Source of the DNA: Aquanectria penicillioides
Taxonomy: Eukaryota > Ascomycota > Sordariomycetes > Hypocreales > Nectriaceae
DNA length: 64,000 nucleotides
Direction: 5' to 3'
NCBI GenBank assembly: GCA_003415625.1
Contig: PYIU01000009.1
Coordinates: 1,178,001-1,242,000, forward strand
Part shown: positions 1 through 64,000 of the stretch, in pieces
How the letters are laid out: each line of letters starts with the position of its first letter
How positions within the stretch are numbered: position 1 is the stretch's first letter
The notes under the pieces: generated by a model
Database searches by the model: none
Told to the model about the DNA's origin: nothing
Seen by the model: only the letters and a program-made list of their open reading frames with translations
Made by a program: the position numbers and the translations under genes

Positions 1-792
1 TTCCTTTACATGTGGACGGTCTCCGTTATCAATGCTGTTCACCGCGGTACAACCGCAGCCACTGTTTCGCAGTGGTACTTCCACCGAAATGCAGGGCCTG
101 CAACCCCCTCGCGAGAGATTGTATCGGCTGCTCTCAACCATGCGCTCACGACCATCTTTGGCAGCATTTGCCAGTCGACTCTGTTGTCTCTTCTCATCAG
201 GGCCCCCTTGATCTTCCTCCCAAGGAAACTCGGCGCGGCCATCTCCAACATTGCCTCATTCTGGATTCCTACACCTGTTGTGGCGTTGATGAACCCTCTG
301 ACCATCACATATTCTGCTATCCATTCCCAGAACTTGGCGACATCGGCCAGAGGGCTAGATCAGATGGAGCTTGTTTCTCCAACCATTCCGACCACTACTC
401 TCACCCCACGAGCTCTACGGATGCGAGGTCAACCCGCTGGGCTCCTCCCTTACCGACTAGCCAAGCTGCTTCTGGTGGCGACTCGGCTGATCATGGCCAC
501 CGGACTCGGTCTTGCTGGCTGGGTTATCACGGCCAAACAGCTTCGTATCCAACTTCCAGACGGCATCGGTATGCGGGGCTCTGCGTACGCGTATGTTGTT
601 GGTTTGATGGCCAGTTTCATTGGTTACTCTGTGATGGGCGCCATGGAGGGTATTTTGAGCGGCATTGTGGACGCCGTGCTCATCTGCTACGGAAGCGAGA
701 GGCGTATGGAACGAGGTCATGGACGGTTCTGTCTGGAGGCTGCATATCTGTTTGGAGAACGGCGTGGAGGAAACGAGCAGGATTTCGCATAG
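1..792 (+). CDS. CTL/Pns1-like (SLC44-type) membrane transporter, 3' part only
   Basis: The reading frame is open from the first base, so the gene starts outside the window; about 263 C-terminal residues are present, ending at a TAG at 790-792. It matches the choline-transporter-like family (fungal Pns1): the WYFHR motif near the start, then the ALNHALTTIFGSICQSTLL segment, which resembles the family's conserved helix that opens with a serine- and glycine-rich stretch, and four to five hydrophobic spans (about residues 50-75, 80-100, 155-180 and 195-225). The tail is short, charged and cytoplasmic-looking. Family members are multi-pass plasma-membrane or vesicle proteins; choline transport has been shown for some animal members, while the substrate of fungal Pns1 is unsettled, so I make no substrate call. 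The family assignment is from remembered motifs, not from a search. No frame break is seen in this part. Confidence 0.75.
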   Translation, partial: FLYMWTVSVINAVHRGTTAATVSQWYFHRNAGPATPSREIVSAALNHALTTIFGSICQSTLLSLLIRAPLIFLPRKLGAAISNIASFWIPTPVVALMNPLTITYSAIHSQNLATSARGLDQMELVSPTIPTTTLTPRALRMRGQPAGLLPYRLAKLLLVATRLIMATGLGLAGWVITAKQLRIQLPDGIGMRGSAYAYVVGLMASFIGYSVMGAMEGILSGIVDAVLICYGSERRMERGHGRFCLEAAYLFGERRGGNEQDFA

Positions 793-1670
793 CGGGGGGG
801 GGGCTTTGTATGTTACGCCAGGGTTTTTTTTTTTTTTTTTTGGGTTGGCGCTTCTTTTTGAGATACCGTGGAAGGATAGATTCCCAGCTTTCTTCTCCCT
901 GGATGAGAAATGAGATGAAGTTGAACATATGAGATTCGATTTGAACCTTGCTTGCACCGTGCTTGAGCTGGGGGTGCTTGGCCTGTCAGGACATTACATG
1001 CGGGCGTCATATCAGAGGGGTAGTCGGCAGTTCGTAGGTATGTGGATATGCAACGCAAGATTGCTATGCCCAATTAGCCATCAATACAAAGGCGCGCCCT
1101 AATAAAGAGAGCTGCATAATCCCGGCCTTGGTCGGCAATGTTCCCCTCCAGGATTGATTCCTTCTTCTCCAACGGGACAGCCGGAAATGCATACTGCATG
1201 ATGGATTCATGGCCACTGATTTGTCTCGGTTAACAGAGTGTCGTGTTATTGGATCTCGCCTTGTCGCAATCTCGATCCATCTCGCGGTGCTAAACTTTAG
1301 GGGAATCAGGCCAAGTTCGCCTGCGTCGAGACTAAACCTCGGAGGCATAGTCGGTCGGCTCAGAAGCGCATATTTGACTAAACCTTGGAGGAATAGTCGT
1401 TGCGACGTGCGCTTTTCGCTGACTCTTCCTTCTGACTCTACTAGGAGAATTTTTTATAAAAGGATACTAAAGGATAAAGAATCAGATATTTTTTGTCCTT
1501 CTGTATTTTTTTTTTTTCCACTTTCAACTGCCGATGTGATGTGGAACCGGAGTCAAAGTCGTCTCGTTTCAACTGCAATACTCATCCGCCCAAGTGCCAA
1601 GTTCCCGACATATTCATTGTTCCATAATTTCCATCTTCAAGCGAGACAAAGCTCTGCTTCTGCATCAAAG
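793..1670. other. Intergenic spacer with G10 and T18 runs
   Basis: About 880 bases between the transporter stop and the arginase-like start. It holds a run of ten G at 794-803, directly after the stop codon, and 18 T at 824-841; both are poor places to trust the consensus length. The part from 1440 to 1670 is T-rich and is the likely leader of the next gene, unless that gene starts at 1539. No other coding signal is seen. Confidence 0.6.
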
Positions 1671-2582
1671 ATGGGCCCAGCAAAGACTATCACCGTCATC
1701 TCATCCCCTTACCATCTCGGCGCCAGGGACAAGGCTGTCGGCGCGGGACCAACAACCTTGATCAAGGCCGGCCTTGTAGCTGCCATCCGCAACCAAGGCA
1801 TCCCTGTACACGAGGTCGAGCTTGAGCATGTGAACGATTTTGATGGCGAAATTGCCCGTCTTTTCGAACTGCTTCGTCGCACCTCCAGGGCAGTCACGAA
1901 AGCTGTCGATGCGGAATCATTTCCCGTTATTCTCTCGGGCAATTGCTCTGCTACAGTTGGAGTATCGGCCGGGGTCTCCGCTTCAAAGGGATTTGTCTCC
2001 GGCCAAGCCACGCCGAGTTGCGTGTGGTTTGACGCCCATGATGATTACAACACGCCCGATGTCTTGTTCAGCGGATACCTAGACTCCATGCCCGTCGCGA
2101 TGCTCGAGGGCGACGGATGGAAGACATTGCTCTCCACCATCCCCGGCTTCCGCCCCATGAGCCTCAAAAATGATTTTGTTCACGTTGGAATGCGGGACGT
2201 TACAGAACTAGAGCGCACCCGAGTCATCAAATCCGGCTTCTCTGTCGTGTGGGGAGATGTGACGAAGCACGTCAATTTCGAGGCAGAACTCGAGGAGGTC
2301 CTGGAAGAAAAGGCTTTGGGCCCTTGCATGGTTCACCTTGACCTCGACGCGCTGGATACATCTGTCGGTGTGGTGAACCGGTTTTCGGCTCCGGGTGGGT
2401 TGCTGGAAGCTGACCTCGCTGGATGTTTAGAGTCGATTTCGCAGAAAACTCGTCCTATTTCTCTGACGATTGCGTCGTATGACCCTTCTTTTGATACAGA
2501 AGGGAAGATTCCGCCCGTAACTATCAGGAGTGTGGTGCAATTTTTGAGGAACTTGATTTCCAAGGGGGCCATAGCCGTCTAA
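1671..2582 (+). CDS. Arginase/ureohydrolase-fold protein with an atypical metal site
   Basis: A single-exon protein of 303 residues. The ureohydrolase fold is recognised by DAHDD at residues 121-125 and DLDALD at 224-229, which match the two aspartate/histidine metal-ligand motifs of arginase and agmatinase (DAHxD and DxDxxD). The first metal motif, GGDHS in classical arginases, reads SGNCS here (89-93), so the histidine ligand is Cys92 and the preceding aspartate is Asn91. Other groups of the superfamily carry Cys at this position, so loss of activity should not be assumed, but arginase activity cannot be claimed. The start at 1671 puts the first beta strand (ITVISSPYHLG) at residues 7-17, as usual for the family. 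An in-frame ATG at 1539 would add 44 residues rich in Arg, Ser and hydrophobics with no acidic residue, which could be a mitochondrial targeting peptide. The gene converges on the pentad-repeat gene downstream. Confidence 0.8.
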   Translation: MGPAKTITVISSPYHLGARDKAVGAGPTTLIKAGLVAAIRNQGIPVHEVELEHVNDFDGEIARLFELLRRTSRAVTKAVDAESFPVILSGNCSATVGVSAGVSASKGFVSGQATPSCVWFDAHDDYNTPDVLFSGYLDSMPVAMLEGDGWKTLLSTIPGFRPMSLKNDFVHVGMRDVTELERTRVIKSGFSVVWGDVTKHVNFEAELEEVLEEKALGPCMVHLDLDALDTSVGVVNRFSAPGGLLEADLAGCLESISQKTRPISLTIASYDPSFDTEGKIPPVTIRSVVQFLRNLISKGAIAV

Positions 2583-3093
2583 AAGAAGAGTTGTGGAATG
2601 TATTTAGTTGTGGAAAGACGGATTATCCAAACAAAAGGACTCCGACGATATATCTTTTAGGAACCTCATTTACATGGATGGGGGCTGTCCACTGAAATTG
2701 CAAAAATACAGTCTATTTCAAAGTTTTCCTAAATCCTAGCGTGTACAATCTGTTCAATACATATGGAATTCGTGAGGCTTGTGGCTTGTCAAGAGCCATG
2801 CTAAGGGCGGTGGGATCATCCACCTGATAATAAATCCAACAGTTTCAATCAGACACCAAGATGGGTATAAGTATCAAATCTCGTTGTTGGCGTCGTCTTC
2901 AGAAGCTGTCGTTTCATCCTTGCAGCTACTTTAGGATCCTCGATAAATGACTTAATAACTCAAATACCAAGGCGTAGCTGAAAGGAATGGTCGTAAGAAA
3001 TTCGTTCAAGATCCTTCATTGAAAAACAAAGTCAGAAGCAGAATATTTAAAACAAGAGAGTCAAGAAAAGTTTAGGTTGAGGAGGAAAGCTCT
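2583..3093. other. Convergent 3' spacer
   Basis: About 510 bases between two convergent genes. The sequence is A+T-rich and presumably holds both 3' untranslated regions. I see no reading frame or structured element in it. Confidence 0.6.
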
Positions 3094-4551
3094 TCAAGCG
3101 GCAATGGAGACGAGGGCCATGGTCGGGATGGCAGCTCGCATGGGAGGCAGACAAGTCCAAGGAGGAGGGGCAACTCTAGGAGGGGCCGCGATGATCGGGG
3201 CTCGCTGGCGAATCGGAGCCGGTTCGACAAAAGGAGCTGGCGCGACGAACGGGGCCGGGCTGACTCCAGGAGTGAAGGAATCCCGGGCAACCAACTCCAT
3301 TCCGGGGGCCTCAAAGACTCTTGGGGACTCTCGATGCGCTGGAGCCTCCGCGTGAGCCCTTTTGAGCTCTTCCATCCTCAGCTGTTCCTTTCTGAGCTCT
3401 TCCTTCTTGAGTTCTTCTTTTCGAAGTTCTTCTTTCTTGAGCTCTTTCATCCTCAGCTGTTCCTTTCTGATCTCTTCCTTCTTGAGTTCTTCTTTTCGAA
3501 GTTCTTCTTTCTTGAGCTGTTCCATCCTCAGCTGTTCCTTTCTGAGCTCTTCCTTCCTGAGCTCTTCCTTCCTGAGCTCTTCCTTCCTGAGCTCTTCCTT
3601 CCTGACCTCTTCCTTCCTGACCTCTTCTTTCCTCAGCTCTTCCTTCCTGAGTTCTTCTTTTCGAAGTTCCTCTTTCTTGAGCTGTTCCATCCTCAGCTGT
3701 TCCTTTCTGATCTCTTCCTTCTTGAGCTCCTCCTGTCGGAGCTCTTCTTTTCGAAGTTCTTCTTTTCGAAGTTCTTCTTTTCGAAGTTCTTCCTTTCTAA
3801 GTTCTTCCTTTCGAAGCTCTTCTTTTCGGAGTTCTTCCTTTCTAAGTTCTTCCTTTCGAAGCTCTTCTTTTCGGAGTTCTTCCTTTTGCAGCTCTTCTTT
3901 CCTAAGCTCCTCTTTCTTCCGCTCTTCCTTTCGATGCTCTTCTTTCCTAAGCTCCACCTTCTTCAGCTCTTCTTTCCTAAGAGCTTCCTTCTTGAACTCT
4001 TCCTTTCGGAGCTCCTCCTTTCTAAGTTCTTCCTTCCTGAGTTCCTCTTGGCGGAACTTTTCCTTTAGAAGTTCCTCTTTCTTTAGCTCCACCTTTCTGA
4101 GCTCCTCCTTTTTGAGCTCTTCCTTTCGAAGTTGTTCCTTTCGAAGCTCTTCCTTTCTGAGCTCTTCCTTCCTCCGTTCTTCCTTCATCAGCTCTTCCTT
4201 CTTGAGCTCTCCTTCCATAAGGTCCACCAACTTGGGAACCTCCTGCCTGGGGACGTCCTTCTTAGGCTGTTGAGCCGATGGTTTCTCTGCAAGGGCTTTG
4301 CCTGAAGGAGGTGCCAATTTAGGAAGCACCTCTCGCTTCTTCTCGGGCTCTTTGGTGGGTTCTTCTACCGGTGCCGGCTCGGGAGGAAGCTCGATCACTT
4401 CCTTGGTCGAAACCGGAGATATCGGGGATTCGTCCCTGGTATCAATGGACGATGCCATTGTGTTCGTCGACGTTGTTGACTTTTTGGAGCTTCGGCGGCG
4501 AAGCCCCCGCAAGCTCTTCGTCAACTTCTTCAATTTGGTCGGGGCGTGCAT
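3094..4551 (-). CDS. Charged pentapeptide-repeat protein, function unknown
   Basis: A 485-residue single-exon frame with three parts. Residues 1-114 are basic then Pro/Glu-rich (LKKLTKSLRGLRRRSSKK near the start). Residues 115-397 are about 56 tandem copies of a five-residue unit, mainly RKEEL, with variants KKEEL, RKEQL, RMEQL and RKVEL. The last 88 residues are Ala/Pro-rich (APFVAPAPFVEPAP). Alternating Lys/Arg and Glu with a Leu in every fifth position is typical of long, soluble single alpha-helices or coiled coils, though a strict period of five does not make a canonical heptad stripe. No catalytic motif, signal peptide or membrane span is visible. I do not recognise the family. That the frame is kept open through about 850 bases of repeat, with synonymous changes between units, argues that it is translated. 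Introns in the N-terminal part cannot be excluded. Confidence 0.6.
   Translation of the reverse strand: MHAPTKLKKLTKSLRGLRRRSSKKSTTSTNTMASSIDTRDESPISPVSTKEVIELPPEPAPVEEPTKEPEKKREVLPKLAPPSGKALAEKPSAQQPKKDVPRQEVPKLVDLMEGELKKEELMKEERRKEELRKEELRKEQLRKEELKKEELRKVELKKEELLKEKFRQEELRKEELRKEELRKEEFKKEALRKEELKKVELRKEEHRKEERKKEELRKEELQKEELRKEELRKEELRKEELRKEELRKEELRKEELRKEELRKEELRKEELRQEELKKEEIRKEQLRMEQLKKEELRKEELRKEELRKEEVRKEEVRKEELRKEELRKEELRKEELRKEQLRMEQLKKEELRKEELKKEEIRKEQLRMKELKKEELRKEELKKEELRKEQLRMEELKRAHAEAPAHRESPRVFEAPGMELVARDSFTPGVSPAPFVAPAPFVEPAPIRQRAPIIAAPPRVAPPPWTCLPPMRAAIPTMALVSIAA
3361..4209 (-). repeat. 15-bp tandem repeat coding for (K/R)KEEL units
   Basis: About 850 bases of 15-bp units, seen on the + strand as variants of ctcttccttcctgag and encoding RKEEL on the minus strand. 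Units differ mostly at synonymous positions, and higher-order copies occur: blocks ending in KEQLRMEQL or KEQLRMKEL recur several times, which suggests segmental duplication within the array. The copy number is likely to vary between strains and to be hard to assemble. Confidence 0.9.
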
Positions 4552-7500
4552 TTTAACGAATCAGGTTGGTCCTCGCAGTCGTGCTACGGACCTAAGCGAC
4601 GATCCCTTCTAGTTGGTATAGGTTCGGTGGACAGAAAGCGCTTGCGGCGAAGAGCTGTCGATGATTGGTCTTTTTCCGGCAATCGGGTTCGATAGATGAG
4701 ATCGTCGGAAAGTAAGATCTGGTAGACTCGAGGCCGGCGGGTGTATAAGGTAGGTGAGGGTCTCGTCGAGGCGCGAGTGGGCAATTCGGGGGGGCGGATG
4801 GATACAGAGGGGGAAGGTTGCAGAGATGGACGCAGATAATGCAGGCTGCAGACTGTTGAGGCCAGCAAATGACAAGGTGAGGCAACAAGTTAGCAGACAG
4901 AGTCCCGATATTCTATTTATACGTGCCGGTCTGTCCTCGGGAAGCATCTCGCTAGGGATGCAGGTCATCGGGTACGGGGAAATCTCCCGGGGTGGTAGAT
5001 CTGGGGACACCCATGTACGAGCCGCAGCCACGGGCGATTGCCAACACACAGCGCAGGTAAAACGCTGCACAAGGGCCAGCACACGACGCCGCAGCTCTTT
5101 TTCAACAGCACAAGGCCTGACATCACGGCACGAAGTGCATCCAGCAGATGGACCAAGAATGTAAAGTTGAACGTGGGAAAAGGACGCACAAGATCGAGCA
5201 TGAAGAGCCACCATGAGGGAGCATGCGGAGGCGCGCGTTGATGCAGGCGTCGACAGCGGCTCTCTCGGCAGCTCTGTTTTCAGACATCAGCACCACCACT
5301 ACGCCACCACCACACCTTTCACTACTCCCAATGCCTTCTTCGTCCCGGTTTTGCTCCTTATTTCTCTACACAATGCAAATAATGCAAACCGGAAACCCAG
5401 AAAACGCTACGACGCCTCCAAAACTCGGGTGTGCTGGCTATTACGGCAGGACTCGGGAGTTGCGACGGACTAGCCGGGACCCCTATGTATCGGAGCCGGC
5501 CGGTTCGGCGCCGGCATTACATGCGGCACGCAGATTCACACACACACGCTGGTCATAGGAACTGCTTCGATCCCAGGCTAATGCCGAGTTGCTGCTCCCT
5601 TAGCGCTCTTCAATGCACAGTAGCTCTTGGCTACACTCCCGACGAGGCTTTCCGGCGCTACAACATTGACAGGTAGTTGACAAATTGGCCTCAGGGTCGT
5701 AGTCGACATGATCCCTGAAACATTGCGAAACCGAGACGCCATTGCTCCATCCCCAGGCTCAGCCCACGATAATTTGAATATCCACTCCGCTCCACAGCAG
5801 CATGTTTGCTTTTCACTCGGCTGAGGTGGAAGGCACGTCAAATGAGCGCAGTCCCCTGCCCATGCACGCCTTCATCTGTACTGCACGGTGAGGAGCTTCA
5901 TTTCTCTTCAGCAGGGGGGTGCCATGTCCATGTGCAGTACGACCTCTCACACAGGGCGACCCAGCTGAAAATCTCCGAGTCGGTTTGCCGATTGACTTAG
6001 CGCAGGGCAAGGATTCAACCATGGGGTCGCTTGCGGAAGCTCAACTCGAGGTTCACTTGAGAATTACTGAACACCATGATATCTGCCATTGGATCCGTCA
6101 TAGAGACACCAAGCTTCTGCAACACAACGTAAAAAACAAGAACAACCATAAATCATTCCTTAGCTGCGAATGGGGCCCCATCAACGCTAGTGGTATTCCC
6201 CGGTGTGTGATCTTGGGATAACCGCGCATCCTTGTCTCGGCCACATCTCTCCTCCATGCCCATCGAGTTTGCTCATCTCCCACCGCATCTATGACGACAA
6301 TAACTGTACAGACGAGATTCTTCCTTGAATTTTCGCGTTCTCCTCGAGTGACGTTTTGCTCTTGCTTCGATTCTGCTCCACCAGACCTGATACCTCCGGC
6401 AAGCCCAAAATCCGCAACGTGTATCAATCAGCTGCTCGTGTTCGGCTCACCAGGCAAGGCCCAGCGATACCTACGCATTAATACCTCGGGATTCTTCGTG
6501 GGGTAATGTTTGCTGCCCGTTTCAACCGCTTTGACGCCAGCAGCATCCAAACACAGGGTTCCCAAGACCAAGCTCGAGTGTTTTGCCCTCCCTTGCCTGG
6601 CCGTTGGGCTACTGACGAACTGTTCCTCCAGTATGGCATCGAGCGACGGCCTGACCAGGCCCAAATTTGAGCGATTGGTCCAGCCGGCAGTTATGCCATA
6701 GGCTAGTTGAGGCTTCTCTCGGATTCCCTGGCCTTCTGACGTCTGCATCGGCGCGCAAGCAGTTCCCTGGCCGCTGTTGACTGACTCCCAAAGCATAAAT
6801 TCATGATGCCAGCCGCCACGTCATGGATAGCTTTTTGAAACCATTTAGTCTTGATTTTTGCAGCTTTTCGATCTGTGTTGCTCGCCGCTTCGTATCCAGT
6901 CTTCTCTCTGCGTGAGTGCCGAGGGTACAGCCGAAATCGAAGCGTGTACCGTTTGTCGGGCCTCAAAACCGCCACATCGAATGCACCTCTTTAGTCATGG
7001 TAGCTACCTAATCAGATGTGACTAGAAGTTTCCTTTTCCGATTGCTGTGAGTAGATTGTGAAAGTTTGAGTCATGGGGTGGGTACATGTGCATATCTGCA
7101 GTCTGAGAACGACCTTTTTTTTTTCAAGGCCCATGGCGAATTAAACTTCTTAGCTTTCTATCGTCCTATGCCAAGTTTTCATTGCAAGACTCATTCTATT
7201 TTTTTTATACTGGGGATTTCTGTGGTCACTCGCAGAGATAACTAGGTTAATGGTATTTGATAACATCGTATATAGGCAACTATCATCTACAGCAGGTTTG
7301 AGTAAAGGAGTCTTTTCTGATTCTAGTTATGATTAGGGCCTAAGTTTTCCAGCTCGCCAGTTGCACTCTGGTACTATTGGAATGAATCCCGCAATACTAG
7401 CTTAAAGGGCAATAAGCAGCCTACCTCGTCTGTAACCTAGGTCTTCACAGCATGTGCCAACTTGGGCTCTTTCAAAATCAAAGTCTGGTTTTGATATAAT

Positions 7501-7882
7501 TTGATTTACATTTACCCTCGATAACAGAAAGAGGGACAAATACTACCAATAATTAACCAAGTGGCATGTTATTGTCACCCACACTGCACCAGGGGATGCG
7601 CGACAACCAACACAAAAGCTCCAAATTTCCATGCTTCCGAAATTAGGACTACCGAATCAGAAACCTGCTTTCCAATAATGGAAGTTTTTCTTGAGCGTCA
7701 CAAATTAATTAAAATAATCCATACAGGGGGGCTTAGACAAATAGGGATTTCCCTCTCAGGTCCAACTAAAATCAAGGGTCTTGAATCTTGCATTTGGCTA
7801 TGTAAATTCAACAAGTGTCAACATGTAGACAAAATATGTACATTGATTTAACTTTTAATCAGAAATAAACAGGATTTCTGGT
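4552..7882. other. 3.3-kb spacer without a supported gene
   Basis: The first 700 bases are the likely promoter and leader of the pentad-repeat gene. Beyond that, many short frames occur on both strands, none with a recognisable domain or coherent exon pattern. From about 7000 to 7880 the sequence becomes A+T-rich, with poly-T tracts near 7117 and 7199; the last part contains the 3' end of the dehydrogenase transcript. Confidence 0.5.
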
Positions 7883-9317
7883 TTAGTAGGCCCAGTTGTT
7901 AGGGGTCCAGTTGACAAAGTCGGAGGTGATCTTCTTGATGTCGGCAACACCGAGGTTTCCAGCATCAATAGCGATCTCGTGCTTGAGAAGAGAGACAGCC
8001 TTGTTCACGCCCTCCAGACCAAAGATGTTGGCGAACATGAAGGGACGGCCAATACCGACGGCCTTGACACCGAGAGCGAGAAGCTTCAGGGCATCGCCAC
8101 CATAGCGAACGCCGCCGTCAGCGTAGACTTCGATCTTCTTAAAGACCTCAGGGGCCTCGTTGTGGATCTCAATGGCAGTTTCGAGAGTGGAGGGGCTGTC
8201 ATCAAGCTGGCGGCCACCGTGGTTGGAGAGGATAATAGCAGGAGCGCCGTTTTTGACAGCCAGCTTGGCATCAGCAACACTGTTAATGCCCTTAATGATG
8301 ACAGGAAGGGAAGTCATCTTCTGCAGCTTCTTGTAGTACTCCCACTGGTAAAGTCAGTACACATTCACAACGATTTAATTCACGATAGTTTGCGGTTCAC
8401 TGGAGGGATGGCTTACGGTGAAAGCAGAGTAATCGGAGTCGCTGAGAGAACATGTTAGTTTAAAAAATTATCAAGGCCATCCAAGAGAACTTACGCAGAA
8501 CCAACGCCGTAACGAGCGGCGCGGTGTCGGTTGCCATCAGCAGCAGAGTCGACAGTGAAGACGATGGCGTCAGCACCAGCCTTCTCGCTGCGATCAATGA
8601 CCTCCTGGGTTTCTGTGTCGTTGGAGGTCAAGTACAGCTGACCATGTTAGAATATACGGTTTAGTGTAGAAGGCTCATCAGACCATACCTGCTGGAACAC
8701 AACCTGACCCTCAGCCTTGGCGGCGTGGATCTCCTCAATAGTGAGGTAGGCGTAATGGGAGGGCTGGATTCGGTGTTAGTCGAGGAAATTAGACATGTCA
8801 ACTTTGACAGGGTCGCTCACAATGTAAATGATGTTACCCTCAGCGGCACCCTTGACCAGGTTCAGCTCAGCGTCCTTGTGGCCATACTCAGCTCGAGCGC
8901 AAGGGCTGATATAGAAGGGAGCCGAGACGTTGTGGCCAAGCATCTGGGTGCTGCAATGGCATTAGACCGAGTTTCCATTCTCCATTGTTTCGTAACTTAC
9001 GGCAGAGTGCTCTCGACCTTGGAGATGTCGACCAGGACTCTAGGCTTGAAGCGGTATCGGTGGAAAGCCTCGAGGTTGTTGCGGTACGAGTACTCTCCGG
9101 CAGCTCCGTTGCGGTAGTAGGTGTAGTTCCTGGAAGGGAGATATCGCTCGGCAGCCCAGTCAAAGTCAGGGAGGCCGACCATGCTGGAGATATCGGGGAG
9201 AGACCCAGAGGTCAAGTTTCCGAGGACCAGCTCAATGCCGGTGTCGGGAGACTCGAGGAATGGCCGGGCGGCCATGGCACCCGAGAAGAGGGCGCTGGCG
9301 AGAAATTGAGTACGCAT
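7883..9317 (-). CDS. FMN-dependent alpha-hydroxy-acid dehydrogenase/oxidase, putatively secreted
   Basis: Six exons on the minus strand: 9317-9001, 8950-8821, 8763-8689, 8637-8495, 8441-8417 and 8344-7883, all joined by GT-AG introns, giving 383 residues. The C-terminal half carries the signature of the lactate oxidase/glycolate oxidase/flavocytochrome b2 family: the FMN-binding lysine in IIKGI (Lys248), the catalytic His272 and substrate-binding Arg275 in SNHGGRQLD, and the phosphate-binding IEVYADGGVRYGGD and GRPFMF segments. The N-terminus (MRTQFLASALFSGAMA) looks like a signal peptide, and there is no cytochrome b5 domain, so this is not the mitochondrial cytochrome b2. Family enzymes oxidise an L-2-hydroxy acid to a 2-oxo acid; the substrate here is not predictable. 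The fifth exon is only 25 nt. The upstream leader is CT-rich. Confidence 0.85.
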
Positions 9318-12300
9318 CTTGAAGGAAAGGCTGGAGTTGGAGGCGATGAGGGAGAGTTGCCGATTGGTATTGGTGACGGGAGAGGTAACAAGGAGAGAGA
9401 GACACGGCTCCTTTTAAGTCTATGCTCAACTACCCACCTTGTCTTCCTACCTGCCTATTTTCTTGCTACCTTCCCACCTTCCTACCTTTCCCTGCTTCCG
9501 CCGGTCGGCAGCCACGTTGAGCTCGGTACCGCCGTGCGATCTTTCCAAGACGGGGCGGGTCCGTTCGCCTAGCACGCGGGCAAAATCATCCCGCCGACGG
9601 AATCCTGGCCATGGCATCTTGTCAAACAGGGCAACGGTCATCGAGGCGTGGGATATAGAGTTCCAGGCCAAGTGTATGTCACTAATGCAACAGTGGTCCG
9701 CCAGCCTGGATCCGCTCCCGAAATTACGGTTGTTCCATATAGACTTATCTGATCCCGTCCGGGATCTTGGCCCATTAAGCCATTGGTCTGTTTCCTTGAC
9801 GGGATGGCGCTCGATGACAGTTGTCGCCGCTTGACCCTTGGCTGTCCGGGGGTTGTTGGGCTGTGAATCCTGGTCGCTCCCAAGAAGACTTGAGACCGCC
9901 GCCCATTGCTTTCACGTCTTGGAGGCTTCAAATTCAGCATTGAAGGAGCGCACGCCTTGGAGGATTCAAAACAAGATGATCAAGACCAAACATGGCGTCT
10001 GTTTCTCTCATACGCGCATCTATCTCAGTCTCGCATCGAGAGTTGCAACGCAGCGGACACCGCAAATCTTCAGGTTGCATGAAGATCACCGTGAGCACCC
10101 GATTCGAATGTATTTCATCCCATCTCTGACCGATCTCGGTTGGGGCCCGTCGCCGGCACTTCATCCCTGTTGATTGCGTAAGTGCATTAAGGTGGTTTCA
10201 CGCCTGATCCGACTAAACCGCTAGTTGTTAAGCTTAATCAGGAAGCCAGACCAGGAAGAGTCATTTTGAAGCAGCCCATCTGGTGAGAATGTACCTGGGC
10301 TTCGGCCTGATTCTAGGTTTGCCATCCCCACGCATCAACAAGGGTCCCTTTGCCGCCCCATGATCACTCATGCTCACATAACTGCCAAGGTAACCTCAAG
10401 CGGCGGAGGCTCCAGATTCAGTTCAGGCTGGCTTTCTTTTTTGGGCGTGAGGCGAGCCATCATGGACGCATCTGAGGTCCCTGCGGCCAGGCACAAGCCT
10501 GTTTTGTTTGCCATTGGTGCCAGTCTCAAGCGTGTTTCACGACTAAGGCCAAGGGAGATTGTCGATGGGAATCCTCTAGAAATCACTCACAAATCATCCC
10601 AGCAGTCCTGCGCCAATCATACGCCTTAACGCTCATCATCCTGGAGTATTCTCCGTTTGTTGGCAGGAATAATTTCACCTTGCACCACCTACGCACCACC
10701 CTCAACTGGAGCGGCACATGTGCCATAATGTGCTATAGTCTGCTCCTCCCGTCGGGGTGGCTGAATCTTGAAGATCTTGGATCTGTTGCACCACGCGTCC
10801 ATGTGGCTTAGGAAGATGTTGAGCACAAGCTAAGTCTTGGCAACCATAACCTAAAGTCTTTTTTTGCCACACGTCACCTACAGCACCGAGTCGGCGATGC
10901 CACATCGTGACATCAACGTTGAGCTTGGCTATCTACGGTTCCGGGATCGGCATCCACATTTGCCCCGATACTCCCTCAATTCTCCATTTCTCCCACTTTT
11001 ACAGCTATTATTTGCCTCATTATATCGAAAGATGCTGACCAAAAAAATTAATGGGTCCAATCTGACTCTCGGGCCATGTCAGTCCTTCTAGTGCGATGCC
11101 GCCAGCGTACGACGATCGACAAGATTGAAAGGCTGGACAAAAGCTCAAGAGATGGCTATCTTGGACAATTCACTCCATCATGCCAAGCATGTGGCAACAA
11201 ACATTAGTAGAGCTTGAGAGCGCCAACACGCTTAGTTAAGCTCCCACTCTTGTACAGGGTTTCTAAGCTTCACTGCCCCTTCCAGTCCCTCTGCCCGTGC
11301 CTCAAAGAGCCCCAACTCCACCGAGTGGATCAATAAGCTTACCGCGCGGTGTCTCGTCAAGGAGTGGAATTTGACCCTCAAATTTCGAACCAGGCACAGT
11401 CCCTTCACGCCCATGCTCTCCAAGCTAGAATCAAGCGACGGTAGGGCTTCGGCAAGAATCTTCATCCAACCTTTATAAAAATTGAGGTTCATCCCCATTG
11501 TAATTGAGTCTACCAAGATGACTTTACAATGCGTTGCCGGTTTTGATCCACGCAAACGGGTTCACTGTCATTGTATCTGACACCCACAATCAGAGGTATA
11601 TTCGGCATCGTCATCCCCCTTCGCTATCTTCATGGGTTATGCGTCAGTGATTGATGAAGGACACAATTCAGCTGGGGCTTGCCATTCCAATTGGGAGTCA
11701 ATCACTCGCCTAATAATAGATCAATCACGCCTGGGTCAAGCCTATTCTTGTCAGCTGTTTTATCCAAGCCTCGATCGCTCGAAACCGGAAAGTGTTGTAG
11801 CAAATTGATGACATCCACAACCCCAATGCAGAGCTCGTAAATAGCAGTATCCCATTGATCATCACCTTGGCCAGCTTTGGATGGGCAAGGGACAATGCCC
11901 AGACAGTAACCACACTAACAATGGGAAGCAGATAGGCAATGTTGTTGGTTAGTGTGACAGAAATCAATCCAAACTGTCCAGGACGTCACAAATTGAAAAC
12001 CATAGGCTAATATGCCAGGGGGATAATCCGGCGGGGTATCTTGGCAATTGCTTCGGCTATACTACCATGTATCAGGTGATGTTCCGTCATCAACTTCAGG
12101 GTTTAAATGCCGGCAAAATTTGGGAAAATTGTTAATCTCATGCCATGTCTGAAATCACCGGGTGTTTACCAACTCATCGTGGTTTTTCCAACGAGTCTTC
12201 GCAAGCGCTGATCAATTTCTAAACAACGTGGGATGGTTGGTAATATTGTTGCTACCATGGCTTCCCATTTATAGATCATGGAGCAAAAGTCAATCGGAAA

Positions 12301-13274
12301 TGGCAAGGCTAGCCATGCCTATGGAACTTGTCGTAAATGACCGAATATTTTCTTTAAGAAAAAATACGACGTTAGGCGTGTTACAAGGGAATTGCCAATG
12401 GGCTGGACCTGACCCCAGACTCTTGCTTCTGCTGATGAGGGTCTGGACGAACACCAGCTGTGGATCCAGCCGCCAGGGATCCTGACCTGTCAAATAACCC
12501 GTCAAGAAGAGCCGAATGGTTTTTTTGAGTAGATTCCTTCTGGATGGATATGTGCCTGGTTTCTTTCTTCTCTTCAATATTTTTTACCCTCAGACTTCAC
12601 TCTCTCTGCCGTTCTCTGTGGTTTGCCTTGGATAAACATGCTCCTTTTCCTTTCACTAACCTCGGCGAAAGCCCATGTTCTGCGGTGGGGCTTAATTAAT
12701 CGCCATGCACAACATACTCGTGGCGGGCATATGCAATGCATTCTGCAGACGAAAGGAAGGAAACTAACATAAGCTCGGGAGCTAGAAAATCAAGGCTCAG
12801 ATGTTAGATGCAACAACAGAAGAACGAAAGTCTGCGGTTAGATCGGAATGAGACAAGGGTAGTTCTTGAAGGGTAATAAGACCCGGTATATACCGCTCTT
12901 CCCCTTGACCGTGAGCTGGGGAGACAGCACTACCGACCATCATGAGTCCTAAACTAGTACTGATTGAAAAGCTTGAATGAATCGCTCTACGAATTTTAGA
13001 CGTTCAACCAGCCGAAAGGAGTAAATGAATGTCCAACTTCGGTTACCAATTGCAAAGGCAGAGCTTGTGATCGACGGTGTGGCGGAAAGTGGGGCGGGTT
13101 GCCGGGCAACATGGCCAAACACGGCACCACACAACAAAGGCAGCTGCCCAGAGCCGACTCACGGGATTTCATCCTCATCAACATCACATCGCCATGTGTA
13201 AAAACTGAATTCTTGCCAACTTTCTTCCTACTAACCTACCAACCATTTACACAGCAAAACCACACACCAAAATC
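9318..13274. other. 4-kb spacer without a supported gene
   Basis: It lies between the divergent starts of the dehydrogenase and the BRCT gene. The first 180 bases are a pyrimidine-rich leader with TTCC-type tracts. A minus-strand frame at 11725-11967 (80 residues) has two hydrophobic stretches, and another at 11232-11555 (107 residues) lies just downstream of it, but neither has a recognisable domain, good splice partners or a family I know. The rest shows only short accidental frames. Confidence 0.45.
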
Positions 13275-16200
13275 ATGGAGTCGCCGCCCAAGAGAATGAC
13301 GCGTGCGCGCGCCGCGGCCAAGGCCACTGAGGGCACCGTGAAAACCACCAAAATCGTCACAGCCGCTGCCCGTGCAAGGAGCACAGTAACAGCCAGCACA
13401 AAGAGCACCGCCGCCAAGAGAAAAACAAGAGCAGATGAGAACGAGGAAGATGAGCTAGAGCAGCGTGAAGTCCCAGTCACAAGAAGACCACGCGGCCGGC
13501 CAAAGAAGGTGGAGGAGCCTGCAGAAGCGGAGGCCCCTGCTAAGGCCACACGGGCCCGGGTTGTGAGAAAGACCACCACCACAGATGCCCCCACAGAGGA
13601 GCCAGCACCAGCCAAGGCAACTCGGGGGCGTCCCAGGAAAGCTGTCGCAGCAACACCGGCTGGGGCTACCTCAGAGCCGGCCAAGAAGCCCACAAGAGCA
13701 CGAGCTCCCACCACATCCAGAACAACCATCGCGGAAAGACCTACCGTGAAGAAGAGCGTCAAGTTCCAGGAACCTGACAAGGAGAACATTGAACCTGCCA
13801 TTGAGCCCCAGGAGACTGCGCGAACCGGGCTCCGCGGCCGGCCAGCCAAGCGTGGTGCGGCCGTCGGCGCGCGAACAACCAGAGCCGCGGTAAGAACCGC
13901 AACGACCGACAAAAAGCCCCTAAGCCCTAAGAAGATGACCCAGATGCCCCTTTCGAAAGACGATTCCGAAGATGAGCTCGCCGGCGACTCCACGCCGGTT
14001 AAGCCGATGATGAAGAGCCCCATCAAGCCGCCAACCGCAAAGAAAGAGCCCACAGCCACCGAGGAGGAGCCTATCGAGGCAACCGCCGAAGTCGATACTG
14101 TGTTGAATCCCCCAGACCTTGGCACTTCCGTGCTGGCGTCTCCAGCTAGGCGAATGCCCTCGTCCCCATTCAAAGACACAATGAAGTCTCCTGCACGGAG
14201 GATTGGCCCTGTGCCATTGCCAGGATCCACAATGAAGCCATCTGGAGGCATCACATCGCAGGGTGGTAACGTCACTTCTTTCAAGACTTCCCTGCTGCAG
14301 TCGGCTGCCAAGCGACCATCATCCCCCATCAAGGGCTTGAACTTTGGAAACCCTTCAACATCTCATCAATCTCAGTCGGCGATGAAGGCATCGCTGCTCC
14401 AGTCACCCGCTAAGAGATCTTTCCCTGGAATGATGCCTCTGACCGAGCCCCGCCAACGAGATTTGTCTACTCTGGGCGCCCCACCTACCATGAAGCCTCT
14501 TGTTTTGGCTTCTCCTACTCCCGCCAACTCTGCACGTTCATCTGATAAGCTCATGATGGAAGACCAGTTTGAGGAGAGTGAGGATGAAGTCGAGGATGAT
14601 CCATTCTCGGAGCCCATCGAGAGCCTTCAGTTCCCCGGTCGCTTGTCTGCCGTTCTTCCCCGCCATGCTGATCCAGTCCTGAAGAAGGATATGGGCATTG
14701 TTGACGAACCCAAGGTCCAGCAAGCGTCGCAGGAGGTGTCTGTTCCCGAGACCGAACAGGTCATCGAGGAAAGTCAAGAAGATGTCATCGAAGTCGGAGG
14801 CCAGGCTGTCGAGAAGCTTGCCGAGGAGACCAACGATGTAATGGCTATCGATGAGCTTGCTGCAGAGTTAGAGGATGATGTTGAAGAGTGCAAGTCAGCC
14901 GGTTCCAGCCCATCTCAGTCACCCGTTCAGGCTGAGAACCCCGTGTTCCAGCTCAGACAAAAGGACACTGACCCGTACCACAACATGGACTCCGATTCAG
15001 AGGACGAGATGGAGCCTCGCAGGCAGCTAGCTCCCACCACCCCAACACCTTTTGCCACCAAGACTCCCAAGACTCAGGGTACTCAAGCCAAGACTTCTCG
15101 AGCCTCCCTAGGAGGTTTCACTGCTCTGGCCGAGCGCTTTGGTTCTTGGTCAGCCGCCAGCCCCATCAAGATGGCCCCTCTTGCCTCAACTGGCGCAGGG
15201 GCCGCTCAGGATCTGTCTTCGGTGTCCTCAGTCCAAGCGTCTCCTCACTACTTTGACGATGAGATGTCGATCCGCCCCAACCCTGCCGCGGAGGCTCTCT
15301 CTGAGAAGCAAGGAGACGAAGTTGAGGAGCCTTCGTTCGACGACCTCATGGTCACCGAGGACGACGTTGCCTTGGCTCAAGAAGCAGACGAAATGTCCTT
15401 GATGGAGCCTGGGATGCTGGAGGGAGTTGCCAATTGCAATGCCTTTGACGACACCCTCTCCGATGCCAGCCAGGAGTATGGGGATGAGAACGAGCTGCCT
15501 GTTGACCCTGCCATTTCCAACTCGCACTCCCTCGCCCCTGTGACCCCCTACGCCCAGTCATGAAGACCTTCAACACGACTACCAAGGTCCCACTGAAGCC
15601 GGCGGACGATTCGACTCCTAGCCCTCTCAAGAAACGTAGCTTCACAGCCTCTCGCGTTGCACCTAGGCGGCCATCTGGACCCAGCAGGAATGCTACAGTC
15701 ATTTCATACTCTCCTATGAAGGAGAGGAAGAGCCTGCCCGTCACCACCGTGGAGCTTGCTTCCGCCCCGGCCACGCCTGGTCCTATTACCCCATCCAAGG
15801 CTGATCTCTGGTCCTCCATGGGCACCCCCGCCCGCACTCCGCGCCGGGACGTCGACCCTGCCCTGCTTCGTGGTGCCGTTGTGTTTGTGGATGTGCACAC
15901 TAGCGAGGGCGCTGATGCCAGCAGCATCTTTGTGGAGCTTCTGACTCAGATGGGTGCCAAATGCCTCAAGACATGGACCTGGAACCCCAGTGGTGCCGGT
16001 GAAGTCTCTTCCAGCAAGGTTGGAATTACGCATATCGTGTTCAAGGATGGTGGCAAGCGGACACTCGAAAAGGTTCGCCAAACCAATGGCGTCGTCCAAT
16101 GTGTCGGCGTCAGTTGGGTGCTTGAGTAAGTAATTCGGTTCATCTTCAATGGTACCCTAAACTAACTTGGAATAGTTGCGAACGTGAGAATGAATGGCTA

Positions 16201-16740
16201 GACGAAGCTCCTTACTACATCGACACCAAGATCGTTCCCCGCGGTGGTGCCCGCCGCCGCAAGAGCATGGAGCCCAAGGCCTTGGCGAACATGAACGGCA
16301 CTCTGGTCAGCAGCCCAGTCAAGGGCTCTCGAACCGTTTCCGGCACCCCCATCACCCCCAAGAACCGACGTGAGAGTTCCAACTGGGTGTACACTCCTTC
16401 GGAACGGGATGATGAGGACATCAATGATCCCGAATGGGACAACATGGTGCTCACTCCCGTCCCCAAGACTCCCGCTCCGGATGCCGTCGCTCGATATGCC
16501 GCCAACCTTGGCCCGGAGACGCCCTCTAGTGAGGATGAGGACTTCGACGACTCTCCTACAAAGGAGAACATGCTTACGCGAACCTGCCCGCCTAAGCAGA
16601 ACGCCTTCCGTGATATGGGCGCAGGTGTCTTGAGTCCTGAGAAGGATGAGCAGGTGCTCTTGAGACTCATGGCGGCGCGCCGCAAGAGTCTTCAGTTTGC
16701 CCCCAAGATTGGCAGCCCTTTGGCTCGCGCCTGGAAATAA
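13275..16740 (+). CDS. AT-hook protein with C-terminal microcephalin-like BRCT domain (frame break at 15544-15548)
   Basis: About 1138 residues if one frame break is bridged. The N-terminal 200 residues are very basic with three AT-hook cores (RPRGRPKK at 71-78, RGRPRK at 117-122, RGRPAKRG at 187-194), then a long acidic, Ser/Pro-rich, disordered middle. At about residues 862-965 comes a BRCT domain (LLRGAVVFVDVHTSEG, then MGAKCLKTWTW, ITHIVFKDG, CVGVSWVL), whose pattern is close to the first BRCT of microcephalin (MCPH1). The intron at 16126-16175 (GTAAGT, ACTAAC branch) separates the BRCT's final tryptophan helix from DCERENEWL. The first frame stops at 15561; the second frame covers this position and continues without a gap in sense. 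One extra C in the C5 run at 15544-15548 joins them (VTP then LRPVMKTFN). Expected role: chromatin-bound DNA-damage or chromosome-condensation factor, by inference only. Confidence 0.8.
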
Positions 16741-17412
16741 GCGACATTGAGCGTTGTGAATTATTGGGATACTTGTGCATGGATTAACATTTTAAGGGGT
16801 GTGTTTTTGTTTTATTTCAGACCCTGCCGGATGTGCAGGCAGCAAACACTCGTTTCGGGAATCGGATACATGAAACGAGGGCATACAGGACGGTTGGGTG
16901 CTTGGCGTTACACTGGAGAATGGTTAAATTTGGAATTTTGTAGGGATACCGAGATTGCGAAACTGGGAAGTTCGCTCATCCATAAGACTATTGTAATAGC
17001 CCCACGGGTGCTTCGAAGAATTGCAAGTCTGTCAATGGTGAATGCTGAATGTTGAAATGTATATTTTATTGGTTGATCTCGTCCATAACTCAATACTTGT
17101 GATGTTGAGTACGGAGGGATCTATGACTTATGACCGCTTTGCTGTGGTTGCTCCCAAGCCCAGTAGGTGTCTATAACCTGTCGCATATCTCATGTCTGAT
17201 GCATGTATAGGTGCATCTTGTCGAATGGTTTGTCAAGGGTGGAAATGGTCCCAGCCGATGTTGGATGCAGAGTATCGCTCCTCCCAGAGCGTTCCATGCT
17301 GCATCTTGGCCACCCAGAAGCCACTCTTAATCTTGTCTGTATTTATTTTTCCCTCCGTTTTTGTTCTCTCTGCCGTTGCCAATTTCCCCTTCTCGCGTGT
17401 CCCGTAGATCGT
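16741..17412. other. Convergent 3' spacer
   Basis: About 670 bases between convergent genes, containing both 3' untranslated regions. A TATTTTATTG stretch near 17060 could be part of a polyadenylation signal. Nothing else is evident. Confidence 0.5.
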
Positions 17413-17742
17413 CTAGGCGTTGATGAATGCGCGCATGGCCTTGACAGCGTCACCCTCGTGGCTCTTAAGCAGCTCGGTGGCCTTGGGCTTGGTCAGGTCA
17501 AGCTCATCGACGAGCAGGGCGACGTCGGCGGCATCGACCTTGACGTTCTTGGTGGACGAGGCGGCGGCCTTGGGGGCGCCGCCGCCGCCGCCGCCGAGGG
17601 CCTTCATGGCCTTGCTAACGGCATCGTGGTCGACGTTGTGGGAGCCGGCCGACTCGTCGGCGTCGAGGCTGGCGAGGGCGGAGGCGGCCTTGCGGTCCTC
17701 GGCGGACTTGGCGGTGGTCTGGTTCTCGTCTTCGGCGGCCAT
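17413..17742 (-). CDS. HYPK-like UBA-domain protein (NatA-associated)
   Basis: A single-exon protein of 109 residues. The N-terminus is acidic and Ala/Ser-rich, with EDRKAASALASL; a Gly/Ala linker (six glycines around 50-55) follows; and the last 45 residues (KNVKVDAADVALLVDELDL and onward to MRAFINA) form a three-helix UBA domain of the type shared by the nascent-polypeptide-associated complex alpha subunit and HYPK. There is no NAC domain, and the length fits HYPK of filamentous fungi. HYPK binds the Naa15 subunit of the ribosome-bound NatA N-terminal acetyltransferase and modulates its activity. Residues 1-40 would be expected to wrap around NatA. Confidence is high for the UBA domain and moderate for the orthology. 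The gene diverges from DAHP synthase. Confidence 0.75.
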   Translation of the reverse strand: MAAEDENQTTAKSAEDRKAASALASLDADESAGSHNVDHDAVSKAMKALGGGGGGAPKAAASSTKNVKVDAADVALLVDELDLTKPKATELLKSHEGDAVKAMRAFINA

Positions 17743-18733
17743 TTTGGAGGCTTTTGTGAGGGGCAGCGAGGGGGCGGCTGTGGTGGAGGTTGTGGTTGAG
17801 ATTGAGAGGTGAGGTTGATATCAAAGCTAGTTGGCAGATGTTTGAGATGTGGGGGTTGGAGGGGCTCTCTAGCCACGGGTGGAGGGGTAGATTTTTGTGG
17901 GTGGTACAGGGTAGGTGACTTGACTGATCGTCGACGATGGATTTTTGTAACAATGACGTATCCGTTTTGTTTATGCGTCAATGAGGGGAGGTTCTAGTTG
18001 ATTCAGATCTGGGAGAATGTAAGTTACTCCTTTCAGTGTAAAATGATTGCATCCTTCGTTGTCACGTCGAGCATCTCTAGGTCAGGGTTGATGTTGGTCA
18101 CGATTTTGGCAACAACGTTGATCTCCGTGGGTCGAATTCCAGGCACAGGTGCTAAGCAAATCTAACGGTTTCTTATATTCGGCAGCAAATACTCACAGCT
18201 TCACTCAACCTAGCGCCTTTATTCCGCGGGCTGTCTTCCGCTTGGCTCTGCTAACCCCAGATATCGCTGGACCATGGGCACTTACACCGATGCCAACCAC
18301 CCCGCAAACCCCTGCGCATACCATCGGCTCTTGATTCGCCAATTGGGCTTTGGCTCTCAGGTCATCAAAATTCACTACGCCGGCTTCCAGCAATTTGTGC
18401 AGGGCGGGCCAGCTTCCCTGCCCGTATTTCTTTGTTCAAGCTGGCAACTTTTTAACCGTGACTCACTCAGGACCTCACCACACTGTATCCCCTTTCTCCC
18501 GGGCAACAGGAGAAAAGTCACACCATTTACCTTTACTCTGGACCCAGCTCCTTTATTTTTTTTTATCATCTTCCTCGTCCTGCACCTTATCCCTTTTGCT
18601 TTCTCTCCTCTTGCAATTCCCCTAAGCAAGAAGCCATCTCTGAGGCCGGCCCCACCACGTAGCTTCTTGCTGCCCCTCATAGCTTTGGCGGTTTACACGA
18701 ACACCTCCGTGTTCATCCTCGCAAGACCGCATC
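17743..18733. other. Divergent promoter region, HYPK / DAHP synthase
   Basis: About 990 bases shared by two divergent starts. It includes a perfect TGACTCA at 18459-18465 and a pyrimidine-rich tract at 18540-18620 just upstream of the DAHP synthase start, typical of fungal promoters. No frame in it is supported. Confidence 0.6.
18459..18465. promoter_or_regulatory. Gcn4/Cpc1-type site (TGACTCA) upstream of DAHP synthase
   Basis: A perfect palindromic bZIP site 275 bases before the DAHP synthase start codon. General amino-acid control factors (Gcn4 in yeast, Cpc1/CpcA in filamentous fungi) bind this sequence and induce aromatic amino-acid genes on starvation. The heptamer can also occur by chance; its place before an amino-acid biosynthetic gene is what supports the call. 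Confidence 0.6.
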
Positions 18734-20145
18734 ATGGCTTCCTTGCCTTCTGAGCCGTGGGCCCCTAATTCCTGGCGCGCAAAGCCCATCAAGCAGTCCC
18801 CCACTTACGAAGAGCCCGAGAAGCTCGCTGCTGCTGTGGACGAGCTCACAAACCTCCCGCCTCTGGTCCACCCTAATGAGATCATCGCCCTCAAGGCCCA
18901 CCTCCGCGATGTTGCACTGGGAAATGCTTTCCTCCTCCAGGGCGGCGACTGTGCCGAGCTGTTTGACTACTGCCGGCAGGGTCCCATCGAGTCCAAGCTC
19001 AAGCTCCTCCTGCAGATGAGCGTCGTCCTCATTTGGGGCATGAACAAGCGGGTTGTTCGCATCGGACGCATGGCGGGACAGTACGCGAAGCCGCGGTCGA
19101 GTCCCACCGAGATTGTGGATGGCAAGGAGCTCCCCAGCTTCCGAGGAGACATCCTCAACGGGTTCCGGGTCGAGGACCGTGAAATCGACCCGAACCGGCT
19201 CGTCAAGGCTTACCACCACTCTGCGGCGACACTCAACTACATTCGCGCCTCCATCGCCTCTGGCATCGCCGACTTGCACCGGCCGTTGGACTGGGGCTCG
19301 GCCATGTGCGTGACCCGGCGCTCAAGGCCAAGTACTCGACCATCGCCTCGAGCATCCAGCAGACGCTGCGCTTCCTGCAGACCATCAACGCCCGCCCCGG
19401 CGAGCTGGAGTCGGTCGAGCTCTTCACCAGCCACGAGGGCCTCCTCCTCGAGTACGAGCAGGCCTTGACCCGGCTCCTCGAGAAGCCGGCCGCGGAGGGC
19501 CGCTACAGCCCCACCCCGACCGACGGCGGCCGCAAGGAGTACTACGACACCTCGGCGCACTTTGTTTGGATCGGCGACCGCACGCGGCAGCTGGACCACG
19601 CGCACGTCGAGTTCTTCCGCGGCATCGCCAACCCCATCGGCGTCAAGGTCGGCCCTACGACGCCCACGGCCGACCTGCTCGACCTGCTGCGCACCCTGAA
19701 CCCGGACCGCGAGCCCGGCAAGATCACCCTCATCACGCGGTACGGCGCCTCGCGCGTGCGGGACCTGCTGCCGCAGCACATCCGCGCCGTCGAGGACTCC
19801 GAGTACCGTCGCTGCGTCGTCTGGCAGTGCGACCCCATGCACGGCAACACCCTGTCCACCGAGACGGGCATCAAGACGCGCCGCTTCGGCGACATCTACC
19901 GCGAGCTGCAGGAGTCGCTGCGCATCCACAAGGAGGAGGGCAGCTACCTTGGCGGTGTGCACCTGGAGTTGACGGGCGATGCGGTGACCGAGTGTCTGGG
20001 CGGGAGTGAGGGGCTAGATGAGGATGACCTGTCAACCAACTACACTAGTTTCTGCGACCCGCGGTTGAACGAGAAGCAGGCCCTCGAACTTGCCTTTTTG
20101 ATTGCCGATCATTTCTCCCAGGAGCAGAGAAAGTTGACAGTATGA
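18734..20145 (+). CDS. Class II (plant-type) DAHP synthase (frame break at 19293-19296)
   Basis: 3-Deoxy-D-arabino-heptulosonate 7-phosphate synthase joins phosphoenolpyruvate and erythrose 4-phosphate as the first step of the shikimate pathway. The protein would have about 470 residues in one exon. Class II motifs are in order: QGGDCAELF (metal-ligand Cys73), VRIGRMAGQYAKPRSSPTE, WIGDRTRQLDHAHVEFFRG, NPIGVKVGP, WQCDPMHGNT, GGVHLELTGDAVTEC and CDPRLNEKQALELAF. This class is known from plants, many bacteria and filamentous fungi such as Neurospora, beside the yeast-like class I enzymes. The frame shifts between DWGS and HVRDPALK; one extra G in the G4 run at 19293-19296 gives DWGLGHVRDP, the family's usual sequence. 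Codon third positions are strongly GC-biased from 19300 to 20000. A Cpc1-type site lies upstream. Apart from the frame break the enzyme looks complete. Confidence 0.9.
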
Positions 20146-20573
20146 GGGTTCTAAGGGGGATTATTGTTACGAAATGAAGGGGAAAAGGACTATGCGAATC
20201 CTTTCCGATAGTTGTCAAAAATCTGTCAAAAAGTCGGCCGAGGGCAGGTGGACAATACGGATAAAACAGAACAAAGGAGCACACGAAAAATTAGGTTGAT
20301 AACAAGGGATCTTATCAAGGAGTGTCTTGCGAGCAAAAGAGAATATATATATACCACGTTGGTCGTTGAATCATCAATCCTTCTCCTAACGTCATTCGCT
20401 TGACGGCGCAAGTCGGATCACATCGCCTTGGCTGCTCAGCAGCTCCCCTCGCAAGGCGTACTTCTTTGTCCCAACAGTGGCTTCCGACCTGTCTGTTCCA
20501 TGTCCTCCAACTCTGTCAAATCACGCCTAGAAATAAATCACATTCGGCTCCATTTTCTCCCGAAACCGCACCA
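20146..20573. other. Convergent 3' spacer
   Basis: About 430 bases between convergent genes, holding both 3' untranslated regions; a TATATATA stretch lies near 20344. Nothing else is seen. Confidence 0.5.
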
Positions 20574-23236
<2,663 letters not shown>

Positions 23237-24769
23237 CTACATGTGTCGGTCGTCCACCACCAATGGCAACTGTTCGAACCCGAAATCCACATCAACTGCC
23301 GCCATCTTGATTGCCACCAAGCCCTCTGTAAACCTCTCTTCGTTGTCACACCGAATGACCTTTAAATTCGGGAACTCTACTCGACGGAGCTTCATTGTAT
23401 CCGCGAGGCCAATCAACCCTGTCTCCAGGCGTTCTGCCAAGTTTTGGGGGCCTTCCGCAATGTATAACGTTTCTATTGACCGAGGCAGCCGCCGGACTAG
23501 AACTTGGTCATCCTTTTCGTCTTTGTCGAGTTCGTCATTGTATAGAGAGTTTGTGCTCAGAAAAACAAATTTTAGTACGGTAAAGTTCTTTAGACTGGGA
23601 ATTAGAATTGCGCCTTCTGTCCGCCGTCGTCGGAAGCGAGAGTCGAGATGCAGGGTCTGAAGGGATTCCCCAAAGCGACTCAGTGATTCTATTGCTGCCG
23701 AAACCTTGAAATGCAATCCCCGCATGTCTCCAGCAAGCTCGTCGTCCAATCCCATGTGGTTCACAAGAATGCTGCGTTGGGTGAAGTCAGCCTTGAGCGC
23801 ATATTCGAGTGCAACGGTCTCAAGGTTCCCGGTGCAGGAGTCGAGAAGTAGACTAAAAGATTCATTGGTTAGTCTCTCTGCTGCGACGCGGAGATATTTT
23901 AGTCTTGGTAACGGAATTGCCGGATTGGGGATCCCAGCTGCCTCGACCCTCAAAGTTTCCAGGCCTCGTCCATGGACCAAAAGTGCCGGTTGCCAAGAAT
24001 CGATATTCAATGTGCGTAGGCAAGCTAGCTTATGAGAACCAAAAGCTTGCAAGGCTAGAGGGAAAGATGGATCATTGAATGAAATTTGGAAGGGGTTGAT
24101 CCTATGGATCCGTAGATATTCCAGCCTCGGGAGCAGTGCCACGAGCATGTGTATGAGCTCGCAACGAGTGAAGTTACTGATCATAAATCCACGTAACTTG
24201 ACTCCACATTCCGGCTCCAAGGTAACGCTGCTGTGAGGGTCCGGGCCTAGGAATGAACCGAGATATGTCTGAAGCAGCTTGCTGAGATGTGGGACCTGTG
24301 CCCTCTTTCTCCAGAGATCCCATAGATGGACGCCACGGGCCTTTGCTACTTCAATGAGTAGATCTCGACATTTTGGTTTCTCGGCTTCCACTGACAACTC
24401 TGTGAATATCGAGACTCCCTTGACGGCATGAGCGAGATCTGGACGTTGGGCCACGGTCCTCATGAAGGCGGGCCATCGATTGGTTAGGCTGTATTTGAAG
24501 GCAACCCGGGTGTCACCCCAGTCAAGGATGAACTCGTGATGCAAGACACACTGCGCCGCATCTCGGATGCGCCTCGAAACAAGGCATGCTGAGTATAGAT
24601 CCCGGCGAGTTGCAGGGTACCACGAAGGATTATCAGGCGTCTGGTGGGGTTGGTACCAATACAGGTCATGCGGACTATATGGCTGGCCGTATTTGCCCTG
24701 ACAGTGCATGCAAAAGTGGCCGAATATCTGGCACAAGAGTTCGTTTGAGAGATTTGAAAGGGTCGGCAT
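23237..24769 (-). CDS. F-box/LRR-like protein, copy 1
   Basis: A single-exon protein of 510 residues. The N-terminus (LSNLSNELLCQIFGHFC) is an F-box-like motif that would bind Skp1; it is followed by CLVSRRIRDAAQCVLHHEF, the continuation common in fungal F-box proteins. The rest has irregular leucine-rich segments (LPRLEYLRIHRINPF, LACLRTLNIDSW, LPRLKYLRVAAERL, LETVALEY) that form a loose repeat-type substrate platform. Expected role: substrate-recognition subunit of an SCF ubiquitin ligase; the target is unknown. The Cys/His residues in FCMHCQ also occur, as FCPHCC, in the neighbouring paralogue. The two genes lie in tandem in the same orientation. The frame is intact. Confidence 0.8.
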   Translation of the reverse strand: MPTLSNLSNELLCQIFGHFCMHCQGKYGQPYSPHDLYWYQPHQTPDNPSWYPATRRDLYSACLVSRRIRDAAQCVLHHEFILDWGDTRVAFKYSLTNRWPAFMRTVAQRPDLAHAVKGVSIFTELSVEAEKPKCRDLLIEVAKARGVHLWDLWRKRAQVPHLSKLLQTYLGSFLGPDPHSSVTLEPECGVKLRGFMISNFTRCELIHMLVALLPRLEYLRIHRINPFQISFNDPSFPLALQAFGSHKLACLRTLNIDSWQPALLVHGRGLETLRVEAAGIPNPAIPLPRLKYLRVAAERLTNESFSLLLDSCTGNLETVALEYALKADFTQRSILVNHMGLDDELAGDMRGLHFKVSAAIESLSRFGESLQTLHLDSRFRRRRTEGAILIPSLKNFTVLKFVFLSTNSLYNDELDKDEKDDQVLVRRLPRSIETLYIAEGPQNLAERLETGLIGLADTMKLRRVEFPNLKVIRCDNEERFTEGLVAIKMAAVDVDFGFEQLPLVVDDRHM

Positions 24770-25238
24770 TGCAGAAACTTGTGTGACTATGCGAGATTAC
24801 GAAGGAATCAGGTTGAGCAAAACCTCAACCAGGTGGTTGCAGGTGATGGCACACCTTAGTCAGCGTACGAAGCAGGCTACAAACAATTTTATTTAGAATG
24901 GCTTGCGGTCGGTCAAACGGACAAGGATATTGATAATTAGATGTTATGCTAGAGCCGGAATAGAGTTATGACGCCTTAAAAATGTTAAAGACCCTAGAGC
25001 GTTGTTCTCTGCAAGAATGATAAAAAAACGCGGACGAGACTTATGAATGGTTTCCATTGATTCTCTAATAATCGTAGATAGAATGAGAATATATTTATCA
25101 CTACGGATCTCGCTTTCAGGTTTATCATTTTGTGCTTCTTTTGAAGTAAAAGTCTTGTTTGCACACAGCTATTCTGATTCACTCCAAGATCTATCTACCT
25201 ATCTATTTATATTTATGGATACCCCCTGTGGAAGTGAC
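24770..25238. other. A+T-rich spacer between F-box paralogues
   Basis: About 470 bases of A+T-rich sequence between the two tandem F-box genes, probably the terminator of copy 2 and the promoter of copy 1. I found no decayed coding sequence in it. Confidence 0.5.
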
Positions 25239-26935
25239 TCAAAGGTCTTCATCTGACTCACTTGGGAGACCAAAAAAATCGGTGGCTGGGAGACCAAACA
25301 TCTGGTTGTCAAAGTCACCCATTGTCAAAGTCCACTCTGATACAGGAGAGAGCGGCCATCGCATCGCTCCTCTTAACGCAACATCGCTCGGGTTAAAGTC
25401 AATGCCAACACCCGCCAACAAATTGGTCGCCCTATCGTAAATTTCATGGTTGCAAAAACACCTGATGCTATTAAATTTTGGAAACTGTGCCGGATCTTGA
25501 TGCTTTAGCTCTGCCAAACCCCGCAGCGACTTCTCAAAGCGCGTGTGACAATGAGAAAAGCGTTGTTGATCCCCGAGGAGCAATGTCTCAATTGATCTGG
25601 GGAGCATGTTTGCAAGTGCGCTAGGGTCATTGCTTTCTGGAAGAGCTTCGTTGTATATTAAGCCCATGTCGAGCACCAAAGTCTTGAGGGCGACAAACTC
25701 TCGAAGACTTGGTACGGTCTCAACAGGATGACCAGCATCAAAGTTGTGGAAATATCTGCTGCGAAGATCGAGGTGGAGTAAAGTCATAGTGCTTTTATGG
25801 TCGTCGAGACAATCGACAAAATCCTCGACCCCAAAGTGCTGTGGCTGGCCAGCCAGATCTAGAACGGCCGTGGAAACGGAATCCACAGACTGATAGTGAT
25901 CTGAGGGCCAAATAACGCCCATCCCTGTAGAGGATAGACGATTGAGGGGCATATAACCGGGCCCAGCCTTGTACGTGAACGAACGCAGTTTGCCAGTGCA
26001 GGAATTCAGAAGCCTTTCAAGCTGCCCTCGATTCAGCCGAGAGTTTTCGACATTTACGTGCTTGAGATTTGGCAGTGGGGGATCTCTGTATATATCGAGA
26101 CTCCATGCAATTTGAGCGACTCGATGTTTGTTGCGATCTGAATTAGGGGAGGAATCCAGCCCTGCATCTCGAGCGCCTTGAGTGGCAGGCTCTGGACGCC
26201 AAGAGCCCTCCAAGCCGGTGGGTGCAATATCGACCAATGGCAACTCTGAATGTACAAGTATTCGAGCTTTGGCAACGACGGAAGCAATATGGATAGGAGC
26301 TCGCCATACAGCCATTCCTGCATTATATGCGACTTGATATGTTTTGGGGGCCGCTTTCGCGAGCGCCTGTCATTTAGGAATGATGCCAACAGTGTCTGAA
26401 ACTCTGGAGGCTGCTCCTTGCCGTCTTGCAATCGACGTCTCCATTCATCGCAAAAGTCCAGATTGCGCGCCAGTGCAGCTTCACGGGATACTTCTTGGAC
26501 AAACTTCATGTCTAGTTTGTCCCGGAGCAGGTTCCAGTGAATAAAGACAACCCTCACAGTGCGGGCGAGGTCACGGCGATCCATCACGGTCCGAACAAAA
26601 GGAATGAACCGCTGCGCCCAGCTAAAGTTTACACGAGCCGAGGCATCAGACCCAAGGTCGAACTGATGGTGGAGCACCTCCTGGGCTACGTCTCGCAGCC
26701 TGCGTGACGTGAGGCAGATGGATAAGAGCACATTGCGTCGCTCGGTGTACCACGACGGAGATTCCGGCTCTACGTCAGAGGAGCCTTCTGCCAGTTCGCG
26801 GCATGGGCTATAGTCTCCGCAACAGTGCGGGCAGAAGTAGCTGCAGATCTGTCGAAGGGTTTCGGTTGCCAAGTCGTTGATGGAACCCGTGCTCTTGTAG
26901 TTGGTCGCTCTGATCCGCGCGGAGCGACGCACCAT
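25239..26935 (-). CDS. F-box/LRR-like protein, copy 2 (frame break at 26077-26081)
   Basis: About 565 residues if one frame break is bridged. It starts with a basic stretch (MVRRSARIRATNY), then an F-box-like motif (INDLATETLRQICSYFCPHCC) and LTSRRLRDVAQEVLHHQFDL. It is similar along its length to copy 1: WYTERRNVLLSICLTSRR matches WYPATRRDLYSACLVSRR, LPKLEYLYIQSCHW matches LPRLEYLRIHRINPF, and LLNSCTGKL matches LLDSCTGNL. The frame changes in the middle of this alignment: NIESLKLHGVSIYTEIP is in one frame and PLPNLKHVNVENSRLNRGQL in another. Adding one base to the C5 run (G5 at 26077-26081 on the + strand) gives EIPPLPNLKHV, which aligns with IPLPRLKYLRV of copy 1. Role as for copy 1: probable SCF adaptor with unknown target. 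Confidence 0.75.
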
Positions 26936-27622
26936 GGTGGGTCAGGTGATGAGGGAGGAAAGGTGAATGACGAGAATGGGAGACGGACAGCCAGTCTCTG
27001 GTGATCAAATGATGATGGACGCCTTTGAATTTATATGCATGAATGGGGATGGGCAAAGGTGACTTTTTTGCCGACGTTGTTGGTCGCGCCAGATTACAGG
27101 CACTTGCTGCAGCTACAATGGCAGGCAGCCCTGTGCCGAAGCGACAACCGTGCCTCATTGGACTATGCGCAGCAGGCAGACCGCTCCAGCCAATGGCGAA
27201 AATGTGCAGTTTCGTAGCGAGACGAGCCAAGAAATACAAAAACCCATTGTAAAAACGGAGTAAAGAACACTAAGTTCAATGCCTGATTATTGAAGGCACT
27301 AATTTCTGCTATGCTTCATTGTGGCAGTTGTGGCCGTAAATATTCGTGGCGTCAGATGGCACACTATTTGCACACGCCTTCGGGTCAAGATGGGGTATTC
27401 TATTTTCTACCAAGTTTAATATTCAACAGTTTCCTCGTGAGTTCTAACAAAAATCTATTTAAAAAAAATTCCGGAAACGGTATCATCTCTGAATCAATCT
27501 CCTCCATTCTTCATATAGCACTCACGCATCCTCCCAAGTTGTCTAACAAGGTGAATAGGGCACGCCAGGTATCCGAATCTCCAAGATGCCGATGACAACA
27601 AAGCAGGAGGTGTTATCTTCGT
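26936..27622. other. Spacer upstream of F-box copy 2
   Basis: About 690 bases. The first 250 are the probable promoter of F-box copy 2. From 27240 the sequence becomes A+T-rich and leads into the decayed transporter copies. No gene is supported. Confidence 0.5.
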
Positions 27623-27815
27623 TTACTCTTGATGTTCTTCATCCGTTGATGTAAATATTACGGCATTAAACTCGGAGATTACGTCGCTCGAGCCGCTTCG
27701 GTGCTCAACATCAACATGGACCTTGTCATCGATGTCGTCGATTGCAAAAGAAGTTTGCCGTACCGATGTGGTTCGATTTCGACCTGCTTGAACATTGCCC
27801 GCCATCCATAACCCT
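27623..27815 (-). pseudogene. Decayed 3'-end copy of the sugar transporter, most diverged
   Basis: Read on the minus strand in pieces and in more than one frame, it gives GYGWRAMFKQVEIEPHRYGK, then SFAIDDIDDKVHVDVEHRSG, then AVIFTSTDEEHQE. These align in order with the C-terminal tail of the transporter at 29187-31056 (GWRAIFDVVRQAEVEPYRYG, LLIAVDEADGKANVEHRSG, AAMFTSTDEEHQ). Small indels break the frame, so this is a relic and not a gene. The similarity stops near 27815, where a different, GC-rich sequence begins. Confidence 0.8.
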
Positions 27816-28599
27816 CACGTGACCCCCTGGATCCATCCTCCCCCAGACCCAGCACCAACCCCGGCCAGCGCCAACTCACACCAATACGCACACCAGCACA
27901 TCAGCACTCACACACCCCAATCTTATTACCCAACCTGCCCAGACACAGCCGAAATACTTCTCCTGCAAGCAAACCAGTACCCAACTGGCGACGGGTTTGA
28001 ATTTTTTATTATACTTTGTATATTTTTTTGTGGTTGGTTTTATGTTTTATTTTATGTTTATATTATTCTATATTTAATGTTTCAAGGCTGGCTCAGGGAG
28101 TTGCGGAGGGTGTGCGCCGTTGGGGCGGCACTATGTCCCTCTCCAGATGGGGGACTATGGCACTCGATAAGAGTAGCCCTGGAGTGGTGCTTCAAGGCCG
28201 CAGAGGAGTTCGGAACGACCTCACTATATATTGAGCTTTTATCTATTACATGAATCTATTAATACATATTTGTTTATCTCAGTTTTATAATAAATTTTAT
28301 GCTATAAGGTATATATATTTATTTATTTATTTAGTATTGCCCATATAAATTCCCAGCAGCCTTGATCCCTTACATGTATGCCTCACAATAGTTGCAATGA
28401 CAATGCGTAACGTACATAAAATACATGGGCGAGATGTGACTCCGCGAATGGGTACAAACTTGTGGTTCGCAAACTTCGTACATTGATCATATTAATCTCC
28501 CAATCACCTTTGCTATGATACTTCTATGTTTAAAATTTCTGCCCCCACCGTCTCCTCGTCAAGCCCGATCTTGCTCAAGTCGATCGGCATCTGCATTGA
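27816..28599. other. A+T-rich spacer between decayed copies
   Basis: About 780 bases: a short GC-rich part (27816-27990), strongly A+T-rich tracts at 28000-28080 and 28250-28340 (including TTTATTTATTTATTTA), and a GC-rich island at 28085-28230. No coherent coding signal is found. It could be remains of inserted or mutated repeats, but I cannot name them. Confidence 0.4.
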
Positions 28600-29015
28600 C
28601 TTCAACGTCGCAATTGCTTTCTATCTGTTGATACGAACATTGCATTAGGCCCACCCCTGCGACTTGAGCTGCCACTTCGATGTTCCACTCGAGCCTTTTT
28701 ATTGATCTCATCAATAGCGATAAGGAAATCCCCGCCTTTACCGTACCTATAGAACTTAATGTTAACCTGCTTCAATACATTGAACATTGCCCACTATCCG
28801 GTATCCCTTCTGGAATATGATGTCCATTTCTTCAAGTAAGCAGTATGCAGTTTTAGGGGAAAACAATATAACAATAGAGTGACCATTGCGATCTATTATA
28901 TAGTATTTAGTAGTTAGATCAATGGTGATGATATCGAGGATCAAATGCACTGTAAAGTTAAATATTCAATCCATTATTGAAATCGTATTTGCAGGGGCGT
29001 GGATATGAAAAGGTG
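28600..29015 (-). pseudogene. Decayed 3'-end copy of the sugar transporter, including an intron relic
   Basis: The minus strand gives LLEEMDIIFQK and, after a frame shift, FYRYGKGGDFLIAIDE, RVEHRSGSS and AMFVSTDRKQ, all in the order of the intact transporter's tail (SLEEMDIIFQK, PYRYGKKGELLIAVDE, NVEHRSGNS, AMFTSTDEEHQ). On the upstream side, 28955-29010 resembles the end of the transporter's third exon, including the WIFNF region, and the sequence between has the place of its last intron. The copy is therefore a DNA-level duplication rather than a retrocopy. It has stop codons and frame shifts and is A+T-enriched compared with the intact copy. Confidence 0.8.
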
Positions 29016-29186
29016 AAAAATCTTTTTTTTATCCTGTGTAGGGCAGATCTGATAAGTGTGTAATATCTAAATAAATCTCCTTAATTTTTGATAGGCACTT
29101 ATGTACCTTAGTTTGAGCCTGGTCTATAAACCAGATGCAACTTGGTCATCCAATCGTCTTCCACAATTTGAAATGCCCGTAATTGG

Positions 29187-31056
29187 TTATTTCCGATGGC
29201 GCTGGTGTTCCTCATCCGTGGATGTAAACATGGCCGCGTTTGATTCCGGACTACCGTCACTCGAGTTGCCACTTCGATGTTCGACGTTTGCCTTTCCATC
29301 CGCCTCGTCCACGGCGATGAGAAGCTCCCCTTTTTTGCCGTAACGATAGGGCTCAACTTCGGCCTGCCGCACCACATCGAATATTGCTCGCCATCCAGTT
29401 ACCTTCTGGAAGATGATGTCCATTTCTTCAAGAGACCTTTGTTTTGTCTCAGGGAAGCAGAAATAAGTGAATGGTACCATTATAGCGTTAATAATGGCGA
29501 AAATAATGTACGTCTTATAGGCGATGTTGGTAAATGACACCGGAGTGATCATGACGACCTATAATACAACAATTAGTTATGGGACCAAAATAACTGTACT
29601 AAGGGTGGCCTCACTAGAAAATTAAATATCCAATTCGAGCTCGTTGAAAGGGCATTCGCGGGAGCACGAATACGAATGGGAGTCAATTCAGCAGGAATCA
29701 GCCAAGCCATCCCTAGCCAGCCTACAGCAAAGAAGGTGTTGAAGACGAAGAGAAATACGACACCGGCGATCTGACAGCCCTTGTTGTTCGGTTGCGAGCC
29801 AACGCCAGCTAGGATAGCCATGGTTGCGGCCTGACCCGCTGCACCAAACAACATCAGCTTGCGGCGACCGACACGTTCAACGAGCCAGACGGCAGGCCAT
29901 GATGCAATAAAGTATTCAGTGCCGTTCAGAGCAGCGAGTAGACGTGACAAGCCAGCACCCATGCCTAGGTCGCTGTAGATCTTGGCAGCATAGTAGGTGA
30001 TGAGGTTGATTCCACAGATCTGATTTGTCAGTGCTCATGCTTGGTGGTTCATGTTGCAGTTACTGACCTGTTGCATCATCTGGCTTGTGAATGCAAGAAG
30101 AGTGCGGTGCAAGTTTCGGTTCTTGTTGTTCTGGAACAGGTCGGAAAAGGAACCCTTGCTCATCTCGGCGGTCGTCTCCTTGATGGCCTTGAACTCGTTC
30201 TCAACATACTTGTCATGTTCGTCTAGATCGGCAATGGCAGCAATGACACTGCGAGCCTCGTCCTCGCGTCCCTTGAGAATAAGCCAACGGGGGGATTCAG
30301 GCAAGCTCATGACGAAAGCCAAGATGAAGAGACAAAAGAAGATCTGGAAAGCCAAGGGGAATCGCCAGGCGACATCGCCTGGGGCATGTGCCAGACCATA
30401 ATCAATCCAATACGAAATCATAATGCCACCAGAGATGAGAGCACCTTCAATCATGACCAGCTTGCCACGCTTGTGAGCGGAACACGTCTCAGACTGCCAC
30501 ATAGGCACAGTCGAGGTGTTACCGCCGTTTCCAAGACCAGTGATAATTCGTCCGATAATAAAGTGTTCCAAGGAGAAAGCAGAGGCCTGTAGGGCAGCTC
30601 CAATGACCATGATAGAAGTACCGAGGAAGATCATTTTCCTGCGTCCGAGTGGGTTTCCGATGAAAATGGTGATGATAGCGCCAATGAAGCAGCCAAGGTT
30701 ATAAGAGGCAACCGCGATGCCTTGATTGGTAGAGCGCTGGGACTTGAGAGCAGCGCTGATGCCCTTTTCCGAATCATCGATGTCTGGGAATTGACTCAAG
30801 AAGATGGGCAGGGTCAAGATACCACCCATGACACCCTGGTCTGCGAATTATCAAAGATTAAAATGGGTTCATATTGACGACGAGATGCCACCAAAATTCG
30901 GGGTTTTAAAACAACGTTGGCGAGTATCAAGGGCTTGCTCCAGGTATGCATTGAGAAGAGCTTACCATAACCAAATAGAAGGAAATCACAACCGGCAATA
31001 ATGCTGATGGCATAGTTAAGGGCCTTGCCTCTCAAGCCAAGGTATGACTTGGCCAT
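29187..31056 (-). CDS. MFS sugar-porter family transporter
   Basis: Four exons on the minus strand (31056-30966, 30840-30068, 30019-29615, 29558-29187) give 546 residues; a start at 31077 would add seven. It belongs to the sugar porter family of the major facilitator superfamily, with 12 expected membrane spans. Family marks: FGYDQGVMGG in the first span (split by the first intron), NPLGRRKMIFLG, the PESPRWLILKGRE motif at the end of the first half, QQICGINLITYY in span 7, ERVGRRKLMLFG, and PETKQRSLEEMD after span 12. The cytoplasmic tail (AEVEPYRYGKKG to FTSTDEEHQRHRK) is the part also present in two decayed copies downstream. It would import a hexose, pentose or disaccharide by proton symport at the plasma membrane; the substrate is not predictable. 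The frame is intact. Confidence 0.9.
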
Positions 31057-31077
31057 GATGGGCAATGGTGAGGACAA

Positions 31078-34000
31078 CCTCCTGAGTGTGTGCTGTAGGC
31101 TTGCTCAGGGTCTGTAAGTGAGACTTATTCCAGTCAAGGCCTCGGGTCGAAGGAAATGAACAATGAGAAACAAGGCGAAGACACATGCAAAATGATCATC
31201 TGGGCGGGGGATCGCCAGGACTATAAGTAACCGCCGATGGCAATGTGTCTCAGCCGCATCTAAGGAACGGCCGTTGTACTTTGAGAGGTGAGCCAAACCA
31301 AACATTGGGTCCACAGACCATTCATGTTAGCTACACCCTGGCCTGGGCCGTCTCAGAAGTTGACATTTAACGTGTATACACCTTGACCCATGCTAGGTAG
31401 CGCAAGGTTTATGCTCAGGAGATAAGCTTTTAGTGGTGTAACTCCTAGCAGTGTGGCTCAGGAACCCAGATACGGTGATCATCCGAGAACCACTTTGTTC
31501 GATACGCACACACCTCGGCACTTTGATGGATGGAGGCTCTTGAGTTGAACTAAAATGGCACCGCTCCAGCCGCGGACCAGCCATCTCACCTCCGCAGCGT
31601 TGCGTGCGATGGATCATGGGGACATGCCAAGAGTGGGAGTGAGGTAGGCGGCAAGTATACCTTGGCAATGCATCTGAAGGGAAGCAATCCACGTGACAGG
31701 CCCTGCCAAGGGACCAAGAGTCAACAATGGCTCCTGAGCAGGGACAAGGCGGGACATGGAGTCGTGGGCGGCGCCAGGGCCCTGCCCAGATCAATGGTGA
31801 TGCTGCTGAGCATCAGCCAAGCCATGAGGCTCGGCAGTAGCCAGCTTGGCCCCGAGCCGCAAAACAACGACATTGCAGCGCCATGTTATTGCAGAGGGGT
31901 GTGTGCATGTATGGAAAGCGTCTTTCAAGATGAACATTTGGGATCCGGATCATCATTACAATGTCGACCATCTCGATGGAGCATACGCGGGAGCGTCAAC
32001 AAGGAGCGCCTGCAGCCGCAACAGACTGCGCGGCCAATCTCCGGCTCCCCAATACCAAAGGAGGTGGTGGTGTGCGGTTCTCGGACCCCTTCCATCGTCA
32101 CATTTCACTCTCAGGCCCCCGGGGTATCAGTTCTCGGCTTCATGAAAACGGATCATAGACGGCAATGCCTCCGGTCGCAGGCCGTAGCGCCACCGGCGGA
32201 ATCCTCATTCACCCGAAGAATGCAGTTCGAGTACCGCATCTTGCGCCGCAATTGTACATATAACAGACTCAAAAGACACCGTATCACCGCATCCAAGACG
32301 GCGAACGACGGTCCCATCGGCTGATGAGAACATCTCCCTTGCTTCTGCGCGATGACGCGCTCGGCGACCCACGCCCTGGCCGTTCTCGTGCCGTTCATTG
32401 ACCAGGAAGGGATGCGTTTTTTTTCTTCCGTCCACTTTAGACCCTCTTCGTCGTTGAGACAGCCCGTCGTGGACGGAGTTACTTATGGAAACCCGCGTGG
32501 TTGGCCTGGTCAGGTCCACTCACAAGCACTCCTTCATACCTCACCCAACGGTTCAAAACGTGTCATGGCCGCGCTATTCTCGCTGGTTTGCTCGAGGGTT
32601 TCCTTGCCAAGAAGCGCAGCCGGTGGAGCTCGCAGACATCAATGACACAGCAAATTCTCATCAAGTGGATTTACGTCCCTGCTGATCCACCGAGCTTCCT
32701 GCAAGAACGGAGGTGGACCAGAGCGAATGGCGGGCGTTTGACGACGGAGTAGTACATAGCCTTGTCACCGTAATCAACGTCCCGCTTCAGATAGAAGACG
32801 ATGGTTGGCGCCCAATTGTTTTGTCAACTCGACCGTCTACGGCGCCTCGCAGTGAATTTTAGGGCCGTGGAGCACCATGGAGCGCCATGGAGCCCTGACG
32901 TCACTGGGGGTCTGAGCGGGCCGATTGAGATGGGTTCGGGTAAACCAGTCGAGCTAGTGCCGAAGCCGCTTAGCCTTTGTTTTCCCGGTTTGCGTCCAGT
33001 CATGACGGCATGAAGATTTCTGTCGAGCTGGAAGGGAACTTTGCTCGGGTTTCCTGCATTGGACCAGGCGAATCGCCACATCACCTTGCTGAGTTGCTGC
33101 AATATCCCCAGTGTAACACACGCGTGCTGTCGCGCCCTCGCCACAGAGCCGCTGCTGGGCTGGCCCGCGGCCGCGGTGCCGAAGTGCCGTGTCGCCGGCG
33201 GGGTGGGTCCGGAAATCCTTCGGGCTGGTGTCCGACGTGCGCTGTATGAAACCATGGCAGGGATACATTCCTATCGAGTATTCGGTCCAGCCGTTCTGCA
33301 CAGTGTTCCGACCGTTTTGATCGTCGCTACCATCGGGTCCTTTTGTTTCCTTCGTTGCTTCTTCGTCATTGCAACCTTTCCTGGCCTTTTCGGCCACAAC
33401 GCCGCCTCAGAACGAAACCCGGCTCCTTGCACAACCCGCACAAAGCAACGTCAGTTTGTCCAAACTGTTGCATCGATACATACGACAAAGGAATTTTTGC
33501 ATCTCAGATCCTTGCACATTATACCATGATCCAGCGGAAGCAGAATGGTGCTTGTGGTCCTTCTCACGGCATCAATGAAATAATGTCTTGCACGGATTGT
33601 CCCCTGTGCAATAGATGGCTCGTCCTTCAACCAACAGTCGTGGATCACTTCCCTTTTCGTCCACGTCTCTCGATTGTCTGTCTCATCGTCGGCAAACACC
33701 ACCGAGGCGCACATGTTAGTTTCCTCTACGTAGGACACGGTATATTGGAAAAGACTGATTCTGCGAAAATTGGGCCCTGCTGGTGTATGCGAGCCCGTTT
33801 CCCCGGCTTGCAATTCACTGATAGATTTCGATCTCCCCAGCCTTACTCGATGTCACCTCGCCGCTTGTTTCTCGCTTGGACTGCAAGTCGACCAACGCAC
33901 GCAACGCACGTACGCAGACGGAAACATCGTCTATTAGAACCAGCCATATCCATGACACGGGCCCGTCTTTTCTAGGCAACAGCAAAACCAACAACGGCTC

Positions 34001-35148
34001 TGGAGCCAACCAAACGATCGAAGTGGAATTTCGCGTTCTCCTTGGTCAGCTCATCTTTCAACATCTTGACCATACAACCGCATGGATGTGGACTCTTTGT
34101 CTCTCCCCGCCTGCACAAACACATGCCGATGTCTGGAGTCGTCCACCACCAACATCACAACGACATTGGTGTGGGGAACAATATGGAGCCATGTGGTTTA
34201 ATTCCTTGCATTGCATCTACTAGAATGGTGGAGATCGCCTAGTTACCTCACATCATGTAAGTCCCGACTCGAAAAACGGCCGATCAACAAACGTTTCCTT
34301 TCAAGTGATTCCCCATCCGTCATCGCCATGGCATTGCGCCCCCTTCCAAACGCTTTTGCAATCCCGAATAGGACATCCCCAGGTGGAAAAAAGCATGAGA
34401 ATCTTGCACGACGGAGAGCAAAAAGAGCAAAGAAGAATTCTCCCGAATCACCTCATAAACTTCCTATCCTGGCCGTCTCCGTCGTCTCATATCCACCAAA
34501 GTGAACCCTCAATCACACCCTCGGCTTTCCCGATTCGGACAATCCGACCTCCATCTCTCGTTGCCGCCTCCCCATGCCCCATGCCCCGCACGTTGTCTCT
34601 CCTTTGTGTGTCTGTGTATCTCTTCTCTCTCCCGTGTTGCTGGTCCTCTTTTACGCTTTCGTCCTCGCCTTGACGATCCTCTGCAAAGAGTTTCCCCATG
34701 GAGGCGGCAGGCCACGGGAGGCCTGAGATGGCTTGGGGCGTGCTGCTTCACGATGGATCCTGTTTTCATACCCCCTGCCGATCCACATGAAGTTCCAGAC
34801 CGAGTCTGAGTTTTATCGTCAACGGTCTGGGGGTGAAAATGGCTACAGCTGCTGGTGCCCGACTTCCCCAGATTCGCTTCCCCAAGGATAACCTCGCCCC
34901 ATGAACAATGCCGTCTTTCCTCTAGTAGAAGGTGTCTGTCTCTGTTGGTATGTCTCTTTTTTTTTCAATTGTATCTATATATTTGCCCCGGTGTGTACAT
35001 GTATAAGCTTCCATCATGAGACGTTACAGCAACGCAAACACAACCAGCCAACTGCTCTGTACAGGTATAGTAAAGCTGAAGCACAATCCTTCGCCCGAAA
35101 AATGCCCTGATTCTGCGCCGTAAAAATGCATCTCGAAGACAAGGTTTT
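31078..35148. other. 4-kb spacer without a supported gene
   Basis: It lies between the transporter promoter and the 3' end of Rif1. Base composition is balanced and there are many short frames on both strands, up to about 220 residues, but none has a domain, a compositional bias like real genes, or consistent splice signals. It may hold regulatory sequence, non-coding transcripts or old decayed genes; I cannot tell. The last 200 bases probably hold the Rif1 3' untranslated region. Confidence 0.45.
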
Positions 35149-38100
35149 TTATTGCCTTCCTCGTCTCTCCGCCTCAAACAGCTCTCGCTTCATATCCATC
35201 AACATGTCCTCCACCTGGTATACATCGTCACGCGACAGGGCAGCTGCACGCAACTCTTTCAGGCCACCCCGTAAAATGTCCATAATTGCACCCGACTTGT
35301 TTTCCTCGCTTTCTTCATCTCCAGTGCGGGGTGCATCTCCCTTTTCCTGGGGCTCCTGGTCCTCCTCGGCCACAAGGTCCATAGGGTCACCTGATGCTGG
35401 TCCTACCTCGGGGTCTACTCCCTGCTGTGACTCTGGCTGACTCTGCGATGCCGCATTTGACTCGGTGACGAGTTGCGACATGAGTTCTTCATCCGTGTCT
35501 CCGCCATCACGTCCCTCGGGTCGATCAGATGGTGCCGTTGTCTTGGGTGGTTGCCTCGGTTGCCCCACCACTGAATCCTGGGTGTCTTGTTCTTGTTGCC
35601 TCTTGTTCTTATTTCCTGCAGTCCGCCTCGATGAACGCCGCGTAGTGGGGACGGGCGAGTTGGTTTCCTCCACAGGGGTGGATGCAGGCTGGCTCTCTTC
35701 GCCCTGTTCCTGCTCTGCCAGGCCACCGGATTTTCTCCTCTTGCTACGTCGCTCAGGAACCATTGACGGTCGCTTCCTTTTCTTGCTCTGGCTTCGGCTT
35801 TGGTTTTGGCTTTGTGACGATTCCAACTTAGGCTGTGTGGGCGTGGATGGAGTCACAGATGAATCCACATGTTCCTTCTCTTTGTCCTCCTTCTCCGGCG
35901 ACCCTGACTCACTTGTGTGAACTGTAATGCTTTTCTCAGGAGAAGCGAAACTAATCTTGGGAATGGGTAGATTGATGCTCTTCGATTCGAGCTCAGCAGC
36001 AAGTTGCATCATCCCGCTCTCATCCACCTCGCTCAACTCGAATGACTCGTGCATCTGGCTATCAGTCTGCTCAGGGGCCTTGGTAGGTGTTTCTTCACGT
36101 GCGGGCTCTTCTGGGCTGCTTCTGGCGTCCACAAATTCGTCGTCTGCAGATCTAGGTGTGTCTTGAATCTGGTTGTCGGGAGGCGAGTTTTGGCGAGTGG
36201 GTGTAGATGGAGGCTTGGGACCAGATTTGTCAGGTTCCTCCTCTGGCTCCTTAGAGACTGTGATTTTGACTTCTTCAGCCGCAGTCGAGGGCTCCTCAAC
36301 AACGCTCGATGGAATAATTTCCATATCCAGTGGCGAGTTGGACTTGGCCCTCTTACGGCGGATTCGTCGCGTAGCTCGGCCAGCAGAGGTAACCCGAGGA
36401 AATTTGTGGTCAGTCTTGGATTGTTGACTGACAGGTGGCGTGCCTGGAGGCGAAGAGAACTCCCAGCTTTCCAACGAGCTCTTCGCCCTTGACCTAGTTT
36501 GGATTTCAGAGAGCAGAGGGTTAGGTCTCGGCTCCGGTGGCGACGAGGGAGGATCGGCCAGGTCCTCCATTTGCAGAGCTTGTCCTCGTCGTGGAGTCGG
36601 GGTAGAGCTGATAAATTCCTCATAGGAAGCGGGCCGTTCGGGGGTCGATTCTTGAACTCGGGTCCTGCTTGTCTCAGCTGATTCTTTGGCCTTTTCCTCC
36701 AAGGCAGTCCGAGAACGAGTTCTCGGGCTAGACCTAATACCCGCATAGATTCCAGCGTTCTCTCGTTGCCGTTGTCGGACTTCCCTTTGCCTCTCCGTAA
36801 GGTGTTGCGATTCCTCAACTACTGGTGAAGATGATGCGATGGGGGCAAATTGAATCTGTGAATTATCATGTCGTAAGCGGGGTGTGCTCGTCCGCCGTGT
36901 CGATTTGGCTTGTGCCGTATCAGGTGTTGCATCTTTGCGACGCTTCCTAGTCATTGGTCCTTTAATTGCCATCTTGGACGCGGATGGGGCCTGAGGGGTC
37001 GTTTGCTCGATTTCATTTCGTGATGATTTGGTGGACGAAAGGGCAATGAAGCTGAGCTCGTCTTGAGATTCGATGAATGATTGAGCCTGAGCACCAAACT
37101 CGCCGCTTGATTCTTCAATCCCAGGAAATGAGACATCGACCTTCGGGCGGAGTGCCGTGATGATTGCCTTGAGGCTGTCAGAACAGTCCAAGGTCTCCTC
37201 ATCCTTGTAGATTTCATTCCAGGTTTCGGCCATCCTATTTACGATGTAACGGTGTTTGCTTTTGAATCCCGCCGAAACGAGTGGCTCAATCAGACTAAGA
37301 TCTTTGTTTTCGAGGCGCCCGAGAGATACCAATTGTCGACCAACAGCATCCCAAAGAGATCTCAACTAAGAATAAGTTAGCATTGGAAAAACGCATCATG
37401 AGCTTTTAATACATACAGCAACAGGAAGGGGTGATTCATCGCCCAGTTTTACTTGGGCCATTTCATCTAGAATCCACGGGTTGAGACCATCTTGCAATTT
37501 GGTAAGGGTTTTGACTCCTGTCTCTGAGAAGGACGCTGTCATAAAATTATTGACAGCCTCAAAGTAAGAGGCAACTGCTGCATCGTCTCCTAATTTTGCT
37601 AGATTATTGTAGGCAAACTTCATGCTCTGCTCCTGGAGCTTGTAGAGGTTGTCGAAAGGATCAAAAGTTGATGCTCGTGATGTGGCTGGAGGTGCTCCCC
37701 AAAGACGACGTCGGGCAGCCTCCACTGCTTGGCGGTCTCGAGGTAGCTTCGCAACCGTGAATAGCAACGTCGTCACGCTAAGTGCCAGTTGGGTTGGGCT
37801 TTCGGGATTGTTGAAAAAGTTTTCCAACACAATCTTAGAGACAGGCTCGACGAGGCCAAGGGCACGTCCGGCGTCACCACACTCCTGAACAATATGGTCC
37901 GAAAGGAGATTGAAAAGTGAGAGCCAGTATTGTGAAGGCAGATTTGGGTGTGACAAGAGGCCACGTTCCAAAAGTGAGACGACCTCGCGGTACTCGGGAC
38001 CTAGGAGCCGTTCACTGCTTGGGGGGATCTGGCTAGACATGGTTTGTTCTAGAGTTTCACGCATGTTGCTCGCGGCCAAAACCCAGGGGCCATATGGTGA

Positions 38101-40448
38101 GAGAGTATCTCGCGGTAGCAATAGCAGCATTTCGCGAATAAGCTCAGTTCGAATCTTGCTGCTCTTTTCGGTAAAGAAAGGTTCAAACATAGACTGGAAG
38201 AAGTCGCAAAGGGTTTCGTCATCGGCTGCACCCGGGGGTATAGAGCAAAGAATAGAAAAGAGGTGATAGACCGGGGCTTGGACAATTCCCCTTGACTTGT
38301 CCACTCGATCAGGCCGGTGGGATGGAGTTGCAGCTGGCTCAAAGGTGTTGGTCAAGGACATCGCCAATCTCTTCTCAGTAAATGGGAGGAGTCCGAGGCT
38401 TTTGACCAAGATGTGCACATAATTATTAATGCTCGGCAAGAATTTGGGGTTCAATGGCTCATCCCCTTCGGAAGATCCTTTAGACCACATCTTGTAAAGA
38501 AGACCAAAAGCGCAAGCAAAGAACTTGGCGGTATCATCAGACACCTTGATATCCTTGGCTGAGGCAGCCGCAATGGATTCAGCCAAGGCTTGCCACAACC
38601 TGTATGCCAGGCTCTCCTTGTTGGCTAGATCTGTAAACTTCTTCTCAAGAATGGGCCCTACCAGCTGGAAGACCTTCTCGCAATTTCGTCGAGTCCATTT
38701 AGCATCGATGGAAGGGAGGACCTCTGGGGTAACTAGGGCTCCATCCCGGATGCGATCTTCTCGCCAACTTCGAGGTGTTGACACATCTAGCAGTCCTGTT
38801 AGGATACGAGAGGCCTGGGTCATGGAGTCGCTGTGGACGTCGGGCTTTCCATCAAGGTTGATAAGCTGCACCATGACGGGTTGGAGTGCAAGGTCCCAAG
38901 CTGCATCGGTCGAGGCACTGTCGGGACTAGGTCGAAAGGCATAATAATACAGGTTGCAAATACCGCCAAACACGGTCCTCCGCAGCTTCATTCCCTCCTC
39001 GGCTTGTTTAGCGTTGACTTTTCGTCGGAGTTGGCTCATTAGAGGCTGGACTAACAGACCCAGCGCTTTGGGTGGCACTTTGCTATCGATCAGGGAAAGG
39101 TACACATATCGGTTCCACGCAGAATTAGCTTCCTGCTTAGTCTGTGAATCAGCTGTGTTGAAGGCAGATTGGGCAAGCTTCAACCAAGAGTTGAAGTATT
39201 GCCATCTGTCAAGCGGGCAGCGGAGGAAAATGGTAACTGTGCTCCAGATCTGCGGTACCGCAGAAGGACATTGCTTATCCTTGATCATATCTTCCAATTT
39301 TCGAATATAGAACTCGATGTAAGTCTGGTCGCCATCCAGAGTTTGGAAGATCTCGGTGGCTTTGCGCATCACCTGTTTTTCGTTTCGAAGAGAGAACCCG
39401 GCATCGGTACCCAGGCTGATTGCCTGAGCACGAATGTCTCTGATTGTGCTCAGCATGTCTGTGAACATGTCCATCATCCAATCCGTGTGTATAGCCATGT
39501 GTGGTCGTGATTGCTTGATGAGCCGCTTGTAGATCTGAATGCGACCCATGACAATGCTCTTGCCGGTCAATCGGTCCTCCATCTTGTGCATGGAGGTCAC
39601 CAGTCGCCCAACTCTATCCAACGTCATGACCTTGGGAGAGAACGACTGAAAGGCGACTACCTGCATCAAGTGGCGGACGAGGTCCTTGGGAACATTCGGG
39701 TCGTCGAAGCAGCGGATGCAATGATCGATGATGAAAACTCCGAAGTCGGAAGTAAGCGTCGAAGCGATGGCTTGGAAATGGAGAAAGGTGGTGAGGAGGT
39801 TCAAAGAGTGGTTGATGAGAGAAGTATCGGGCGACCCATTCTCAGTCTTAGATTTGACATCGCGCTGGATAAACTGCATGAAGAGGCTCATCTTGTCCTG
39901 CAATGCGACCCGGTCAGGCAAGTTGTTTGAAGCCTTCAAAGCTCGAGCAAGCATCATGTAGGAATCGAGGCGCGAGTCCCGGTCAGCGCCGGCAAGCTGC
40001 TTAATTGTCGATTCCAGCATCTCGGCGATGTTGGCTTGGTCGGACAAGCCATCGAGACCGCCATGCAGGGACGAAGCAAGGGGGTTCGGAGAAGAGGAGG
40101 GCTTGAGAATGCCCTTGATGGGCTTCGAGGCCGACCGAGTCACCGATAGGGGGATGACCTATACGGCTTGGTCCCGTCTCGATACTCTGGCGGGTCTTTA
40201 TATTCAGTATGAGCGGACCACTCGACCTTTTTCCTCATTCGTTTCGAGGTCGAGTTGGTTGCCCCGTTGGACAGGGGAGAGTTCGGGTTGGGGGGCGTTG
40301 AAAGCTGCAATCGGGGATCGAAGGGACTGCGAGCGAGGACAGATTTGAGAGACACTTGGGCGTCCAGGTTTGTTTCTCGAGGGGGGGTCGGGGGTCGAGT
40401 TGGCAGTGACTCGAGGACAGTGTTGGAGGCCGGGGCTGAAGATGCCAT
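35149..40448 (-). CDS. rif1: Rif1-like telomere/replication-timing protein (frame break at 40149-40153)
   Basis: About 1749 residues if one frame break is bridged: exon 40448-37417, a 51-nt intron (37366-37416, GTATGT...CTAAC...TTAG), then exon 37365-35149. Rif1 recruits protein phosphatase 1 to chromatin to limit replication origin firing and acts at telomeres and breaks. The N-terminus has TRPPTPPRE, an RVxF-type PP1 motif (KKVEW, residues 73-77) and a SILK-type motif (GILK, 113-116). Residues about 130-950 are helical HEAT-like repeats typical of Rif1 (TFLHFQAIASTL, LVRHLMQVVAFQSFSPK). The C-terminal 600 residues are disordered, Ser/Thr/Pro- and Lys-rich with many SQ/TQ. The frame changes between PYRSSP and TRSASKPIKGILK. 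One extra C in the C5 run (G5 on the + strand at 40149-40153) joins them as SSPLSVTRSAS. The orthology rests on length, domain order and the paired PP1 motifs. Confidence 0.82.
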
Positions 40449-41811
40449 GGCTGCCAGGCAGCGTTGGCGATCTAGACAGCAGTGAATTGGCCGGGAAACC
40501 GTCAGTTATGCATGTATCGATGGGTGGGGATGATTTTTCGAGACTGGACTTGGAGGGCCAGCAAAGAAGAAAAAAATCGAATCGCCGGCGCCTAAGGAGC
40601 GAAGGAACGCTGGAGAGAGGCAAGATGAAAGCCGGAGCGGAGTGTTGGAGCTTTGGGTGGAGGTTGTCAAGACTCAGTCGGTCGCCAAGGGCCAAAATGG
40701 GCCCTGGAAAAGTAAAGTCCTTTCAACACGACCGGGCCGCGATTTCTGGCCGGCCAACGCGAAAAAGCGCGTGAAGTCGGTGGACGGAGGCGGAATCAAT
40801 TAAACGGAGGGTCCGTGCGCACGCGAAAGCCTCAGTATACCCACACTAGCCACACTATGCTGCATTATCTGATTCTTGAAACATCGAATTTCTCTCACGT
40901 GTGTACTCCTGATGATGAGATTGCCGTTTGATCCAAGACGTTGTCTCGAAGTGTGGTCATTTTCCATTTCACATGTGAATGAGCTAAGTAGACCCGTTGT
41001 TTGTAGGTGGCACCTTGGCGGTAGGTGTCTCGTCTACAGGTGACTCCTTTGCCTGAGCTGCACGGGATGACAAAAGGCCGGGTCTATTGACCGATTTTGT
41101 CAAAGATGTGCTCTTCGGCAGTGTTCACGGCCTCCAACGGCCCAAATTGCAGATGTCAGGGCACAGGAGGACTGCAGAGTCCCTTCACAACGCCTTTGTT
41201 CCTACCTAGGAGGTGGTTGACCGGATGCAGGTCTCGGACCGGGACACTGCAGTGCTGTGGGGTCCGTGCTCCCCCGTGTTGAAGAGGTTGGTCCTGGCTC
41301 TTGGCGCGGCAATCTACCTGCCAATGTAGCACCCCCTCCTTCCAATTGACTTACAGGTACCCGGCAGCTGGAATGGCATATTCATGGATAAATCGGGAAA
41401 TGCGCAGTCAAATCAAGTGCAGAGATTGCGATTTGCCGACATGCATCTCTCCATAGTGCCTTCTCACAAAAGGCACGTTAAAACATGGTACATGGCGTTT
41501 GGCGTCGGGCTGAGCAACCAAATTGAAATCATGGTGCTATGGAGCCGGTTGCACTCGTTAGTCACCTGAGATTAACAAGCCAGGAAGGACCGCCTGTTGC
41601 TGGCCCTCAGCTCAGAACTGCAAGCAGCCTTGCACACACAGCCCAGCACCTTGCCTTGAGGGGACATCTCCAAGTCCACGCAAACCTTTGCTCTCTCACC
41701 CCACAATCCATCCATAATCAGCATCACTGGCGCTCTATTTCCTCACATATCACTCTACTACACCGTTTTCATCTCTACTCATTTGCTCAACTCATTTGCT
41801 CATCGCGCGCC
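40449..41811. other. Divergent promoter region, Rif1 / Ric8
   Basis: About 1.36 kb between divergent starts. There are no supported frames. CT-rich sequence just before 41812 is the likely Ric8 leader. Confidence 0.5.
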
Positions 41812-43472
41812 ATGGCAGCTCTCGGCACTGCCACCGGGCCCGGTGAGTCCACCTTCCCCTCTGCTGATCGACACTCCAACGACTAACAGACGTTTGCCCA
41901 GCCAAGCTTCAGGCTGTGACCGACCTGGTCAAGAAGCTATCCGATGACCTGGAAAAGGTCAGCCTTCTCCCCAAAGGCATGTATTCCCTGCACCTGGTTG
42001 AGGCATAATCTTCTGATGCCCAGTACAGACCGCGACCAAGCTTTGGAGGAGCTCAAGATTTACGGGCGAGACCCTAGATATGCCGACCCCATCTTCACAA
42101 GAGACGTGAGTTTTCGAGGCCATCTCGCCTCATCCGCAATGCCCCTTTCTTCTCGCCCAAAAGAACTACACTAACAATCCCTCAGGGCATCACAATGCTC
42201 CTACGCCATGCGTTTCACAGCCCATCAAGTGACACGTCTCGTGCCGCCCTTCGAGTGTTAGCAAATGCTATGCTCCTAAAGCCTGAAACCCGCCAAATAT
42301 TCGTGGATCAGAACTTTGCTCACAGGGCCTGCATGGACCTCAAGACTGGGAGCTGGGACACCGAGTTCCTTCTCTCTCGTATCTTGTTTCTCGCAACTTA
42401 TGGCACCAGCGTTGACCTTAAGGAGCTCATCGATAAGCACCATCTTGCAGAACGCATCAATGATAACCTTGGCCGCCATGTCAAGCAGCTCTCCAACAAG
42501 TCCAAGGATAAGATCGACCCCATGCAGGACATGGCTCTCATCGAGTCCTTGAAGCTCTTGTTCAACATTACGCACTTTGCCGGTGACCCTGACCACATTA
42601 CTGCCTTTACACCCGCAGTACCTCATATTGTGTCATTATTGTGGAAGCAAGACGTATCGCAAGCTAGACCACTCGATCCTCCTTTTGGTCCTCTTATTAA
42701 TGCCCTTTTAAACCTGGATCTCGAGGCCGAAAAGAGCAAGGCTGCCCTTTACCCCAAGGACGACCCCAATGCAGTCGCAACTCGTTTGATCGAAATCTTA
42801 GATCCGTCGATGAAGGTGTATGGCGACAGCGAGCTCGAGCCTGTGGTGACACCACTCGTCAGCGTCATCAAAAGGGTCCACGAGTATGCTCCAGATGGTC
42901 CAAAGGAACATATCCGGGGCTTGCTTCTTCCCACTGCTGAGGACCGAGAAAATGTCCTTGGCCAGGGTACTACGCTCTCGGCCAGGCTACTCAAAAATTC
43001 GACCAATCCTATCGCACCAGCCCTGCGAGAAGCCGTTTCTCACCTTCTTTTCGACATGTCAGATAAGGACGCTTCTAAATTTGTTGAGAATGTGGGCTAT
43101 GGATTTGCTTCTGGATTCCTCTTTCAAAACAACATTTCGATCCCAGCCTCAGCTTCTGAAGCATTCAGTAAGGGAAATGCTGCCGGCGACCGAAAACCCG
43201 TCAACCCCATCACTGGTCAGTTCTTTGGCTCAGAAAAGCCTGTTGACGTCCCAGAAATGAGCGAGGAGGAGAAAGAGCGGGAAGCTGAGAGACTGTTTGT
43301 TCTTTTCGAACGGTAAGTTATCTCAGATGTTATAAGTGACAAAATAACGTACTAACAGTTTGCTAGGTTGAAAAAGACTGGTATTATCGATGTCCAGAAT
43401 CCCGTGGAAGCGGCCATTAGGGAAGGCCGGTTTAGAGAGCTTAAAGAGGATGAGGTCGAAGAATTGGACTAA
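41812..43472 (+). CDS. ric8: Ric8/synembryn, guanine-nucleotide exchange factor and chaperone for G-alpha
   Basis: Five exons (41812-41842, 41902-41976, 42029-42105, 42186-43312, 43367-43472) give 471 residues. Ric8 binds monomeric GDP-bound G-alpha subunits, promotes nucleotide exchange and helps them fold; in filamentous fungi it is needed for growth and conidiation. Recognised by the family segments LEELKIYGRDPRYADPIF, LRVLANAMLLKPETRQ, ALIESLKLLFNITHFAG, NALLNLD, LLPTAEDRE, NPITGQFF and the acidic end MSEEEKEREAERLFVLFERLKKTGII. The protein is an armadillo/HEAT-type helical repeat. The second intron (41977-42028) appears to start with GC, not GT: only this junction joins LLPK to DRDQALEELK in frame. 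The other introns are GT-AG. The Ric8 start codon and exon 1 (10 codons) are the least certain part. Confidence 0.88.
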
Positions 43473-44271
43473 AAAGAATCAGCATGCTCAGCCTTTAGTC
43501 TTTGTGTTAGTGTTGTAATAGCGCCCCATGTTTGCAGTAAGTTTCCAGCGGCAAACGGAGGAAATCAATGCACATAGATAGAATAGTACAAAGAGGATCC
43601 AGGTCGTTGGGATCAGCGATGAGAGACAAAGGATTTCGCAGCCACGTGAGCTTAATGGGGTCCATCAAGCGTCTTAGGTGGCTAAACATCAAAGCGTGTC
43701 ATATTATGTGTTGGGTTTGTTCTCATGTAACCTTGGGTAAATCTCAACTGTGGTTTGGTTAAAATCTGACTGCTGAGCACCCATTTGATTCGGCTTGACT
43801 CTCAACCACTTACAATCTACGGGCTTAATCTGGCCCTCATTCGGAGTCACTCTTGCCATATATCGGCCGAAGCGTCAACTTGCCTTGGCAGTGAAGTAAG
43901 TGCGCAGGCGATAAGCCCGGGCGGGCGCAACTTCCTTTAACTTGATCCATCCTTGGCCAGCTGCAAACGCCTGCTTGTTTCGGCTCCCATAAAACACTTT
44001 CCGCAACGAGTCTGCAATTCAACGGGAGCATTGGGATTCACTCCTGGTAAGATTCATATCCATTCTCTCTTCTTTTTTCGTCTTTAATCCTCATTTAGCT
44101 TGATCTCATTCAAAATATAAGGCATAGGAAAAAGCTAACAGCGTCAGTGGCACGAGGCCCCAATACGATACCATAATCAAGACTCCAAGAGTAGCCTGCG
44201 ATTCAGTCATCGGAATATACCACCTTGATCAACGCTAGAGCCAGAACTCAGCCGCATCGCACATATCGACA
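43473..44271. other. Spacer, Ric8 3' end to chromodomain gene
   Basis: About 800 bases, the Ric8 3' region followed by the promoter and leader of the chromodomain gene. No gene is supported. Confidence 0.5.
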
Positions 44272-44942
44272 ATGCCGCCTTCTAAAAGGAAAGCAGCCAA
44301 AAAGCAGACCGTCTTCTTTGCTCGCGAAACACCTGTTCGCCGCGAGGACGTCCCAAAGTAATTCCCTAAATCACCCATCAGGCCTACAAAAGCTGACCTT
44401 TCATAAGCCTCTATCCGACCATTGAGGATGATCACACAGACGAAGAAGGCTTGTCCTTAGTTGGAACCGGCGTCATTCATGACGATGTTGAAGAAGGAGC
44501 TTCCGACATATCAGCACCGGAGAACGAAACGGGTTTGCCCCAGAAACTCTCCCAGAGTGTTTCCGAAGATGAACTAAGTCCCAAATCAGTTGTAAGGTCC
44601 CTAAAGCGCCAGCGCCGCGACCGCAATGTTGAGGCTACAACCCGACGATCCAGCCGACTTTCCACCACCTTGAACGTAAAGCAAGAACTCGCTCCTCACA
44701 CGCCTGAGAAAAGGGGCCGTGGGCGGCCACCAAAAAAACATAAGTCTTGCGAACCGGAGAGGGAATGGGAAGTGGAGAGGATTGTCGGTTCGCAAGTCGA
44801 CGTAGTCACCCAAGAACACTTCTATCGCGTCAAGTGGAAAGGTTTCCCCGACAAGGATAATACCTGGGAGCCCAAGACGAACCTGGAAAATTGTCGTCAG
44901 ATTGTCCAAGCTTATGAGAGAGGGATGAAGAAGAAGGCCTAA
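44272..44942 (+). CDS. Chromodomain protein with AT-hook
   Basis: Two exons (44272-44357 and 44408-44942) with a 50-nt intron give 206 residues. The N-terminus is basic (PPSKRKAAKKQ); the middle is acidic, then basic with a KRGRGRPPKKHK AT-hook; and residues 148-206 are a chromodomain (EWEVERIVGSQ, then FYRVKWKGFPDKDNTWEP, then LENCRQIVQAYERG). The aromatic cage that binds methyl-lysine is kept in form: Trp149 (Tyr in HP1), Trp172 and Phe175. There is no chromoshadow domain, so this is not a full HP1 protein. It is likely to be a small methyl-histone reader in the nucleus; the mark (H3K9 or H3K27) is not predictable. The start codon follows a leader with stop codons in frame. Confidence 0.85.
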
Positions 44943-45065
44943 GATTCTTACCTCATACTTCAAAACAGTAGAGCATATTTAAGCTCAATAAACCAGAGTT
45001 GCGATTTTTATTACGTCCAAGTACCCATATTCTCGCTGCGAAAATACAACACAAAAAAAGTCTAT

Positions 45066-45605
45066 TTACAAAACATTTTGAACTAGAGTAACAATTCCTA
45101 CGCCAGCACCTGCAAGAGGAAGCAGGCTCCGGCCCAAGTTCAGAGCAGCCCACTTACCAATCAATAACTTAACCTCATCAAGACCAGCAGAGCTTGCGCC
45201 GTTAGCCACGGCGTGTAGTAGCGCATTAGTTCCCGACATGAAGGCCACGGTGTAGGGGACAATGCTAAAGCCTAGGACTGCGGCAGCAACAAAGCCCTTC
45301 CAGTTGCCACCCGCGCTGTTTTGTGTCGTAGGCGGCAAAGAGGAAAGCTGCTGCTGTGGTGGCGGCAATCTTGGGCATGAGAGCGACGCCGCGGGCAAAG
45401 AATTCAGCCCAGATTGTAGCAGGAGATGACGGGGCGATTAGCGCAGCGGGAACTCCAACTATCGAGATGCTGGCAATTGCACCTGTGATATTGGGTCAGA
45501 ATGTGACTCGAGATTGAGGATTCCAACGGAATTCATACCTGAAGACCAAGCGGAGCCAACAACACCAGTGGCAATGGCCACTAGAGTCGGGAGCGTGTAT
45601 TGCAT
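45066..45605 (-). CDS. DUF1772-like small membrane protein (frame break near 45319-45322)
   Basis: Two exons on the minus strand (45605-45539 and 45482-45066; intron GTATGA...ACAG) give about 160 residues if one base is removed. The sequence reads MQYTLPTLVAIATGVVG, SISIVGVPA, FARGVALMPKIAATTAAAFLF, then GGNWKGFVAAAVLGFSIVPYTVAFMSGTNA in pieces, and ends LLIGKWAALNLGRSLLPLAGAGVGIVTL. Four hydrophobic spans and the pattern PYT..FM..TN plus W..LN..RSL..L fit the DUF1772 family, which includes fungal anthrone-oxygenase-like proteins. Family membership does not prove oxygenase activity, and there is no polyketide cluster here. The first part and the last part are in different frames; one A fewer in the A4 run (T4 on + at 45319-45322) gives TNSAGGNWKGF. 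This is the only break needing a deletion, so it is less certain than the others. The gene converges on the chromodomain gene. Confidence 0.65.
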
Positions 45606-45924
45606 TTTGGTGGGCAAATTAGGAATTAGAGATGTAAATTTATTTATCCGTTACAAGGAATGGATTGTCTCAATCAAACTCTGGATTCCTTCAAGATATA
45701 GACTTATACACGACAGCCAAGCTGGAAAAGCGGGTCCCATCCTGATGGCCCGGTGCTGCTCGGACTTCAACACTTGTCCACCGTCTTCGGACTTTCACGG
45801 CCAACTCAAAGTCCGACGCACGCGTTGCATCATCCTTCGTGCGTATACATCCAACAGTCGGGAGGTCGGCAGGTCCGCATCCGATCCCATTTAATATGCG
45901 TATCCCTATTGATGCTGCTGCTAT

Positions 45925-46617
45925 TCACTGCTGCGCCGTCTCTGAATTTCCGGCCTTTGCAATAAACCCGTGCAATGTGACCATCTGAGTGCTGTCGCGA
46001 AGGTCCGTCTCTGTCCAAATGGTGGCCCTCTCAAACCCGGCCTTGTGCAGCACGCGGTGACTCGCATGGTTTGGGTCATCTGCAATGGCTGTGATGAGCT
46101 CGTCCTTGAACTCGCCGTCGCCTCGAACCGTCTTCCTGTCCACCTTGAGCTCGACCTCCTCTCGCGGCAGCGCCCACCACGCCTCCAGGAACGCGATGAG
46201 GAACTCGGTGGCATAGCCCTTGCCCCATGCCGTGGGGTTGAGCATGTATCCCACCGTCGGCCAACCCAGCTCGCCCTTTTGCGCGCCGTTTCCACCAACA
46301 CCAATGACTTCGCCAGTTGAAGCAAGGCAAATAGCCCAGTCATATCGTTCAACATCACGCGGAGGCAGGAGACGTGCCATCGCGCCGTTGCGAGTCTCCT
46401 CCGGGTCCCTGTCTGGTCGGCCCTGAATGCTCCAGTGCATCACCTCTTGCCGCGCCCGCACGGCATGCAAGCCTTGGAGGTCGCTTTCATCGCTGGTAAA
46501 GGGTCGCAGGATGAGACGGTCCGTTATAATGATACGGCGTTGGTCGTTTGATGGCATGGGGCTGACTGGCCGTGTGGTCTTGACGGTGACCCAATCAATC
46601 TCCGAAGCAACTTCCAT
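45925..46617 (-). CDS. GNAT-family N-acetyltransferase
   Basis: A single-exon protein of 230 residues. It has the fold order of the GNAT family close to RimJ/Acetyltransf_3: IIITDRLILRPFTSDE (first strand and start), DWAICLASTGEVIGVGG, the acetyl-CoA binding motif A around VGYMLNPTAWGKGYATEFLIAFLE (P-loop-like WGKGYA), and the late ASHRVLHKAGFERATIW segment. The acceptor could be a small molecule or a peptide N-terminus; the sequence does not say. No signal peptide. A TGAGTCA site lies about 115 bases upstream at 46731-46737. Confidence 0.85.
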   Translation of the reverse strand: MEVASEIDWVTVKTTRPVSPMPSNDQRRIIITDRLILRPFTSDESDLQGLHAVRARQEVMHWSIQGRPDRDPEETRNGAMARLLPPRDVERYDWAICLASTGEVIGVGGNGAQKGELGWPTVGYMLNPTAWGKGYATEFLIAFLEAWWALPREEVELKVDRKTVRGDGEFKDELITAIADDPNHASHRVLHKAGFERATIWTETDLRDSTQMVTLHGFIAKAGNSETAQQ

Positions 46618-46730
46618 GATGATGCGCTCAAAATATAATAAATTGAAAAGATAATTGCAATCTTCTCGTGAGTGACCGCCGGGTGGGTGCCATATTTCAA
46701 TTGAACCCGCACTTCACTTTCTGTCCCATA

Positions 46731-46737
46731 TGAGTCA
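46731..46737. promoter_or_regulatory. Gcn4/Cpc1-type site (TGAGTCA) upstream of the GNAT gene
   Basis: A perfect 7-bp bZIP site 114 bases before the GNAT start codon. It fits general amino-acid control or another AP-1-like factor, but a single site can be chance. Confidence 0.35.
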
Positions 46738-47235
46738 CTACTGACAATACGAGCTACAAAAGTTCACGTCAAAACGTCCCCCGACCTGCCATTCTCGTCG
46801 GACCGCCTCGGTTCCTAAAACCTACATGCACTAAACCGCCAATGTCGGTCGGTCTTTGATCGGATGCATGTTTGTGCATGGGTGGCAAGAAAAGTCAAGG
46901 GCTTGTGCCAAAACGCCGAGAGGGAGGGTAAAAAATTCATGCAACTTGAATTGTGATCATCACCACAGTGAAAGGTAACTGGGCCTCGTCAGCTTTCGCT
47001 CTAAGCCTTGGGAGGCTCGTGTGAGTGGGTGGGGTTCGTAGTTAGAGGAGAATCCCAGCTCGTGAATTCCAATACGACTTCGTGCCTAGCTGGCCGAATT
47101 TTGCCGTTTTCTCAACACCAAAACAGTGCTTGCAAAGCGATGAACGAGGGACCCGGGTCGCAATAAACCGCCGACAGTCGCACGCGCACCCGTCTAATTG
47201 ATTTTCCCATCGGCAGCTTCATCCGTCAAGTGGCG
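46738..47235. other. Divergent promoter region, GNAT / Zn2Cys6 factor
   Basis: About 500 bases without supported frames, presumably promoter of both genes. Confidence 0.5.
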
Positions 47236-49413
47236 ATGAGCGTGCCGGCCAAGGTCCTCAGCTGCTCCAGCTGTCGCCACCGCAAAATCAAATGCGACAA
47301 GGTCCAGCCAATCTGCACCCAATGCTCGCGCTTCGGCTTCGAGTGCGTCTATCCCTCCAGAAAACCAACCCGCCGCGCCCCGCGGCCGCGCCAGACCGAG
47401 CTGCTGGACCGAATCAGCCGGCTGGAGAGCATCGTGGGCCAGGCTGACCCCGCGAAGCTGGAGCAACTAGAAAATGAGCTGAGGGGAACCCAGACAGCAG
47501 ACGGCAGCTCCGAGTTGCTGTCCGATAATGGGACGCAAAGTCCCGATACCCATAGTTCTCCTTCGAAACCCGTGGATAGATATCTCAGCGGAGAGTTTTG
47601 GGGCCATTTGTGTGCCGAAGTTGAGGGTATCAGGCAGGCTCTTGACCAGCCATCCGAGGATGACGATGATGACGAAGGGACCAGCCCCGAGTCCACCGAG
47701 GGTGCTAGTTCCTCCAAACTCAGTGGCCCGTCGGGGCTCCTCCTCGGAAACTCGGATTACCAGGAGAAAGAGCCTTTGGTTCACCCTCCACCAGACATGA
47801 TGGTCCGCCTCTGGGGGCTCTACGTCCGCAATGTTGATCCCCTTATGAAGATCATCCATCGGCCAACCATTGCGAACTTGATCCAAAACTACGCCGACTC
47901 CCACGGGGCTCGACCGTTCGATCCTGCGACCAATGCCGTAATCTTTGCCATCTATTTTTGTGCCATCACCAGTCTACGTCCAGAGCTCTGTGAGCGGGAC
48001 TTGGGCGAGACTCGCGATGTTCTCTTCAGGAGATATCGCAATAACATTGAGCGAGCTCTCGCCGAGGCGGACTATCTCGAAAGCAATGAGCTGGAGGCAC
48101 TGCAGGCTCTGGCTCTTTACACGGTATGTCGTTCTGATATTCATTCAATATTCATTCCATGACCTAACTGGCAATATCAAGTCGATGATTCGATGTTACT
48201 CACACAACCGTTCATCATGGGCTCTGACTGCCCTGCTGGTCCGCCTCGCCCAAGGTCAAAAGCTTCACCGCGATGGCGATGGCAAACGATTCACTCCCTT
48301 CGTGGCCGAAATGCGTCGTCGCCTATGGAACTTCATCATCGTTCTCGACGTCCGCGGCTCCGAAGACCGTGGCTCTGAATCCATTCTATCCCGGGCAGGT
48401 TTCGATACTATCATGCCAACCGCCATCGACGACGATGACTTTGGCCCAGACAGCAAAGGTCCACTCGTACCGAAGGAGTCGGGCCCGGCGGACAATGTTC
48501 TTCTCATGTGCACAGCTACATGCTCTAGAATATTTGGTCACATGGCACATCCGGGGTCCCATTCGTACGGTGACGCCCAAGCATTCACCTACAATGAAGA
48601 CGAACTCATTACACACATCCGACAGCTGGAAGCCCACTTCATCCACACAGTCGTCCCCTCACATCTCCCCTCCTGCTACGCTTCGGACATTGCCCGCATC
48701 GTCATCCTCAAAATGTGGCTCAATGTCCAGTATCCCTTCACCGGGTGCGTAGCCCCCTTGCGCCCTCGCGTCTCTCGCGAAACAATGCTCCGCACAGCAC
48801 TGTCCATCATGGAGCTGCGCGACCGCATGACGACGAAGCCAGAATGGGTAAACCGGTTTGAGTGGTGGACCAACACGTACGTGCAATGGCACCCCTTGGC
48901 GGTGGCCCTGGCAGAATTGTGCATTCAGACCGAGGGCGAGCTGGTGGAACGGGCCTGGCAGGTGGTGGAGCGAAATTTCCCTGGTTCAAGAGACAACATT
49001 GCAGATTCTTCCCAGGGTCCGCTGTGGCGACCCATCAAGAAGCTGCTCAAAAAGGCAAAGGCCGCAAGGGCAGAGGCATTGATGAAGAAGTTGACCATCA
49101 ACCAGCCCACGATATCAGCAACGCCTCCCCAGTGGGGCCTCCAGCGGCGACGACGCCAATGGGTATCGATCCCCAGCCGAATCCCGTCCAGACACCGGCA
49201 TTCCAAGACTCGATGGGATTCTTGCCGGAAACATACGATTCAGCTACCATGGACCCGTCAATCTTATTCAACTACCCGCCAGAACTGCTTATGATGGACA
49301 TGGGGCCCGAGATGGGACAGGAGGGCCCAATGGAATGGTCACTGTGGAACGAGTTTGTGAACGACACAAGGCAGGATGATTCTCCTGGGAGCGGTACGGC
49401 AGATTCGACTTAG
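47236..49413 (+). CDS. Zn2Cys6 fungal transcription factor (frame break at 49127-49137)
   Basis: About 706 residues from two exons (47236-48123 and 48182-49413; 58-nt intron with CTAAC branch) if one base is added. A binuclear zinc cluster lies at the N-terminus: Cys10, 13, 20, 27, 30 and 37 (CX2CX6CX6CX2CX6C) in CSSCRHRKIKCDKVQPICTQC, followed by a basic linker (RKPTRRAPRPR) and a short coiled coil (ELLDRISRLESIVGQ). The middle, from VRLWGLYVRNVDPLMKIIHRP onward, is the fungal-specific factor domain (Fungal_trans), with EMRRRLWNFIIVLDVRGSEDRG as its most conserved helix. The frame changes between ISATPPQ and PAATTPMGIDPQPN. Either the C4 run (49127-49130) or the G4 run (49134-49137) needs one extra base. 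The C-terminal end is acidic and hydrophobic, like an activation domain. Target genes are unknown. Confidence 0.85.
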
Positions 49414-49609
49414 AGAGATTCACGATTAGGGGGTTCGCCCATACACCTTTTTAGTTAGAAACCCAATCAATTGCATCACCCCGCATCAGCATGCTCAGAA
49501 TTTTTGGTTCATTCGTTGCTCGTTTTATCGAACAAATGCAGTTGATATTTCCATGATCCGTAGTAACACCCGCAGAGCCTGCCCATCCGTCCTCGAACCC
49601 GAAAACACT

Positions 49610-50605
49610 CTAAGCGAAAGTGGAAGGTCGCTTGGCACTGAACAACTTCTGGGTGTTCTCCTTGGCGATGCGGTGGGGGAGAGGGAAGCTCAGGTTCTTG
49701 GTGGTGAGCTGCTTGATGTAGGGTCGCTTGATGTCCTCGGTCTTCTCGAGCTCAGCGATTCGGAGGATCTAGGCGTGTGTTAGTTTTCAATGGTTCTTTC
49801 CAAGTTGTGGGTTTGTACGCACGTGGATCGACCTGAAGCGGGCACGGTGGCGGGCAGCCATGTCGGAGTAGAGAGCCTCAGCAGCGTCGGTTCGGGAGAG
49901 CTCGCGGTACTCCTTGTACATGTTGTGGGTGCCGGAGCGGGAGTCGTATCGGAGCCAGACACCGAAGTTCTTGACCTTGAGGGGGTGCTTCTCGTGGATC
50001 TTGGTCTCGAGTTAGCTGCGTCCTGCTGCTAAGGGGGAAAGAATTTTGAACGTACCGCCTTGACGCTGACGATCTCACCAGTGGCCTTCTTGACCTTTCG
50101 GAGACCACGCAGGAAGTACCAGTACCGGGACTTGGCGACCGTCTCGTTGGGAGCGAAGATGGTCATGCGGTACATGGCGGGGGTAGGGTTGGCCTCGGTG
50201 GGCAAGTGACGGCCAATGACCTCGTATTCCTGAAGACGACCTGGAGCAAAGACAGTCAGTATGGCAGTTTCGGTAGCATAATGTACGTGCTCCGATGCCG
50301 TGCGCCAGTGGTGTTGGACCAAATAGGTCGAATCGTTGCCAAAAGCGAAAATTGTCGAAATTCGAGAAATTCAAAGTGTCGGTTTGCTCTGGTGCAGAGC
50401 ATCCCCCAAACGGTAGCTGTCGTACGTGCAAAAATTCGACAATCCAAAGCCCTCGCAGCTTTCCAAGCCACAGAGATCAATCCTCATCCCAGGTGCTGTT
50501 GCCCTCTTAGGGTTGCGAAGGATTTTGAAATTTCGTCCATCGGATTCACCTCGGCGGGCGGCATCGTCGAGTCGTCTGCAGAAAGAGAGGAGTGTGCTTA
50601 CCCAT
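49610..50605 (-). CDS. rpl20: 60S ribosomal protein eL20 (L18a/L20)
   Basis: Four coding exons on the minus strand (50605-50602, 50240-50056, 49999-49823, 49768-49610) give 174 residues. Conserved eL20 sequence is continuous: [97 protein letters not shown] and the end [14 protein letters not shown]. The protein sits on the large ribosomal subunit. The first coding exon is only four bases (ATGG) and is followed by a 361-nt intron; the glycine codon is split by it. Long first introns close to the start codon are usual for fungal ribosomal protein genes. The gene diverges from Csn12, with CCAAT and CACGTG motifs in the shared promoter. Confidence 0.93.
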
Positions 50606-50798
50606 CTGTGATGATTGTTAGTGGTATCCCTTGTGTGTAAAGGCTATTGGGGACCTACGGTGACGGTGGTCAAGTGTCTTCCGACTATCGCGAATGTTTG
50701 AAGATGCCGAAGTTGCAGGAGTCGCACCGATTTTTTTTTGTGCGGAGGTGTGGGAGGGCTAAGGGACATAGATTCGCAGGGCTTTGGCCCCAACAGCG

Positions 50799-50803
50799 AT
50801 TGG
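50799..50803 (-). promoter_or_regulatory. CCAAT box (eL20 orientation)
   Basis: ATTGG on the + strand, that is CCAAT on the minus strand, about 195 bases before the eL20 start codon. It could bind the fungal HAP/CBC complex. Confidence 0.3.
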
Positions 50804-50830
50804 TCAACCAAGATCCACTTTGAAAACTAT

Positions 50831-50836
50831 CACGTG
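50831..50836. promoter_or_regulatory. CACGTG E-box in the eL20/Csn12 promoter
   Basis: A palindromic CACGTG, the core bound by basic helix-loop-helix factors such as Cbf1, about 230 bases before eL20. Such boxes occur in ribosomal protein promoters of several fungi; chance is not excluded. Confidence 0.35.
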
Positions 50837-50878
50837 CTCAGTCACTGGGGCCAAGGCCAAGACGTAAAGATTTACCAC

Positions 50879-50883
50879 CCAAT
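50879..50883 (+). promoter_or_regulatory. CCAAT box (Csn12 orientation)
   Basis: CCAATCAGA on the + strand, about 240 bases before the Csn12 start codon, a fit to the CBC consensus CCAATCA. Confidence 0.35.
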
Positions 50884-51119
50884 CAGATGCGAGTACGAGA
50901 TCGTCCTCACTTTGGGAAGTAAGGGAAGACAAATACATCACCACGCAAGAAAGGTCAACATACAGGTTTCATCGAATCAATAATAATTACCGCCAGATAT
51001 TGAAAGACATTAACCCGGAAATCATTACATCAAGAGCCTAGGCGCTTTTTCGACACTCTTTGCTCCTCTGTGGTGCCGTTGTTGATTATTTTGTCCATCG
51101 TCGTGGACGCCTCAACATA

Positions 51120-52958
51120 ATGAACGAGCTCTTTGGCGTCTTTGCCGATGCGTACTACGATCATAATGGCTATCAACTCGCCCAAACCCTCTCACCTGTA
51201 GCTCTGCCCGGTCAACCTCATCGACTGAGAGCCGTTTGGCAGAGCACAAATTCTCACAGTGTCAAAGGTGACATTAAGCACTTCCTCAAGAGCAGCACAT
51301 CACACCGCCGGAAATTAGACCACGATGAGCTAAATGGCTGGGTTGAGGTTTATGCGGCGTACTGGACTGCCATCGGCGAGATCTTGGCGGGAGAGAGTGG
51401 CAAGGTAAGGCATTCCGCCTTTCGTCGGATAGTCGTTCACGCTGATGATGGCCTGGTAGTCTTCATGGACGAAAGTGTATGAGTCTTGGAGAGATTTAAC
51501 ATCAATGCTCATCCGGGGTTACAACTCAGCTGGTTTTTACGCCTGGACAATCCCTTCGCTTTACATGGTCGGAAAGTATCTCCGGCTGTTTGCTATCAAA
51601 TCGGACGAGGAGCGCAGCCGTATGGCCAACGACTCAGCTGCCGGATCTTCTTTAATGCAAGATGATTTTGATTCCGAAACAGACAAGCAGGGGCAACTGC
51701 GAGACTGCGAGCAACACTTGAAGCGCATCTTCACTCTTTGCCTTAACGACAGGTAATTGAATCAACCCGAGCACTCTCACAGGACTACCTGGCTAACCAC
51801 TGTTTAGAGCACCACTGGAAGAGTCGAGGAAATGGGGTATTTACTTTATCATCAACTTACTTTTCAAGACATACTTCAAGCTGAACTCTGCATCTCTATC
51901 AAGAACCATTCTTAAGACCCTTGCTGTGTACAAGGACAAGGGCGACATGCCACCATTGGAAATGTTTCCCAAGTCTCAGCGAGTGACATTCAAGTACTAC
52001 GAGGGTGTGCTGTTCTTCCTGGAAGAAAACTACGTTGAGGTATGGTACCATCGTTTTGCATATGCATGCATCGAGCTGACGAATAGCCTCAGGCCGAGAA
52101 GCACCTTCACGAGGCCTACATGCTCTGTCCCAGAAACGCAAAGTCACAGTCTGAGTATGCATCCCCATGATCCATGTATTCACATGCGTCGCTGACACTG
52201 ATAGGCGAATCCTAACCTATCTCATCCCCTGCCGCCTTCTCACCAGTCACGTCCTCCCAACCAAACACCTATTGGAAAACTACCCTCACTTACAGGAGCT
52301 GTTCCTCCCGTTGGCCAAATGCATCAAGAGTGGCGACCTGCGTGCCTTCGACCTCGCCTTGCAGAACGGTGAGGATGAGTTTGTCAAGCGACGCATCTAC
52401 TTGACCCTCGAGCGGGGCCGAGATATCGCCTTGCGTAACCTGCTCCGTAAGGTCTTTATTGCCGGAGGCTTCGATGAATTGAAAGAAGGCGAGACCGTGC
52501 CTGTTCGTCGTACTCGTGTGCCTGTTGCGGAGTTCCACGCGGCCATCAGCATGGGAAGTGGTGGGGATTTGACGGATCCAGATGAAGTTGAGTGCCTCCT
52601 GGCCAACATGATCTACAAGGTGAGTTGTCAATCACATTTTCATAATCAGGCGCCGGTTGCCTTTGGATATCGGTCGAATCATCGAGTTTTTCAGTTCTAT
52701 AATTGTTCAAGAATCGGAAACTCGTGTCCGCGTGGCAGTCATTTGACTAAATACTCGTCACTCGATGGCTGCCTTTCGGTGCCTGCCTGGGGCATTCACG
52801 ATGATCCTACATTCACCCCCCTCCACCTCAGCCTTACAAAGACATGAGTAACTAACTAGGATGTTTCGATACAGGATCTTATGAAAGGTTATATCGCACG
52901 GGAGCGAGGTATTGTTGTCCTCTCCAAGAAGGGTGCCTTTCCGGGCACCGGCGTGTGA
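51120..52958 (+). CDS. csn12: Csn12-like PCI-domain protein (Thp3-Csn12/TREX-2-like)
   Basis: Six exons (51120-51404, 51484-51752, 51808-52039, 52093-52154, 52205-52619, 52875-52958) give 448 residues. It is of the COP9 signalosome complex subunit 12 family: [17 protein letters not shown] at the start, [154 protein letters not shown]. Residues about 200-430 are TPR-like helices followed by a PCI winged-helix domain. In yeast Csn12 pairs with Thp3 in transcription elongation and splicing and is only loosely linked to the signalosome. The last intron is 255 nt, the others 50-80 nt; all are GT-AG. The frame is intact. Confidence 0.88.
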
Positions 52959-54305
52959 GCTGAGTGAGGCGTCGGTGGGGGGTCATGATACGTCGTGATA
53001 CGAGGATATCCGGAGCAGCACGGCTGTTGAAGCCCTTTTTAGACTCGCCGTTGTTGCAGGGCATTGCAGCATGAGGTAGGACGAGAAGTTTCAAGGTGTC
53101 GCCATGACGCTTACCTCGACAAATCAGACAGAAGTCAGCTCAATCTTCTGTTTGCTTTTTGATTCCATCCTCGTTCCCCTTGCCCATCCCCGTCCCCAAT
53201 CACCTCCCAAGCTTTGCGCCAGATTCACGCCGAATTCGAAGAGCGTGCATGGCCTTAGTCTAGTCCGTAACCATCAGCACGCCGTCCATCGCATATCCCT
53301 GTACCTCCGAGTCCATTATCATCCCAGCATCCCAACTAAAAAGGAAAAAAAATCCCCCCCTCCGGCAGGTTTCTTGCCCGCGGATTTCCGAACATGCTGG
53401 CCGGCGAATCTAGAGGCTGTCTCGGCCCCCCGCACTTCAACGTCTGTTGGGTCGCATGGGTTGCGACTCGCACACCCCGACGTCGCCTGAGTCACTTTGA
53501 CTTTTCCATCTCCGGGGAAGACTTCCGACAGAAGGAAGCTTGTTTCAAGATTTGCCAGTGGGTCAGTGGTATCTTTTTCTTTTCAAGCGGCTTGGCAAAT
53601 GGCGTGGTGGTGTGGAGGCCATCTCATTCACAGCATCGAGTTGGTGGCACAGTTCACGATTAAGGGGGTGGGCCACGCAGCCCATCGAGGCAGAATGAAA
53701 ACCAGTCATTCAAATTTTGCGCTGTCTAAAAAATCCGCGCACGCAGAGATCGTCGTGAATAGTGATACAATTTCCTCCCGCGCGTAGATATCAGTCTTGG
53801 TATCCCATCCGATGCGGCCAGCCAACCTGGCCGTTGTTTTCTAGGCAATCTTTGCCACCGTGAATTGAATCAATAAGCTCCAAAGGAAAAAGAAAGTGAG
53901 AAATAAAAAGGAAAACCATTCCCCAAAAAGTCCGACCGAGAAGAGTAGTTGTACAGGGAAGTCACCAAAGCAGAGAAATGACAAGTCCAAAAAGAAAAAG
54001 AATAGGTCAAGCGCATGAGGAATCCAAACTGTGCGTGAAAAAGAACACATTCGTTGCCGCGAAAATATAACGCCCCTTTTTAGGTAGTTTTCGGTTATTT
54101 GTTGTTCTTCCAGAAAAACAAAATTCAAATCCATTGTATCAAACCGAAGGGCGGGAAAAGCGGAAAATGTGTCGTGTCATTAATAATGCAGAGGCCGTGT
54201 TTGTAGTGTGCGTGATGGAATCATTACGAAAAGTGGCGGTTCGAGCGGGGGGTGCTTCTATTGAAACGTTAGATAAGGTATCTAGACGTAGATTGGCAAT
54301 AGAAC
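52959..54305. other. Convergent spacer of 1.35 kb
   Basis: It holds the 3' ends of Csn12 and the BTB gene. There are A-rich tracts near 53340 and 53880-54000. No gene is supported; the short frames lack domain or splice support. Confidence 0.5.
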
Positions 54306-55239
54306 TTACTGGGCGGTAGAGATGTCATCTACGTGGTTGCACAGAGCAACAAAAAGATCAAAGAAGAGTTGAGTTCCGCCGTTATACATTTCGAGTTGCA
54401 TTGTGCCACTTCGCTTGAAGGTGCTTCGAGAGCGGATAATGAGCGCAAGGTAGTGGGCTCGCAACTTGGAATCATTGTCAGGGGTGTTGTTGTATGCATA
54501 TCTAGCCGAGGCCAGAATGGTGCTGCACTGGATTCCTGACTCTGCTTCAGGTTAGAAGGCATCAAGGCAAAGGAGCAAGGTAAAGAACTCACGAAGTCCT
54601 TGCTTCCGCAGAGCAAGTTTCTTCAGTTCATCAAGTCCATACTTCTCGGCAGCGCAGTAAATGACAGTATCTTTGAGGAGGTCGCCATCGACTCCTCGAT
54701 GATAGACGGTGCTCTCGACAGAGGCTCGATCCTCTTCGCTAGCAGGCTCCAGTTCCCAGGAGTTGCGGCGTTTGTTGTGCACAAGGCGAGGATAGTAATC
54801 TCCTTTGTAAAGAAATTCCAGAACAGAGCTGAAGATCTCGGGTTCCTCTTCGGGAAGGGCAATACGCTTGGTGGCGTCCATGTAGCCGTTGCGTAGGACG
54901 TGGCTGAAGTAGGGACTGCCGCAAAGAACATCTTCGTGTGCGGCGAAGAGGCGCTGTTCGGCACCGACAACCAAAGTAACGATCGCAGAAGTCAAGTTGC
55001 TATTTCTAGTGTGAGTCTATGAAGAATAAAGACGATGATGATAAAGTGAGAACTTACTTGCCCATGGCAGTATCATCGCTCGCAGTGGCAGTTGAAGCCG
55101 TGGTCGGCCTTCGGGAGTGGCGGGATTCATGACGACGCTTGGTGACTCCACTATCTTTACTAAAGGACGAGCTAGATTTGTTGACCTTGTGGCCTTTGGA
55201 GAAGCTCTTGCTCGATGATTCGAATCGTCTACTGAACAT
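54306..55239 (-). CDS. BTB/POZ-domain protein
   Basis: Three exons on the minus strand (55239-55058, 54999-54593, 54535-54306) give 272 residues. Residues 1-60 are basic and Ser-rich (SSKSFSKGHKVNKSSSSFSK). Then comes a BTB/POZ domain: AIVTLVVGAEQRLFAAHEDVLC, SPYFSHVLRNGYMDATKRIALPEE, EIFSSVLEFLYKGDYYPRLV, IYCAAEKYGLDELKKLALRK. The C-terminal third (ILASARYAYNNTPDNDSKLRAHYLALIIRSR read in parts, then FFDLFVALCNHVDDIS) is a helical extension shared by a group of filamentous fungal BTB proteins. The BTB fold mediates dimerisation and, in some proteins, binding to cullin-3; no DNA-binding motif is present here. The acceptor of the second intron was chosen because only GTCAG followed by GAATCC keeps the conserved ARYAYNNTP in frame. 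An upstream, in-phase first exon cannot be excluded. Confidence 0.85.
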
Positions 55240-56528
55240 GTTGGTGATGGTTCGACAGCGCAGTCGTCGATATTATTAAGTGGCGGTGGTGGCCAAAGTG
55301 TTTTACTGTTGGTGATGGGGATGAAAACGGCAGGAAAATGGGTATTTTTTGGAAATCTGGAAAAAGAGAGAGAAAAAGCGTTGATGATAAATGATGGACC
55401 TACCTCGGGCCTCACTTGACGGTTGAAGCTGGATGTGGCAGCCATGCAGGATGGAGCGGAAGACCATCTTTATAACGTTCCAGGCGGATGCCCCGTGCTG
55501 AATAGGCTGGTTTTTCTGCCTATACAGACACCCCGGCCATGTATTTACTACAGAAGGTCAGGGGGAGTGAGGCAAGTCGACCTGGTTTGGGATAGCCTCG
55601 TCTGTCGGCGCGCTGAGACTTCAGCTCCACGCGTTCAGTGGCCCGCGATAATGCCGCGTTATCATGTGATGGGGTTGATGCCTGGTATTTAGGGAGCAAT
55701 AGCAGGGGGCAGCGTGGCTTGGACAGTGCCATTATTGTGTATACTACGTACTCCGGTGCGTGTACAAGGATTGCCTCCCCAAACCACCTCGCTGGCCAAG
55801 CTTCGAGTCACAACGGAGCCGGCACAACAAAAAAGCCCCAGGGGGGCGCTGGGTCCAAAAAAGCGTCCCACGGTACCGTTCCGGAGGTGGTGTGGAACTG
55901 TGGGAACCGTTCGCTTGAGAGGATGCGTGCTGGATGGAGAACCTCGCAAGGCAGAAGCGCTCCTCCTGCTGGGACTGGATGATAGTGCATGCTCGGCGAT
56001 GGAGCTGCAAGGCTCACATTTCTGGAGCAAGCCTCGCCAATTTTTTTCATCAACTTCATTTCTACATCTTGGGGGTTCAATTGGGCTCAATTGGGGCATG
56101 TTTCTGTCGTCCTGCTGGCGGCATTGTCCTCAGAGCTCCTCGGGCAGTATCTAATTCTCACGACTTGGGGAGATGTGACTATCACGGCTCCTCGCCCAAA
56201 GCACACACACTTCGAGCGACCTCAACCCATGCTTTTTTCTAGTGGACCATAGGGGAGATAGCCAAGGTAGGTACCCGGTCCAACCTTCCACACAATCAAA
56301 GTCTGCTGGGCTGCTAGTCAGACTAGTGCCAAGCCCAAATGAAGTTGTCCCCAGACTCTGTTTGAGCGTGACGGCATCTTTTCATCGGGTCCCACCCCCC
56401 ATGCTCCCCGCCATGGCAGTTGGCCGAGATGACCCGAGTTCACATTTGCCCGTGTGCTACAAAAGATGTACGTATGCTGCGATAGGGGCAGAGGGGTGTT
56501 TTGTATTATTGGGCTCAAACCAGGCCCA
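55240..56528. other. Spacer of 1.3 kb upstream of the BTB gene
   Basis: The BTB promoter lies at the left and the 3' side of the hydrolase gene at the right. The frames present are short and without domains. Nothing else is seen. Confidence 0.5.
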
Positions 56529-57607
56529 TCACTTTTTTCCGTGGGAATCACATCCCAGGGGGGAACCATGTGCTTGCCTCCGTGTGACAGCCAACAGGAT
56601 GGACTGCGCAATAGCGTCTTTGCCTTCCGCTCTCACCATGGCTTCGTTATGAAGTGCCCCGCGCACCTTTCGCCGCTCCACCGGAAGCCCAATGTCCTCG
56701 CAACGCTTGTGTAAGCCGGCGGCATGTTTGGCGGGGACAAGCTCGTCTTTGCCCGCTTCGACCATGTATATTTCGGGCAGCCTCCCCCGGTACCTTTGGG
56801 CCATCACGCCGAGGTTCGTCCAACTATCCAGGTGGTTCCATAAGAACGGGTGTAGGTATTGATACGGGAGCCACTTTTGGGGGTACAGGGCTTGTAGCAT
56901 GTCCTTGACGGAGAGAAAAGGAGTCTCTAGGATAAGAGCGTCCAAGTCAAGATTCGGCTGGCCTTTCCCTTTTGCTGCCAAATTCGTAGCGAAGCCGCAC
57001 CCAATGCTTTGTCCCCAAAGCAGTACTACGGGTTTCACGTTATCTGTACCTGCAGCCCGTGTCTCATGCAATTGAGAAACCCATTGCAATGCTGCCTCTG
57101 CGTCTAGATTTATTCCTCGTTCGGATGGTCGATCGTGCGATGTCCAGTAGCCTCGGTAGCTTACACAAACCATTGTGTAGGTGAAGGAAGCGTCAGCATC
57201 TCGCGCTCGCCGAAGAATCCATGACAGATCCGGAAGTCTGGGTGGCAGCGAAGAGGCATTCCCTTCAATCACAGGTTAGCAGGGCATAAATTATACCGCA
57301 TGGTTGGCAACAAACCTTGAAAGTAGAGGATATAAACGGGAGTCTTGCTGTGCAGATCTCCGCCCGGGCGTGATGGCGGCGACACATCCGAAACGCAAAG
57401 TGCAATCTCAGTTCCGTCGAGAGACTCTATCCTCTCCTCTCGCCATTGAATTCCGCCACAATCCTTTGCATAGTCGGCAATGCGCATACTGCGCGCATTC
57501 GGGGGCAAGAAAGGGTTGTAGATGATTGTATTTTGAAACAGAACCATCATAGCGCACTTCCAGCACCACAGAGCCACGAACAGGCCACTGAACAGCAGCG
57601 GGGGCAT
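56529..57607 (-). CDS. Bem46/ABHD13-like alpha/beta hydrolase
   Basis: Two exons on the minus strand (57607-57316 and 57262-56529) with a 53-nt intron give 341 residues. The N-terminus is a membrane anchor (LLFSGLFVALWCWKCAMMVLF), followed by QNTIIYNPFLPPNARSMRIADY, a segment typical of the group. The catalytic triad is visible: Ser183 in the nucleophile elbow GQSIG, Asp270 in AGKDELVP and His302 in GALHNEAM. The family includes fission yeast Bem46 and fungal endoplasmic-reticulum proteins involved in polarity; the natural substrate is unknown. The start was placed at 57607 because the family begins just before the membrane segment; an upstream in-frame ATG at 57844 would add 79 Arg/Ser-rich residues without similarity. 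The donor GTTTGT is unusual but keeps the frame. Confidence 0.82.
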
Positions 57608-58525
57608 CAGAATGGGCGCAACGTGGAAATCCCTTCTGCAGATGCGAACATGCCGCGCACGAGCGGCATGAACATCGGAGGCCCTCGAACTCCATGCGAG
57701 TGACGCCAACGGCGGCAGCGGGCCCGAGCCTTGGTTCCTCCATGGCAAAGGTCTCGTGGCCGCGATGCGGAATCGGCTCAGCGCCATTGGGGAATGGCAG
57801 CGACAGACATCGAACGCACCCCGCGAGGAGGGAGACTGCGGCAAATATTCGCGTGCGGACGTGGGTGTCGACGTGGGCGTGAGGCCGGCTCGGTTATGAC
57901 ATGTTCGCTCGCGACTGGACTCGGCCCTCCTGCGGGTGATGGGATGCGTGGTGAGGACGACACGATGGTGTTGCCAGAGCGGCGGCGCATGACAGATAGC
58001 CAGGGCTGTGACGGGGCAGGATGCACAACTTAACCAATCCTCGTCACCTTCTAAATGGCCCTAAACTACAGCGCAAGGCCACCTAAAAATGGTGTGGTGG
58101 ACTGATGCGAATTCTCGGTTTCAGTGCATCACCAAAGCTGCCCGCCAGCAACAGGCACATCCACTGTAAGCTGGCGGCAGGCATGTGAGTAGGTACGTAG
58201 TCAGCCTGGTCTCCGCACCGCAAATCTTCAGCAGAAACCCGCCTAGCGGACCCAACGTTTTAGCAACCCGCAACCTTCTAAATATGGAGTAGCTGCTGCC
58301 TTGTCACAGTACCCTTGCGCGAACAAAACAACAAACATACCTAAACAACATCAGGGCCCCGAGCTTACCGGTCCATTCCAGCCCTTTTCATTTCCTTTTT
58401 CTCTCCCCTCAAGTTCCCCCGCCCCCGCCCCTCGGTCAAATATCGACGCCTACCCCTCCGACGCAAACCGTTGAACGGACCCCGCCAAATATCACCGCCC
58501 TCTCTCGTCCTTGCATTTATTTGCC
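57608..58525. other. Divergent promoter region, hydrolase / Sds22
   Basis: About 920 bases between divergent starts; a pyrimidine-rich stretch lies at 58370-58440, before Sds22. Nothing else is supported. Confidence 0.5.
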
Positions 58526-59781
58526 ATGCCTGGTTCCCTCGACAAGGAGAGCGATGGCCACGCCCACATCGACATCCCGGAGGACCTTCCCTCTCCACGA
58601 CCCGAGGGCGAAGCCAGTCCGGTTATGCGGAACAGCAAAGGCTGGGATGGCAAGCTACGAGTCCCTAAGTCGGCGCTCGTGTCGAACCCCGAAGCCTTGT
58701 CCGACCCGGAATACTCTGACGATGAAAATGTCTTGAACGGCGACGAAATTGCGGCCGACGAAGGTAATAGGGCGACCCGGCGATTCATGAACCAAGCTGA
58801 TCCTTCATCGCAACAGACCTTTTGGAGGACGAGGACCCCGAAACAGACGAGATCATGCTGTCTCACTCCCGCATCGGCTCAATATCTGCCTTGAAGCTCG
58901 AGCGCTTCAAGAGCGTGGCACGTCTCTGCCTGCGACAAAACAGCATCCAGGGAATCGAGGGCCTATCTAGCCTCGCCGCTACCTTGCAAGACCTCGATCT
59001 TTACGACAACCTGATCTCGCATGTCCGCGGCCTCGACGAGCTGACAAATCTAACGAGCCTCGACCTGAGCTTCAACAAAATCAAGCACATTAAACATATC
59101 AACCACCTAACCCAGCTGAAGGACTTATTTCTAGTCGCGAACAAGATTGGCAAAATCGAAGGCTTGGAAGGGCTCGACAAGCTGACGTCGTTGGAGCTGG
59201 GTTCAAACCGCATCCGCGAAATCCGAAACCTCGAAACTCTCGCAAGCCTAGAGGAGCTTTGGGTGGCAAAGAACAAAATTACCGAGATTAGCGGCCTCGG
59301 CGGCCTACCGAACCTACGCCTCCTCAGCATTCAGTCTAACCGCATTTCTGATCTATCTCCCTTGAAGGAAGTGCCACAGCTGGAGGAGCTATACATTTCT
59401 CATAATGCTCTGGAATCGCTGCAGGGCATCGAGCACAACACCAAGCTTCGTGTTCTCGACATCTCTAATAACAAGGTCTCAAGCTTGCAGGGACTCGGTC
59501 CGCTTACAGAAATCGAGGAACTATGGGCCAGCTACAACTTGATCGGCGATTTCAACGACGTCGAGAAGGAGCTCAAAGACAAGGGCCAGCTCACCACAGT
59601 TTACTTCGAAGGCAACCCGCTGCAGCTCCGTGGGCCTGCTCTATATCGGAACAAGGTGCGGTTGACGCTGCCTCAGTTGAAGCAGATTGATGCCAGTAAG
59701 TATCCCGGCAAACACGGCCGATCATGGCAAGGAAGGATATACTCTGACATTTGTCTCTCTTTAGCTTTCGTGCGAGTATAA
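58526..59781 (+). CDS. sds22: Sds22, leucine-rich repeat regulator of protein phosphatase 1
   Basis: Three exons (58526-58763, 58817-59695, 59765-59781) give 377 residues. The acidic N-terminus (SDPEYSDDENVLNGDE) precedes about eleven SDS22-type 22-residue leucine-rich repeats, such as LQDLDLYDNLISHVRGLDEL, LTSLDLSFNKIKHIKHINHL and LTSLELGSNRIREIRNLETL, and an LRR cap (LTTVYFEGNPLQ, then LPQLKQIDATFV). Sds22 binds the catalytic subunit of protein phosphatase 1 with inhibitor-3 and helps its assembly and mitotic function. The last exon codes for only five residues and a stop; it completes DATFVRV. Introns are GT-AG (53 and 69 nt). The frame is intact. Confidence 0.93.
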
Positions 59782-60186
59782 CAGGTTGCCGAGATTAAAT
59801 TTCTAGTGGACTACGGCGCAGACGGTACGGTACGGCGTTGGATGGCATTGTTTACACATAGCAAGAGAGCATGGTTCAGAGAGAACAAAAAACCATCAGG
59901 CCGCCAAAGACAAATGTCCAACATGGTTTCAGAACCGAGCAGAGGATTTATCAAGCGGCAATATACGCAAGAGTCTTTGATCACCACATTTCACCAATGT
60001 TGTAAGGGGACCAGAGCTCGTGGGTTTGTGTGGGGGGAATGGGTTATCTGTTTGTATTCTAAGGTGGACTCCCCATTACGTCCTTGGGGCTAGAAGATAC
60101 AGCCATCATCAACATAACAAACGCCTAAGATGATCCCAAATCATGTCATTTCCGTCACTTTTCATCGTCAAGTTTGAATCATTGCT
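59782..60186. other. Convergent 3' spacer
   Basis: About 400 bases between Sds22 and the aldo-keto reductase, with both 3' untranslated regions. Nothing else is seen. Confidence 0.5.
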
Positions 60187-61640
60187 CTAAGCGAAGATCC
60201 AGAGGTTCTCGGTGTCGAAGTACTGCGTCGAGGACAAATTGTCAGTACGTGTCTTGAGGTAGCTGAGGTTTGAAAAGGGGGTTAGGCAAACTCACGTTGG
60301 TGGGCTGGTTGAACTTGAGGTGGAGGTTCATCTTGGAGATGCGCACCATATCCTCCTCGGGGATGTCCCAGCCAGTGCAGTCGAGGTTCTGGGTCATGAG
60401 ATCGACGTTGTAGGTCTTGGGGATGACAGCCAGGCCCTGCTGGGTGGCCCATCGGAGGAGGACCTGGGCGGGGGTCTTGCCGAGCTTCTCGGCGAGGCCG
60501 GTAAAGACATCGTGCTTCATAAGGGGAGAGGCCGACTTGGCGCGGTCCATGTCAAGCTCGATGAAGCCGGCAGGGCCGAAGGAGGAGTAGGCAGTCAGAG
60601 TGATGCCCTCAGCCTTGGCGAGGCGGACGAGCTCGGGTTGCTGGTGGTAGGGGTGAAGCTCGACCTGGAGGGTGGCAGGGCGGATCTTGGCATACTTGAG
60701 GAGGTCGTAGATGGTCTGGGACTGGAAGTTGGAGATGCCGATGGAGCGAGCGAGGCCCTTCTCGACGAGCTTCTCCATGGCCCCCCAGGTCTCCTGGTTG
60801 GTGGCCTTGCTCCAGCGGATCTCCGACTTGCCATCGTAGTGCCAGCCGGGGGGTAGCGGACCTCGGGGTCGACGTACTCGAGGGCGACGGGGAAGTGGAT
60901 GAGGAAGAGGTCGAAGTAGTCGATCTGCCAGTCGGCGAGCTGGCGGCGGGTGATGGGCTCGACGTTCTCTTCGTCGTGGTAGGTCTGCCAGAGCTTGGAG
61001 ACGATGAAGAGGTCCTCGCGCTTCACGATGCCCTCCTTGATGGCACGGGCGACACCCTCGCCGCATCCCTTCTCATTGCCGTAGTCTAGATGGAGGGGAA
61101 AAACACCAAGTTAGAACCAATTCTCTCAAGAGGTTGATTTGTGCGCATTGTGGATGTGATTCGCCAATTCTTCCGCTCCCCCTCCCCCTCCGCTGCCCTG
61201 AAGCTGCTGCTTCCAGCGGGAGGGCGGGCAAAGTGCAGATGCCCAAGATGCCCAGAGACAATGGCAGCTGGAAGCTGCTGCATGACGCGGGTGGAGGGGT
61301 CAATGTTACAGGGGTTCGTGGGTATTCTCTCGGGGTAATTGGGTAAAAAACAGATGAGGGGCTGTCAACGAGCAGGGGGGTGTGGACCGGCGGGATGACG
61401 GAGCAGCAGCAGCTCTCTTTTTTTGGATGGGCGCTTTGGCGGGCCGTCTCGCGCGTCTGGTCTTCTTATCATGACGAAGGGGAAATGGCACTTACCGCAA
61501 GCGCCGTCGAGCAGACGGTAGCCGGCCTTGATGGCATTGTAAACAGTGTCGGCAGTGTTGTCGTCGACCTTCCAGAGACCGAAGCCCACCTGGGGCATCT
61601 CGAAGCCGCTGTTGAGCTTGATGTTGGGGACGGAAGTCAT
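60187..61640 (-). CDS. Xylose-reductase-type aldo-keto reductase (frame break at 60848-60853)
   Basis: Three exons on the minus strand (61640-61496, 61085-60296, 60222-60187) give about 323 residues if one base is added. It belongs to the D-xylose reductase group of the aldo-keto reductases, which reduce xylose to xylitol with NADPH in the cytosol. The catalytic tetrad is in place: Asp45, Tyr50 (in GACDYGNE), Lys79 (IVSKLW) and His112 (LIHFP). [14 protein letters not shown] is the coenzyme-binding segment. The frame breaks after VDPEVRYPP: the next frame gives [12 protein letters not shown], as in the family. One more C in the C6 run (G6 on + at 60848-60853) restores it. The first intron, 410 nt, is unusually long for this window. 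The last exon codes for 11 residues ending NLWIFA. The upstream leader extends into 61700. Confidence 0.9.
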
Positions 61641-64000
61641 TGTGACTGACGGTGTGGTTGGACGGGTCTAGATCTAAGAGGAGACGAGCAAAGCTGTGGC
61701 AGCGCAATGACTATGACGAGGGATAGAGAGAAGGGAGGAGGAAGAGGAAAAGGGAATGAAGGAGCAGAGGGCGAGAGAGGCATCATGGAGTATTTATGCC
61801 GTCACCAAGCTTCCTGTCGGCCCAGTCCATTCCTCCTCGCCCGCCCACGGCCACATGTCCGTCATGGCACGTCTTGATAGCCAGACACCGAGACTCCCTG
61901 CGTACATGGGCCGACAGCCCGGCGTGGCGAGGCAAATAATGCGCATCAACGGGTAGTCCACAGTCCAGGCGGAGCGGCAATGTCATGGCAACGGGCGACG
62001 GGCAAACGAGATGTCCTAGGGGAGCTAAATGGGGGTGTAAGTGTATGTACTATGTAGAACCGCGTGGTGGTTCCACCGATTCAACGTCGCATTGATCCAG
62101 AAAGCCAGTGCCGCTTTTGTGGGGCAGCCTGCAATTCATCCGGAGCGGCGGAGGTGGGGCCCTCTTTAGGAGGCATGCGCTGCGGCCGGCGGGGCGAGGA
62201 TGTGATCCAAAGTTGCATGAGGTTTTGTCCTGGTGTTGAGCCTCCTCCTTTCGGATTCGACGGCGGTTATGCTGTCCGTTGTCCGTCTCTTATCGCGGTG
62301 GGTAATGCATACCACGAGGACGTTTGTGATAGAAGGCAGGGTCGGGGGGTGTTTCGAGTGTATAGGCAAAAGTGGTGCTTCGCCGCGGTTGCAACTGTTG
62401 GATAATTGGAAGCGGTCTTGTAGGTGCAAGTTGGGTATTTTTTCATTTAGATCACGAGAAAACAAACACCAATGGCGGCTAGGCGCATGCCGATCTCGCA
62501 GGCTTCACCTAGAAACCCGAAATCCCGGTTCATTTAACTTCCAGAATTCAATAGAAGGACGCCACGGACATGATCCTATTTGCCTGTTGCATCAGATGCT
62601 CGGTCCAGGGTAGCTAGGTGAGCTGCAGAAAGGTGAAGCCATCCGCGGCACCGCCCCGCAAGTTGCCTCCCCCGCCGCGATGGAAAAAGGAAGCAAAGGG
62701 GAGATTAGGCAAAAGCAGCAACGGGTCTACGCCTAAAGGGATCTGTACACCGTGGTCCAGAGGTCATGATGCCAAATCCCTGGGAGGGGTGACACTGGAC
62801 CAAAACCTGGACGTGACGGGCCGCTTCGCGACAGCGGAGACGTTAGATTCTCATGCAGGTCCCCTTGTGATTGGCATGGCTATCAAGAGACCCGAAGACG
62901 AGGGGCACCTAATTGAGGCCCTGCATCATTGCACACACCCCCTTTGGCGGGAGCTCTTTTTTCGTTTCCAAACCACCAAAAAAACTCCGCTGACGCCTAT
63001 TTGTGCGTTTAAGTCGCCCTGCGTGAGTCGGTGTCGCGCCTGGGAGCCAAGTGGGTTGGGCGACAGCCTCCCTGGCTGTGATTGCTGCGGTAGACACACC
63101 AAGAGACCGGCCCATAGGCCCAGTGGATAGTGGACTCGAACGACGTGCAGGACTTTCCCTAGCCCAGGCCTCATGGTGAGTTGTCAAAACGAGCGAGGAT
63201 GCCAGGTTCCCCAGTCTTGGAAGGGGGTTAGATATGAGGGCTGTGCCGCCTTGGAAATTCGGGGGTGCACTCCACCCTCATGAGGCCGCATTGTTGGGTT
63301 AGGACCGCTTTCCTCGAACAAGTAACAAAAAACACCGTTTCCCAGCGGATACAAGGCATGGTCTGTCTGAATTGCGTATCGGCGAGCTTGCAGAGGGGCG
63401 TCCAAACTCCAAACCAGCTTGATGAATTTAGCCTGAATTGCCCCCCACGTCGGGGAGTGTCGGTGCTTCCTCGTCCCACATGCGGCTAAATGAGTTGGCC
63501 TGAGGTGGTGGTTGATCACTTGGAAGATCCACCTTTCAGGAAGGCAAGTGAGTGGAGATAGCGCCTGACGCCTGATCTTGGTGGTGCCTACATGACCGAA
63601 TCAACACCAGGCACCACAGCATCTCAACCGCTCCACGACACAATGAAGACGCACGATTATTTTGGCAGAATCCCACCACTACAGCTCCCTTCTATCTTCT
63701 CGTTAATTCCTTCCCGAAGACCATGTTCGAGCGAACAAAAGGTAAGTTTGCGCCGTCATGACAAAGGCTCGAGGTGAACTGAACTGGTCGCGAGCATGGG
63801 GGTGTGTGCGTGTGGTGTGGCCATCATGTCTCTGCTGTGTTAACAATGGGCCTTCGGGATAACTTTGCTCACCTTCCTCGTTTAAACAACGTCAAATAGT
63901 CAATTCGAGTTCTTTGCGCGGATCCTTTGATTATCTATTATTGACCTTGCTTCGAAACCCAAAATTAGCCATTTGTCAATACCACCATGTTTTACAACAA
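61641..64000. other. Terminal spacer; possible leader of a next gene at the right edge
   Basis: The first few hundred bases are the promoter of the aldo-keto reductase. The remainder has only short frames without domains. Near the right edge, a GTAAGT donor at 63742 could be spliced to a TTAG at 63965-63968, just before an ATG in a good context (ACCACCATG, 63987-63989) that is open to the end of the window. This could be a leader intron and the first codons of a gene that continues outside, but it is too short to test. Confidence 0.3.

Follow-up and report, generated by a model that had tools for sequence, protein, structure and literature searches.

Seven genes in the window analysed here, i.e., the whole stretch of 64,000 nucleotides (G000:C13:1178001-1242000), are each broken by a change of reading frame at a short mononucleotide run, and we consider it very likely that these breaks are homopolymer errors left behind in the consensus of a long-read assembly. 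The original prediction had placed the breaks at seven particular runs, and this was confirmed throughout: every run lies at the coordinates given below, the frame switches there, and similarity to homologous proteins continues on both sides. Short C/G homopolymers would have been called one base short in the consensus and one A run would have been called at the wrong length, and such miscounted runs would throw genes that are otherwise intact out of frame. The assembly (53.76 Mb in 13 contigs) has telomere repeats at 10 of its 13 contig starts, as in long-read assemblies, and a long-read platform was presumably used without complete short-read polishing.

Three of the breaks lie in genes on the + strand. 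The BRCT-domain gene (13275-16737) breaks at a C5 run at 15544-15548, and all 12 homologs tried cross the break gap-free, with frame 3 matching up to 15548-15584 and frame 2 from 15506-15545; a second frame switch in this gene, at 16126-16177, is an intron-sized gap. In the class-II DAHP synthase gene (PF01474; 18683-20142), PF01474 positions 1-186 and 183-438 are found in two frames with their junction at 19297-19309, beside the G4 run at 19293-19296 where the break was placed. The Zn2Cys6 transcription factor gene (47245-49410) breaks at 49127-49137, at either a C4 or a G4 run. All 13 homologs tried switch frame here, the two pieces overlapping in seven cases and lying no more than about 20 bases apart in the other six, a figure obtained by hand arithmetic with unaligned residues counted in. 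Another frame switch in the same gene, at 48123-48182, is again an intron-sized gap.

The remaining four genes lie on the - strand. Rif1 (PF12231; 35152-40505) is broken near its N terminus at a coding-strand C5 run at 40149-40153; for five of the six homologs tried, the change of frame falls within 40113-40194 (the P0003 alignment stops at 40149 and picks up again at 40152), while the sixth, P0044, begins downstream of the break. Elsewhere in Rif1, at 37366-37398, a stop lies between two long frames of the same phase and is perhaps an intron. The second of two neighbouring F-box/LRR-like genes (copy 2; 25242-26941) breaks at a coding-strand C5 run at 26077-26081: residues 6-289 of a paralog from the same genome (L006) stop at 26078 and residues 289-523 begin at 26081 in the other frame, and both a further paralog (L008) and copy 1 switch frame at the same place. 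The two neighbours (23240-24796 and 25242-26941) are about 29-33% identical, and more relatives were seen on contigs C1, C2, C3, C8, and C9. The aldo-keto (xylose-reductase-like) gene (60245-61110) breaks at a coding-strand C6 run at 60848-60853, where, in a comparison with solved xylose reductases, residues 50-131 and then 128-314 of a chain of PDB 1sm9 meet at 60844-60856. Finally, the DUF1772/anthrone-oxygenase gene (PF08592; 45069-45495 without its upstream exon) breaks at a coding-strand A4 run at 45319-45322. PF08592 positions 1-37, a match (E 0.0027) that misses the family cut-off, are followed by positions 29-105 with a junction at 45304-45323, and a paralog on C2, which matches PF08592 positions 1-104 in one frame, aligns to the downstream window piece alone. 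Of the seven breaks, this one is the weakest supported.

By a hand count, the broken genes are seven of the 19 recognisable in the window. No break was seen in the other 12, most of which were tested over their Pfam-covered part only; they include Ric8, arginase, an LRR_4 repeat protein, and F-box copy 1. In our own reading, gaps the size of introns interrupt the genes for an aldose epimerase and a sugar transporter. A 488-aa frame at 3097-4560 (- strand) matches the histone H1-like HC2 family barely above the cut-off.

The fault is not local, as conserved genes on contigs C9 and C7 carry it too. On C9, the gene for the zeta subunit of the T-complex chaperonin has an intron followed by two breaks beside two CCCC runs (G000:C9:2265045-2265093). 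The piece before the first break matches residues 133-170 of the zeta subunit in PDB 9unw (E 5.5e-4) and the piece after the second matches residues 187-461, with 46 bases between the matched pieces where 16 codons need 48. On C7, two pieces of the isoleucyl-tRNA synthetase gene (residues 24-461 and then 458-645 of PDB 8c9e) meet at a G5 run (G000:C7:5012824-5012837).

Among the eight homology-bounded breaks (the seven of the window plus the C7 gene, with intervals widened by 6 bases), seven fall at a C/G run of at least 4, compared with 9-18% expected by chance from random coding positions (P about 4e-6); the eighth is at the A4 run of the DUF1772 gene. The 23.25 kb of coding stretches used contain 118 C/G runs of length four, 31 of length five, and six of length six, of which two of the 118 at length four and four of the 37 at lengths five to six (three at five, one at six) are broken. 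The broken fraction thus climbs with run length, although the numbers are small (one-sided Fisher p 0.029). All nine C/G-run breaks, six in the window and three elsewhere, have the same frame step (two-sided sign test 0.004), with the limits that the two in the zeta gene are not independent, that the short stretch separating them was judged by eye, and that their net step could instead be a single opposite step. In the original prediction, six C/G runs need one base added and one A run needs one base removed; the step at the DUF1772 A4 run is opposite to that at the C/G-run breaks. The window keeps long runs of up to G10 and T18, so there is no wholesale shortening.

Per the original prediction, homopolymers contracted in the consensus would account for the breaks, and this is supported by the kind of run involved, the common direction of the step at the nine C/G-run breaks, the increase in the broken fraction with run length, the single-copy state of the two genes tested for it, and the two conserved genes affected on other contigs. 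The closest named proteins to the BRCT and Zn2Cys6 genes come from Cylindrodendrum, Dactylonectria, Neonectria, Thelonectria, and Mariannaea, which we take to be members of the Nectriaceae, and in relatives Rif1, the BRCT gene, and the Zn2Cys6 gene each encode one continuous single-frame protein. From these single-frame homologs, and from the positions and signs of the breaks, their dependence on run length, and their occurrence on C9 and C7, all of which were observed directly, we infer that the runs at these sites differ in length in the true DNA. Among the findings that speak against homopolymer contraction are the opposite sign at the DUF1772 A run, the higher density of breaks in the window than in the genes sampled elsewhere, and the long runs that the window keeps.

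To place the window in the context of the assembly, we looked for frame changes between neighbouring matches to Pfam families. All listed matches of PF00118 (17), PF00012 (20), PF00133 (19), and PF00083 (15) were covered, together with 49 of 141 for PF00069 and 20 of 102 for PF00067, these being matches with a neighbour and chosen by eye; the underlying genome search scored 92 of 227 candidates for PF00067, nine of 720 for PF00083, and 123 of 264 for PF00069, so that these families were sampled in part. Out of 73 pairs, five were flagged. Those in the T-complex zeta and Ile-tRNA synthetase genes are breaks, the pair at C10:2383256 was rejected as an intron, and the pairs at C11:31950 and C10:712563 were assigned to neither class and stand outside the break count. 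No break was found among the listed pairs of PF00069 (kinases; 26), PF00067 (P450s; 10), and PF00083 (6).

The original prediction further held that many such errors would occur assembly-wide and proposed a survey of the remaining assembly, which was run on sampled genes. The broken C9 and C7 genes favour the claim, but the density elsewhere is lower, so the claim stands in part only: there are three breaks in 48.2 kb of aligned sequence elsewhere versus seven in the 23.25 kb of coding sequence in the window (one-sided p 0.017), in a post hoc test in which the window had been picked for its breaks and the comparison consisted of the listed matches of four families, with PF00083 partly scored. 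Given this difference, sequence quality may be locally worse in the window, or the break rate may be uneven.

A de novo coding-frame model was rejected as a lone survey tool, being too weak: it marks four of the seven known breaks, with one of these marks displaced by about 220 bases, along with many introns. Across nine 10-kb samples, seven interior and two flanking (L027-L033, L037, and L038), the model gave seven candidates, and no homology-confirmed break was found. L037 2922, L028 3832, L033 1395, and L038 4387 were read by eye as introns; L033 6613 has no C/G run adjoining, and the others are L037 1316 and 1479.

Several alternatives to consensus error were weighed. The best placed, to which we nevertheless give very little credence, is that the strain has undergone real and recent single-base indels, whether by decay of this region or as a mutator strain, and the greater density of breaks in the window than in matches sampled elsewhere would fit it. 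Against it, the genes affected include those for a T-complex chaperonin subunit and Ile-tRNA synthetase, the loss of either of which a haploid fungus should not survive; the frames are open and conserved apart from the break; and the runs are only 4-6 long, while replication slippage favours longer ones. In the search for signs of pseudogenes, which would be expected to carry several lesions and to have lost constraint, one break was seen per window gene with the frames otherwise open and conserved, and two breaks in the C9 chaperonin gene. Nor was an intact second copy that could make a broken gene dispensable found for either gene tested: Rif1 has one PF12231 match in the genome and the class-II DAHP synthase is the sole copy found by the PF01474 search, which also led us to reject a hybrid or duplicated genome as the source of intact copies of these two genes. 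Fungi usually depend on class-I DAHP synthases. The original prediction had described all seven window genes as essential or housekeeping, which is not the case, as the F-box, Zn2Cys6, aldo-keto reductase, and DUF1772 genes are not housekeeping genes.

We consider it less probable still that programmed -1 ribosomal frameshifting or transcript slippage operates at the C/G runs. The nine breaks of shared sign would suit such a system, and the aldo-keto reductase site does have an in-frame XXXYYYZ heptamer; yet this slippery heptamer is absent in-frame at the other eight of the nine sites, and relatives encode the Rif1, BRCT, and Zn2Cys6 proteins in one frame, so that frameshifting would need many origins in one lineage. 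Slightly more doubtful again is the related idea that this lineage truly carries short C/G runs and makes full-length proteins via routine -1 slippage in unrelated genes on several chromosomes. Least probable of all is that ordinary short introns cause the switches. Introns do account for many of the frame changes seen elsewhere in the genome, and most of those inferred measure about 48-90 bases; at each of the seven sites, however, the pieces matched by homologs adjoin or overlap, or are separated by no more than about 20 bases, which leaves no room for an intron, and we rejected this cause.

Consensus error at homopolymers has precedents, as well as cautions, in other assemblies. In the available portion of a study of Drechmeria coniospora, long-read polishing of nanopore-only assemblies still left errors, chiefly at runs, in about one fifth of single-exon genes, and short reads removed them (PMC7500977). 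The likeness to the present case, as far as that portion goes, is in a chromosome-scale assembly in which reading frames are disrupted where G/C or A/T runs of at least 4 occur (PMC7500977). The same portion reports that over-long runs were commoner than short ones after polishing, whereas the C/G runs of the present assembly are short, and that PacBio-only fungal assemblies were not hindered by homopolymer error; we take both statements as cautions on our reading (PMC7500977). The paper on Homopolish, per the part available, describes systematic homopolymer indels in nanopore data through which reading frames are shifted and spurious pseudogenes arise, the class of error to which we assign the present breaks, but it differs in presenting a tool that corrects bacterial, viral, fungal, and metagenomic data sets, and the C/G run-type bias found here was not seen in that part (PMC8011154).

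As biology, the breaks are ordinary. Gene sets predicted from this assembly are expected to contain false introns, split genes, and false losses, with Rif1, a chaperonin subunit, and Ile-tRNA synthetase among the apparent losses, and claims of gene loss or pseudogenes made from this assembly therefore need read support. Drechmeria coniospora, like the present fungus, is an ascomycete of the order Hypocreales.

We would also like to note some features of the assembly as a whole. Most contig starts are telomeric and have a very high AT content, with GC at 18-29% in nine of 13, as expected after repeat-induced point mutation. Contig C9 begins with 5,000 N, contig C4 is N over its entire first 10 kb, and contigs C9 (4,470,000) and C12 (3,845,000) have round sizes. 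A 22-mer, CCCCCCTTTTAGGTTAGGGGGG, whose C6 and G6 ends belonged to the search pattern, occurs twice on C2 and also on C6, C8, C9, C11, and C12, while C3 has a copy that differs by one letter; the 22-mer looks like a piece of a repeat family.
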